Of a DNA stretch of 64,000 nucleotides, positions 1-64,000 are shown one piece after another. The stretch covers positions 4,216,001 to 4,280,000 of the forward strand of contig CP126196.1 of the NCBI GenBank assembly GCA_030272155.1. Direction: 5' to 3'. The notes below the pieces were generated by a model that did not search any database, was not told where the DNA came from, and saw only the letters and a program-made list of their open reading frames with translations. Position numbers and translations under genes: made by a program. How positions within the stretch are numbered: the first letter of the stretch is position 1; every line of letters starts with the position of its first letter. This stretch comes from Tetradesmus obliquus (taxonomy: Eukaryota > Chlorophyta > Chlorophyceae > Sphaeropleales > Scenedesmaceae).

Positions 1-2594
1 CAATATCAGGCAGTTGCGCAACAGCAGCTGGCTTCATCCCAACCTCAGCTGTTTCAACCCACCTGAGCCATGTCGCAGCGCTGCTTGGTCACCTCCTGCG
101 AGCTGCCCACCAGGCGCTCCAGGCGCTGCCGCAGCTGCTCCGCAGCCACCTCTGCATCAGCCCGCATCAGCTCGGCTGCCTCAACGCGCGAGTTCAGGCG
201 CGCAGCAGACGCGCGCAGCTTGTGCACGTCTGACTTGGCTGCTGCCAGCTGCTTTGCCAGCGCCAGGGACTCCTCACGGCTCTCTGCGACCAGGTTCAGC
301 AGCAGCAGCAGCAAAAGCAGCAGCAGCTAAGCAGTCGCAACTCAAGATTGTGCAGGGGCGGGCGCGGTGCTGTTGCTTTATGCCGCAGCAAGCAAAAGCA
401 AGTGCTGCACACACAACAAAGGCAGATGCTGCTGTGCCTCGACGACGTCGTTCAGAAGCACTCTGTCGTGCTGCTGCCGCACCTGCCAGCGAGTGCAGCA
501 GCTGTGCAGGGATGTCTGCGCCGCCAGCCTCCTGGCTGAGCTCAGAGGCGCGGATGTCCAGCGCCCTGGACAACACAGAAACATCATTCAGCAGCAATCA
601 ACACCAAAGATACAGTCCGTCAAGTGCTACACAGTCGCCCACTGCTGCCAGCATTGCAGAGATACGAGAAAAGGCGCACTTGCGGTGTAGCCAGCAGCCG
701 CTGCGTTGTTGTGGGTGAGTACGTGCTGCAATGCCGGCTGGGGTTTGGCTCTGCCGCTGCTGCAACAGCGGCCGTACACCAACAGATCACCCCTGCTAGC
801 CCAATTGCCATGATGCCACTTTTGCTGCTGCTGCTGCTGCTGCTGCTAACTGTTGCTGCCTGTTGCAGCAGACCCGCAGCTCACCTGTTCAGACGGTCCA
901 CTTCTTTGTCCCGCTGCTGCACCACCTGCCTAGCAGCTTCCAGCTCAGCTGTCGCTGTCACAAGCTGTTGCTGCAGATCGTGAGCCTGCAACGCACAGGA
1001 CAACAACAGTATCATACTGTCATTCTGCATGTTGAACAACAGCGAGCAACCAGGCCAGGTGCAGCGAGCAAGACACGTGACACATCTGCAGCAACCGCTG
1101 CACTGCAAAGCTGCGCAGTCGGCCGTGTGCACACAGTGGCTCGCAACTCCTGCATGCAGATGTTGTAGCCGTAGTAATGACTTGAGCAGCAAGCACAGCA
1201 GCTGCAACTGCAAGGCATGCCGCACCTTGCCTTTGGCAACCTGCAGCTTGCTGCTGAGGTCTGCTTGCCCCTTCAGCTCATCCAAGCGGGCCTCGAGCTT
1301 GCGCGTGTACACCTTGCTCTCAGCAACCTCATCCTGCGTAACATGCAAGATTTGGGTGTACACAGGTGTGAGCGAAGTGTGACTGCGCCTGCGATGTGAA
1401 CTTCAGCAAGCCAAGCGTCACCAGGTGGCATGAATGCAGCTTACTTCCAATGTGGGTATCTGCACCCGCCTGTTGAACGGTCCCTAAGGTACCAGTATTG
1501 GCATCTGCTGCTGCCAACCCTTAGCATGCTGGGGCCACAACGTGCGCGTGCTGCACCGCCGTCTGTGCTACCGCCGGCTGGAATCAATGCTAGCTGCGTG
1601 TCCTCTGCTGCTGCGTTCTAGGCCAGCTGCTGTACAATGGCTCATTGCACACGCACCCTCAGCTGCCCCTTCTCCTGTCCCAGCTTTTGCAGCAGCCGCT
1701 GAGCCATGTCAAGCTCTCGCTCCTTGCTGGACAGCGCTGCTTTAGTGACCTTGAGCTTGTCACGCAGCTCATTGCACTTCTGATCCTTTGCCTCATATCT
1801 CTTGGCAAGGTCCTGCAAGCATGAAGGACACAAGTCTGCAGGACTGAGTAGGATGTGGGCCATTCAGGCTACTATGATGTGTGTATTGCTGCTTCGCTTG
1901 GTGAGCAGAGAATGAACCAGTGCAAGTGCCGGCACACCGCATATAGGTAGCGATAGAAATGATGCCACTGATGCAAAACCGTTAACACAACAATGCCTGC
2001 TCCTAGGCTTGCTGTGTGCATCAGCTGCATGCTAGACAGGCTTGAATTTAAGTGCCTGATCCACGCAGGACCAAGGTATCCTGCAGCAGGTACCACCTAG
2101 GCGCAATGCACCGACTGCAGGGCTGCTGCTGCAACTGCACTCTCTGCTGCATCTGTCACTGGCACTCTGTTATTATACTTTACTGGCATGCTATTGGCAA
2201 GCAGCTGCATCTTGCAACTTTAGACACAGCAGCTGCTGCACCTGGCGGTCACGAGCAGCCTCCTGCAGCTGCTTCTGTAGTGCAGCCTCCCTGCCAACTG
2301 CTGCTGAGCGTTCTTTGAAAGTACTTTTGCCCTTGACAGGCAGCTGCAGGCACGGAACAGCACATGGCAATGTTTGCAACGCAGGCAGGTACACCAGCAG
2401 TTGCTCCCCAAACAGCTGTTGCCGCACAAGCCAGGCAGGCAGCCATGCACGCTGCTAATTACAAAATTCACGCCGTCTATATGCCTCCAGATGTGCAAGT
2501 GCATCAAAATCAACCGTGCCCTTGCCTCTTCATCACTGCTGCTTGCAGCGTCCTGGTCGTGATAGGCGTTCCAGCTGTTCCGCATCCCATTCAT
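1..2594 (-). CDS. Coiled-coil protein, 3' part of gene (runs off left edge)
   Basis: Six phase-compatible exons are visible on the minus strand: 2242-2343, 1657-1812, 1226-1333, 885-985, 483-565 and 63-283, all with GT donors and AG acceptors. A possible first exon at 2526-2594 begins MNGMRNSWNAYHDQD and would use a GC donor (GAG|GCAAGG); it keeps phase but is the weakest part of the model. The translation is nearly all charged heptad-like sequence, for example DLAKRYEAKDQKCNELRDKL and ESREESLALAKQLAAAKSDV, as expected of a long parallel coiled coil. There is no catalytic domain and I do not recognise the family. Golgin-like, ciliary or centrosomal coiled-coil proteins are all possible. After 63 a donor leads out of the window, so the C-terminus is missing. 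Confidence 0.6.
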
Positions 2595-5324
2595 GTTGAC
2601 AATCTTATAGCTATTACGCACTGCCAAAGTACAAATCCATTTCGGTGTTGAGCTGTGCCCACATTGCTTTGGGCGTTTCTGCCTTGTTGTCAACAACAGC
2701 AGGTCATCGGTGAATTTGATGAACTCATCTTAAACAAATTCAATTTGGAACGGCGATTCAATCCAAACAGCGCCCACCTGTCGCTCAAGTCACTTTCAAC
2801 TCAGGGTTCTCCGAGCGTAATCTGGGGTGTAACTGCACGTGAGCAGAGAATGGGCGATGGCGTGGTGTACTTTATAACGCGTTTCAACTTTTTGTAGCCC
2901 GAGTGACAGCCGTCAAAGTGTAACAGCTGTTCGCTGCAGCGCCCAGTACTGAGCAGTGCATGCATGCTCAATGAACAGAACTACTGCGCCTCGGTAGGCC
3001 TGGCAGGTGGCTACCTCGACACACCAGGTCATTGGCTGCACATTGCAGCTGTCCACTTCACACACAGATCAGTGACTTAGCTTAACAGTGCATGCCGCAT
3101 GCCGTGTGTGGCACTGCGGTGGCACCGCTGAGTCAGCAGCCGTACATGCCACCTGCACAGCGAACCAAGTTGGCAAATCTGGGGTGTGAAGCCCAAAATT
3201 GTTTACCCACGCAGCTGAGGTGACTGACACAGCAAATCTGGACGGGCAGGTCTTCTAGAAGAAAACCGACAGCAGCACCATCATGGACGATCCGGCATGT
3301 TGGGCATGCGGGGCGGCTGGCACTGAGTGTTGGTCGGGTGTGTGCAGCATGCAATTGAGCTGTAGCACACCAAGGGGGTGTGGGGGCTCAACTCCTCTGC
3401 TTATTTTTTGTTCCGCCTCCTGTATAGGGGTGTTTAGACGTGTCTTGCTGGTGGAGGCATCGCCTTTGTGTCCCCTCCAGTCAGGTTCGCCTGACTGTTG
3501 CGTGTGACTAGCCAGTAGGATTTCGTCCCCCCTGGTAACAAACAAAAATTGAACAGGGCCATGCTGTCGGACAGGGGGCGCTGCTGGCGGTGGCAATTTT
3601 TGAGCTGCACACAGTGAACACCCAGTGGGTGTTGGCAGTATGCAGAGTTGCAGGGACGGCAGAACAATGTTGGCAACTCGTCCCATGATGCTGCAAGAAA
3701 CTCATCTGCTTACATCGTGTCACTGCAGAAACTCATCTGCTTACACCGGCAGTCACAACTATACCAGCCAAGTCATAACAGCACTTGCCAGCCGCAGCAG
3801 CAAGGGCTCGCATGCATCATCTTCTGGCCCATAGGCGCCTCCAAGCAGACCCGATTGCCCAACCGCAATGCTGTCTTCATGTAGTTGTTGTGGCGCTTTG
3901 CTGCATCCGGCCACGCCTCGTCATCACATGACAGCCGAGAACAAGCACAGGCTCAGATCGCCGCAGAATCAGCCAAACGCAGCCACACCAGTTGAACTGT
4001 ACGTTGCACCAATGTACTACAGCAGCAAGCAATACAATATGATCACATGGGCTGTATTGTGCTACGTGGAGATTGTGGTGGTACAGAGGACAGTAAGCTC
4101 CCCATGTGCTTGCATCGGCTCCAGCAACTGCTGTAGCTGGCCTGAAGCAACCTTGACTCAAGTCAATAAGCTGATTGTTATGCAATAGGCAGAACTTCAA
4201 TGCCAACTGTGACTTCAGCAGCACCGTGCTGCTGGGGCCCGGCATGCGCCAAGCGTGCCGCAACACCACACATATACGTCATTTCAGCTCGCACTCCCAG
4301 AGTATGATACTGCAAAGGCCTGCACTGCAAAAGCGAAAGGATCGACCACTGACCATCCCATTCATCATGTTGGATGAGCAGAAACCGTTCTCTTGTTTGA
4401 TGAGCAGAAACCGTTCTCTGCTGGCTGTCATCTTCAGAAACACCCAGATGTCATGACATATCAGCTCACACCATCACCATGTAACATACTACTCACACTC
4501 TGCCAAGTGGCAATTGTAAAGCTGATGCAATGGATTCGCACCATGTTGCTGATCACAGTCGCTGCCTGCATCTTCCAAGGGCCAAAATTCCGGCTGCATT
4601 GTATGGCCCTGCTCCACCACCACACCCATCTCGTGCCTGGAAACCCACACCCAGTATCGCCCAAGCCTGCCTCAATATTAGCCAGGCTCCCATGCGCCGC
4701 ATGATAAGCAACACGCGCTGCACAATACGACACAAAGCAGCCACAACCTGCTCACATGTAGTAAAATGCAAACTCTCTTTTTACAGCCTGCACCATTGAT
4801 TCCTTTGTACCGCCCCAGTTGAAAAACAAACTGGGCAGCACCGCACACCTCTGCACTGTAAGCATAGCTCACAACAGATTATGATATTCTGCTTCACATC
4901 ACCACGTACTTCATCCCCAGTAAAAGGTACAATATCACCTGCAATCACCGCCGTTGAAACACTTGCAGCAAACCCACCACAGCATGCCTTGTGTGTGCTG
5001 CACGATCTTGTGCTGCTAAGACACAGAATGATCACTTATCATGACGCATGCACTTGCGTCCGTGAAACCACCCAGAAACATGATGCAGAAGACTAAAAAA
5101 CATACAGCCGTGTGTAACGATCACGCGAGACAACCAAAATGTGCTGTAAAGAATCATCAAGCACCCCGTCTGATTGGCGCAACTTGATACTGCGAACACC
5201 ATGCACCATCTCTCATTCTACTCAACGGCCAACAGCTCCCCTCTTGCCTGTGAACAACCAGCTCTGCATCAGCTTGGGCAAAAGCAGCCTGCACGCAGGT
5301 CCGTGCTTGAAGATGTTTCCTGCA
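2595..5324. other. Gap without a recognisable gene
   Basis: No reading frame here gives recognisable protein or a chain of splice-compatible exons. It lies upstream of the coiled-coil gene and downstream of the lipoxygenase stop, so it should hold one promoter and the lipoxygenase 3' end. Two short tandem duplications are visible: about 31 bp near 3700-3750 (core AGAAACTCATCTGCTTACA) and about 28 bp near 4372-4424 (core GATGAGCAGAAACCGTTCTC). Confidence 0.5.
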
Positions 5325-5700
5325 AGCCGCTCAGATGCTGATACTGCAGAGCTCACAAACACCCTTGCTGACATTCTTCACCAAAACCAGCAGGCGTGCA
5401 CCCTGTGCATATAGGTAGGTGCCTGAACGGACGACCCAAGCACACCCTGCAAGCCGCTCAGATGCGGATGCTACAGAGCACATGTACATACACGCACCAA
5501 CCTTGCCAACAGTATTCACAAAAACCAGCAGACGTGCACGCTGCATGTAGGGAGCTGCCTGCAGGGACGCCCCAAGCATGTCCTGCACGCCGCTCACACG
5601 CTGTTGCAAACACGCATGCTTGCAGGAAAGCCCTGCAAACCAACGTTCCTGCAAGCCGCTCCCATGCTGCCGCAAGCCGCTCAGATGCTGATGCTGTATG
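5325..5700 (-). repeat. Triplicated lipoxygenase C-terminus/stop segment
   Basis: The last codons of the lipoxygenase, Ser-Ile-Ser-Ile-stop at 5681-5692, are repeated downstream at about 5331-5345 (again SISI-stop) and about 5458-5472 (SIRI-stop). Each is preceded by related flanking sequence with the plus-strand core GCCGCTCAGATGCTGAT or GCCGCTCAGATGCGGAT. The copies are in the 3' flank and lack the rest of the last exon, so they look like by-products of local tandem duplication. Confidence 0.7.
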
Positions 5701-8700
5701 GCACGCCCTGCATGGTCACACCAGGGCCTGAAGAGGGGTACAGCAGCGTGTAGGCCATGCCCTGAGATGCCGGGTTGCGGCTGATGTTGGCAGGGTCAGC
5801 GTTGCGGCGCTCAATCTCTGGTGCGACCTCCTTGGTAATCTGTGCCACAAATGCTTCGAAGACTGCCTTGACGCGCTCGTCAGACTCCTGCAAAGGAAGG
5901 CAGAGGTAACATACGCGTGTTGCTGTTCAGCAATGGAGTGCGAGTGCTGTCCTATGCGCAGCGCTTTTTTGGTCTGCTTCACTTAGCTGCACAGTCACCC
6001 CTTGCCCCGCACTTCATCGTCATCAAGTGTCATGCGTTGCTGTGGCTTTCAGACAAGCAAAAGCTTACCAGAGGCAGCCAGTCCTGTGCATCTGTGGAGA
6101 GGTACTGCTCATCCTGCGCGTGAGCGCTCAGCAGCTTGACCGTGCTCATGACCTTGGTGGCAGTGGCGGGGGGTGAGATGTACGTGAACATCTCACTGCT
6201 GCTGACGCCCTTCGCAGCCAGCTTCTGCATTAGCAGCAGAGCAAGCAGCAGGCGGGAGTTTATGACGGCGCATCACAGCAGTACGAGAGATCACTTGCAG
6301 GGCAGTTCCACTTGGCACTGGCTTAGCCACATGTTATTATACATGTTATTTTGTGCTTTGAAATAGTCAACCAGCTGCTCACCTGCCACGCCTCGCTGCC
6401 CTGGGCTGGTGCAGGCCTCCTGCACAGTGGCGAGTGGCTAGGCATCCAGCCGCTGTAGTCATATTGACCAAAGTTGACCGCAGCGTGGTGTGCAGATGCC
6501 ACCCAGGCGATGGTCAACGCCGCCAGCACCAGGTTTGACCGGCTGTCCAGGTCAACCCAGCCGCTCGCGTTCGCATCTTTGTGTGCTTCCGTCTTCACCT
6601 CGTTCCACCTGCAGCGCAATGTTGCAGGGTCGAATCTCGGCGTCAGCAATGAATCTGGGCTATGCTGGGCTTGCAGGACCTTTCGCAATTGCCTGAAGTC
6701 AAGGATATGGCAGCTAGGCTTGCTTAAGTTTCCTTGGTATCGGTTCGTGCAGCGTCATCATCAGCGTGATACAGCGCTACACACGTGGACACCACTTGCA
6801 CAACCGTGATCCAACAGTTGGGGTCATTCCGTCTCACTCACCAGGCCTGCAGCCACTTGTCGTTCTGCACTGCATCATCTGTACTGTAGTACAGCTCCAC
6901 GTACGCTTCAAAGTACTTCTTCAGAGCTCCCCACAGCAGCAGCCCGTCCTCTGCATAGGGGTAGTCCTTGATGCGCAGCTCACCCTTGCTGTCAAGGAAG
7001 CCCCTGCAGGCAAGCAGTGGCGACAGCAGATTGCATGTGAGCTCTGTTATTGTCAAGACGCCATGTTAGGGTGCAACCTGTCAGCAACACAGCAGCAGCC
7101 CATGTTGTGCGCAGGGATAGTCAGCCACTCGCAGCGCACTCTTGTTATTTAGGAAGCCCCTGCAGGCAAACAAGATCAGCAGAAAAATCATTGTGGGGAT
7201 CACTCGCCAAGAAATCCTGACAAGCACAAAAGGTTGGCAGCACATCAAGATGACCATACACACGATGTCAACCCTATGTCAATGTACAAAATGCCAGCTT
7301 GGCAGCCTGCCACCTGTATCTGCTCCCATGCATCAGTTCTACACCAATGCAGCTCGAAAATGTTTTAATTGTTGTTATAACATGTTAGTAACACGTCGTA
7401 GCGCCGCACCTCTTTGCCAGGTCAGCGGTGAGCCCCTCCTCCTTGAAGCGCCAGGTCAGGCCGTACACAATGGAGCTCAGCTGCATGCTGAAGGAGCCCG
7501 GGGAGAAGTTGGTCTCAATCACACCTGCAGGACAGCACAGGCAAGGCAGCATCAGGGCGATATTAGAGACGGACGGTGTTAGAGATGCCTGCAGCAGTTT
7601 GGACAAGTTCTGGTGCATGCTGAAGGAGAGAAGTTGGTGTCAATTACATCTGCAAGCAGCTCAGCTCGGGCAGCCACTCCAGGTTATTGTCCTTCCTGCG
7701 CACCACGAGCAGCAATAGGAGCATATGTGCGCGTGCTCCTATTGCTGCTCCACGTGATGTATATGTACACGGGCCTGCAAACCGCTGCCGACATCAGGCT
7801 TTATCTGAAACAACACAGCACTGCATGCGCTGAAGTCAGCTGGGATAGGCACCCCAACTCAGCCAGCTGCAGACGCAACCTGCCAACAGCCAATACAACA
7901 CTGCGCACCTCCTGCGTTGATGAGGGAGCCGCGTGCTGCCGCGTTGATGGGCAGCGTGTAGCGGAAGTGCGGCATCAGCAGCCGGAACATCTGCAACCGA
8001 ACAAGGGCAAGCAGCATGGCAAGGACAATATGTCAGCTGGGTTGGACCACTGTCTCAGCAGCCGGAACGTTGCAGTGCATGTAACACCCAGCAACCCGAG
8101 GCAACAGGGGGAGCAGAGGATGGGGGGACAGCGGAAGTGCGGCATTAGCAGCCGGAACAGCTGCAGCCAAACAAGTGCAAACAGCGTGGCAAACATGAGC
8201 AGGGCAGCCAAACAAGAGCAGCCAATCATCTGCAGCCAAACAAGGGCAAACAGCATTGCAAGCATGAGCAGGGCAGGTGATGCCAGGGCAAGGTGTATCA
8301 GCAGCCAGGACATCTTGCAGCGCATGCATAAACAGGGCGACATGCAGCTTTCACATACCAGTGGCCAAGCACTGCTGCAATGCACGCACCGGGTGTGCCG
8401 CAAGCAGCTGGTGTCATTTGGTGGTAAGGCGCGACTCCACGCTCGCCGTCTCGCGTTGTTTAAATCGGTATAACGCTTACATGCTTGCACCCAGACAACC
8501 ATTCAGAAACAGTTGTAACATTTACATTGTAAACAACTCACCGGGTGTGCCGCTGGCAGCTGGCGGCGCGTGGCGATGAGGAATGGCTCCGTGCAGGCGT
8601 GTGTGCGCAGCCAGTGGCTGACCAGCTGGTGCCAGCCACTGTCCACAGACTGGAAGATGAGCTTGGCCACCTGCAGCAGCAGCAGCAGCAGCAGCAGCAG

Positions 8701-8783
8701 TGTCAGTGTTGACCAGCTGGTGCCAGCCGCTGTCCACAGACTGGAAGATGAGCTTGGCCACCTGCGGGGTTTTGGCCGCAGCA

Positions 8784-8826
<43 letters not shown>

Positions 8827-9494
8827 CAGCAGCAGTATTGTTACTTTTGTGCACGCACTGGATGCCAGGGATTTGCTGCTGCAAAGCTGTGATGACAGAT
8901 GATGTTTGATTGTCCAACGCGCTACACGCAACCATGGTTCCTGCCAGTCACTTGGCTAACGCGGCATCATGGTGTTACTCACCGGTAGCTGCCAAACAAA
9001 CATCCGTGTGCTAAGCTACTTTGCTGGTGATACAGTGCAGCATTGCAACTGGCTTGCAAGAGTGCAGACAGGCCTATACAGCTGATGTGCTGCAGGACAC
9101 ACAGAAGCAATGCTTGAGGGTGCGCAGCGTTGCAATTTTCTTCTATTTTCTCAATGCCAGACTGTCCATCTTTACAGAGAGTCCTGCTCCAGCAGCTGTT
9201 CAGCACACCTGCCACACTGCTGCCGGGTCGCTGGCTGTGTAGGTCACTGGGGCCGCCTTGCTGCTGTGTGCCAGCTCAATGATGACAGGCACCAGGTGGC
9301 CGTCAGAGCGCCTGCAGTAGCAGCAGCAGCAGCAGGTGTGTAAGCCACGGGGGCTGCCTTGCTGCTGTTGGCCAGCTCGATGATGACAGACACCAGGTGG
9401 CCATCAGAGCAGCAGCAGCAGCAGCGGCAGCAGCAGCCAGCTCAATGATGACAGCCGCCAGCTGGCCCACCACATCTTTCGAGCCGGTGCGCCT

Positions 9495-9525
<31 letters not shown>

Positions 9526-10210
9526 GTGCAGAACATTCTACACGCTGATCTCTGCCATCCAAAGGCGGGAACACTTGCATGACACCTATACAACAATGTT
9601 CACCGTAATGCTGTTACAAAGGAAATGCAGCTCAGGTGTTCAGCCAAATTTTCAGGCCACAGTGCATCACCAACCACATCGCCCTTGTTTGCATCCTCCA
9701 GTACTTCCAGCAGGCCATGCAAAGCCCAGTAGTCAACACAGGACTTTCTGATCATTTAACAGCCGGCCGCACCTGAACAGCACGCAGCGGCCTGCATGCA
9801 TCACCCGGTTTGAGCCCTTGTTTGCATCCTCCAGTACATCCAGCAGGCCATGCAAAGCCCAGTAGTCAACAATGAACAGCACGTGTAGCTACACGTGCAT
9901 GCTATAGCATGCACCCACGTTCATCATCTTGCACTTCACGTGTTGTCTTGCTCCAAAACCTGCGCATTTTGTTGCAACACACAACTGATGCCGAACAAGA
10001 TCCTCCTGCTGTTTGTACAGCCGGCCGCACCTGAACAGCACGCAGCGGCCTGCATGCATCACCCGGTTGGAGCCTGCATTGGCTGCCTCAAGAGTGTCCA
10101 GCAAGCCATACACCGCCCAGTAGTCAACAATGAACAGCCGAGGCTGCGCCCCGGCCTCCTCGCCTGCTGCTGCCCACCCCTCCAAGCTCTTGCCCCCCAG
10201 GTGGCGCTCT

Positions 10211-10264
<54 letters not shown>

Positions 10265-13200
10265 TGCCACAGCCGGTGAGCTGGACGCACACCAGCGTCA
10301 TCTTCTGCGGCTGTCATGCTGTGTTTCAAATGGGTGCCCGCACCCACTGGGTGGCACTTGCAAGGAAAGCACTTGGTGCCAGACAGCAGACGGTCAATGC
10401 AGCAAGCTGGCAGCAACAAATAACATCAACAGCAGACAGATTGATTGACATGAACAGCTACTGACCGCAGCAGCAGCAGTAGGTGTGCCTCACCCCTGAT
10501 GCGTTCCTCAGCCTCCCTGATGCCAGCACTGTCCTTCAGCAGCTGCGCCAGCCGCTCTGGGTCAAGCACCTGCAGCAGCAGCAGTAGCAGCAGCAGCAGC
10601 AGAAGCAGCAGCACCAGCAGCAGAGTGTCAATGGTTGTTCCAGGTTCATGTGGCTTCGGCTCAGCAGCTCTCCGTCTGGCCCCACACTTGAAACGCAAAG
10701 GACAGCATCTGTAGTGCTGCCAGAATCATGCAACATCTGCTGCGTTGGCGATCAAAGGCAGCCCATTCCTTGCCAGTGGGGCACAGTTGATGAGATGAAT
10801 CTCTAAAGCCTAGCACAACATCATGATCCCGAACCCTGTTACAACAAATGTCAATGGTGAGGCTGTTCTGCCCCGCCAGGTACATGCGGCCCATCTGCAT
10901 GTGCTCGCTCATACGGCTGGGCACTAAAAACCCTGGAACAATGGCCCAGCTAAACCCTCGCAGGTCGCACCTCGATGGTGAGGGGGTTCTGTCCTGACAG
11001 GTACATGCGGCCCATCTCCTCATCAGTGGGTTTCAAACATGAACCCAAACCCCAAACCCTAGCACACTATGTCTTGAACCCTGTTACAACATACCTCAAT
11101 GGTGAGGAGGGTCTGTCCCGCCAGGTACATGCGGCCCATCTCCTCATCAGTGGGTTTCAAAAATGAACACACACCCCAAACCCTAGCACACTATGTCTTG
11201 AACCCTGTTACAACATACCTCGATGGTGAAGGGGTTCTGCCCCGCCAGGTACATGCGGCCCATCTGCATGTGCTCGCTCATACGGCAGGGCACTTAAAAC
11301 CCTGGAACAATGGCCCAGTCAACCCTCGCAGGTGGTACCTCGATGGTGAGGGGGTTCTGTCCTGACAGGTACATGCGGCCCATCTCCTCATCAGTGGATT
11401 TCAAAAATGAACCCAAACCTTAAACCCTGGCACACAATGTCTTGAACCCTGTTACAACATACCTCAATGGTGAGGGGGTTCTGTCCCGCCAGGTACATGC
11501 GGCCCATCTCCTCAACAGTGGGTTCTAATATGCACCTAGACCTTAAACCCCAGCACACTGATCCTGAACCCTGCCACTACATGCCTCAATGGTGAGAGGC
11601 TTGTGTCCCGCCAGGTACATGCGGCCCATCTCCTCATCAATGGGTTCATATATCATACATTACATTACATTACATGCTCCACTCAACGAGGAGTGGGAAC
11701 CCCAGTCAGGAGCCAACGAGAGGCTCATAGGGGGAGGAAACATCGAAGAACAACTCATCATCATCCCAACCGTCAGAAGAGATCGCAGAAAGAAACTCAT
11801 CAGCATCATCAATAACTTGAGCAATAGCCTGACAGGACAGAAGGACCTCAGGATCAGTGTCCGGGTGACACCGCATCAGATAGCAGCAGTGCACAAAAGC
11901 AGCCACCATATCAACGCAAACCCACAACCCTAGCACACTATGTCTTGAACCCTGTTACATACCTCTATGGTGAGGGGATTCTGTCCTGCCAGGTACATGC
12001 GGCCCATCTCCTCATCAGTGTGCTCACAGTTGAACCTAAACCCTAGACCCTAACACACTATGTCTTGAACCCTGTTAGTGCATACCTCGATGGTGAGGGG
12101 GTTTTGTCCCGCCAGGTACATGCGGCCCATCTCCTCATCAGTGGGTTTCAAACATGAGCCCAAACCCCAAGCCCCAGCACACTATGTCTTGAACCCTGTT
12201 ACAACATACCTCAATGGTGAGGGGGTTCTGTCCCGCCAGGTACATGCGGCCCATCTCCTCATCAGTGGGTTCATATATCAACGCAAACCCCAAACCCTGG
12301 CACACTGCTTCTTAAACCCTGTTACAACGTACCTCAATGGTGAGGGGGTTCTGTCCTGCCAGGTACATGCGGCCCATCTCCTCATCAGTGGGTTCATACA
12401 TCAACGCAAAACCCCAAACCCTGGCACACTGCTCCTTAAACCCTGTTACAACGTACCTCAATGGTGAGGGGGTTCTGTCCTGCCAGGTACATGCGGCCCA
12501 TCTCCTCGTCAGTGGGCCAGGTGTCCAGCCGGTCCTGCAGCGACCTGGGTGCAGCAGGTGAAGGCACATTCGTTTATGAAAAGTTGTGCATGTAATTTGT
12601 ACCGAGTGTATCTATAGCCCTGCAACCTGGGTTACATGTTTGTACCATACAGAGGAACATTCAAAGCTCAGGCACATCTCCTCATCAGAGGGTGGGGTGT
12701 CCAGCCGGTCCTGCAGCGACCTGGCAGCAGCAGGCACATACACTTTGCCTTTTCTATGTTGTGTTGTCAATGACATATGCTGTTCTGTTGTGCGGCAATA
12801 CATGCGGTAAAGCAACAGCCATTCAGTGTATTCACTTCAGCGGTCACTTTCACAATCCAGAGCAGCAGTACAGCAGTACAACATCTGCAACTGCATGTTG
12901 TATGAGAAACTTCAACATCAGCGTAGCGGCTGCAACCTTGCCAGCATTGCCAGCATTGCATCAATCGGGACAACAGCCCCACCCTCCCACCCCTGCATCT
13001 TATCTGCAGACAGCTGATGTCATTGCTGTATTAGTGCAACACCATTATATATCCCAAACCTCTCTTGCCGGTGATGACAGTCAGCCACAGCCACTCGCTT
13101 AGGCATGTCATGCAAACCTGGTGACCGCAAAGACAGTCTTAACAATGTTGATAACACAAAAGTAACAATGCACTGACAGGGACTCACTTGGGCATGTCAT

Positions 13201-14540
13201 ATTTCAGCAGGTCCAGCACATCGCCGTTGCCTCCACATCTTAACAATGTTGATAACACAAAAGTAACAATGCACTGACAGGGACTCACTTGGGCATGTCA
13301 TATTTCAGCAGGTCCAGCACATCGCCGTTGCCTCCCCTGCCTGCTGCTGCCTGGCCGGTGCGTCCGCTCAGCCTGCCTGCCTCTGCCTCCTCCAGCTTGC
13401 GGCTGAACGCACTCCAGGGGCCTGTGGAAGCACACACAAAATCACAAGCGGAAGCTGTGACTTATAAACTGTGTGTGCTTTTCTGCGCTCTACGCGGCTC
13501 AGCCTGCCTTCTTCGGCCTCTTCCAGCTTGCGACTGAACGTACTCCAGGGCCTGTGGAAGCACACAAATGATAACAAGCGGAAACTGTTATGCCCGCTGT
13601 TCATGCAAACTATTGTTTGTACAGGGCACGTGCGTGTGCCGGTGCTTCCGTAAGTGTTTGGAGTGTGATTGTTGCAATGCTCATGGCGGTGATCTGTTAG
13701 TTGTGCAACAGTTATGTGATATTTATGTGAGAGGTATGTGATACATACCTTGCACGCCTCTGTTGTACAGGCTGAGCACCTCCTCCACGCTGCGTGTTAC
13801 TAACATGTTGGTAACACAATATAACATAACATAACATAACATAACATAACAACACATACCTTGCGCGCCCCTGTCGTACAGGGCCAGCATCTCCTCCACG
13901 CTGTCATGTGATGATTATGTTATATTCATGTTATAGCAATGTGACGATATTTGATACTTATGTGATACATACCTTGCGCGCCTCTGTCATACAGGGCCAG
14001 CACCTCCTCCACGCTGTCAAACTCATCCCCAGGGATCACTCGCAGCTTCTGCAGCAGCCAGCGCAGCGGCGGCGGGATCTTCTTGCCCACTGCGGCGTCA
14101 ATCGAGACCAGCACGCCAGGCAGCACGCCGGACACTGCGTTGCCGATGAAGCCGCGCGTCTTGTCTGTGTCAAAGTTGTCGTCCTTAAAGGATGGGAAGC
14201 AGCAGCAGCAACAGCAGCAGCAACGGCAGTGGTGGCTTCTACGCAATGTGTAGTTGGGGCAGCACGCCGGTCACAGCGTTGCTGATGAAGCCGTCTGCAG
14301 GTACATGGCACAACATCTACGCACCTGCGGGGTCCAGGGAGTTGCGGCCAGGCTCACAGGCGCAACCGAGTTCAGCCCCAGCACCAGCGCCCGCAGGCCC
14401 GGCGGCAGCACCTCCGCAATGCTTGCCAGAATGCTTCTGAAGACGTTGGGGTTGACCAGTGCCGCGTCAGCTGTGTTGGGCGGCAGCTCATAAGCAACGC
14501 CGTTGATGGTCACGTTGCCGCGGTTGGTGTCCAGGCGCCT

Positions 14541-14578
<38 letters not shown>

Positions 14579-15002
14579 TACGTCAGCATCCCTACACAGG
14601 AGGTAGGGAAGGTCGGCGCTGCCGCCCAGGGGCTGGCGTATGCTGCTGCTGTTGCCGCTGCTGCTTCTCCCGCTGCTCACCTTGGGCAAGGGAAGTCAGC
14701 GCTGCCGCTCAAAGGCTGTCAAAGTTTTGTAAGGTCTTTGGCCACGCCCCCTCCCAGGTCATAACATATGTAGTGGTACATGCAACTGCTGCATTTTGTG
14801 ACTCATTGTATGCCTCCGGCTATTGCCTGCTGTATGGTTGGTGTATGATAGATATGTAGATAGATGTTCATGGCTGCTTGGCGTATGCATGCATGTTGCA
14901 TGTCACACTCAAAGTGCCGACCGCTGCTCACCTCGGGTAAGGGAACTCCCTGCTGCCGCCCAGGGGCTGCTGGATTCCGCTGCCTCTGCTGCTGCTTCTA
15001 TC

Positions 15003-15054
<52 letters not shown>

Positions 15055-15808
15055 ACCTTGGGTAGGGGAACTCGCTGCTGTCGCCCAGGGGCTGGCGTAC
15101 GTTGCCGGGTGTCTTGGCCACGTCCCCGCCCAGGTCATTGTAGATTGCGTAGCGGTAGATGCGGTCGGGGTCACTGCGGGGGCTGTCGATTGCCTGGTTC
15201 TGGTTCTTGCCCTCACCCTGCATGGTCGCACAGCACATTGTCATTGTCATGTCATTGTCATGTCATTGTGTCATTTCATTGTCATGATGCTGATCACCAG
15301 GCTTACTCTCAGCTGCCCAGCTGTTTGGCCATTCACGGCCGGCAACAGCCACTACACCTTTATCATTTGCAGCTGCTGCAGCTGTTCACCGGTACAGCGT
15401 CGACAGCGACTATGTGTGCAAGGTTGCCTTAAACTGTATCAAATCACATGCTGCTGCACATTTTTGCTATTTGCCATAAGCAACCGGCATTTTGAGGTTA
15501 TAAAGTATGTACACTTTCCATAATAGGAGCCAACTCAAAACATCTAAATGGATCAGCTCACCCGCAGCTGCTGCAGCTCGTCAGCCATCAATGCAGCCAG
15601 CACCTCACTGCCTGCCAGCTTGGCGTTGCTGAAGGCGTCATCACGGATGAACTGGCGGTTGCCCTGCTCCGTGCTGATGTAGGTGTTGGCAATGAATGTG
15701 ACAGTGCTGCTGCCGGCCCTCAGGGTGACCACTTTGAGGAACAGGCGGGACAGGTCACCATCACGCTGGAAGATCTTGTCACCCAGGTCGTCCCTGCAGT
15801 GGCATGAT

Positions 15809-15842
<34 letters not shown>

Positions 15843-16170
15843 AATATGAGTGTTGGCGCTCAGGGTGACCACTTTGAGGAACCGGCGGGACAGGTCACCA
15901 TCGCGCTGGAAGATCTTGTCACCCAGGTCGTCCCTGCAGGGGCGTGATGCAGCAGCAGCATGAGCAGCACGGGTGCGTGGTGACATAGCCGGCGCACGCC
16001 TGACGCAATTCTGCCCCATGCAACAGCTGCCACTCGTCCCGCTGCTGCTGCTGCTGCTGCTTGTGTTGATTTGTTGCTGCTGCTACAACCATCAGAGAGA
16101 CACACATATTCATGCATGCTTAAACACCAGTGTGTTGCAACGCAGGTTGCTGCTGCTGCTGCTGCTGCTG

Positions 16171-16203
<33 letters not shown>

Positions 16204-16580
16204 CATGCAGCCGCTCCTTCCACTCACTTGTCCTCCACCCAGATGGCTGCCGGCTCAAAGCCAGCAGGCAGCTTGATGGCAAAGCTATCCCTGCGGCCTG
16301 GCAGATCCTCTCCTGAGTCAGCACCCTTTCGCTCAACTTGCTCAGGCGGCTTCGTGGACTTGAGGGGCGCCTCCCGCCTTTCACCCTTGGTACTGATGAC
16401 AGTCAGCAGCAGCCCGATGTCGCTGGCGTCATACTTTGGGATGTGTGTGATGATTTCCACGGCCCAAGTCACGCGGTTGTCTGGGGGTGTTGCTGGGGCT
16501 GTGGTTGTTGCGGTGCTCAGGGCCCGTGCTGCTGTTGCCATCCTGGGGTGGGTCTTGCTGCTGTGCAGGGTGACTGGCAC
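5681..16580 (-). CDS. LOX: Lipoxygenase (PLAT domain + catalytic domain), 17 exons, 941 aa
   Basis: Non-haem iron dioxygenase that adds O2 to polyunsaturated fatty acids, the first step of oxylipin synthesis. Exons (high to low): 16228-16580, 15562-15793, 15057-15217, 14325-14538, 13973-14183, 13289-13421, 12457-12544, 10494-10569, 10031-10208, 9209-9311, 8542-8670, 7909-7990, 7410-7524, 6842-7003, 6383-6608, 6069-6224, 5681-5887; total 2826 nt. The PLAT domain is in exons 1-2; [12 protein letters not shown] and [14 protein letters not shown] are plant LOX landmarks. The iron ligands are all present: H597 and H602 (WHQLVSHW), H787 and N791 (HAAVNFGQY) and the C-terminal Ile941 (SISI). The N-terminus ([20 protein letters not shown]) could be an organelle transit peptide, but start choice is uncertain. 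Regiospecificity was not determined. Many introns hold tandem copies of the adjoining exon edge. Confidence 0.92.
7707..7750. repeat. Perfect 17-bp hairpin in lipoxygenase intron 12
   Basis: GAGCAGCAATAGGAGCA at 7707-7723 is followed, after a 10-nt loop, by its exact reverse complement at 7734-7750. The stem lies between lipoxygenase exons 12 and 13. Confidence 0.85.
9200..9525 (-). repeat. Three tandem copies of lipoxygenase exon 10 start
   Basis: The exon beginning [19 protein letters not shown] (used copy 9209-9311) has related copies at about 9320-9400 ([17 protein letters not shown]) and about 9430-9495 ([19 protein letters not shown]). The third is preceded by a CTG-type acceptor. Only the first keeps the downstream part through VWQ and the donor, so I used that one. 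Confidence 0.75.
9644..9872 (-). repeat. Two diverged copies of lipoxygenase exon 9 3' half
   Basis: Lipoxygenase exon 9 ends [20 protein letters not shown] ... VLFR followed by a GTGCGGCC donor at 10031. A second copy at about 9771-9872 encodes [20 protein letters not shown] and keeps the same donor. A third, partial copy lies at about 9644-9745. The substitutions between copies leave the reading frame open, unlike most other copies in this gene. Confidence 0.75.
9880..9914. repeat. Two overlapping perfect palindromes
   Basis: CACGTGTAGCTACACGTG (9880-9897, 18 bp) overlaps GTGCATGCTATAGCATGCAC (9895-9914, 20 bp). Both are perfect inverted repeats without a spacer and lie in the intron between lipoxygenase exons 9 and 10, next to the exon 9 copies. 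Confidence 0.9.
10849..12544 (-). repeat. 12-copy tandem array of lipoxygenase exon 7 end plus donor
   Basis: Units of about 120-125 bp start near 10849, 10970, 11094, 11219, 11338, 11462, 11583, 11963, 12088, 12210, 12333 and 12456. Each carries on the minus strand a version of [19 protein letters not shown] and, in nearly all, a GTAYGT/GTGCG-type donor and G-rich intron sequence. Only the 12456 unit has the preceding half-exon (SLQDRLDTW) with its acceptor, so it is the exon used. Units 1 and 4 form a subtype with CATCTGCATGTGCTCGCTCA after the exon core. A further partial copy of the exon start lies at 12676-12716. Confidence 0.9.
11650..11913 (-). mobile_element. Short retrotransposon-like insertion with 6-bp target duplication
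   Basis: Unit 7 of the exon array is interrupted by 252 bp (11656-11907) flanked by the direct repeat ATATCA (11650-11655 and 11908-11913). Joining the flanks restores the unit seen uninterrupted at 12266. On the minus strand the insert has an open frame ending at a stop at 11706 (...[17 protein letters not shown]), then a short trailer ending in repeated ATGTA. A 3' simple-repeat tail plus target duplication fits a 5'-truncated non-LTR element. I do not recognise the encoded sequence, which is acidic and shows no reverse-transcriptase motif. Confidence 0.6.
13138..13339. repeat. Near-identical 101-bp tandem duplication at lipoxygenase exon 6 end
   Basis: The segment starting CTTAACAATGTTGATAACAC at 13138 recurs at 13239 without visible change for about 100 bp. 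It includes the exon 6 donor and the codons for [13 protein letters not shown]. The identity implies a recent event. Confidence 0.88.
13745..14015 (-). repeat. Three copies of lipoxygenase exon 5 3' end and donor
   Basis: The codons for [13 protein letters not shown] with the donor GTATGTATC (used copy ending 13973) recur at about 13860-13905 and about 13748-13795. The spacers contain AT-rich ATAAC-type repeats, including six ATAAC units at 13821-13850. Confidence 0.8.
14585..15100 (-). repeat. Four copies of lipoxygenase exon 3 end
   Basis: The exon 3 end encoding [13 protein letters not shown] (donor at 15057) has copies at about 14931-14975 ([13 protein letters not shown], donor intact), about 14680-14722 (frame damaged) and about 14587-14637. 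A long CTG tract (15005-15052) lies between the first two. Confidence 0.75.
15793..15936 (-). repeat. Duplicated acceptor and start of lipoxygenase exon 2
   Basis: The codons for [16 protein letters not shown] with the acceptor TGCAG|G are present twice, read from 15793 and from about 15936. The upstream copy ends after VVTLSA and runs into CTG repeats, so the 15793 copy, which continues through the exon, is the one used. Confidence 0.8.
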
Positions 16581-17502
16581 CCCTGCTGCAGGACCCTTCG
16601 AAACACCTGAGCATGTGTCGCATCAAAACGGAAGTAATCTTCGTAAGTGTTTTGCGGAAAGAAGGGGGTTTTGGGGCGGAGAGAGACAGCTGCTGTCCAG
16701 CTCGGACCAAACCTTTCGCTGGTGACCCTTAGCAGTGGGTCTGCAGGAACGTGACGCTGGTGCTGCTCTTGAACGAGTACTGCAACACTCTTGAGATGAC
16801 GTACCGTTTGAATATGCTTTAGAGACAGCCGTGCGCTGCAGAGGCCTGCTTTGGGCCCGCGAAGGAGGAGAAAGGGCACAGACCCTGGCACTGTGCGAAA
16901 ACGTAGCCTTACGCAGCATCTCTCGGCTAACACTTACAGCTAATATTCTGTACAACTGTTTCGAGTCGTGCTGGGAGGCAGCACGTGTGGATCTCTCTGC
17001 TGCACCGCTGCTCGGACTATTGAGAACAAGTTACGTGCGCAGAGACAAGACGATCAGTGTCCGATCTCGTCGCAGCACATGCGTAACAATATAATATAGT
17101 CTTTGCGCGACAAGGCCTTGCAGCGGGCGTACCACTTCCAGGCAAGTCACTTTTTGGGCCCGTAACAAGGAAGGTAAGAGGATGGACGAGCCAAAGCGTA
17201 CGAAGCTGCTGGAAAGTATACTGTAAGCAGATGTGGGTCGAATATGCCAGCTCGCGTTGCGCAAGATGCCCGAGGGTGACTACACGGGCCCAAGCAACAG
17301 GCATCTGTTGAGACCAAAGATCTGGCCTTCTGTTGTGCAGCTGGAGCTGCACATGAAAGTCAAACTGGAGCCAATGCCCCCCTTCCGCTTTTCTGTGTTT
17401 CCAAGACTAGTTTAGAAGAGGGGAAGTAACTAGTAGTTTCAGGTCCGTGAAACATTGAGCTGCAGTTGCGGCGGGCACACACGTCAAAGAGATGACAAAC
17501 TG
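16581..17502. other. Upstream flank of lipoxygenase, no gene seen
   Basis: This is the presumed promoter side of the lipoxygenase gene. Open frames are short and unrecognised. An additional 5' exon or a longer N-terminus cannot be excluded, because a frame is open upstream of 16580 in another phase. Confidence 0.4.
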
Positions 17503-18027
17503 TATAAGGAAAGTTGCCGAATTGCATTCATTACAAGCATCAGCATCATGCAACATAATGCGCACTCACATGGCAAGAAGTGGTCCCCCGAAAGGCCACC
17601 GTGGCTGCTGAACCTCAGATTAGCATGTGCAGCTCCTGCTTCTGCTCCTACGTCGTGTAGTATTACCTGCAACCATAACAACACCTGGTCAGCGCCGTCC
17701 CGAAGAGCCACGATGCCCTTCGGGGGCAACGGCACTGACAGTCTTCCATCCTCTTGTAGTCCTTGGTAGCCTGGGTAGTGACACCTTGTCAGTGACGCCA
17801 CTTGGTTGACACCGTAGCTCAAATTGAAGGTGAAGTTTTCCTCGCAAGAAGCAGGAGTGGCAGTAGTGTAAATTGCATGTAATGGGGGAATGTGTATGCC
17901 TGCTTTACCGTTTCGTACTACTGTCATTCAAAGTTGACTGTCCTAGTGGCCATGTATGGCATGTTGTAAATTTTGTCGTCCTTCATCAGACGACGGGCGC
18001 TCAGCGCTCCCCATCGTCACGTGCGAG
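17503..18027 (-). mobile_element. Dispersed element, copy 1 (525 bp)
   Basis: The segment runs from TATAAGGAAAGTTGCCGAAT to ...CGTCACGTGCGAG and is nearly identical to copy 2 (19599-20072, truncated) and copy 3 (43059-43583). All three carry the same minus-strand open frame starting MTVVRNGKAGIHIPPLHAIY, about 140 shared residues, which I do not recognise. On that strand a good donor (CCAT|GTGAGT) follows the codons for HFLPC, so the unit may be a copied exon of a gene elsewhere. No terminal inverted repeats or target duplications are evident. Confidence 0.65.
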
Positions 18028-19598
18028 TGATCGTATGGGATTTGTTATATGCATCGAGGATACCTCCTTGGTGTATGAGCACCTACTCTTCCCTTGACAG
18101 TATAGGCATGTGTTAGTTCCTTAGTATATAACAGTAACTCCCAGTTCATGAGTGCGTCAGTACATGCAAAAAGTCAGGTGTAACGTGTAGGTGTGAAATA
18201 AATATCGCGTACATTGTATTGGCAGCCTGTGCTGCTCTGGGCCGCCTGGTATCTGCACCATCTTGCAGGATTTCTTTCACGCACTACAAAAATCGTAGTA
18301 CCTGCTACACCAACAGGTGTGCCAGGTACACCAGACAGCAAAATCCACGTAAACCCCCCCCCCCCCCCCCAACACAAAAAAAAAAACTGCACAGAACCAC
18401 TCAGTGTTGGTTTTCACCAACACTGCTAGTCTCCAAACCCTTCCTCCCAAACCCGATGCTGCGACGACATGCAGGCTGTGTATGTGTGCACAAAACATTC
18501 ATGAAAAAAGCATCGCCCAGCAACGTGTACCTTCGAACGCCCCACTTTCCGGTGTTTGCTCCTCTCAGAGCAGGCCACACCACACGCCCAACCTGCCCGT
18601 CACCCTCCCCCCGAACAGACGCATACCACGATAACACAACATCAAAACATAATCCACCACAAACAACATCGCCGCTGCTGTCGCTGCTGTTGCTGTTGTT
18701 GTTGCTGTTGCTGCTGCTGCCGCCACTGCATATAGCAGGCAGATGCTGTTGTTCTGGACAGCCCGCATACTGACTGTGTGGCAGCCGATGTAGGTGCTCC
18801 GGCTGCTCTTGTCACTGTAGATGTCAATGGGTGGCCCAACATCCAGTCCCCATGCCACTAACTGCTAACTGCTGCGTGATGCTGATAGCAAGGTGCGCTG
18901 CTGTCTGTGTGGCAGACATGTGGTTTGTCTGCTGCTGCTGGAGCTGACAGCGGAAAGTGCATGCTGTAACCTGTTTAGGCTGGCAGACAGCTGCTGCTGT
19001 ATCTGATGCTGTACACGCTGGATGACAGCCCAGCCACGCTGAGCGTACTGTATTAATGTGTGACTGTAGTATCGTGCATGAAACTGCCGCCAAAACGTTG
19101 CTGTGATACGCTGGGTAGTACTTGTAGCTGCTGCTGTGGTGATGGTAGCTGCCTTCTGGGGTTGGGACTACACTACTGTATAAAGCTGGCCAAGGCTGTG
19201 GATAATGTGCACCCGTAAAATGAAGGTGTAAGGATCGAACGAATTAAAATAACGTCGCAGCAAAGCCGAGGCGAGGTGAAGCTATGTGGGGAAGTGCATG
19301 TGTGTATGACCCAGGAGGCACCTCATTGCTGTGTCTGTCACTGAAATTATCTGTTTCGAGCTGCTGTTGATGTTACCTGAAGGGAAGTCGCTGCAATAGT
19401 CCGACACCGAGGTGGGCTGCTGGAGGCCTGTGCTACTGCGCGGTCACGGATACGTGCTACGTGTCGAATGACAAGTACCGGTAACGGCTTCGGAACACAC
19501 ATACAGAAACTGCCCCACAAACAGCCTCAGGCCACAGCAGGGACTGCGAAGCTGCGGGGCGCCCACCAGAAAACTTACAGGTGTAGCGCTTGGCACCA
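18028..19598. other. Gap between two element copies, no gene seen
   Basis: No supported exons. A C17 run (18354-18370) followed closely by an A11 run (18376-18386) is conspicuous. A short CAA/CTG-type triplet tract lies at about 18672-18722. Confidence 0.5.
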
Positions 19599-20072
19599 TA
19601 TAAGGAAAGTTGCCGAATTGCATTCATTACAAGCATCAGCATCATGCAACATAATGCGCACTCACATGGCAAGAAGTGGTCCCCCGAAAGGCCACCGTGG
19701 CTGCTGAACCTCAGATTAGCATGTGCAGCTCCTGCTTCTGCTCCTACGTCGTGTAGTATTACCTGCAACCATAACAACACCTGGTCAGCGCCGTCCCGAA
19801 GAGCCACGATGCCCTTCGGGGGCAACGGCACTGACAGTCTTCCATCCTCTTGTAGTCCTTGGTAGCCTGGGTAGTGACACCTTGTCAGTGACGCCACTTG
19901 GTTGACACCGTAGCTCAAATTGAAGGTGAAGTTTTCCTCGCAAGAAGCAGGAGTGGCAGTAGTGTAAATTGCATGTAATGGGGGAATGTGTATGCCTGCT
20001 TTACCGTTTCGTACTACTGTCATTCAAAGTTGACTGTCCTAGTGGCCATGTATGGCATGTTGTAAATTTTGT
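19599..20072 (-). mobile_element. Dispersed element, copy 2 (474 bp, truncated)
   Basis: Essentially identical to copy 1 across its length but diverges abruptly after ...GTAAATTTTGT at 20072, so it lacks about 50 bp of the end shared by copies 1 and 3. The minus-strand frame runs from 20023 and stays open past the shared boundary into unrelated flank, giving 188 codons. Confidence 0.65.
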
Positions 20073-20683
20073 GTTACTTTGTTACAAGACAACTCGCGAA
20101 GCCGCTGCACACAGCAGCACTCCAATTGCACATCGCTCACATCTCAATCACCTGCTCGCTCAACAAAAAAAGGCCCAGCATCAGATATGCCGTTTCGGAC
20201 ATCCAAGAATATGTGTCAGCTGAGGATCCACCGCAAGTCAGTAAAATTTTTGTGTTGCACCTGCAACCTGCTGCAACGCTGCCAGCAAGAAGATTCGCTC
20301 TGCGCCAATCGCGCAGTACGCTCCGCTAGAACGTGCATGTATTCATGACCGCTATAGCACGGCAAGCAGCATACCCAGCAGCTCTTGCCAGCATGCAGGC
20401 ACGGAACCACAGCCACGTATGCACACACTCTCCTGCCACAGCAAGGCCTGTACAAGACTGCACTGGCCACTCAACAAAGAAAGAGAACCCTGACCGAGAG
20501 CACCAGCGGCAGCAGACCCTGCTGTCTGGTGACACACCTGCACCAGCACAGCCCAAGGCCTACAAGAAAAAACACCACAGACATCTAAACCAGCAGCAGC
20601 CACAACCACAGGAGTTGCACTGCTGAAGCCTGCTACAATGCACCCAAAGCAGCGCACTGCTGCTTGTACAGTGCTGCAGCTGC
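20073..20683. other. 3' flank of EF-G, no gene seen
   Basis: Lies directly downstream of the EF-G stop. It probably holds the EF-G 3' untranslated region. No recognisable coding sequence. Confidence 0.45.
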
Positions 20684-20733
20684 TTATGCAGCCACCTTCT
20701 GCTTGGCCACAATCTCAGTCTGCAAGGAAAGCA

Positions 20734-20782
<49 letters not shown>

Positions 20783-23700
20783 CAAGTCAGCACAGTTGCA
20801 GGAAGACCCAGCCAGCAACAACACCGATGGAAACACAGCAAGTCTCACCGCCACTTGACCATCACCTGTTGTGACATTTCATGGTTGTTACACATGTTAC
20901 GACACATGTTATAACACAGTTCAAACACGCACCTGGATGTTGGGTGGCACCACCTCGTAGCGCTCCAGGCACATGCTGTAGTTGGCGCGGCCCTTGGTCA
21001 TGCCACGCAGCGTGGACACGTAGCTGAACATCTCAGCCAGGGGCACGTACGCCTGCAGCACACATGGAAGCATGCAGCAGTCAGCAAAAGGCACACAGCC
21101 AGCATACAGCGGGGAGTGCGAGGCATGCAGCAGCGTGGACACGTAACTGAACATGTCAGCCAGGGGCACGTACGCCTGCACATTGCAATATTGTGGTAGC
21201 ATGCAGCAGTGAGCAAAACCAATGCAGCAGATTGAACCAGGCAGTGTGAAGCATGAAGCAGCACACAGTTGTGAACAAGAGGCGTGCAGCAGCATACGGC
21301 AACAAATCGAGGCATGCGGCAGGATACAAGACAGGAGAGCATGTGTTGCCTTCACATGGCACACTACTAGCAGCGCCGCATGCTCACCTGCACCAGCTTC
21401 ATGCCTCCGGGCTTGTCCTCAAACTTGTTGACCATGCCGCGGCGGCTGTTGAGGTCGCCGATGACGTCACCCATGTGGTCCTCAGGGGTGATCACCTCCA
21501 CCTGCAGCGCAGCCGGAATAATAGTTAGATGAGATCTTGTAGTTCACACCCTCACTGGCCAGCAGGTGGTGGTACATCAGGCTGCCCAGGCTTCAGCAGA
21601 GTGTACGGCTCAAGGCAACAAGTTAAGCGGGGGACGTGACTAGCTGCACACAAAGAAAAAAGGCCTCTCAACTGCCGATCCAGCAGCCCCTCTACTGCGT
21701 GACATGAAGCCCCTTCCTGCAGAACCCAAACCTACGATAGAACCACAAGCCACAAAAAACCCATGCTCAACCCACCTTCATCACGGGCTCCAGCAGGCGC
21801 GCGCCGCACTTGCTCATCGCCTCTCTGAAGGCGCCATGACACCCCTTGAGCCCAAACCCTGAACCCCAATCGACCAAAACCCTGAAACCTCAAAACCCCA
21901 CCAAACCCACCTTCATCACGGGCTCCAGCAGGCGCGCGCCGCACTTGCTCATTGCCTCCCTGAAGGCGCCGCGGGCAGCGATTTGGAAGGCCAGTGCGCT
22001 GGAGTCCACCTCGTGGTAGCTGCCGTCGATGAGTGTGGCTGTCACGTCCACCACCGGGAAGCCTGCCAGCTGGCCGCTGCCCATGGACTCCTCCAGGCCC
22101 TTCAGCACACCAGGGATGTACTCCTTGGGCACTGCAAATGAAAACGAAAAATGCAGGAATTTGTGACAGTTATACAGTGATAACGGTGCACAAAGGTTGC
22201 GCGCTGCCCATGAACTCCTCCAGGCCCTTCAGCACACCAGGGATGTACTCCTTGGGCACTGCAAATGAAGAAAAAAAAATTGCAGGAATTGTAACAGTTA
22301 TACAGTGATAACGGTGCACAAAGGTTGCGTGCTGCCCATGGACTCCTCCAGGCCCTTCAGCACACCAGGGATGTACTCCTTGGGCACTGCAGGGCAGGAC
22401 AGGCAAATAGATAGCAAGCAGCAGGGTGAGGTCACATTTTCACAGGTGCTCCCATGCTGCTGGAAACCTCGTGCCCGGCTCTGCTGGCTTGATCGCCACG
22501 TCACCAGCTGGCTGACCTACCACAAGCCCAAAACCACTGCCAACTGCCAAAGCTTCAACCCTCACCTGCTCCACCCTTGATCTCAGAGCGGAACACAAAG
22601 CCAGTGCCTGGCTCTCCTGGCTCAAACTTGATGGCCACGTCAGCAAACTGGCCGGAGCCGCCAGACTGCTTCTTGTGCACGTAGCGGATGTCGTTGGGGC
22701 GGGAGATGGACTCACGGTAGTTGACCTGGGGCGCACCCACGTCGCACTCCACCTGCGGCAGCAGTTGAAAACAGGGCAGGGACAGTGAGCATGCCTGCTG
22801 TGGGAAGACAGCATGCAGCATGATGTCGGGCACATCACTGCCGTGAACAGCTAATTCTGAGTTTCCAGACAATGGTAGCATATCCTGCTGAGTTTCACAC
22901 CGAAAACTTCACACCAAACTTCACACCAATTCTCTCACCTTGAACTCGCGGCGCAGGCGGTCCACGATGATCTCCAGGTGCAGCTCGCCCATGCCCTCAA
23001 TCACAGTCTGGCCGGTCTCCTCGTCACGGCTGTAGCCGAATGAGGGATCCTCCTGTGCCAGCTTGTTCAGGCCCATGCCCATCTTCTCCAGGTCACCCTG
23101 TAAAGTTCACAGCAGCAGGGCAGAGTCCATAGTGATGAGGTTGATGTGGGAACTACTAAAAGAAAGAATGAAAGGCATGGGCGGACGCCGCTACAAAAAG
23201 GGAGATGCCGGCAACCTTGAAATAAACATAGCAGTACATCAAAAGGGTTAAGGGGGTTAGATGTGCAGAATTATGTTATAGATGACACAGTAACATGTCA
23301 TGTAACATGTCATGTAACACACCTTGCTCTTGGGCTCGATGGCGATCTTGATCACGGGGTCGGGGAAGTCCATGCGCTCCAGGATGATGGGGTTCTTCTC
23401 ATCGCACAGCGTCTCTCCAGTGATGACCTCCTTGAGGCCACCGATGGCCACAATGTCACCGGCATATGCGGCCTTGATGTCCTCCCTGCAAACAAGAATG
23501 TAAAAAATGATGTTGATGAAAAGTGACGACCGCCTTCAGGCCACCGATAGCGACAATGTTACCAACATACGCGGCTTTGATCTCCTTCCTGCAATTGCAA
23601 AGGCAAACAACAACAACGCATCGTGTTTACTGCTGCACCTACAGCAAATGGACCAGACAACACGCACAGCCTTCGCGTGTTTGGTGCATATGAAGGGTGC

Positions 23701-26700
23701 AAACTATAACACCTGCCACCAACACAACTCCCGCCGCACCTGTTGTTGGCGTGCATCATCATCAGGCGCCCAATGCGCTCCTTCTTGCCCTTGTTAGCCG
23801 ATTACTTTCACCACCAGCAACAAAGCACAGCCTTTATACGTCTTTACGCGCACCTGTTGTTGGCATGCATCATCATCAGGCGCCTGATGCGCTCCTTCTT
23901 GCCCTTGTTGGCTAGTTCATCCCACCACCAGCAACAAAGCACAGCCTTTATATGTCTTTACGCGCACCTGTTGTTGGCGTGCATCATCATCAGGCGCCCG
24001 ATGCGCTCCTTCTTGCCCTTGTTGGCTAGTTAATCCCACCACCAGCAACAAAGCACAGCCTTTATATGTCCTTACACGAACCTGTTGTTGGCGTGCATCA
24101 TCATCAGGCGCCCGATGCGCTCCTTCTTGCCCTTGTTGGCATTAAGCGCGTAGGTGCCGGCCTCCAGCTTGCCCGAGTAGATGCGGCAGAAGGTGAGCGT
24201 GCCCACAAAGGGATCTGTGGCGATCTTGAAGGCCAGGGCGCTGAAAGGTGCGTCGTCGCTGGCGGGGCGGGTCAGCGCCTGCTCGGCGTCGTCGACCTGA
24301 GGATTGTAGCAAGAGCAGCAGCAGCCGCAGCAGCAAAGTGAGCATCAAGCCGTGGTGAGAAGATGAGCAGGGGGCTGGGCAGGTAGTCCTACAGAATTCA
24401 ACCAACAGCACTGGCTCACTTGATGTTGTATTTGATGAAATTACTGTTATGACTATTATACAAAAACCTGCCACACCATTCACATTGAAGATGTCCAAGG
24501 GGCTGGGCAGGTAGTTCACCACAGCATCTGCCAACAGCACCGGCTTCCTCAATGCAGTGTTTTGTCGATGTAACAGTAATGACTGTTATAACGCACCGCC
24601 ACGCCGTCCACGTCAGGGATGTCCAGGGGGCTGGGCAGGTAGTCCACCACAGCATCCAGCAGCGGCTGCACTCCCTTGTTCTTGAACGCTGTGCCGCACA
24701 CCATGGGCACGAAGGCGCGGTCGATGGTGCCCTTGCGGATCAGGCGCTTGATGGTGTCGTTGTCGGGCATGGTGCCCTCAAAGTAGGCCTCCAGCACCTA
24801 CACACATGTAACACAGTAACACAAGAAGTAACACATAAGTTGGGTTGTTATTGTAGTGCAAGCCATACAAAACCATCAGCAGCAGCACCAGCAGCAGCAG
24901 GCGCACAGCATCATCAAGCTCCACCACGGCGTCCATCAACTTCATTTCGCGTCCGCTCATTGACCAGATCAACGAGGTCAGCTGGGATGTCCCACCTCCT
25001 TATCACAATGGCCATACGCCTAAAAAAGAGAGACAGCACAGAGCTGATGCTATGATGCCATCATGCTGGACAGCCGTGCCTGCGTGGACAGCCCAATTGG
25101 AGCGCCAGGAGCCTTCTTGCAGGTGAACGGTTCTGCATCAACCATGCCTAAAACTGTCATAATACAGCGCACTCACCGCATCGTCCAGCTCCACCACGGC
25201 GTCAATCAGCTTCTCGCGGTACTCATTCGCCAGGTCAACAAGGTCAGCGGGGATGTCCACCTCGTCAAACTTGGCACCCAGCTCCTCGCCAGACCACACC
25301 AGCGCCTTCATCTTGACCAGGTCAACCATGCCCTGTTAGTAACACATTACACATGGCAAAATGACAAGCAGCAGGGACAGAGGGTGAGACGTGCCCAGGG
25401 AGCAGCTGCAGCCGTACTGAAAATTTGAACAACAGCATTTCACAGAGAGAGATATCCGACAAGCCCGCTGTTTGCCAGATACTTCACAGAGCTGCCACTG
25501 ATGCCTCCTGCCACTGATGGCTCCTGCCTTGCAAGAGAGTATCAGCTGCTGCTGGCGCTGCGGCTGCAGACCCCTGCTGAAGTGGCCACTGCTACCAGCT
25601 GCGCAGCAGACACTATCGCCCGGTCCTGATACCACCAGTGCTGCCGCAATGCAGGAATGTAGAGCATCACAGCAGCAGCAGCAGCAGCGCCGCACCTTGA
25701 AGGCATCCTCAGAGCCGATGGGCACCTGCAGCACCAGTGGCTTGGCCCCCAGGTTGCTGATCACCATGTCCCTGCACATGATGGAGACGGCAGCAGCAGC
25801 AGCAGCAGCAGCAGTGAGGGCCATGTCGTACTTTTAACTTGCAGGTACTGCTACACAAGCTGCTGGCCGTTTCGGCATCTGCTGATGTTCATACACACAG
25901 CTGCTGAAACTACGCCAGCTGCCATATGTGTCCGCTGCAGCACGCGATCCACAACTGCTTACATGTTGTAGATTGTTAAACTCTAGCTTTACAACAACGT
26001 CAATGCTAGACGCCCAGCATCACTGCTCTACACACCCACACCTGCCAGGCTCAATCATCCCACAGGTTCAACATCATGTTACCAGTCAAGCCATAGCCCC
26101 GCGCCCCGATGGAGCGGCAACAGAAAGGAGCACTACACCATCATGTTTGTATAGCATCCCACATGATCAACAGCTGCGCACCTGGTGCGGAAGAAGTTGG
26201 CTCCCAGGCGGTCCATCTTGTTCACAAAGCAGACGCGGGGCACGTTGTACTTGTCAGCCTGGCGCCACACAGTCTCAGACTGCGGCTCCACGCCAGACAC
26301 GGCATCGAACACAGCCACAGCGCCGTCCAGCACACGCAGTGCACGCTCCACCTGTGTGCATAAATATGACAGCAGAGCAGCTGTGTTAGGCATGTTTGCT
26401 GGATGCATGTCCGGACTGCGGCTCCACGCCAGACACGGCGTCAAAGACAGCAACAGCGCCGTCCAGCACACGCAGCGCACGCTCCACCTGTGAAAGGATA
26501 CAGCAATAGGCAGGACAGCAGCAGCGTTGGGCATGTTTGGGAACATGGAAGCATTCCATATGTGGCACGGCATCATACGCAGCAACAGCGCACCCAAGTC
26601 CCATCAGCAACACCACAAGCAGCTTGCAGGACCCTGCAGGATGGCCAGCAGCTTGCAACACACGCCTGCTGCCCCGCACCTCCAGGGTGAAATCCACGTG

Positions 26701-28237
26701 CCCTGGGGTGTCAATCACATTGATGCGGCGCCAAACAACAGCAAACACACATGCACCTTGCAGGAAACAGGATGAACAGCAGCTCGCAGCACACGCATCT
26801 ACTGCTGCGTACCTCCAGGGTGAAGTCACGTGCCCTGGGGTGTCAATCACGTTGATGCGGTGCCAAACAACAGCAAACACACATGCAGCTTGCAGGAAAC
26901 AGGAGAAACAGCAGCTTGCAGCACACGCATCTACTGCTGCGCACCTCCAGGGTGAAGTCCACGTGCCCTGGGGTGTCAATCACATTGATGCGGTGCCCGT
27001 TCCACTGGCAGGTGGTTGCTGCTGATGTAATGGTGATGCCGCGCTCCTGCTCCTGCACCATCCAGTCCATGGTGGCAGTGCCCTCGTGCACCTCACCAAT
27101 CTTGTAGGACTTGCCGGTGTAGTACAGGATGCGCTCGCTGGTGGTCGTCTGTAACATGTAATGTAACAGATGTGGCAAGGGGGCGAGGTGAGGTGAGGAT
27201 AAGGAGGGGGTGTATGAAGAGAGCGGGGAATGTTACGTTTGTGCGGGGGTTGATGCTGTTGCAGCAAGCAACTGTCTTGGCGTCTGTGATGCAGATCCTG
27301 CAAAATCCTGCAAGTGGGTCGAGCTGGCAGGTACGCCACTGCTGTGCATGCAACAGCTCTGGCAGGAAAACACGTGTACAGCAAATGCTGAACACAGCGC
27401 TCTGTATGCGCACCGCTGCTGTATCCTTTTGTAGTCAAATGCTGAAACATGCAGATGAGTGTCTGCGATACTTGCTTTGGCAGACGTTGCTGCCTGGCGC
27501 AGCACATACTGCCTTTTGCTGTGCTTGAAAGCGCTCATTGTGACTGTGGCTGTGTGCCTGACAATGAAACAGACGTTTCTGGCACACCAGGCGCCACCAA
27601 TCGCTGTCTGCCATTGCTGCATAACAACTACTCCTGTAAGAATTGCTATACACATGTGCTAAGGGTGCTTAGCATGCACCACTGCAAGCACAATGCTCCC
27701 GCCACACACTGCTGCTGCTAGCCAGCGCCTGCGCCAGCAGCTGCTGCGCCACGCACCTTGCCAGCGTCAATGTGGGCCATGATACCGATGTTACGGTATT
27801 TGCTCAGGTCCTGCTCGCGTCCCTCTGCAAGAAGCAGCGCAATTCAGCTGTCGAGCACTTGGCAGGCTAGGCACCACCCAACATGGACCACAGCTGCTGC
27901 AGGCTTACCAGCAGTAGCGTCCTTGCCAGCTGCGCAGGTCACATTCCTCTGCAGCCTGGAAGAAACTGGTGCGCGAGGCACAGCGACACCACGAGCGGCC
28001 TGTAGCACATGGGAAGATCCGTGAGCACGAGCTCACGCCGGCCAGCCATTAAGTGCGACACTTGTAGGTGCTCACCACTGGCGCTGCATTGGCGAACACG
28101 GGTGCAGCGTTCACATTGACTGGGGCTGCTGCTGGTGCAGACACTGCGGAGCAAGCAGGGGCGAAGACCCTGCGCTCCTGGGCAGTGCTGCTGCCGAGCG
28201 CCTTCTGCTGGCTGCAACGGGAGAAAGACGCCGCCAT
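20684..28237 (-). CDS. Organellar (plastid-type) elongation factor G, 16 exons, 763 aa
   Basis: Translational GTPase that moves tRNAs and mRNA through the ribosome. Exons: 28076-28237, 27909-27948, 27757-27824, 26945-27148, 26182-26351, 25696-25771, 25177-25332, 24597-24797, 24082-24296, 23323-23485, 22939-23097, 22566-22752, 21911-22131, 21388-21501, 20933-21052, 20684-20719; total 2292 nt. The first ~55 residues ([20 protein letters not shown]...) are Ser/Ala-rich like a plastid transit peptide. GTPase motifs are complete: AHIDAGK (84-90) continuing [18 protein letters not shown] and NKMD. The C-terminal domain has [20 protein letters not shown], closer to plant plastid EF-G than to cytosolic EF-2. 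The last exon is only 12 codons. Introns contain many copies of neighbouring exon edges. Confidence 0.95.
21052..21178 (-). repeat. Duplicated start of EF-G exon 15
   Basis: The acceptor and codons for [15 protein letters not shown] (read from 21052) are repeated from about 21178 as [15 protein letters not shown]. The upstream copy lacks the rest of the exon and runs into intron-like sequence. Confidence 0.8.
21776..21975 (-). repeat. Duplicated end of EF-G exon 13
   Basis: The exon end encoding [14 protein letters not shown] and its donor (used copy ending 21911) recurs at about 21776-21838. Between them is G-rich intron sequence on the sense strand with GGGTTT-type motifs. Confidence 0.8.
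22083..22391 (-). repeat. Three copies of EF-G exon 13 start
   Basis: The acceptor followed by codons for [15 protein letters not shown] occurs from 22131 (full exon), from about 22258 and from about 22388. The two upstream copies stop after about 20 codons and continue into the same AAATTCCTGCA-type intron sequence, giving a period near 128 bp. Confidence 0.85.
23485..23595 (-). repeat. Second, in-frame copy of EF-G exon 10 start
   Basis: Upstream of the used exon ([17 protein letters not shown], from 23485) lies a copy read from about 23592 encoding [17 protein letters not shown] with its own CAG acceptor in the same phase. It is diverged but open, and ends after about 20 codons with no obvious donor. 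Confidence 0.75.
23739..24194 (-). repeat. Four copies of EF-G exon 9 end, 114-bp period
   Basis: The plus-strand motif CCTGTTGTTGGC (end of exon 9, HANNR and donor) begins at 23739, 23853, 23967 and 24081, exactly 114 bp apart. Each unit holds about 59 bp of exon ([16 protein letters not shown]) and about 55 bp of intron. The 24081 unit is contiguous with the full exon and is the one used. Confidence 0.9.
24366..24660 (-). repeat. Copies of EF-G exon 8 end
   Basis: The exon end encoding [18 protein letters not shown] with its donor at 24597 is copied at about 24466-24530 ([18 protein letters not shown]) and, partially, near 24366-24405. A diverged copy of exon 7 sequence ([10 protein letters not shown]..., about 24905-25000) lies on the other side of exon 8. 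Confidence 0.7.
26351..26490 (-). repeat. Duplicated start of EF-G exon 5
   Basis: The acceptor and codons for [20 protein letters not shown] are present from 26351 (used) and again from about 26488. The upstream copy ends after VEPQS. Confidence 0.8.
26681..26997 (-). repeat. Three copies of EF-G exon 4 end
   Basis: The codons for [16 protein letters not shown] with donor (used copy ends 26945) recur at about 26813-26862 and 26683-26732. The middle copy lacks one base (GAAGTCACG instead of GAAGTCCACG on the plus strand), so it is frameshifted. DTPGH is the G3 GTP-binding motif. Confidence 0.85.
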
Positions 28238-29139
28238 CTTGTCCCAGCTGCTTGTATTGAAAAGGTAGAGGTCGGGGTAACCGCCTTGGCGATGTATCTG
28301 AGCCAGGATTGTGGTGCCGTGGGGTGTTAGTCACTTGTGGTGTGTGGCACTTTGCGTAGGGACCCGTAGTCCAAGTCACGGCGCTACAAAAACTTTAATT
28401 GGCAATCCGACAAGTGAATTATAAGCGAGCTTTGCAGAATGCGTTCAGCGTTCACTGCTTAGTGCCTCCAGCACTGTCCCGACCACAAGGTACCAAGCAC
28501 CGATATCTTGGCGGCATGACTCTGCCGGTGCACCAGCTGCCAAAGCTGTTGGTGTAATCTGTATGTGTGTGTTCAGCCCCTGCTGCCTACACTGGTAGTG
28601 CTGCCAGGACAGTTGCTCAGCTGTGGATCTGCTGTTGACTCGACAGGCATGTCAGGCTGGTCAGGCAGCAGTCACTGGGCACTGTAAGCTTCAAAAGGCC
28701 CCGTACCAGGTGAAACTTTGTTATGCTTCACAATGACATTCCCATACAGGTAGAGAAAACGTAGCATGGCATCAAGTTGCAAGCATCCATAGCAAGTCAA
28801 CCAAGCCGCATGCCAGCTGCTCGACTCGCTAGTTGCCAGCACCACCTTTCAAGGACCTGCTGCTGCTCATCATGCTACTGCAACGGACGATACAACTTGC
28901 AGTGTTACAACATAGCTTAATGATACCCAGGCTTGCGTCTACAACCTGCAGGCTTGTAACAGCTTCTGCACAGGTCAAACGCAGCTGCAACGTGCCGCAT
29001 CAACACTCCAGCAGCCATGCACCCAGGGCAGGCAGTACCACACACACATACAGCCATGGACTGTTGTGCTTTCGCATCCAACAATCCAATAGAATTGCAC
29101 ACATTTCCGCAATGTGCAAGCCTCATTTACCGCCCTGCA
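28238..29139. other. EF-G upstream flank, no gene seen
   Basis: Presumed promoter and 5' untranslated region of EF-G. No supported coding sequence. Confidence 0.45.
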
Positions 29140-29323
29140 CTCCAGGTGGAGCACCATCCTGTTTGCAGCCGCGGCCCTTCACGTCGATGACATCACATGA
29201 ACGGGCTCTCATCAAGAATGCCTCTGGCTGATGAGCAGGAGGCATCATTCATTTGAGCCCCTCAGCATAATGTCATTGACGTGTGGGGCCGCGGCTGCAA
29301 ACAGGATGGTGCTCCACATGGAG
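29140..29323. ncRNA. Long imperfect foldback, candidate small-RNA precursor or MITE
   Basis: Outer arms 29146-29185 and 29278-29317 are inverted copies matching at 38 of 40 positions, including an uninterrupted 32-bp stem beginning GTGGAGCACCATCCTGTTTG. The pairing continues inward without a length change for about 79 bp per arm with scattered mismatches and closes on a stem ATGCCTC/GAGGCAT around a 14-nt loop. CTCCA/TGGAG extends it outward. Colinear arms without gaps resemble a microRNA precursor or a small foldback transposon. No protein is encoded. Confidence 0.55.
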
Positions 29324-30534
29324 ACAACACCAAGAAGTGCTGTTCAGACATCGCCATGCAGCCACAACCCAAGCATCAAATGGACAGTCTAGCATGAAAA
29401 TGCAAAGCTGCGCACCTTCAAGCATTGCATGTATGCATGCAGAGTTTGCAGGACAGGGCCTGCCAGGCCCAGTGGGCCCAGACACACATGCCTGCTTGCA
29501 GGCGCCGACAAAACAGGGCACTGCAAGCTCAAGCAGATGCAAGTCAACAACAGTGATGCACACAACACAACACCCAACCAGGTCCACACGTGTGGTGTTC
29601 TAAGCAACCGCAGCTTATGACTGCGGCAGGAGGCAACATACCCACACCGTGTGACGCGCGCCGTCTCAACACAGCGCAGTGCAGCTGCTGTGATGTCATT
29701 TGTAGCGCTTTGGAGTTCTCTGCAGCTGCATCGAAGGGCTGCAGCTGCTCAAACAAATGTTTACAAACCCATACTATTGCACACTTTCTCCAAACGCACA
29801 ATACAGGTGCGCGGGTGGCAAGGAATCCTGCTGTTGCCTTCCCGGAACAGATGCAGTTCACTGCTGCTGCACACTACTACTGCTGCTGCTGCTGCTACTG
29901 CTGCTGCTGCTGCTAGCACGCCCTGCTCGTCTGCACATGCAGGCGCAGCTGCATAGCAGCAGCAGCAGCAGCAGAGCAGCTAGCTTGACGCCAGGTTATG
30001 CCCTGCATGCATGCATTGCGGCAGTGCATGCAGCGCATGCAGTGCCCCATGCAGTGCCGCAGCGCAAACACCAACAGCACCTTGCCCACTGACAAGCATC
30101 ACCTGGATCTGGGAACAAAGCACCACATTCATCTGCCAGCCATACGTACAGAGTTGCCGACATCTCCAGGTTGCTCACAGCGCGTTGATTCATGTACACA
30201 CAACACCTGTGGACTGAAAGATCAGTCGACAATGTACTACAGCCCCGCATTGGACGTGCGCATGCGTAGCTTGCTTGCATCTTGTCTTAAAGGTCCGCAT
30301 AAGTCCGGCTTCTCAAACAACAAGCACACTGTTTGTCATCATGACAATGTGACATTGTCAGAGCTTGCTGTAATACATACACACAGATGCACAGTTCGGC
30401 TGCCTGGCGCAGCTATACAAATACACTCACACATACACTGGAGGATCAGCAGCAAAGATAACAACGTCATATCAAAGCAGACCATGCGACACCTCTCAGC
30501 TCAGTCACTGTAACACAGTGCAGCGCAACTGTGC
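29324..30534. other. Gap, 3' flank of ankyrin-RING gene
   Basis: No supported exons. Short CTG tracts occur near 29877-29913. Part of this should be the 3' untranslated region of the ankyrin-RING gene. Confidence 0.45.
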
Positions 30535-30751
30535 CTAGCCCGCTGCTGCATCTGTGGCTGCAGCAAAGCCAGCAATCGGCTGCCTGCAGAACGGGCACAG
30601 CGGCACACCCTTGGCCCTGCAGCACAGCTTGTAGGCACACTGCAGGCACAAGCTGTGCGAGCAGCTGCTAACAGACAGCACAGCTGCACTGTCCATGCAG
30701 ATCGCACACGTGCTGCCATCCAAGCTGCTGCAAAGGCTAGCAGGGATACCT

Positions 30752-30804
<53 letters not shown>

Positions 30805-31151
30805 GCGACCAGCTGGGCCAGCCTCTTGCTCACTGCTGCTGTCGCTGCCAGCGCTCTGGATCTCACTATGAAATGCTGCGCGCTGGGTGTGAACTTCACG
30901 GGCCCCGCCCTGAACTTCACGGTCCTCATGTTCATCTTCCGCGGAATGGAAGTCTTCTGCGGCAGCTGCAGACGCAGCAGCCGCAACTGATGCTGATGAT
31001 GTGGCAGCAGCAGTGGCTGCACCCTCATCACCACTGCTGCTGCTGCTGCTGCTGTCACTGGTACTGCTGGCGGCGTCACTGGCATAACCACCGCCAGTGC
31101 CATGAGAGGCAGATGAATCGCCCCTGGCACTGCTGCTGCCCCTGCCAGCCG

Positions 31152-31183
<32 letters not shown>

Positions 31184-34100
31184 ATGTTTCCTTGCAGGCT
31201 CCCGGTGGCTGCTGTGGATCCCGTCTCCCTGTCAGCAGCCTCAGAAGCTGCTGCTGCCGCTCTGCCTTGTGCACTGTTGCTGCTGCTGCTGGGCTCCTGA
31301 GCACGCCTCGCTAGCGTCTGCTGCAGCCGCTCCATGTGCTGCTGCTGCTGCCACACGCGCCCCTCCGGCAGATCCTGCTGCTGCTGCCGCGCCGCCGCCC
31401 TGCTGCTGTGTGCATCCAGCTGCTGACTCAGGCTGGCTGCTGCCTCTGGCGTCAGCGTTATAACGCCCGGGTGCTGTAAATGACGGTGCCGGTGGTGCCT
31501 GTGACCCCTGTGGCGCCTGCTGCTGCTGCTGCTGCTTCTGCGGCCATGGCGGCTGTGCTCGCCAGCAGCAGCAGCAGCAGCATCTACGGTGATGCTGAGG
31601 GTGTGCACGGGGCTGCCGTGCAGCAGCGGGTCTGGCAGAGGCACCAGCACGCCACGCGGCCTGCAAGAGAAAAAAATAACACAAGTCGACAATCAGTCAA
31701 AACCACATAGGAACGACATTTACAGCACAAGCAACTCACGGCATATGCACATAATGTAGGCAGGATGAGATATGCCATAGTATATAAACTTTTGCAGCAG
31801 CAGGCCAGACTCCCAGCTCTCACCTCCTGCCTCCGTTGCGCCCCCGGTCGTGCCGCTCCTGCTGCTGCAGCAGCCGCCGCTCCGCCCTGCTGCTGCTGCC
31901 GCGGGATCCACCCAACAGACCAAGTCCGGCTGCTGCTGCTGCTGCTGCATCCCTGCTGCTGCTTGTCAGCTGACCCAGTAGCTCTGCAGTCGCAGCATGC
32001 TGCTGCTGCTGCTGCTGCTGATTAAGCCCAAGCGCCTGATGTCCCGGTACCCAGAATGTGCTGCTGCTTGCCGCGCCTCGCGTGCTGCTGCCGCCAGCGG
32101 CGGCTGCATTGTTCAAAGCGTCGCGCCTGCTGCTGCTACTGCTGCTTAGCGTGTGAAGGTCACGCTCGCGGTTGCTGCGGCGGTGGGTGCTGCTGCTGCC
32201 AGCACCACTACTGCCAAAGTGGATGCGAGAGCCCTGATCAACAGCAGCGCACAACAAGACACATAGCAGGCAGTGACAACAGTCAGCCCCTTTTCCTAAA
32301 CCTCAACACAGAACAGTGCGCTGGCCCTGCAAAACCGTGCTGGTCTACACAGCACTGTGTGAGCACCACACCCTTGATGACGATTGCAAGAACTGTGTGT
32401 TTGCAGCACGCTTGGAACGCCGCACGCATGCCAACTGTACGGCACAGCAACCTGTTTCAAAGACTACACAGAAGCACGCATGTAAATATATACGTCACAC
32501 GCCCCACCTGCTCATGGTGGCTGCCAAGTGCCACTCTCCTGCCTGATGACAGCCCAGCTAGCGGCCGCTCCGAGCCCAGCAGCGCTGCCAGCTGCTCCTG
32601 CTGCCGCTGGCGCAGCGCGGCGCGGCTGGCTGCAGCAGACAGCGCCTGCTGCGCGGCCTGCAGCGCAGAGAAAATAGTCTGCAGCAGAAAGAGGAAAGAA
32701 AGAGCAGCACAGAGGCAGGCCCGCGCAAGCAGATTTGTCAGTGATGTAAGCATGGAACACTTGCCCACATCAGAAGATCAGAGCAGGTGTAAATAGCAAG
32801 ACAAGAGGGGACGGACGGCTGCAGGAGCACTTGCTGCTTGCAGGAAGCACGCCACCTTGCAGGAACTACTTGCAGGAGCCCGCCACGCACCTGCAGGATG
32901 CTGCGCATCAGCAGCAGCGCGTGCTCCTGCTCCGCCCAGCGCGCGTCAGCAGCTGCAGCAGCACCACCACCGCCGAGCGCTGCAGCAGCAGCACTGTCAA
33001 CAACTCCCAAGCCAGCTTGCTCGAGCGCAACTGCAGTGGTGCTGCGGCTATTGTTGCTCGGCGCAGCGGCACTGCCAAATGCGCTAGCCACCGCCTCCTG
33101 CTGCTGCTGCTGCTGCTGCTGCTTGCCAGATAGCGCAGAAGAGCTGACCAGCAGCTTTGTGACAGCAGCAAGTGAGTTGAGCATGCCAGGCGTCACAAAC
33201 GCAGCCAGCACTTGCTCAGTTGCTGCGTCATCCGCTGCTGCTGCAGCTGGTGCAACCACACCATCACCAGCTGTAGCAGCAGCAGCAGCCGCAGCACTGC
33301 CGCTACCACCTAACGGCTGCCGGGAGCTACCACTAGCTCCAATAGGCCCCAAGCTGCCACCCGTTACTCGATTCAGCAGCGACCAACCGAGGGCCCGTGC
33401 GCCTCCGCTGCCGCTGCCGCTGCTGCTGCCGCCACTGTGACGCCTCCGCCGCCCGCGCCTACCACCACCTTGTACAGCATCCACAGCTGTTGCGGCTGCT
33501 GCTGCTGGCGGTGAACCGCTGCCGCGCAGGTTGCTGCTGCTGCTGCTTCCTGCAAGCAGGCTCCTGGAGCTTGCAGGAAGCAAGCCTAGCATCTGGTCAA
33601 TGTTTGACAGCAGGCCTTGAACAGTACCCAGCCTCGCTTGCAGTGCGGTTACCTCTGCAGCAGCCAGCCGCTGCTGCGCATGCTGCTGCTGCAGCCGCAT
33701 CAACGCCTGATGCCGCAGCTGCTGCTCTCTCAGCTGCATCGGCTGCTGCCTGTCGACTGCTGTGTCGCCAGCTGGCGCATTATCAGCACTGCTTGCGTCA
33801 TCATCATCATCATTATCATCACTTGAGCTAGCAAGCTGGTCAAAGCTTGCCATGCTACTTATGTATGACCCAGCCGCATGCAGCTGTGCTGCGGGTGCCG
33901 CCGCAACATCAGTGGCTGCAGGAATCGTATCTTGCTCATCATCTCCGGTGCAGCAGCCCAAGTCAACATCTGCATCCAACGCTGCTGCTGCTGCTGCCGC
34001 TGCAGCTGCAGCTTCAGCTGGAGGTACCGCAGGTGAACCCACACCCTGCTGCTGCTGCTGCTGCCGCCGCTCCCAATCCTGGTCACGCTCCTGCTGCTGC

Positions 34101-36870
34101 TGCGGCTGCTCCTGTCCGTGCCCGTGCTGCTGCTTCAGCCGGCTCTTCTGTTTGAGCTGCAGCACCGTCATCATCCCATCATCCGCACAGCTGCTGCCAG
34201 CCGAGGCTGCAGCAGCAGCAGCGGCGGCTGCAGCAGCTGCAGCAGCCAGCTTGCCTTGCAGATCAACAGCCTCTAGCGTAAGCACCAGCCGCAGCCGCTG
34301 CAGCATCTGCCCAAGTGCAACATGCGGCACTTGCTCTGCCCTGCTAGACCCCCCGCCGCCTCTCCTGCCCCCACTACCCCTGTACGCGCCCTGCCGCAGC
34401 TGCACATACACAGGCACTGCTCCATCACCAAGCCCTGAGCCCCAAACCCCGTGGCCCACGTTTCCTGCAAGGCTTGCAGGAACTCCGGAAGAGCCAGGGT
34501 ACAGCAGCAGGCCGGAGCGGGGCGCTGCTGCAGCAGCTGCTGCTGTTGCTGCTGCCAGAGGCTGCTCTGGGTCCAGCATGTGTGCCAGCAAGCTGTTTGC
34601 TGCCCTGGCAACGTCTGCTGGGCGTTGACCGGAGGCGTTGACCGCCCTGCGGAGGTCCGGCACAGCTTGCGGCGATGATGCCTGCGACAACGGTACGCCA
34701 TCAGAATGAAGGGTTATGGATGGATAAGATAGATAAGGGGCATGTGCTGAAGGCGAGTAGGGCATTATCGTGGTGTGCAATGCTTGGCCTTGCTGAGACT
34801 GCGCTTATTGCTGCTTATTTCATCTGCACATGCACATACGCACACCCCCAGACTCACAACGAACACGTGCTGCACACGCCGCAGGACCCCAACAACAAAG
34901 CAGCGCACCTGCGCCTCCAGCAGCAGCCGTGCCATGCCGATGTCATCTGCTGCTGCTGCCATGTGCAGTGGGGTGCTGCCTGCAGGCTGGTTGACAGGGC
35001 AGGAGCTGAAGCTTGGGGCCACTGTGGCGCAGCTGATGCTGGCGCCGTTGCGCAGCAGCGCACGCACTGCAGGGGTTGGAGTGTGCAGCAAGCAGCAGGA
35101 GCGACAGCAGCGCAGAAGCCAAGGGTCAACGGCAGCACCACATGGATCATTGCAGTCCTTGCATTGGCTGCTGTGGCACAGCTCACGCTGGCGCTGTTGC
35201 GCAGCAGCCCACACAGAAGGGGTGACAAATATGCAGCAAGCAGCAGCACAGGCAAACACACAGCGCGGCCCAGGGTCGGCACGCGTGCAAGTGCTTGCAG
35301 AAAATTTTGTTAATAGCCGTCCTGAATTAGCTGCCTGTGAGTACTGCAATAGCGTGTGTTCAAGGCACCAAACCCGCTCTTTGCACACAAACAATTAATC
35401 TGTAAGCAGCTGCATCCACCCACCTGTGCTGGTGCTGCCCTTGAAGACAGCTATGTGCAGCGCGGTCAAACCCCAGCCGTTATGACGGTCAACAAACTTG
35501 ACCAGCGTCGAGTTATCTTCGTCAAAGCAGGGGATGTCAGCAATGCGCACAACTTCACCAGATTGCATCTGGAAGGTTGCTGCACTACCAAGCAGCCGCT
35601 GCACGCACTCGCTGCGGCAGGCAGATGCTGCCCAGTGCAGTGCTGTGTTGTGCCTGCTGTTGTCCAACACCAGTGGGCTGGCGCCATTGCACACCAGGGA
35701 CTCGACACACTGTGCATGCCTGCAACCATGCAGGGTTGACAAAACAACAGTGTCAGCATGTTGAAAATAAACGCTTGGGATTGTAGCGCTGTCAGCAGGC
35801 GGCGTGAATGCAGGTCTGAACGGCTGTTACGTGTAGCTGACGCCGCTGTTGTTTATTCATGCCGCTGCAGGCTATGATATACGGTGCAGCACAGCCACTG
35901 CAATAAACCAGCATTATGTTTGCTGGTACTCATCATGTTCTGCTGGTACCTATCGTCAAGGTGGCGACTGCTGTCAAGTTGGTGACTGCTGTAATCAGTA
36001 ACCAGACAGCAAGGCTGCATGAGTGATTGACTGCATACTGTATGCCCTACCCCTGCCGCAGCCTGCACCATGTTGTCCCTACTACTGCTGCTGCTGTGAT
36101 AGAGAGGCAGTGATAATCGTAGCCTCCGCTCCGTACAAAGCGCGGTTGCCGATCCCGACGACAAGGTATGGCTTACAAAGAAGCCTGTTATGACTACTGC
36201 TGCTGCTGCTGCTCACCCATTCATGCATGCCAGGATGAGAGCCGAGTGCCCTTTGTTGTTGGTGTGATTTATGCAGCGCTGCTTGGCCTTTGCAGCGCCC
36301 TGAGCAATGACTGCCGCCTCCACAATCGCCTGCACCAGCCGGTAGTGGCCCCGGCCTGCGTGGCAGGGACATGGCAAAGCAGATAGGCAGGTTTGCGAGG
36401 TTGGTAGTAAATGACGTCTTGAAGCAAACTGCTTCGACTCATGCTAATGCAACCAACGTAACACCGACATGATGCAGCGATGCCAGCACAAGCCAAGCTA
36501 GACGCACGCATGCAAACAGGTGCATGCGTGGATGCCGGCAGCAGTAGCAGCAGCAGAGCAGCAGGCCTGGCAGTCACATCAACACACTGCTGCTGCCACT
36601 CTCGGAGGCTGGTAGGCAGCTCCTACCTGCTGCCACCAGGAGCGGCGAGTTTCTTTCCACATAAGTGCTGTAGCACGCAGCAACAGGATGCTGCTCAAGC
36701 ACCTGCAGGAGGTTACAGCAGTGCAGCAGGGTTACCAAACGGCAGCTGACACAAGCCGCGGAGCCACTAATGTCCCAAACTGATATGTGTTATACCTCCT
36801 TGGCAGCCGAAGTTTGCCCGCACTGCACGAGAGCCAAGAGCTGGGCGCCTGAAGAATGACAGTTGCCCAT
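30535..36870 (-). CDS. Ankyrin-repeat RING E3 ubiquitin ligase, XB3/XBAT type, 9 exons, 1413 aa
   Basis: Exons: 36796-36870, 36627-36702, 36217-36355, 35424-35719, 34909-35066, 32891-34681, 32508-32678, 31824-32233, 30535-31660; total 4242 nt. The start MGNCHSSGAQ carries Gly2 and Cys4, as expected for N-myristoylation and palmitoylation and as in plant XB3-family ligases. Residues ~26-248 are ankyrin repeats (RNSPLLVAAG, GHSALILACMNG, HNTALHWAAS, GLTALHIAVFKG, GSTPLHMAAAADD). The C-terminus (1357-1398) is a C3HC4 RING: CAICMD, CSHSLCLQC, CPFC. This order is that of XB3/XBAT ligases, which ubiquitinate target proteins, often near membranes. The unusual part is ~1100 residues between them, mostly Ala, Gln and Ser runs translated from CTG/CAG tracts; exon 6 alone encodes 597 residues. 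A partial copy of the exon 5 start lies at about 35165-35222. Confidence 0.85.
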
Positions 36871-37721
36871 GGTTGCTGAGAGCCCCTTGAGAAGCCGATC
36901 TTGTGTTATACAGAAATCAACATTTTGTTTCAGACTTTGCACGAGCGCCGGAAGCCAGCAGCAGTTTCACGGCGTGGTGAGTCAGTGGTGCAAGTAAGAT
37001 TGTCAGCCGGTCCACTTGAAACTTGAATACAATTAAACTCAAAGAGCCTTAACAGTATCTGAAGGGAGTAACCCAGCGTCCTGCAGGGCCGGGGTATTCA
37101 GCTCGACACTGTTTGTCACAAGGAAGCTATCGCACAATGTGCGTGAGCTGCGCCCAACATGCATCGTCTAAACATTACTTTGAATCAGCCGTTTGCAAAC
37201 GGTGCACGTGTCTACGACGGGACTGGCGGCACCATCCAAAACTCTCTGCGCCGGTCAGGTGATCTGACCAAACTCTGGAAAGGCCACCCCAAAAGTCACA
37301 TTGGCGTCCAGCAACCACTTGGCTGGCCACCAGGTGCAGGCGACATCGAAGTTCGTCAAGTGATGAAGATATATTTTGCCACAGCTCGTTGAGCCGTGCT
37401 GCAGCACCCACAGCCTGCCAGCCTCAACTTCCTAACTTTGACACTTCAACGTGCCATCAGCTGTGGCTGTTGGCTTCGTCCTGTTCCACTTACTGCACCG
37501 CAGCTGCTGTGCCTACTCGCAGGGCATCTGTGGACTGCCACCCTGTCGACTGTGTGTACTGCCCCTGCTGCACCAAGCCGCTGCCGCTGAAGAAGAAGGT
37601 ACCCTCGCTCTGTTGTGCAGCATGAAAAACAAGGCAGGCAGCAAACACGCGTAGGATTCATCATCACCATGCAACACAATCAGTGCATATGTACTAAGGG
37701 GATAGTAACAAATTCAAGATA
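36871..37721. other. Gap between ankyrin-RING start and MORN gene end
   Basis: Both flanking genes are on the minus strand, so this holds the ankyrin-RING promoter and the MORN 3' region. An open plus-strand frame of 77 codons (37159-37392, MHRLNITLNQPFANGARV...) has no recognisable family. Confidence 0.4.
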
Positions 37722-39656
37722 TCACTGAATTTGTGCCGACTGAAACTTAGGCGCTGAGCCCTGCACAGACCATGCGCTGCTCAATTTGGCCCAGGCCTCA
37801 GGCTGGCAGTCAAGGCCAGCCAGGCCTGACAGTCGTGCCCTGAGATGCAGACGCAGCTGCCACACTAAGTTCACACGACAGAAAGCAACTCACAGGTATT
37901 GACGCCTCAAAGCTGCCCTTGAATGTGGTGCCATCTCTCTGCACCTGCAATCAGCAAAGACGCGGACAGCAGGGCACACACCAGGCAGCAGGTTCGCTAG
38001 CACGCCAGGCCGACCGCCACAGGGCAGAGATCATGACCATCAGTTTGCAGTCCCACAGGTGTTCCTAATGATGCTTGAGAGCTGGTTATATCTGCTCAGC
38101 CGCATGACGATAGGCATGCTAGTGCACCCATCCATGCAGTAACCAGGCGCTTCCCGCAAGAGGCAGCCACACTGCAGCGCCTGCTGCAGGCGGTTTGGCA
38201 CACCAGCTACTCCGCATGCAAGCACGCTGGCAGGTCCAGACCCTCCACCTCAGCATACGCGCCCATCCTGCTCACCCATTTGCCCTCTACAAACTCGCCG
38301 TCACTCCAGATGCCCAGAAACTGGCAGCTGTGCGCCTTGAAGTTGTACATGCCTGAGCCGTGCTTGCGGCCCTGCCTGAAGCCGCCTGTGTAGATGTCGC
38401 CGATGCTGTAATGGTAGGTGCCCTGGCCATCCATCCTGTCCTCAGCCCAGCTGCCTGCACAGTAAATGGAGCACTGCGTGTGCTGCCGTAACAAGGACAA
38501 GATGATGCACGCCTGCATGCTGCAGCCTGACTGCTGGTTTAGGGTCTGCCCTGCTGTGCCCCTGCCATGCAAAAGGCTGGACGCACAGACGCTTCGTCCT
38601 GCTGCTGCTGCCCTATACATTCAACAGGTGACAGCTGCCAGCTACCAGCAAGCAGCCCTCAATACCAGCCAGTGTGGCCAGCACGCCTGACGCTGCGCGC
38701 GCTGCTGTTGGCTCATCAGGCTGCTGTGTCACAGCCTAGACAGCTGGTCCAGCCAGAGTTTCTGGGAATCCAACTGATGACAGCAGCTGTGGCGCACAGC
38801 ATGTGATCAGCTCTCACCTTCATACTTTGACTTGTCAGGGAAGGTCATGACGCCCTGCCCCTGCTTCATGTTGTCTGCGTACTCGCCCTCATACACTGCG
38901 CCGTTGCTCCAGGTGTATTTGCCTGCACAGGCAAGTAGAACCTGCTGATGTCAGGCAGCTGTGCAGGAATGCCCGCATGCTGTCTTGCACCGCTGCTTGT
39001 TGCTTTGCATGATTACACTCAACAAGCTCGAACTGGCGGGCAGCACACTACTGGATCCAGCAGAGCCAGACCTCTGGCAATCCGTGCTGTGGCTTGTGGC
39101 TGTGGCTGTGCAGTAAGCGTTACTCAGCCGCTGCATAATGATGCATGCCATGCAGCAACGCTGCATGTTGTACTACGCCTTTGAACACAAATGAAGCTGC
39201 TGAGGATGGTACTTGCCATGCCCGTGCCGCTTGCCATGCTCCATGTGCCCAGCATAGCTGTCTCCTGGCTTCTCCTCCTCATCCTCCTCTGCTGGTGGGG
39301 GAGGCGGGTACGTCATGACTCCCTGGTGGCGATTGCAGGGCAGAGTCATGTGTGCATACCGTCAGCAGGGGTTAGCTGCACTGTAGCAGCTGAACTTGAT
39401 TGCTGAAAGCTCAAGTATCACATGCACATCATCCATTGATGACAGAGTATTGCCACACCTGCTTCAATAAGATTTGGCCCAAACAACAGTCTGGGGGGTC
39501 CTCTCACCTGCCCATGAGGGAGCCCATCTGCATCTGAAGGGCCCTCCCATTTCTGCAGCACAGTATGCTGACCTCGTAAGCGGCTTCTAGGATGTGAAAC
39601 CAACGTCGTATGTTCTTTTTACTCACTGGCTGGGGCGGGTTCTCCTCGTCTGACAT
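37722..39656 (-). CDS. MORN-repeat protein, probably flagellar, 7 exons, 184 aa
   Basis: Exons: 39627-39656, 39508-39552, 39217-39322, 38818-38922, 38276-38454, 37894-37944, 37722-37760; total 555 nt. The protein starts MSDEENPPQP, has an acidic stretch (PPADEEEDEEEKPGD, ~35-49), then MORN repeats: YAGHMEHGKRHGHG, YEGEYADNMKQGQGVMTF, SWAEDRMDGQGTYHYS, YTGGFRQGRKHGSGMYNF and FLGIWSDGEFVEGKWV. MORN arrays bind membranes or act as scaffolds, and an acidic MORN protein of this size recalls radial-spoke RSP1/RSPH1-like or other axonemal MORN proteins. The exact orthologue is not clear. Intron 3 uses a GC donor (ATG|GCAAGT). The last two short exons are less certain. This gene has no obvious duplicated exons. 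Confidence 0.72.
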
Positions 39657-40738
39657 GTTTGTTGCGTGTTCAGCAGCAGCTGATGTGCGGATGCAGTCAG
39701 CTGCCTATATTATTGCTCACGCCTGTTTTCGGAAGGAATCTACACTCGAAAATGTTTATAAGCGCCTGAACAAGTGCAAGTGCACTGCATCGCGGCAGTT
39801 GGCGGGTCAATGTTACTTGTTGTTTGACGGGACCACGTCGATGCGATGCTCGGCATTGCTGTCGTCGACGAACGAGTGTCCATAAACGATCACAGCTTTT
39901 GAAGGTATGTCTGAGAACCATTGGCACTTGCAGAGATACTCTTAGAGCCGAGACACAGGTATGAAAGTGCACGCCCTGCCAGAGATCTGATGACATGTCG
40001 GGCAGATCTGCCTGCCATTCAAACCCGGCAGTGGCAGCTGCCACAGCAGACCAAGGCGAGCCTCAATAATCAGTGATGGTTTCTCTGTCACACAAATTGT
40101 GCTGACAGCATGGCCGCACCTGTCGTGGCAGCCATGCAAGCACCAAACAGCTGTGCAACACCGCCATGGCAAGCGCAGGCCATGCAGCGCATGTGGCCAA
40201 TCTCACCGAACGCACGGGGCTGGGACTGCTATACACACATGTTCCCTGACACGATCATGTGATTTCTGATGCGAAGATGTACTGTCTAAAGGTTTGAGAA
40301 CAGGCCCTGCTGTGCAATTGCAGCAGTGCATGGCTTCCATGCGCAAAACTGCTGCACAACATCGTCACCAGCATGTGGCAGTGTGCTGCCAGCCATAACC
40401 AGCAACCCGTTGCAATGCAGCAAGAGAGCAAGCACTAGAACATACACAGCAGCCCCATCTATGCGAGTGCACACCCGTCTCCACGCGCCAGTGCTGTGTC
40501 AACATGCAATTGATCCAGCAGCTGGCCCGCAACCGCTGCCATTGTTTCCATGTGGTTCCTTGTTAAGCAGAAGTATGGGGGTGCATGACGCCAGTCCAGC
40601 CTCCAGCGCACAAAGAACCTCAAGTCCTAGCTGCCACTGCTGGCACCACATAAGCTGAGCTCCAGCTGCTGCTGCCGCCCGTCCAGCTCTGCTGTCGCCC
40701 GTCCAGCTCTGCTGCCGCCCGTCCAGCTGCTGCTCCGG
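39657..40738. other. Gap between MORN start and UBC9 end
   Basis: No supported gene. Close to the UBC9 stop (40671-40730) are three 20-bp tandem units, GCTGCCGCCCGTCCAGCTCT with small variations, in the UBC9 3' flank. Confidence 0.5.
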
Positions 40739-42292
40739 CTAATTGGGTGGCGGGTACTGCAGCGACTGCTTGCGAACTGCCTTGCGGTAGTCGTTGAGCC
40801 GCTGCGTGAAGCACACGTACGCATCCGACTGCGCAGGGCTCTTGTCATTGGGTGTGTCCAGCAGTTCCTGCAAGCACGACAAACAAGGCAGCAGCACACA
40901 CATGGGAAGCCACAACAGTAGCGCAAGCAGAAACACAGTCAAGTCAGCCAGGGCTCTGTTTCGCCCTTTGCTAAGGAACCCATGTGGCAACCAAGTGCAC
41001 ATGCAAGGACTTGCCGGCAGCAACCCTGCACAGCCAACACCAGTGCAAACGCATTAACCATACACAAACACGCAGTCAAAACGTCACTGACTGCTGCATC
41101 ATGATGCCTACTGATGCAAGCAAAAAACACCACAGCAGGAGACAAACGCGAGAACGGTTGTCCTGCAAGGCGTCCCTTGCGCCTCATGCTGCTGCCATGC
41201 ATACCAGTAACTTCTGTCCTGCCTACCCACCTGAATGCCTAGCAGGATCTGCTTGACTGTTATGCTAGGCTTCCAGCCCTCATCCTGCAGCCACACAAAC
41301 ACACTGTTGTCAGGACATCACAACCAAAGCAGCAGCTGAAAACATGCCGAAGCTTGCAGATGTGCCAATACTCACACCTCACTGCCCTCCCTGGCCTGTT
41401 GCCTGCAGAACATGATACGCGGCAGCTTGCGCCAACCTGGCAGTCCGCATCTAACATGGTATCGTTGAGACCCGTAAAAAATGAGCTGAGTAGTGCAAGT
41501 TGCCTGCTGTTATTGCCGTGGCTGCTGCTGCTGCTGCTGCTGGCGATGCTGCTAGCTCTGCCGCACTGCAATGTGTGCTTGCAGGAAACCTGCCCACCTC
41601 ATTGAGGATGCTGAGGCACACAGTGCCTGATGGGTAGATGTTGGGGTGGAAGAAGCCACCAGGGAACTTGCACTGCAGGCCACACAGAGCCGCAACATCA
41701 GTTCAGCGCTCGGCGCCAGATGGTGTGGTTGCTGCGTTGTGGGCTCAGCATCAGCGCAGCTGCTGTGTTTGTATAGAGTGACGAGCACAGGGAAGAAACT
41801 ATGCGCTTGCGCCGGCACAACTATACTTTAGCTGCATCGGCATGTCAGCATGCGCGTGCACGGCATCCAGTTTTGAAGGCAGCACAGCTGGTAGAGAAAC
41901 GGCTGCAGCAGTTCAACAGCGCTGCTGCGTGAGCTGCTGTCACCTTGGGTGGCTTTGCTGGGTAGTCCTCTGAAAACTCCATTGTCAGTGGATAGAAGCC
42001 GCCATCCCAGTCTGTGTTTGCCTTGCCTGGAATGTAGCACTTCCATTTCATGATGTTGACACTCCTGCAGGCACAGCAGCAGACTTGTGTCTGCAGGCCG
42101 CACTATCCAGCAGAGGCCACGCCATGCAGAGGCGGGATCGGGCATGCTGAAAATTCTCTAACGTAGAAACACATGTCTGCTGGACGCTCACCCATCTTCA
42201 TTCTGCTCCGGCCTGGCATGGAAGCCGAATGGCTTGTCCTTCCTCCAGGCCTTGCGCTCCTCCGCTAAACGTGCACGGGCCACGCCTGCCAT
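40739..42292 (-). CDS. UBC9: SUMO-conjugating enzyme E2 UBC9, 5 exons, 159 aa
   Basis: Transfers activated SUMO from the E1 to lysines on target proteins. Exons: 42192-42292, 41944-42064, 41598-41672, 41231-41284, 40739-40867; total 480 nt, almost the same length as the 158-residue animal and yeast enzymes. The start [20 protein letters not shown] matches the UBC9 N-terminal helix. The HPN motif ([15 protein letters not shown]) and catalytic cysteine are present; by my count it is Cys93, the same number as in human UBC9. [15 protein letters not shown] and AQSDAY are UBC9-type rather than ubiquitin-E2-type. No tandem exon copies are seen, so the duplication process has not touched every gene here. 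Confidence 0.95.
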
Positions 42293-43058
42293 CCCGACTA
42301 TCAGCTAGTACTACGAGCACTCCGAGAGTGTTGTCTCCTAAGACTCCTGCAGAGGCAGCAACGTGCTGCTGTGTGCTGTGTGCAGGCAATGCTGCCACTG
42401 AGATGCCTCGCTGCTTACGCTGCTGTTGACGAGCGAACAATTCAAATCTTGAAGTACTTGGTAGCAGGGCACGTCCTCGTTCGTAGGGTGTTTCAAAAGC
42501 TAGTCCGCCAGTGGGTGACTGGGGTTGAATCAACAAATGAGGTTGTGCAGAACAGCAATACCTGATCTCCTAAGGAGAACTTAACAATAAAACATCGCAT
42601 TGAGGTGGCGCAGACAAAAGGAAGTAGTTGACAGAGCAAAACCTGCATGTTACAACCCCTGCGTGTTATCTGATATAACCCCAGAGTGTTACCTCGTTCA
42701 AATTGCATCTGTAGTGAGCAATGAACGCAGCTATGTGGACACGTGGCACGCCTGCATTCCAAGCAGCTTTGAAATTGTCGCGGTGTAAGTAAGCTCGACG
42801 CAGTGAATTTCTGCCGCTAGCCCAACTTGCCTGATGTCGAAAGCTGCAGCACTGCTGCGCTGCTGCCAGCTGCCAGTCAGTGAGTGACCTTGGTTGTCGC
42901 CAATGAATGCACGGCCCCTAGCTGCCAACCTGCCTCATCGCGTGCATGCATCATTCAGCATTTGGCTGTTGACGTTCTTTCGGCATTTGGTAGGCATGCG
43001 CGGAGGGTGCCACGGTGCCTGTCTCATCATCATTGCCAAGGTATGTTGCTTAGCTATA
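42293..43058. other. UBC9 upstream flank, no gene seen
   Basis: Presumed UBC9 promoter region. Open frames are short and unrecognised. Confidence 0.45.
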
Positions 43059-43583
43059 TATAAGGAAAGTTGCCGAATTGCATTCATTACAAGCATCAGC
43101 ATCATGCAACATAATGCGCACTCACATGGCAAGAAGTGGTCCCCCGAAAGGCCACCGTGGCTGCTGAACCTCAGATTAGCATGTGCAGCTCCTGCTTCTG
43201 CTCCTACGTCGTCTAGTATTACCTGCAACCATAATAACACCTGGTCAGCGCCGTCCCGAAGAGCCACGATGCCCTTCGGGGGCAACGGCACTGACAGCCT
43301 TCCAACCTCTTGTAGTCCTTGGTAGCCTGGGTAGTGACACCTTGTCAGTGACGCCACTTGGTTGACACCGTAGCTCAGATTGAAGTTGAAGTTTTCCTCG
43401 CAAGAAGCAGGAGTGGCAGTAGTGTAAATTGCATGTAATGGGGGAATGTGTATGCCTGCTTTACCGTTTCGTACCACTGTCATTCAAAGTTGATTGTCCT
43501 ATTGACCATGCATGGCCTGTTGTAAATTTTGTCGTCCTTTATCAGACGACGGGCGCTCAGCGCTCCCCATCGTCACGTGCGAG
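43059..43583 (-). mobile_element. Dispersed element, copy 3 (525 bp)
   Basis: Same boundaries as copy 1 (TATAAGGA... to ...CACGTGCGAG), with roughly a dozen substitutions. The minus-strand frame from 43483 stays open; three changes alter the protein (T to N, D to V, H to D) and some others are silent. This is the copy furthest away, about 25 kb from copy 1, so the unit is dispersed and not merely a local tandem repeat. Confidence 0.65.
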
Positions 43584-44277
43584 CTACACAGGCCTACACC
43601 TCTGCCCCATCACTCACTACGTGTACTGAGTGTAGTGAAGACCACGTTGCAGCACATTGTGCTGGTGAAAGCAACTGACAAAAACCCTAGACATTGTAAA
43701 ATTCATGGGGCTGTGACAGTGCAGCGGGTGCCAGACATCCTGCTGAATGCTGTTAAATCAACAGCCTGCATGCCATCAGTGAGATAAGACAACACAAATG
43801 CCCCACTTGCGCACAAACACATATGGTACAGGTAGGCACCGTACAGTTTTATGCAAGACAATGGCTTTAAGGAAACCTTAAACCAACTTCTTTAACTGCA
43901 GGTGAATCAACTGCTGACAATGCTTGAAGCAAGCTGCGCCCATGAGTCATGCACCGTGTGACTTAAACAGTGGCCAGCACATCATCTGGTGTCCCGCAAC
44001 GGCCCCAAGCTCCTGTTTTCCTCCAGCTGTCGCAGCACAACTACTAGAATTGGTCAGGCTCAGTCGGTGTGATGCTGCCAGCGTCATCTGTCGGCCACCG
44101 GGTGGCAGCCAGGCCTCAAACTTGGTGGCACATGGCGCCATGTTTTGCGCCGGCTGTGTTTTGCAGCATGCCCGCATGCCAGAGGTCTACACTTGCTCTG
44201 ACAGTCTTCGCTGGAATCTTTTACAGCGAGGTTGACTGCTGGCCAATAAGCTGGTCAAGCTGCAGGTCGAGCAATCT
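43584..44277. other. Gap, no gene seen
   Basis: No supported exons. It should include the 3' end of the unrecognised gene that stops at 44278. Confidence 0.45.
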
Positions 44278-44348
44278 TCACAGCAGCTTTGACTTGAGTG
44301 CATCTCCAGCATCTTCCGCCTCGTCAGCAGCTGCAGCAGCCTGCAGCC

Positions 44349-44415
<67 letters not shown>

Positions 44416-45057
44416 GCACCAACATCATGATGAAGTAGATGCAGCGGACCCCTGGGTGCCGGCCTGGCAACGCACGATATACAAATCCAGCTGTTGGCAA
44501 AAAGTGCAGCTGATGTTTACTGCGCGGTGCACCTGCACAGGCCGGACTGTGACAGGCCTTCTGTTGTGCAGCAGTGAGCATGCTTGTCAGTGTTGCGACA
44601 GTTAGAAATGCGTGGCCAGACGCTGAACTTTCACGTTGTCAGACTGCAATCACTGCTGCTTGCTGCCAAAAAGAGAGGTACAGTATTTGCTACAGCAAGC
44701 CAGCCTGACTGCAGCAATGGCAGCGTAGTGCCGCATCTCAACATATTAGGGTTGAAACCAATGTGTGTGTGCGTGGAGCATGCTGGGTGCTCTCAGCTGC
44801 TCTCACCTTGTCATCTGCAGTGCCAGGGGTCAGCCAGGCCTTGAACTTCATGAAGATAATCAGCAGCTCCTCCAGCAGCTCCTTCACCATGCTGCGCACA
44901 GCACTCATCAGGCTGGGCTTTTGAGCAGTGCCCAGGCCGGTGGCAGAAGATAGCGCCTGCATGGTGGCCCTTTGCAGTTGCTGATGGAGGTTCTGGCTGG
45001 GAGTGATGTTTGGCACTTGTGGTGCTTTGGTAGTGCTGTGTGTAGAGGGGGGCGCTC
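44278..45057 (-). CDS. Last two exons of an unrecognised small protein gene
   Basis: Exon 44807-45057 enters in phase 1 (acceptor TGTGCAG|GA) and encodes a Ser/Thr/Gln-rich segment followed by SLMSAVRSMVKELLEELLII and FMKFKAWLTPGTADDK, a likely amphipathic or membrane-associated helix. A donor GTGAGAGC leads over an intron containing a long CAG/CTG tract to exon 44278-44340, which ends AAAAADEAEDAGDALKSKLL-stop in phase. The two exons fit together well, but I could not find a clean first exon or start upstream, and I do not recognise the family. An AT-rich TTTAAATAG on the minus strand near 45310 may mark the promoter. Confidence 0.45.
44351..44414. repeat. (CAG)21 microsatellite
   Basis: An uninterrupted run of about 64 bases, one of the longest triplet tracts in the window. 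On the minus strand it reads as CTG repeats ending in the acceptor of exon 44278-44340. Confidence 0.95.
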
Positions 45058-46247
45058 CTGCACACAAGCACCAGCAGGACTCAGCTGCAGCCTGGTGACA
45101 AGCACAGCAGAACAGTCAATGACGTAAACAACATCGCAAGAGCTCGTAGTTTTTCGAGGCGAACAGAAATTGGTGACAGAAACAGAAGTGCTGTAGCATG
45201 CCCACATACTCGGCAAAGCGGTGTCACCTGCAACGACTCGTTACTGGTCTTGGCCTGGCCTGTTCAGGGAAGCGGCGTGGCTTGACAACAGACGTTGCCG
45301 GATGCTATTTAAAGTCAAAGTGCGCTCATGCAGGTTACGATTCTGCCAAGCGGCCCCTTGTGGACTGTGTCATTGAACACGGGTGCCGCAGGTGACTCCG
45401 CACCGCGTGGACCGTAGGTTGTGCGTGGTTCCGATGCGGTGGCAGAATGATCCAGCCAAACGTAAAGATATCACTTGAACAATGCCATAAACGGATGAAG
45501 TAAGCCGCAGCTCTGTATCAATCTTGCTTTTTCTGTGGAAACCCTACCTGCCCCAGACTGAACAGTAAGCACTACATTTAGCAACTTGCCCAGGTAAAGT
45601 GATAAAGGTAACGTAGGTGCCCATCACCATGCAGACGCACGATACATGAGCTCACTGGAAACAAACATCCACTTGTACACGCGCTTGCAATCGTATGCAT
45701 ATGTTTTTTTCAGGAGTCCACAGTGGTTCACATGCGTGGAATTTACAGGATATTGTACAAGCCGCTGCACGTGTTGATGTGTTCAGCTGTGTTTGCTCCA
45801 AGGTGACACAGTTGCAATACTGTACTGAGCACCAGCCTCAGCACAGTGCCACACGTAGCACCCAGCTACCCAGCAGCACAGAAAAAACTATATATAATAG
45901 TTTTGAATTTTGTAATCATGTTGTGACTTGATTGTTTAGCTAGCGCCCCTCACTCCCCAGGCCCTGTCGGTTGCTTATCAAGAGGCTTTTGGACTGTACT
46001 GCACGGCAAAAATGTAAAAACACGGTACAAGTTGCCATGATGGTTGCTTTGAGGTGGCTGACAGGCTACCAAATCGTCTGCGCGAAGCGGTGCTGGCTCA
46101 GGGACTCGCAAGGGTTCTTTGAGATGACTTTGACAACCAACTCACGATCTCGGCCACACGAGCTGCATCGTTTTCATTCCTTTGCGTTGGCCAATTTGGA
46201 GCCGACGCTCGCTTTTATAAGCCAGCTCTGTTTTCACGCCTGCAACC
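45058..46247. other. Divergent intergenic region upstream of asparagine synthetase
   Basis: Lies between the minus-strand unrecognised gene and the plus-strand asparagine synthetase, so it should carry both promoters and the missing 5' exon of the former. An AT-rich TATATATAATAG occurs at about 45889-45900. Confidence 0.45.
46213..46221 (+). promoter_or_regulatory. Possible TATA box of asparagine synthetase
   Basis: TTTTATAAG ends 27 bp before the ATG at 46248. If functional, the transcript would have almost no 5' leader, so a start site driven by another element further upstream is equally possible. Confidence 0.25.
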
Positions 46248-49200
46248 ATGTGCGGCATCCTAGCTTGCTTGCTGAGCACAGATGATGGGCCGGAAATGCG
46301 TGCCAGAGTGCTGGCGCTGAGCAGGAGGCAGAGGCACCGTGGCCCCGACTGGTGAGTGCAGCCGAAGAATGGCTGCTCGGGACAGCATCGGGGAGCGCAC
46401 TGGCTGATGGCTAAGATTTCTGTGCTTAGTCTAAGTAAAACTAGTATTACAGAGTCAGCAGCTGGCACTCGAAGATCCCAGTTTCGGTTGACCTGGCAGT
46501 AGTCGCCAGCCCCAGTGCTGTTGCAGCTGGCACAGCTGCCGGAAGGGTTAGAATCCGTGTCCGTCAGCGTCATCAGCTACAGCAAGCAGAAAGCTTGACA
46601 ATGTGCTCAGCATACTTGACAGCAGCAACACCTCCATGCAATTGTCATCAGTGGGCAGCAGTCAGCCTTATGAGCAGTACAGCTGTTGTGTAGGAGATGC
46701 CAGTTGGCAGTAGTGTGGCAGCTGTGCTCAGCAGTGATGAGCCATAAACAGCCTTCGTCGCAACTTACAGCTTCAGAGGTGGCACATGCAGTTGTGCAGC
46801 GCTTGCAGCAAACGGTGCCTGCCAGCACCATGCGCAAAGATTGGTCACGCTTTTCAGCAGTGCTCAGTTGCAACAGTAACAGTCCCAGCAGCGCATATGT
46901 TGCTGTTGCTGGCACAAATGCTGCAGTGTGTAGCACCTAACTGTGGATCCAAGACAGCATGCGTAGCTAAAAGGCTTGACTGCAGAACATGTACAGCCGG
47001 ACAGTGGACAACCGCGCAGTAGAGCTTGAGCTGGTGCACAATAAGCAGCGGCAGCAGCAGTGGTGGCAGCAGCAGCAGCAATAGCAGTAACAGCAGCAAC
47101 ATTGCCTCCATCGCAGCTTGGCTCGACACCATGGCACAGCCCTAAGCCGATAGAGGGCAACAGCCGCAGCATGTCAGCAGCAGCAGCAGCTGCAAGGGGA
47201 TACAGCAGCAATTGCCTGGAGGGCTACGCCAGCACCAGGCTTGGGGCAGCAGCAGCGCTGCAGCAATGGCGTGGTGGCGCTGATAGCAGAAACGGGACCC
47301 TCCTGCAAATCTCGCAAATTGTTTCATGTGTGCAGGTCTGGCATGTTCCAGTGGAGAAAGTGCTGCCACACTCACGAGTGCCTGGCCATCATCAACCCAA
47401 CCGTCACCTCCTCACCCTGCTGCCTCACATGTCACTTGTTATGTTACATAACACCCGCAGGTCTGGCATGTTCCAGTGGAAGAACTGCTTCCTGGCTCAC
47501 GAGCGCCTGGCCATCATCGACCCAGCTTCAGGCGACCAGCCGCTGTTCAACGAGGACAAGAGCGTGTCCGTGTGCGTGAACGGCGAGATCTACAACTACA
47601 AGGTGCGTTAAATGACAAGTTACATGACACACGATACACGTAACAGCACATGTTGCAAGCAGCAGCAGTGAGGTTCAGTGTTGCACAGCCCAGTTGTTGC
47701 CCTGCAGGTGGCAGAGCATGCAGAGAGCAGGAATGACAGCAGCGCAGGCAAGAACTGCGCCCAGTATCCTGTGCAGCAACTCTCTTTATCGCCTGCATAG
47801 CTTGAGGCCGACTCCTTCTGTTGTTGCTGCTGCTGCTGCTGCTGCAGGCGCTGCGTGAGCAGATCCTGGCCAAGCACCCCAACAAGAAGTTCGCCACGGA
47901 CAGCGACTGCGAGGTGCGGGGGGAGCAGCACCAGCAGCAGCAGCAGGGGCATTGGCAGCGTAAACACGCAGCAGCTGCCGCAGCGTAAGAGGTGTCTGCA
48001 GCAGCAGCAGCAGATGCCGGAGGTGGCCGCAGGACATGGTGTGGATGGGGACGCCCGCAGCAGCAGCAGCACCGGCAGGGACGGCAGCAGCCGCAATGTA
48101 CCAGCAACACAGGACCTCTGATGCGCTCAGTGGCAGAGGTGGCAGCTTGCAGGGCGCTGTGGCCTGCTGGCACCTGAGCGCCTGCGCAGCAGCTCATGCG
48201 TCATGCATCACACAACATAACATAACAACAGACCAACCAACACTGCAAGACACTAGATGCACTAAATATAGCCTTGTTCTACCTGCCAGGCCTGTTGGTA
48301 ACTGTGGGAGGACCATGGCAAGGCTGTGGCAGGCATGCTAGATGCCATGTTGCTTGTGACACCTCTTTCTACAATGTAACACACACCAACACATGTTACA
48401 ACATACTTCAAATGCCACTGCAGGTCATCAGCCACCTGTATGAGGACCATGGCGAGGCTGTTGCAGGCATGCTGGACTGCATGTTACATGTGACAAATTG
48501 TTTACATTTCAACCCACTAAAATATGTTATAACGCTCTTGAATCGCCACTGCAGGTCATCAGCCACCTGTATGAGGACCATGGCGAGGCGGTCGCAGGTA
48601 TGCTGGACGGCATGTTCAGCTTTGTCATTCTGGACACACGTGACGGCAGCTTCTACGCTGCGCGTGACCCAATCGGCATCACCAGCCTCTACATTGGCTG
48701 GGGCAAGGATGGTAGCGTGTGGGTGTCAAGCGAGATGAAGTGCATCAAGGACGAGTGCCTCAAGTGAGTAACTGGGAACGTTGAGGTGTCACCAGCCTCT
48801 ACATCGTGCCAGGATCTTGCGGTTATGGGGCTTTGGGGCATAGACGGCAGCGTGCGGGTGGCTTGCGAGACGTTGCGTGATCTGCAACGTCCTGTATATA
48901 ACCTGGCAACCTGGCCAGCTGTGTCAAAGACACAGAACTGCGCTTACCGAGGCTGTCAACTTGCTTTCAGCTGCTGATCTCTGTTGTTCCCTGCCATCTT
49001 TCTCGCTGCAGGTTCCAGCAGTTCCCTCCCGGGCACTACTACAGCAGCAAGACCATGTCCTTCACGCGCTACTACAACCCGCAGTTCTACCTGGAGTTTG
49101 AGGCCAGCCCGCCACAGTGCCCCAGCACGCCCTACGACGCAAAGGTGGGTCGTCTGCATGCAATGATGAAATTTGTGCAGAGGGTTCTGAACTGTGCAAG

Positions 49201-52200
49201 GTTGTGTCTGACTGGAGTTTGAGGCCAGGCAGCCACTGTGCCCCAGCACGCCCTACGACGCTCAGGTGAACCTGCTGCATGAATTTATGGTGCAGAGGGT
49301 TCTGCACTTTGCAAAGTTTTTTTGTGACTGAAGCTTGAGGCCAGCCCCCGACAGTGCCCCAGCACGCCCTACGATGCAAAGGTGGGTTGTCTGCACGTAT
49401 GCAGTCTGATGGGTCACAGGCATGTGAGAGGATGTCGGCAGTGTGCACTTTTTTCTGTGCGCATATCTTGTCTTGACGTATCTGCTGGGCGTCTTCCCCT
49501 GTCTGCTTCAGCACTCTCCTGTAGCTTCCGTTGTGGTTTTTTCATCAACACGCACTCGCCGCCGGTGCCCTGCTTGCTGCTGTTGTTGTTTGACACAGGT
49601 GCTTCGTGAGGCGTTTGAGGCGGCAGTGGTGAAGCGCATGATGAGCGACGTGCCCTTTGGTGAGTGCAGCGCTGCTTATGATCAAAGCTTTACTTGTGTA
49701 CAGCTGCTGTTGTGCTGCCGCGCGTAGCGTTTGTCTGATGAGCGATGTGCCCTTCGGTGAGGCTGCTGCACAGCTGCTGTCTGTGCGCAGTGCACTGTGT
49801 CCGGTGTTGGATTTTCATGCAGCTGCAACTGCCGCTACGCCTGCCTATTCCTGACCAAAGGCAGCGTTGCACACTCGCCTGCAGAGTTTAGGCTTCCTGC
49901 AAGCAGTGCTGCTCCCTGGCTGCCTGCTCATTTGGCAGCTTGCAATCGCTGTGCCACACAGTCAAGCAATAAAGCCATGTCTGCAAGTGAACGAAGCTCC
50001 ATTGCGTGTCTGCAGTTGCAGAACTGCCTAGCTAACCAAATCTTCCTTGTTACGGCCGCTGCCATGTATGTTTGACCAAATTCTGACCACTCATTTGACT
50101 GCACAGGCGTGCTGCTGTCTGGCGGCCTGGTTCCTCGCTGGTGGCCGCCATCGCCAACCGCGCCATCAAGTCAAGCGACGGCGTGTGTTGCTCTGCTGCC
50201 CAAGTTTGACCAAACATTGACCCATGTTTGACCGATGTTTGACTGCACAGGTGTGCTGCTGTCTGGCGGCCTGGACTCCTCGCTGGTGGCTGCCATCGCC
50301 AGCCGCGCCATCAAGTCGAGCGACAGCGTGTGGGGCAACCGGCTGCACTCCTTCTGCGTGGGCCTGCCTGGCAGCCCTGACCTGAAGGCGGCAAGGGAGG
50401 TGGCAGACTTCCTGGGAACAGACCACCATGAGTTCACCTTCACAGTGCAGGTGCGCGCACTATTGGGTTGCCTGTCTTGGATAGCGTGTGCTGCTGCGTT
50501 GGTGGGTACTGTTTGAGTTCTTTTGGGCCCTTATACAGCTCAGCTAGCCGGAGGTGTATTGGTTGGTGTCGAGCGACAGCGTGTGGGGCAACCGGCTGCA
50601 CTCGTTCTGCGTGGGCCTGCCTGGCAGCCCTGACCTGAAGGCGGCACGGGAGGTGGCAGATTTCCTGGGAACAGACCACCATGAGTTCACCTTCACTGTG
50701 CAGGTGCGCTTACGCATATGCTGTTGTGAGCTTGATGTGCAGCAAACTTTGACACCGTGATGTTGGCAGTGTCACCCACCACGCATGCACTCCCAGAGAG
50801 CCGTTCTTTTCTTCACTCCCCACCCCATCCCACACATCCTTTGCTGGTCTAACTGCTTGCTGGAGGGCATTGACGCCATCAGCGACGTCATCCAGCACAT
50901 CGAGACGTACGACGTGACAACCATTTGCGCACGCTCACACTCATTCCTCACTGCTTGTCGCACTTTCCTGTCACTTGCAGGAGGGCATTGACGCCATCAG
51001 TGACGTCATCCAGCACATCGAGACATACGATGTGACCACCATCCGCGCCAGCACGCCCATGTTCAACAGTCCAAGCTATGCACTCTGGCCCTGCTCACTG
51101 CTGTGTCAGGTTGCTTGCAGGAGGGCACCATGCCATCAGCAACGTCATCCAGCACACGCTTTCCTCCGCTGCTCCTTAGTATCCACTGCTGGTTGCCCAC
51201 TGCGCTGATTTACTGCTTGCAGGAGGGCATTGACGCCATCAGCGACGTCATCCAGCACATCGAGACGTATGATGTGACCACCATCCGCGCCAGCACGCCC
51301 ATGTTCCTGATGAGCCGCAAGATCAAGGCGCTGGGAGTGAAGATGGTGCTATCAGGCGAGGGCTCTGATGAGGTGTTCGGCGGCTACCTGTACTTCCACA
51401 AGGCGCCCAACAGGGTGAGCATGTGTTACGTAACATGTTATGTAACAACATGCTGTAATAGTGCTGCAAGCATGGTGTTTAGGTGGTGCTGTCCAGGGAG
51501 GGCATTGACAAGATGTTTGGAGGGTACCTCTACTTCCACAAGGCGCACAAGGCGTCAAACAGGGTGGGTTTGCGCCTGTTGTTACAAAGCGGTTAAATAG
51601 ATCTGCACGCTACTTGCATTCTAGCTTTGAGTGAAGGTGGTGCTCAGCGGAGGGGGCAATAATGAGGTCTTTGGGGGATACCTGTACTTCCATGAAGCAT
51701 CAAGCAGGGTGGCTGTTACCTGTGTCGAGCAACACTGCTGTAACAGGACCCGCATGGAACTCTGCTCTGAATCAACCCTTGTCTTTCTATCCCTTGCAGG
51801 AGGAGTTCTTCCAGGAGACTGTGCGCAAAGTGCAAGCGCTGCACTAGTTTGACTGCCTCTGTCTGCACCAACCAATGCTAACCCACTTCACGGTTTCCTC
51901 ACTCTGTTGGCCCCCACAGGAGGAGTTCTTCCAGGAGACGGTGCGCAAGGTGCAGGCGCTGTACCAATTTGACTGCCTGCGCGCCAACAAGTCCACCATG
52001 GCATGGGGCGTGGAGGCGCGCGTGCCCTTCTTGGACAGGCAGTTCCTCAACGTGGCCATGGCCATCGACCCCGCGGAGAAGATGATCAACAAGGCAGAGG
52101 GTGGGTTTGACATTGCTGCTGCCGCTGCAGCTGCAGCTGCCGGCACGTGCTGCTGTGTCCTGCTTGCCGCGCCTCTATCAAACTCATCATACTGTACCTA

Positions 52201-53754
52201 AGTGCCACAGGCCGCTTCGATAATTACACCTGTGCAAGGCCTGCCGGCACTGCATGCATCGAATCTCAATGCATCTGTGCTGCTGTTTCCACCTGAAACA
52301 CCTCGCCACACCTGCCATCAGGCCGCATGGAGAAGTACATCCTGCGCAAGGCCTTTGACACCCCGGAGAACCCCTTGCATACCATACCACAACCTACATC
52401 CTGCTGCTGCTGCTGTCACACCTCATACTGCTTGTCACACCTCTTTCCTGCATACCTCAGGCCGGATGGAGAAGTACATCCTGCGCAAGGCCTTCGGCGC
52501 CTGCTGCTGTGTCCCTCTTGCTGCGCTCTTTGTTGAAGATCTCGTCATAACACATCTCACTCTCGGTGAACCTCGCAGGCCGCATGGAGAAGTACATCCT
52601 GCGCAAGGCCTTTGACACACCTGAGAACCCCTACCTGCCCGCGCACGTGCTGTGGCGCCAGAAGGAGCAGTTCAGCGACGGCGTGGGATACAGCTGGATC
52701 GATGGGCTCAAGGACCACGCCAACAATGTGGTCAGCGACCAGATGCTGGCGGCTGCGCAGCACAGGTGAGCGAGCCGGTGTGATGTTCATGTAGCGAACT
52801 TGCTGCATCATCCTCTTGAAGTGTTGTGATCTGGACCACATGTACACGTGTAAACAACAAGTGTTGTGATCTGGACCACATGTACACGTGTAAACAACAA
52901 GTGTTGTGATCTGGACCACATGTACACGTGTAAACAACAAGTGTTGTGATCTGGACCACATGTACACGTGTAAACAACAAGTGTTGTGATCTGGACCACA
53001 TGTACACGTGTAAACAACAAGTGTTGTGATCTGGACCACATGTACACGTGTAAACAACAAGTGTTGTGATCTGGACCACATGTACACGTGTAAACAAGCA
53101 AGTTGTTGCCAGCGACCCAGGCAGCAGTACGAGTGGAGCCTGAAAGCCAGTGTTATATGCACCCAAGTGGCAATGTCTCATTCCCACATAATGTACTGGA
53201 CTCTGCACAGGTACCTGGACAACACGCCGCGCACCAAGGAGGCCTACTTCTACCGCTCCATCTTTGAGAGCCACTTCCCGCAGAAGGCAGCAGCAGACAC
53301 AGTGCCAGGTGCGGCAGCGCTGCTCTGTAGCTGCAGTCCGTTGTATATCCAGCCATGATGGTGTGTTGGCAGCAGTGCCTGATGTAACTCTGGAGTTTGA
53401 CATGTGTGCACTCAAGTTGCGTCAGGCCCAGCAGCAGCCCTTGCTGCACTGGTGCTGGCAGCCAGAATCTGCACATGTGTGGCTGCACCGCTTTTGTGTC
53501 GTAAGGCATATGCTGTTGCCTTCTTCGCAAGCATGAGCTACATGTATGTCAGCAGTGCATACTTTAGACATTCTCAAATGTCACGCTGACCAAGGGTCTG
53601 TGTTGCTGCTGCTGCTTCAGGCGGCCCCTCCATTGCATGCAGCACAGCCACTGCAGCGCTGTGGGACGCAGCCTGGGCAGGCAATGAGGACCCCTCGGGC
53701 CGCGCAGTGGCTGGCGTGCACGACAGCGCGTACGAGAAGCCCGCAGCAAACTAA
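46248..53754 (+). CDS. ASN1: Asparagine synthetase (glutamine-hydrolysing), 12 exons, 568 aa
   Basis: Makes asparagine from aspartate, ATP and glutamine. Exons: 46248-46351, 47461-47602, 47848-47913, 48555-48763, 49012-49144, 49599-49659, 50251-50450, 51223-51414, 51920-52100, 52579-52765, 53211-53308, 53621-53754; total 1707 nt. The protein begins MCGILACLL, giving the N-terminal nucleophile cysteine after Met removal. [26 protein letters not shown] and NGEIYN are the glutaminase domain. The synthetase domain has the PP-loop SGGLDSS (243-249) and [11 protein letters not shown]. The end ([19 protein letters not shown]) matches plant enzymes. Introns carry copies of the edges of exons 2, 4, 5, 6, 7, 8, 9 and 10. 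I chose the copies that keep phase and encode the conserved residues. Confidence 0.95.
47336..47403 (+). repeat. Decayed copy of asparagine synthetase exon 2 start
   Basis: CAG|GTCTGGCATGTTCCAGTGG occurs here and at the used exon (47461). The copy reads [20 protein letters not shown] and then loses similarity, against [20 protein letters not shown] in the exon. Confidence 0.8.
48295..48625 (+). repeat. Three copies of asparagine synthetase exon 4 start
   Basis: The acceptor and codons for [18 protein letters not shown] occur at 48555 (used), at about 48424, and in degraded form at about 48295. The 48424 copy ends after MLDCM and continues into intron-like sequence, giving a period near 130 bp. 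Confidence 0.8.
49200..49385 (+). repeat. Two copies of asparagine synthetase exon 5 end
   Basis: The exon end (CCCCAGCACGCCCTACGACG and GTGGGT-type donor at 49144) recurs at about 49212-49268 and 49328-49384. Both retain the donor but have frame changes. Confidence 0.8.
50105..50705 (+). repeat. Three copies of asparagine synthetase exon 7 parts
   Basis: The used exon is 50251-50450. A copy of its start, including the PP-loop region, lies at about 50107-50182 but lacks bases in the GGLDSS codons. A copy of its end, [19 protein letters not shown] through FTFTVQ with donor, lies at about 50566-50704 and stays open. Confidence 0.85.
50862..51712 (+). repeat. Multiple copies of both halves of asparagine synthetase exon 8
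   Basis: The start [20 protein letters not shown] occurs at about 50862, 50981, in degraded form at about 51119, and at 51223 (used). The end [11 protein letters not shown] with donor occurs at 51414 (used), about 51481-51565 and about 51631-51710. Exon-start copies lie upstream and exon-end copies downstream of the used exon. Confidence 0.85.
51801..51975 (+). repeat. Duplicated start of asparagine synthetase exon 9
   Basis: CAG|GAGGAGTTCTTCCAGGAG at 51920 (used) is duplicated at about 51801. The copy runs [15 protein letters not shown] and hits a stop at once. Confidence 0.8.
52321..52640 (+). repeat. Three copies of asparagine synthetase exon 10 start
   Basis: CAG|GCCGCATGGAGAAGTACATC occurs at about 52321, about 52461 and 52579 (used). 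The first reads [18 protein letters not shown], just as the used exon does, before entering intron sequence; the second diverges after RKAF. Confidence 0.85.
52821..53100 (+). repeat. Seven-copy 40-bp minisatellite in asparagine synthetase intron 10
   Basis: The unit starts GTGTTGTGATCTGGACCACA at 52821, 52861, 52901, 52941, 52981, 53021 and 53061. The first six are identical and the seventh differs only in its last bases. Each unit contains CACGTG (in TACACGTGTA) and lies 56 bp after the exon 10 donor. Confidence 0.98.
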
Positions 53755-53930
53755 AGTTGCTGCTCAAAGCATGCAGCGGCAGGAGCAGCAGCCGCAGCAG
53801 CACACTCGGTACGCGTGCGAGAAGCTCGCTGTACACTCCCAGCCAACTAAAGCTGCGGCTGATGTTTTACAGCAGCAACAGCTTGATGCGCGTACGAGAA
53901 GCCTGCAGCAAACTAAGCTGCTGCATGGAG
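53725..53930 (+). repeat. Copies of asparagine synthetase 3' coding end in its 3' flank
   Basis: The sequence GCGTACGAGAAGCCCGCAGC...AACTAA around the stop codon is repeated in altered form from about 53813 (GCGTGCGAGAAGCTCGC) and from about 53889 (GCGTACGAGAAGCCTGCAGC). As in the lipoxygenase gene, the stop-codon end has been tandemly copied into the 3' flank. Confidence 0.75.
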
Positions 53931-55384
53931 CATCAGCAGCAACAGCTGCTGATGCGCGGCAGGCATGGTGGTCTGCTGCCTGATTCGCTGCAACTGGATG
54001 TGCAAGGATGATGGTGGTTTACCTGCAGCAGCTGTAGCAGCTGCAGCATACTGGCCGCACCCTCGGCAGTTTTGAGGAGTTGCAGCTTGCAGGATCGGCA
54101 ACTGCAAGCTGCCTGAGTCAGTGTGTGCGGCAGGAGCACGGTGCAGCAGTAGTGGCGGCAACAGCAACAGTGGCTGAGACAGTATCAAGCTTGGGATACC
54201 AGCAGTTTTGGCTGCATCGGCAGCTTGCGGGATCCGGAGCTAAGGGGTACTTGAGCAGCAGCTGCAGCAGCAAGCACGGGCTGTTTATGATGTCACTGTG
54301 TTGTTGCAAACATCACAGCTGCAGCAGCACATGTGCTGGAAGTGTGAGAGGCGGACAGAGCCTGGGTCTTGGCAGTTGCCTGTTATGTGTGATATGCATG
54401 CGCCGGCCATTGCAGGCGCTGCTGTATGCTCGCACGTGACCAGGATTTGCAGGTGATGGCGTCTGCTACAGCATGAGGCCAGCTTGCATACTGCTGATTG
54501 TTTTTGTTTTATAGTCTGTTCGTACCAGGCTACATTGGGATTCAGCGCGTGGCAAGTTCAATCAATGATAGTGCTTGCTTAAGTGGTGGCTGGGGGCAAC
54601 CAAACCTTGACGACACGTGTTGCTTGCAGTGGGTGTTGCCCTACTTTATGTCACAGCGCAGCAGGGCAGAGAGGGCCTAGGCCACGATACTGCACATCTT
54701 GCCAAGATGTGCGGCACATCTTGCTGTTCTTGGTATGTGGGCTGGCAGAAGAGAGCGTTGTTGCCGAGAACCAGCGCCCTTTTGTGGTCTCCTGCATGCA
54801 CTGCTTACAATCTGAGTACGGTTTACAACAACTCAAGTGTTTGATTGCGTTCTGTCTTTTTGGCAGATGTTGGCCGCGGCCGGGCGCCTGCAGTGTGGCA
54901 GATACCATGCTGCACATATCAGGCAGCCGCTGTGTCCTGTGATATTCTGATTCAGCATGGCTGTGTTGGGAATCCCTGCGCTGAAAGGTGTTGCCAAGTT
55001 GGAACCACCAAATCGTTGGACTCACTGACTGGCAGGCTTGCAATGGCTGTCAGCAGGCGCCATACTGTGGCATCATCACACAATGCGATATGACAAAACC
55101 GGCATAGTTCGAAAACAGGGAGGCCCGCGCTGGCTTGACCGCTGGTGAATTCCCAGCCAGGTCACAAGTCATGACTAGGGTTACGTGATGCAATGCTGCT
55201 GCTGGAGCTCGTGAGCACTCAGTTTCCAAAGGGCCAACCAAACACCACCACAACTCAATCATCGGCGCATCTCATCGTGTCGGGCCTTCCATCTAAAGCC
55301 TTTCTTACCCGGAATCAGCTTGGTGTGGAGTGAGATCGCTGCTGTTCTGCAGTAGAAACGTGAGCAAACATCATAACGTCAACA
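53931..55384. other. Gap between asparagine synthetase and LHCB7-like gene, no gene seen
   Basis: No supported exons. CAG-rich stretches near the start belong to the asparagine synthetase 3' flank. The last few hundred bases should contain the promoter of the antenna gene. Confidence 0.5.
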
Positions 55385-58300
55385 ATGAGGCTGGCTGCTG
55401 CGAAGCCTGGCCAGTGCGCTCTGCAGCAGCGCAGGAGTGCTGGTCACCTGCTAGCCACACGGCCAGCTGCCCGCAGTCAACCTTGCAGGATCGTGAAGGT
55501 GTCATCAAACATTGAAGTGAGCTCATGTATAGTATATTACAGCAGCAGCATGCACGCTAGTTCGCATGTTGAGCACGGCTGTGCAACTGCTGCTGCAGCT
55601 GCAGCTGCAGCACCATGTTGTAGCAGCAGTTGGTGCTGTAGCAATTCGGGCCAATCATGTGTAGCATGCCTATCGTTGAAAGAAGTGTTTTTGATGTTGC
55701 AGGAGCGTGAAGCCAGCACCAGCAGCACCATGCAGCAAGCACAGGAGCCCCAGCAACAGCCGCAGCCTGACAGCCCTGCAGCACAGCAGGACTTCACCAC
55801 TGCTGCTGCCAAGTTTGTGGCTGAAGCCGTTGCATCCCCAATCTTCTATCTTGTAGCAGGTGTGGATTGCACTGACTTCACGCAACTCAATCTTTGCAGC
55901 AAGCAGCGCACTTGGCTTCTCTGCTTCTCTGATAGCTTACCTGGCAACTGTGCCATTGCTGCACCAGCCAGCAGCTGATAAACTGCAGCAGCCCACAATG
56001 ATGGTTCTGCAACTGCCTGTAACATATGGTTGTGTCCGCCGTTCCAAAAGTCACGCCACTCCCACTCTGCAAGAAGGGACGAGCTGCCAGCAGCACACGT
56101 GCCTCACACCTGCTGAGCTACAGAGATGCACGGGCTATCCACATATGTCTGCGCATTAGCCACAAATGCAGGCCCACTGGCAACCAAGGGTAGTGACAAG
56201 CCTTGCCTTTTTTTTGCTGTGCTACGATGTGATCACTACATGCATGTGTGTCTGCATGCAGGCTTGCTGACCATCAAGCTGGTCTCCTGCACAGGAGAGC
56301 AAAACAGAGAGCCAATGACGGTCAACGCTGTGTCACATTTCTCAGTCGTTGTGTGTATCTATCTGTTTGTGTGCAGGCCTGCTGACCATCAAACTGGTCT
56401 CCAGCACAGGAGAGGAGGCATCAGGCATCCTGCTGGCAGTGTGTCATAACTGGTGCAATAACTTGTTTGTGTGTGTGTTGTTGTCTGACCGCAGGCCTGC
56501 TGACCATCAAGCTGGTCTCCAGCACAGGCGAGCAGGCCTCAGGCATCCTGATAGCAGCAGCAGCGCCCGTCACGCTGCTGACGGCACTTTCTAAGAGCAG
56601 CCTGGGCAAGCAGGTGCAGCAGGGGCTTGAGGAGAAGCTGCCACAGCTGGAGGCAGAGGCGGCAGCACTGAAGCAGCAACACACAGGTGCGTGCAGCATG
56701 TTTGAAGCAGCAGCATGCAGCTGGTAAGAGTGAGCTGTGTATGGCGCTGTAAGCTATTTACCAGATGGCAGTCCGACATGTGGTGCGTGCGCGACACGTT
56801 TGACCAGGTGTGCGACATGTTTGACCAGTTTGACCTGAAATATGCTGCTGCTGCTGCTGCTCTTGCAGAGGCTCGCAGCCGCAGCCGCTGGTATGGCCCG
56901 CAGCGGCCACAGCTGCCAGCAGCGCTTGGCGGCTGCCAGGCGCACCTGAGTGGAGCAGTTGCTGGTGACTATGGGTTTGACCCGCTGGGCCTGTCGCAGC
57001 AGCCGGAGGCATTTGACCGGTACTTTGAAGCTGAGCTGCTGCATGCGCGGTGAGCACTGCTGTTGGCAAGTAGTACTTGCTGCATTGTACCACGCCCTGT
57101 GGGCCATGCCTGGTTTAGCTGTACTCCTTTCTTTGTGCTGTGCTGCATCCTGCGTGATCATGCTGCTGCTTTTTGCATGCTTTGTGCAGCTGGGCCATGC
57201 TGGCTGCTGTGGGCTGCTTGATCCCTGAGGCGCTGAGCCTGGGGGGAGTGGAGCTGGGTGAGCCTGTGTGGTGGAAGGTGGGCGCCGCCAAGCTGCAGGG
57301 AGGCGTGACACTCAACTACGCAGGCATCGAGGGCTTCAGGATAGCAGGTGGGTGGCTGGCGCGGGGGTTACACACAGCAGGTCACACCAGCAAGTTGCTG
57401 TGCATGCATGTGCCGACCTTCATGGGGCTTTTCAGTGGCACTGGGGTACTCTAGTACAGCTGCAGAGCAGCAGCCAAGTGTCGGGAAGCTTGCAGTGAAG
57501 ACCCACCAACACTTGAAGTGTCAAGAACCCCCAACCACTTGCTGGGATGTGCTGTGTCCGCCGCATGTAGCTGCTGCAAACATCAAGCCTTGCAGTCGGC
57601 GTTGAAGGCCCCTGTGCAGGCTCACTGACACATGTGTGACCATAAGAAGTTAGGTGGGCAATGGCTGCCAGTAGCTAGGTAAGCTAACTTGAATGCTGCC
57701 ACCTGCACTGCTGCTGCTGCTGCTGATACACTGTGCAGGCAAGCAGGGTATTGGCATCATCGCTGCCTGCCAGGCGGTGCTGATGGGAGGTCCGGAGTAT
57801 GCACGGTGAGCTGCTCGACATTCAATCACCTTGACAGATCAACAAAGACCCAGGCCCTGGAACCTGTACGTGCAGCTGCAGCTCAAATGGTCAAGGCAGG
57901 CTCAAGGTGGTCGTCAAAGGACATATTTATATGCCTCCTGCATTTTGAAGAACTGAGGGTTATTGTGCAGCAGCAGCGTTGCAGTTGCCAGCAGCGCTCA
58001 CTGCCGCCTCCTGCATGCAGAGAGCTGCTGCAGACGATTGTGTAGCTGGTAGCCATTTGTGTAGCTGGCAGCCATTTGTGTAGCTGGCAGCCATTTGTGT
58101 AGCTGGCAGCCATTTGAAAGCTGGAGCACACGCAACCGAGGGTGACTAAATGCTTTGTCATGCTCTTTGTAGCAACGTAGGCTTGTGTGGTGGCTGATGC
58201 ACCGTCAGCATGTTGCTGCTTCCAACGCCAGATGAGATGCTTGCTTCCTGCTGCTCAGTGCTGCTTGCTGCTTGTGCGACCTGCTTCTTCTGTTTGATTC

Positions 58301-58854
58301 GCAGGCAAGTCGGCATCAAGAGCTTAGAGCCCGTGGGCGTATTCCTGCCAGGTGCGCAGCTTGCCTTGTAATACACTGACATCTAAATTGTCAGGCCGCC
58401 TTGCTGCATGCTGTAGTGTGGTGAAACAGCGTTGTAGCGTCAAACACTGCTCAAACGCACCACACGCACCACCAGGTGCTTGCAGGGCATAAGAACAACT
58501 CTGGCGCCTGCATTTCGGCCCGCCAAGTTGCTTCTGCTCTTCCTACTGACCACGACCTGCAGCTTTTCAACGCGTTCCGCATGCTTTTCCCTGCGTCCCC
58601 TTGCAGGAGACCAGAACTACCCAGGTGGTGCGCCATTTGACCCGCTAGGGTTCAGCAGCAAGCCCGACGAGTTTGTTGACCAGGCTGTCAAAGAAATCAA
58701 AAATGGTCGGCTGGCAATGCTGGCTATGGCCGGCTACTTTGCGCAGGCAGCAGTTACAAGGCAGGGTCCGCTGCAGAACCTGATTGACTTCGCAGCTGAC
58801 CCGGTGCATCATAATGTGGTTGGATATATCACAGGCACCGCTGTGTCCCATTGA
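55385..58854 (+). CDS. LHCB7: Chlorophyll a/b-binding protein, LHCB7-like, 8 exons, 393 aa
   Basis: Exons: 55385-55516, 55703-55859, 56495-56686, 56869-57049, 57190-57347, 57739-57805, 58305-58351, 58607-58854; total 1182 nt. The start [20 protein letters not shown] and Arg/Ser/Ala-rich first exon look like a plastid transit peptide. The core has [10 protein letters not shown], helix B with [30 protein letters not shown] for the middle helix, [10 protein letters not shown] and helix A with [16 protein letters not shown], carrying the Glu-Arg pairs that bind chlorophyll. The middle-helix and PGDxNYPGG signatures fit LHCB7, a rare antenna type, better than LHCB4/5. An extra hydrophobic segment ([13 protein letters not shown]) and PVTLLTAL precede the core, so a fourth membrane span is likely. 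Exon 3 start is present in three copies. Confidence 0.82.
56262..56560 (+). repeat. Three copies of LHCB7-like exon 3 start
   Basis: CAG|GCCTGCTGACCATCAAGCTG (or a near variant) occurs at about 56262, 56377 and 56495. The second copy reads [20 protein letters not shown] before a possible donor. The third continues through the full exon and is used. Confidence 0.85.
58042..58116. repeat. Four-copy 19-bp tandem repeat
   Basis: Unit GTAGCTGGCAGCCATTTGT begins at 58042, 58061, 58080 and 58099 in the intron between LHCB7-like exons 6 and 7. The first has one substitution. Confidence 0.95.
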
Positions 58855-59837
58855 CAGCCTCAGCGGTTTGTTGTGGTTGTTGTTCACTGTACTTGTCTCT
58901 GATGGCGCATCATCGGCACAGCTGTGCCTCGCTGATGAGCCATGCATCAGGCCTGGCAGGCTCGCTAGCTGTGTGGTGTAGCGTGTGGGCTGTGTCAGTC
59001 GTTGCCTGCTGGTGTTGGGAGATATGCAGCTGCAGGTATCATAATCTTTGAAGCGATGGCACTGCATGTGGCACATGCAAGTCGGGCGCTGCATTAGGCG
59101 GTGTTGCTGCATTCGGTCCTTGCTGTTTGCAGGAGTTTGTCGCATGCCTCTGCTGCATCGGTGCAGTTTGGTTCCACCATGCTGGTAGGCAGACAGCAGC
59201 ATCTGCACATGCACAGCCACATGCTACTCAGCACTGCTGAGAACTTCAAGTTGCTGGAAGTTGCTGCAGCAGCGCTGCTCCTGCTGAGAGCCTGGAGCCG
59301 GTCAGACTGTGTAGCCAGCAGCGCAAGCTGTAAAGAAATGTTTACCGGAATTGCTTCCACTGCACAGCTTTGACAACCGGCATGCCAGCGGCAACTTCCA
59401 AGCAGGCCACAAGTTCACTGCATGAAGTTGTCCCTGTTACACGCTTGCAACAGCAGCTGCAGCAAGCGTTCGGTGCTGAAAAATACGCAGCAACGCATAG
59501 TAGCCTGATTGGTGCAATCACCGGGCTAACAGAACTGTATCCTGTGTCCACGCAGATAACATGAAGTGGTTTCGTAAGACTCGAGGTAACAGCAGCATGC
59601 GGGTGTGGCAAGGCACAGCATCCCATCATATCAGCTTTCTGCAAGTCTGGTTGTCGCTCAGTGTTTGCTCCTGCTTTGCTGTCTTCCGTTGACACCAGCC
59701 TGCTTGCGGTGACAATTTGTCATCGACCGAGCCTTGCTGAAGCCACAGCTGAACAGGAGGCTCACAATCGAAAGCTTAAAGCAGGATCTGGGCCATCAGG
59801 CAGCCTTTCACTGATAGTCTACCAGATCACTTGCACC
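58855..59837. other. Gap between LHCB7-like gene and SDHB, no gene seen
   Basis: No supported exons. It should hold the antenna gene's 3' end and the SDHB promoter. Confidence 0.5.
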
Positions 59838-62800
59838 ATGCTTACGGCAGCAGTGCCACAGCTGCTGCGGGCAGCTCAGGTGCTGCCTCAAGCCCTTTCA
59901 GCAATATCATTCATGCACACCACTTCGGAGGTGTCCCAGCCAGTGGCGAAGGTAGCAGAGGCGAAACCAGCTTTGTTCAAGGTATGCAGGCAATTCTCCT
60001 GCTGCCGAGCAGCTTATATAGCTTTTTTTCATGGTATATTGTCTTGATCAAAGTGTCGCACCCATTAGCATTGCCGTATGACGGTTGCTGATGGTGCAAC
60101 AGCAGCAGTGTCGGGACCACTAGTCTGGGAACCGCTACTGCTCCATGCACTGTTCATGACAGTACGGTCAACCACGTCCTGCACAGTTACAGCATGATGA
60201 ACAGATGTTTCGTGTGTTAAGTGCTAGCAGCAGCTGACGTTCCTGCATGACTTGAGCTGGCCCAGCGGTGTGCTAGCCACAGCAGTGAGTATGCTGTTGC
60301 AGGGACTTTCGTAGCAACTCAGCAGCATGTGCCGCGTCTGTTGCCAGACATGTTTTGCCAGGCATGTATAGCACCAGTGGTAGAGAAAGTTCAGACAGAT
60401 GGAAAGCAGCAGCAACGCATGGGCATCAGCAGCTAAGCAGCAGCAGCAGCAGCAGCAGCAGGGAGCTGGTGATGCACCAGCTGCAGCCTGTGCATGCACC
60501 ACCTAGTACACAACATGAACGAGCGCTGCGCACAGGTGGCCCGCCTTCTAGATAACCCCAAAGTACAATAGTCCACCTTCAGCTCTGAACCACGCTACAC
60601 TCGACAGCGGCCCTCTTTACGCAGCAGGTTGCAGCTGTGTGTCGTTTTGTACTTGGCCTGCAACTTGTGCTTCGTGTAATGCCTATCCCTCGCTTGTCCA
60701 GCATGCTGCTCTCACACTCTGCAGCAGTTCCAGGTTCACCCTTGGAGAGCTCACTTGCTTAAAAGTCGTTGTGTGTCACCCATGAGCACTGATATTCTCT
60801 TCGTGTCTGTGTTGCACGCGATGCATTTTCACACTGCTGCAGGAGTTCCAGGTGTACCGCTGGAACCCTGATGCGCCCGAGGCCCCAAAGTACGTGTCCT
60901 ACAAGGTGGACATCAACGCCTGTGGGCCCATGATGCTGGACGTGCTGCTCAAGATCAAAGACGAACAAGACCAGACGCTGGCACTGCGGCGCTCCTGCAG
61001 GTGCGCGTTATGAACGTGTTTTTGGGTTCAGACACGTTCACCAGAAAGACCGCAGTGGTCACCAGCATGTAGCAGGCAGCATGTGCCAGACGCTGGCGCT
61101 GAGGAGGTCTCGCAGTGCTTGTCTGTTTGTGTGCCTGTGCACTTGTCTGTTTGGCTGTGGGCCCATGATGCTGGACGTGCTGCTCAAGATCGCTTTGAAC
61201 AGGATAGTTGCAAAGACTGCAGCAGTCACCTGCATGCAGCAGGCAGCATGTGCCATTTGCTGGCGCTGCGACGCTGCTGCAGGGATGTGCGGGGGTTCCT
61301 GTTGCAACAGCTGTCTGTATGGCAGCAGCTGTTGACCTGTAGCAGCGCAGCGGCATGTGGCGTAGAGGGCATGTGTGATTCCTGGCCCATGAATTGTGAT
61401 GGCTATACACACAACCTGTTTGATCATGCATTACATGACATGTAAACCCACACGCGCGCAGGGAGGGCTTTTGCGGCTGTGTGCCATGAACATTGGCGGC
61501 CAGGACAACCTGGCCTGCCTCAGCAAGGTCAACAGGGACCCTGCAAAGCACTAACAACCAACATGCTCACTCTCCCATCAACATGTGACATGACTCGCAA
61601 CACATGTTATTGCAGGGAGGGCATCTGCGGCTCGTGTGCCATGAACATCGATGGCCAGAACAACCTGGCCTGCCTCAGCAAGGTCAACAGGGACCCCGCC
61701 AAGCCCAGCCGCGTGGCGCCGCTGCCGCACATGTTTGTGGTGAAGGACCTGGTTGTGGACATGAGCAACTTCTACAGCCAGTACAAGAGCATCAAGCCCT
61801 ACCTGCAGAAGAAGGGCAGGTGGGCTGCAGGTTTTAGGGTTCTGGGTCAAGTTGCTGGGGTTTAGTAGTGTAAGGGGTTTGGGTTACAGGGGTGTTTCTT
61901 TGTGGTGAAGGACCTGGTTGTGGACATGAGCAACTTCTACAGCCAGTACAAGCCCTACCTGCAGAAGAAGGGCAGGTAGGGCTGCAGGGTTCTGGGTTCT
62001 GCGTATCTTTGCCGGGGTTGAGTAGAGAGGGTTACACCTGCTTGCATCACTCTTTGCACTTTCAACGCCCTGCAACTTGTGGCATCTCCTTCTTGCATCA
62101 CTCTTTGCAATTCCAGCACCCTGCAGTTTCCTGCAGCTCTGGCCCCACTGCATTGAAAGAGGAGATTTCAGTGCAGGGACAGCCTCTTGCAACACTCTCT
62201 CAAACTGGTCGTCAGCCATGATTTCTGCCAACGTACTGCTGCTGCTGCAGTGTTGACCCCAATGCCCCCAAGAAGGAGATCTTCCAGTCCAAGGACAGCC
62301 GCGCCAAGCTGGACGGGCTGTACGAGTGCATCCTGTGCGCCTGCTGCTCCACAAGCTGCCCCAGCTACTGGTGGAACCAGGACAAGTACCTGGGCCCCGC
62401 GGTGCTGCTGCAGGCCTACAGGTGCGAGGGATTAGGGTTTCAGCTGGGGTTTTGACTGTGATGGTTTAGGTCTTGGTAGAGTGCAGCTGCCCCAGCTACT
62501 GGTGGAACCAGGACAAGTACCTGGGCCCCGCGGTGCTGCTGCAGGCCTACAGGTGCGAGGGTTTAGGGTTTCAGCTGCGGTGTAGGGTTCGAGGGTTTGG
62601 CTGTGGTGTTTAGAGTGCGGCTGCCCCAGCTACTGGTGCAACCAGGACAAGTACCTTTGGCCCTGCAGTGCTGCTGCAGGCCTACAGGTGCGCTGCTTTC
62701 TATTTCAACTGTTTGTTTGGTGCCTGGTACAACCACCACATGCACTAAGACAAGTACCTGGGGCCCGTAGTGCTGCTGCCAGGCCCACAGGTGTGTCTCT

Positions 62801-63259
62801 TGCGGCATCTATGTCTCCTTCACAATTGCTATTGTAGAGTTTCGACTGTACCAGCTTCCAGACACTGCCGTCTCAGATAGGTGTTCGGCACTTAGTATTG
62901 TCCGTATGCATGCATGGCTTCTTCTTCTGCTGATGCTGCTGATGTTGATGCTGCTGCTGCTGCTGCTGCTGCTGCTGGCCAGGTGGGTGATTGACAGCCG
63001 TGACGACTTCACTGCTGAGCGGCTGGCGCACCTGGACGACGCCTACAAGCTGTACCGCTGCAAGGTGAGCGAGGATGTTGTCAACATTCACGCAGTGTTC
63101 ACAACATGTTGGACAATATGTACAGACCAATGAAAGACAGAGCCATACTTGCATGTCTTGCATGATGATCAACTTTGTTGCTGATGAGATCTCGTGATGT
63201 GCTTGCTGTCATCCTTGGCTGTGCTATGTTTCGCTGATGCTGGATTGCTTCTGACCCTG

Positions 63260-63294
<35 letters not shown>

Positions 63295-63408
63295 CCACCA
63301 TCACCACAGACCATCATGAACTGCAGCCAGACCTGCCCCAAGGGCCTCAACCCGGGCAAGGCCATCGCAAAGATCAAGCAGAGCCTGCACAAGGGCTCCC
63401 CGGTGTAA
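59838..63408 (+). CDS. SDHB: Succinate dehydrogenase iron-sulfur subunit (complex II), 6 exons, 285 aa
   Basis: Carries electrons from the FAD subunit to ubiquinone in mitochondrial complex II. Exons: 59838-59981, 60843-61000, 61616-61819, 62251-62421, 62983-63064, 63310-63408; total 858 nt. The first ~45 residues ([20 protein letters not shown]...) form an amphipathic mitochondrial presequence. All cluster cysteines are present: C100, C105, C108, C120 ([10 protein letters not shown]...LAC) for the 2Fe-2S cluster, and C195, C198, C201, C205 ([12 protein letters not shown]) with C252, C258, C262 (NCSQTCPKG) for the 4Fe-4S and 3Fe-4S clusters. [19 protein letters not shown] is typical of SDHB. 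Some green algae split SDHB into two genes; here one gene encodes the whole subunit. Introns contain copies of the edges of exons 2, 3 and 4, and a copy of the last exon follows the stop. Confidence 0.96.
61081..61555 (+). repeat. Fragments of SDHB exons 2 and 3 in intron 2
   Basis: Copies of exon 2 sequence (CCAGACGCTGGCGCTGAGG at about 61086, and the [12 protein letters not shown] codons at about 61157-61195) are followed by a copy of the exon 3 start at about 61467-61553. That copy preserves GGAGGG...GACAACCTGGCCTGCCTC but has a frameshift at the Cys codons, so it cannot replace exon 3. Confidence 0.8.
61897..61978 (+). repeat. Copy of SDHB exon 3 end
   Basis: TTTGTGGTGAAGGACCTGGT through AAGGGCAG and donor is repeated downstream of exon 3. 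The copy lacks nine bases in frame (the codons for one SIK of YKSIK), so it would encode an intact shorter segment if spliced. Confidence 0.85.
62480..62795 (+). repeat. Three further copies of SDHB exon 4 end
   Basis: The codons for [22 protein letters not shown] and donor (used copy ends 62421) recur at about 62486-62556 (unchanged), about 62620-62691 (several changes) and about 62749-62793 (short, degraded). Similarity falls with distance from the exon. Intron sequence between them contains GGGTTTAGGGTTTCAG-type motifs. Confidence 0.88.
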
Positions 63409-63429
63409 ACTGGCAGCTTGCCATTGCAG

Positions 63430-63505
63430 CAGCAGCAGCAGCAGAGTTTTGGCAAGGCCATTGCCAGGCGCAAGCAGAGCTTGCACAAGTGCTCCCCGGT
63501 GTAAA
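63430..63505 (+). repeat. Degraded copy of SDHB last exon after the stop
   Basis: GGCAAGGCCATTGCCAGGCGCAAGCAGAGC...CCCGGTGTAAA repeats the final ~17 codons and stop with several substitutions, directly after a short CAG tract. Confidence 0.8.
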
Positions 63506-64000
63506 TTGCTGGTTTTTGTTTCATCCAGGGATGCAGCGCAGCTGCCTCGCACAGGCTGGCCACAGCAGCAGCAGCAGCAGCAGCAGGGCCTTCAAATCGG
63601 CCTGCGTCTTTGAGAGGCACGTTGCTGATGCAGCAGCCGCAGCAGTTGCTGGACAGGGTTTCGCCCAGGCCATCGCCATGTGGCAAGATCTGCAGGCAAG
63701 CAGCCGCAGCTGATGGCATTTGCTGTGAGTCAGCAAGCGCCACTGCAAGCATTTAAGCAGCAACTGTGATGGGCAGCTGCTGCTGGCTGCAGCGCAGGCA
63801 TGCATCACCATTAGTTGCTGCTGGCAGGCATGCACTGCGGCAGGTTTTTGTATGTGCCTGTCTGGGGAGGTTGCCAGACAGCTGTGAGCATGTGGCGTGC
63901 TTTATGTGCAGAAGGCGTACACCTCGCTACACTGTGCTGGTGCTGCTGGGCTGCTGCATGTGGTGCCTTGCAGTCTGCTGCTGCAAAACAGCTTAACAAC
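63506..64000. other. SDHB 3' flank, no gene seen
   Basis: CAG-rich sequence without recognisable coding potential up to the window edge. Confidence 0.5.

Follow-up and report, generated by a model that had tools for sequence, protein, structure and literature searches.

Tandem copies of exon edges and stop codons in genes of the green alga Tetradesmus obliquus

Genes of the window

The window analyzed here is a 64,000-nt stretch of Tetradesmus obliquus DNA (GCA_030272155.1, contig CP126196.1, forward strand, positions 4,216,001-4,280,000), and the finding under study spans its positions 5325..63505. Five genes were modelled by hand with GT-AG introns: a complete EF-G gene of 16 exons, the last ten exons of LOX, and 11, 6, and 5 exons of ASNS, an LHCB7-like gene, and SDHB, respectively. 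The expected Pfam domains are present in the LOX, ASNS, LHCB7-like, and SDHB models, and the deposited EF-G protein (P0001) is identical to our model apart from 7 extra residues. A UBC9 gene (PF00179) is predicted at 40739-42292, and MORN-like exons, named by eye, lie within 27.0-47.3 kb. Exons elsewhere were predicted with a gene finder whose training set was these five genes; it recovered 92/96 boundaries there, predicted 16 further exons in the five-gene regions, and over-merges genes.

Exon-edge copies in adjoining introns and 3' flanks

In a self-BLAST of the window, alongside which Tandem Repeats Finder was run, direct repeats lying next to one another were numerous, with shifts of 90-170 bp or multiples thereof. 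In the five hand-modelled genes, the adjoining exon edge is copied at 28/86 tested intron ends, and all 28 alignments come to within 3-4 nt of the splice junction. Exon starts matched the upstream intron in 16/43 cases and exon ends the downstream intron in 12/43, versus 1/83 matches at the wrong intron end and 0/430 in introns of other genes; the claim of the initial annotation that introns of these genes hold extra exon edges therefore stands. With that single wrong-side hit, the copies do not match tandem exon duplication, in which a whole exon is copied with both splice sites. Out of 55 probe hits, 46 copies with a score of at least 21 and an end no more than 3-4 nt from the border were kept for the comparisons of copies below; the loci are given in Table 1. 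The nearest copies, limited to those less than 175 bp from the used exon and leaving out stop-codon copies, lie at a mean distance of 128.4 bp (sd 18.5, n = 27), and 98 matches with a 60-200 bp shift from the window and sampled stretches elsewhere average 125 (sd 26).

Although copying at splice borders was as first described, it is not confined to them: copies of the coding sequence (CDS) end span the stop codon in three of the five genes (LOX, ASNS, and SDHB), and splicing is therefore not needed. Position 63505, where the finding ends, belongs to the SDHB stop-codon copy and is not a splice border. UBC9 and the MORN gene had been said to lack the pattern, rightly so, since the sole near tandem match within 27.0-47.3 kb is one of 41-bp shift at 40661-40734.

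Table 1. Positions of copied exon edges and stop codons in the window
Feature	Position	Strand	Evidence or remark
LOX upstream part, freshest two-copy unit of ~102 bp, predicted exon end (donor side) and intron head	13133..13335	-	predicted exon 13289-13421
LOX array, ~12 units of 124 bp with predicted exon end	10969..12516	-	Tandem Repeats Finder; predicted exon 12457-12534
LOX exon 2 end copies, downstream intron	9681..10138	-	exon-edge probe
LOX exon 3 start copy, upstream intron	9236..9436	-	exon-edge probe
LOX exon 4 start copy	8612..8765	-	exon-edge probe
LOX exon 5 start copies	7960..8276	-	exon-edge probe
LOX exon 7 start copy	6932..7169	-	exon-edge probe
LOX stop codon and copies of CDS end with 3' flank	5319..5740	-	self-BLAST
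EF-G exon 15 start copy	20999..21218	-	exon-edge probe
EF-G exon 13 end copy	21769..21970	-	exon-edge probe
EF-G exon 13 start, used copy and two upstream copies	22075..22391	-	exon-edge probe
EF-G exon 10 start copy	23419..23594	-	exon-edge probe
EF-G exon 9 end, used and three copies, 114-bp unit	23735..24140	-	Tandem Repeats Finder, exon-edge probe
EF-G exon 8 end copies	24359..24656	-	exon-edge probe
EF-G exon 7 end copy	24904..25263	-	exon-edge probe
EF-G exon 5 start copy	26278..26492	-	exon-edge probe
EF-G exon 4 end, used and two copies	26602..26997	-	exon-edge probe
ASNS first modelled exon, start copy	47332..47524	+	exon-edge probe
ASNS exon 3 start copies	48302..48616	+	exon-edge probe
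ASNS exon 4 end copies	49091..49395	+	exon-edge probe
ASNS exon 6 start copy and end copy	50094..50709	+	exon-edge probe
ASNS exon 7 start, three upstream copies	50854..51306	+	exon-edge probe
ASNS exon 7 end copies	51335..51692	+	exon-edge probe
ASNS exon 8 start copy	51797..51978	+	exon-edge probe
ASNS exon 9 start copies	52318..52632	+	exon-edge probe
ASNS stop-codon region and copies in 3' flank	53726..53962	+	
LHCB7-like first modelled exon, two start copies	56245..56557	+	exon-edge probe
SDHB first modelled exon, weak end copies and internal 37-bp match	60920..61268	+	end copies below count cut-off
SDHB exon 2 start copy	61458..61704	+	exon-edge probe
SDHB exon 2 end copy	61734..62025	+	exon-edge probe
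SDHB exon 3 end, used and three copies	62354..62793	+	exon-edge probe
SDHB stop codon and copy of CDS end with 3' flank, shift 96	63355..63505	+	self-BLAST

State of the copies

That the copies include intron sequence, as initially described, is borne out for part of the set: spacers are homologous in 17/46 neighboring pairs at z>3 and in 25/46 at z>2, but the intron part is often too diverged to align. Similarity restricted to the exon had suggested exon-limited copying, a reading weakened by the longer intron flanks that do align and by the complete unit at 13133-13335, whose two copies are 99% identical with an alignment length equal to the shift. Copying templated by a splicing intermediate or mRNA was likewise rejected, as the flanks of copies, judged by eye in a few cases, are unlike the neighboring exon. 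A paralogue or second locus as source was set aside because EF-G and ASNS appear single-copy at the DNA level in whole-genome searches. Those searches also bear on introner-like or other mobile elements that carry splice sites. The copies do bring splice sites, and dispersed elements do occur in these introns, but none of the best 40 candidates each for EF-G and ASNS matched on the copied exon edge, and we regard such elements as the least probable source of all those weighed here.

Misassembled or merged haplotypes could also create false tandem copies. However, point changes and indels set the copies apart to graded degrees, the side rule is nearly always obeyed, a common spacing recurs across different contigs, and the assembly consists of 17 contigs with no N in the pieces examined, so that an artefact is very improbable.

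The copies are decaying. Over 46 pairs of used edge and copy, 144/290 differences are nonsynonymous, one-base gaps are present, and at least one copy, of ASNS exon 8, has an in-frame stop (seen by eye). In 17 pairs with well-aligned spacers, substitution rates are 0.129 in the spacer, 0.044 at codon positions 1 and 2, and 0.091 at position 3. Exon parts have diverged less than intron parts, also when unused copies are compared with each other, and differences in young copies (32 pairs) fall mostly at third codon positions (20/12/70), an excess beyond what simple decay predicts. These two observations would fit decoy or alternative splice sites maintained by selection, as would the AG or GT retained in 38/44 copies (21/24 acceptors and 17/20 donors) and the 22/46 spacings divisible by three, somewhat above one third. 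By our estimate, however, dinucleotide retention is about what neutral decay would leave at these divergences, spacings not divisible by three are in the majority, and stop-codon copies have no splice role. Coding constraint on the copies, suggested by the young pairs, finds mild support only in the singletons at junctions with two or more copies (36/24/44 by codon position). Given also the gaps and the in-frame stop, a function for the copies seems improbable to us.

Placement of the duplications

Exon-touching clusters were found in 8/10 sampled 20-kb stretches elsewhere in the genome, so the pattern is widespread. One satellite-like stretch (S020) was for that reason excluded from sample counts; in the other nine, 27/44 clusters span a predicted splice junction versus 11.3 expected, which upholds the view that duplications are commoner at exon-intron borders than chance would place them. 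No cluster in these nine has a copy wholly inside an exon (3.7 expected). This avoidance is absent in the window when predicted exons are used (3 clusters versus 2.9 expected), where two of the three involve a hand-modelled exon with the partner copy in that exon's intron. In the hand-annotated genes, 27/28 clusters touch an exon, and the remaining one is a 40-bp minisatellite.

These observations are probably best explained by recurrent short tandem duplication, with a unit of ~100-150 bp, sieved by selection. Within an exon, a duplication would break the protein and be lost. One across an acceptor, donor, or stop codon would leave one coding copy undamaged and still joined to the remainder of the exon, namely the last acceptor, the first donor, or the first stop; because this copy remains, the duplication would be nearly neutral and could persist. 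The surplus copy would then decay in the intron or 3' flank, and as intron parts lose similarity fastest, the visible remnant would be the exon edge with its splice site. We infer that selection acts as the filter, that arrays would gain extra copies by unequal exchange or slippage, and that some gene conversion is probably why a few exon parts have stayed nearly identical.

A neutral simulation of duplication placed 67-69% of clusters at borders, and 82-92% when introns diverged 2-8 times faster (92% at 8-fold), percentages that are rough because duplication lengths (uniform, 60-200 bp) and the substitution and indel ratios were assumed. Against the observed 27/28, faster intron divergence is therefore needed and still falls somewhat short; the uniform neutral model fits much of the data but not all. 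We also cannot fully explain why units are centered on the junction, with a mean |exon fraction-0.5| of 0.094 versus 0.189 for uniform placement in the 27 nearest copies (0/20000 uniform draws as low, P<0.0001; donors alone P=0.0001). Centering is weaker in the sampled stretches (P=0.04), a set in which a 153-bp repeat within a predicted exon is an outlier. Clusters of at least 95% identity end within 10 nt of a junction in 6/7 cases, compared with 3/64 in one simulation and 5/42 to 14/27 in others.

Centering, together with the narrow spacing and the near-universal contact with exons, could instead point to a duplication process aimed at coding/noncoding borders and yielding junction-centered units of ~125 bp, driven, for example, by breaks or nicks ~60 bp to either side (a nucleosome edge or a transcription-linked lesion). 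Selection against long pseudo-exons could center units too, as could a requirement for the branch point and pyrimidine tract or the limits of detection; 15/82 clusters touch no predicted exon, and the near-complete two-copy pairs number four (alignment length minus shift of -9, -5, -1, and 0), too few to read breakpoints. We therefore consider such targeting unlikely, if less so than the readings set aside above. A process that copies border segments, as first proposed, has in its favor the centering and the single intron-only unit among 28, but blind duplication with selection and intron decay would explain most of the concentration.

Comparison with known systems

We know of no precedent for border duplication on such a scale. 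To the initial annotation the copies looked like a genome-wide duplication mode with no described counterpart that it knew; the pattern is indeed widespread and concentrated at borders, but single events of this type are already published. In potato RdRp, RNA reads and phylogeny document an intron gained by a single tandem duplication across an intron-exon boundary (PMC4974935), and the head-to-tail unit with intron tail, branch site, pyrimidine tract, AG, and exon start is common to both. As far as the deposited EF-G model goes, its 7 extra residues suggest the potato layout, as they fit a 21-nt micro-exon taken from a copy: at 22075..22391, 21 nt that match the start of a copy correspond to them, and three other EF-G proteins (P0002, P0003, and P0005) have no such insertion. 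Unlike in potato, copies in T. obliquus occur at about one third of tested intron ends and also at donors and stop codons, in nearly all cases with no sign of a new intron. Tandem duplication likewise supplies the splice sites in Rogers-type intron gain, where an exonic AGGT segment is duplicated (as described in PMC4974935), and in Drosophila near-intron pairs (PMC2891723); in those accounts the unit is exonic, whereas here it straddles the border.

Staggered breaks that are filled in and then end-joined seem to us the most likely molecular origin. Breaks of this kind were reportedly linked to small tandem duplications by Vaughn and Bennetzen in 2014 and by Schiml in 2016. Minisatellite arrays turn over by expansion and homogenization, and arrays of 3-12 units are a shared feature, but at most loci here the array has 2-4 units and a coding border as its anchor. 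Nonhomologous end-joining (NHEJ) with CST-Pol alpha fill-in at staggered breaks yields small tandem duplications, repeated cutting yields second and third ones, and the NHEJ type shows little microhomology (PMC8355091, PMC5730883). Those duplications are short and head-to-tail, as here, but arose at induced breaks in mouse and human cells; in T. obliquus, the four near-complete two-copy pairs given above are too few to judge microhomology.

Intron length and consequences

Duplications of this kind would lengthen introns and provide ready-made splice sites. In the five genes, recognizable copies make up about one third of intron length, and the mean intron shrinks from 388 bp to 258 bp once they are removed, a figure obtained by subtracting the distance to the farthest copy per junction (floor of 80 bp), which therefore also removes intervening DNA such as the dispersed element at 25045-25166 between EF-G exon 7 and its end copy, in intron 7. 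According to PMC5966456, T. obliquus has a mean intron of 462 bp versus 230-302 bp in four other green algae, a range within which the 258-bp mean falls. As to why introns are long in Chlamydomonas and its multicellular relatives, PMC8226300 states that the driver is likely ancient and the advantage of length unknown. If genome-wide, border-straddling duplication would be a concrete, testable cause of intron growth. The EF-G locus carries a warning for annotation, since the deposited model contains a 7-residue repeat matching one copy.

It is doubtful that T. obliquus has a process favoring duplications of ~125 bp centered on borders, one that would have lengthened introns by about half in the genes examined and would create ever-new acceptors, donors, and stop codons; if true, it would act as a permanent driver of intron gain and of change at exon borders. 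Should the duplications extend genome-wide, T. obliquus would be a natural setting in which to study how duplication gives rise to introns.

Gene models and copies of exon edges

The T. obliquus genome comprises 17 contigs (104.7 Mb), and the window lies at 4,216,001-4,280,000 on contig C6. We built five gene models by hand in the window: EF-G (complete), lipoxygenase (LOX; last ten exons), asparagine synthetase (ASNS; most of the gene), LHCB7-like, and SDHB. All 43 introns of these models are GT-AG, and the frames are open after the 3' boundary of ASNS exon 7 is shifted by one base. The Pfam domains found in the modelled genes are lipoxygenase, asparagine synthase, chlorophyll a-b binding, and iron-sulphur. 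The EF-G protein has a full-length, 99% match to a deposited T. obliquus protein (P0001), which is identical to our model except for 7 extra residues.

We probed the introns with 60 nt from either end of every exon in the five genes and found a copy of the exon start in the upstream intron in 16 of 43 cases and a copy of the exon end in the downstream intron in 12 of 43, with 28 of 28 copy alignments reaching the junction. For the same 60-nt probes, a wrong-side control gave 1/83 and a control with introns of other genes gave 0/430. The nearest copies lie at a mean distance of 128 bp (standard deviation, 18.5; n = 27), and farther copies lie at approximately two or three times the nearest-copy spacing. 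At EF-G exon 7 (shift between copies of 270), a dispersed element separates exon and copy. Across the five genes, 22/46 copy spacings are divisible by three, somewhat above the expected third.

Locations of the features (window positions unless a contig is named)
Feature	Location	Description
Freshest unit	13133-13335	99% identity
Dispersed repeat	17503-18027, 19599-20072, 43059-43583	~475-525 bp, three copies, 97-100%; perhaps transposable element
EF-G exon 13 region	22238-22386, minus strand	Start of a copy, followed by GT, matches extra 21 nt of P0001
Dispersed element	25045-25166	EF-G intron, ~122 bp; many matches on other contigs; possibly MITE-like repeat
Imperfect palindrome	29140-29323	Upstream of EF-G, ~184 bp, 81% self-complementary
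Ubiquitin-conjugating enzyme	40739-42292	Pfam
Minisatellite	52819-53108	ASNS intron, ~seven 40-bp units, 99% identity
(GCA)n/(CTG)n runs	Introns across whole window	Frequent, some just upstream of acceptors
153-bp array (L010)	C5:3007905 onward	~2 kb, open as long predicted exons; perhaps repetitive protein
Satellite-like region (L020-L021)	C10:3200001-3214000	Shifts near 310 and 390 bp, 94-98% identity

Nature and decay of the duplicated units

The underlying event is a tandem duplication across the border between coding and non-coding sequence, because in the freshest unit a predicted exon end and intron head are duplicated completely, with an alignment as long as the shift, and because the spacers are homologous in part of the pairs. 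Intron spacer homology is recognizable in 17/46 pairs at z > 3 and in 25/46 at z > 2.

Unused copies decay. They carry one-base gaps and non-synonymous changes, and the splice dinucleotide is kept in 38 of 44. Among the 17 pairs with alignable spacers, rates per site are 0.129 in the spacer, 0.044 at codon positions 1 and 2, and 0.091 at position 3, and gaps fall at 43 of 837 spacer sites versus 11 of 1,128 exon sites. The rate at positions 1 and 2 is thus a third of the spacer rate, whereas a copy decaying next to an exon under constraint would be predicted to show approximately half. Some exon parts are 97 to 100% identical while the flanking intron is no longer alignable, suggesting that conversion or exchange may operate inside the arrays.

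In the deposited EF-G protein, VPKEYIP occurs twice; it occurs once in the three other EF-G proteins compared. Of the three 21-nt segments that match the extra residues, two lie in copies and the third in the used exon. The repeat is either an annotation error due to a copy or a genuine micro-exon. In its layout, the extra segment is similar to the intron gain in potato RdRp described in PMC4974935.

Distribution of duplications in the genome

We sampled ten 20-kb stretches, one from each of ten contigs, and the spacing peak is the same as in the window. To predict junctions, we used a simple gene finder that had the window genes as its training set and recovers 92 of 96 hand boundaries; one satellite-like stretch was left out of the sample cluster counts. 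The sample holds 44 clusters, of which 27 cross a predicted splice junction versus 11.3 expected from circular shifts (0/2,000 as high), and none (0/44) has a copy wholly inside a predicted exon versus 3.7 expected. The corresponding window counts are 24 of 38 versus 14.8 (2/2,000 as high) and 3 of 38 versus 2.9. Overall, 67 of the 82 clusters touch a predicted exon and 15 do not. Exon-touching clusters occur in 8/10 sampled stretches, and the stretch S018 has no clusters.

Blind duplication with selection as the probable main explanation, and position at the border

Stop codons have no role in splicing. In LOX, ASNS, and SDHB, the stop codon too is spanned by copies; none were found there in EF-G or LHCB7, and there were none at the one start codon tested, that of EF-G. 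Because copies occur at stop codons, the common factor is not the splice site but the coding/non-coding border, with one intact coding copy surviving.

We simulated blind duplications forward, excluding only those that fall within an exon or cover an entire exon or intron. Border-spanning clusters made up 69% or 67% of detectable clusters (two runs), rising to 82, 90, and 92% with intron divergence 2, 4, and 8 times faster; in the hand-annotated genes, 27/28 clusters touch a border. Matches ending within 10 nt of a junction number 15/27 in the window and 8/25 in the sample, and the simulated share is 21 to 23% without a rate difference and 52% with a two-fold one. When only matches with an identity of 95% or higher are counted, the observed proportion is 6/7 versus at most 14/27 simulated. 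Blind duplication combined with selection and faster loss of similarity in introns therefore explains most of the pattern but not all of it.

In the window genes, units also have the junction near their middle (mean exon share, 0.48), with a mean absolute deviation from 0.5 of 0.094 versus 0.189 under uniform placement (0/20,000 draws as low; P = 0.0001 for donors alone). Centring is weaker in the sample (mean exon share, 0.41; P = 0.04). It may be caused by selection against long pseudo-exons together with the requirement that the branch point stay intact, or it may reflect a border-targeted process.

Implications for intron length and relation to known duplications

Removing everything from each junction to its farthest copy reduces the mean intron length of the five genes from 388 to 258 bp. 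The means published in PMC5966456 are 462 bp in T. obliquus, 230 in Raphidocelis, 302 in Monoraphidium, 284 in Chromochloris, and 270 in C. reinhardtii.

Related kinds of duplication are treated in PMC8355091, PMC5730883, PMC4974935, and PMC2891723, and green algal intron length in PMC5966456 and PMC8226300. Within the open-access literature, we found no title or abstract reporting genome-wide border duplication in this algal group. To the initial annotation, the pattern looked like a genome-wide duplication mode not known as a described system. The border duplication pattern is real and widespread, and short tandem duplications subject to selection account for most of it; what is new here is its scale and its attachment to coding borders.
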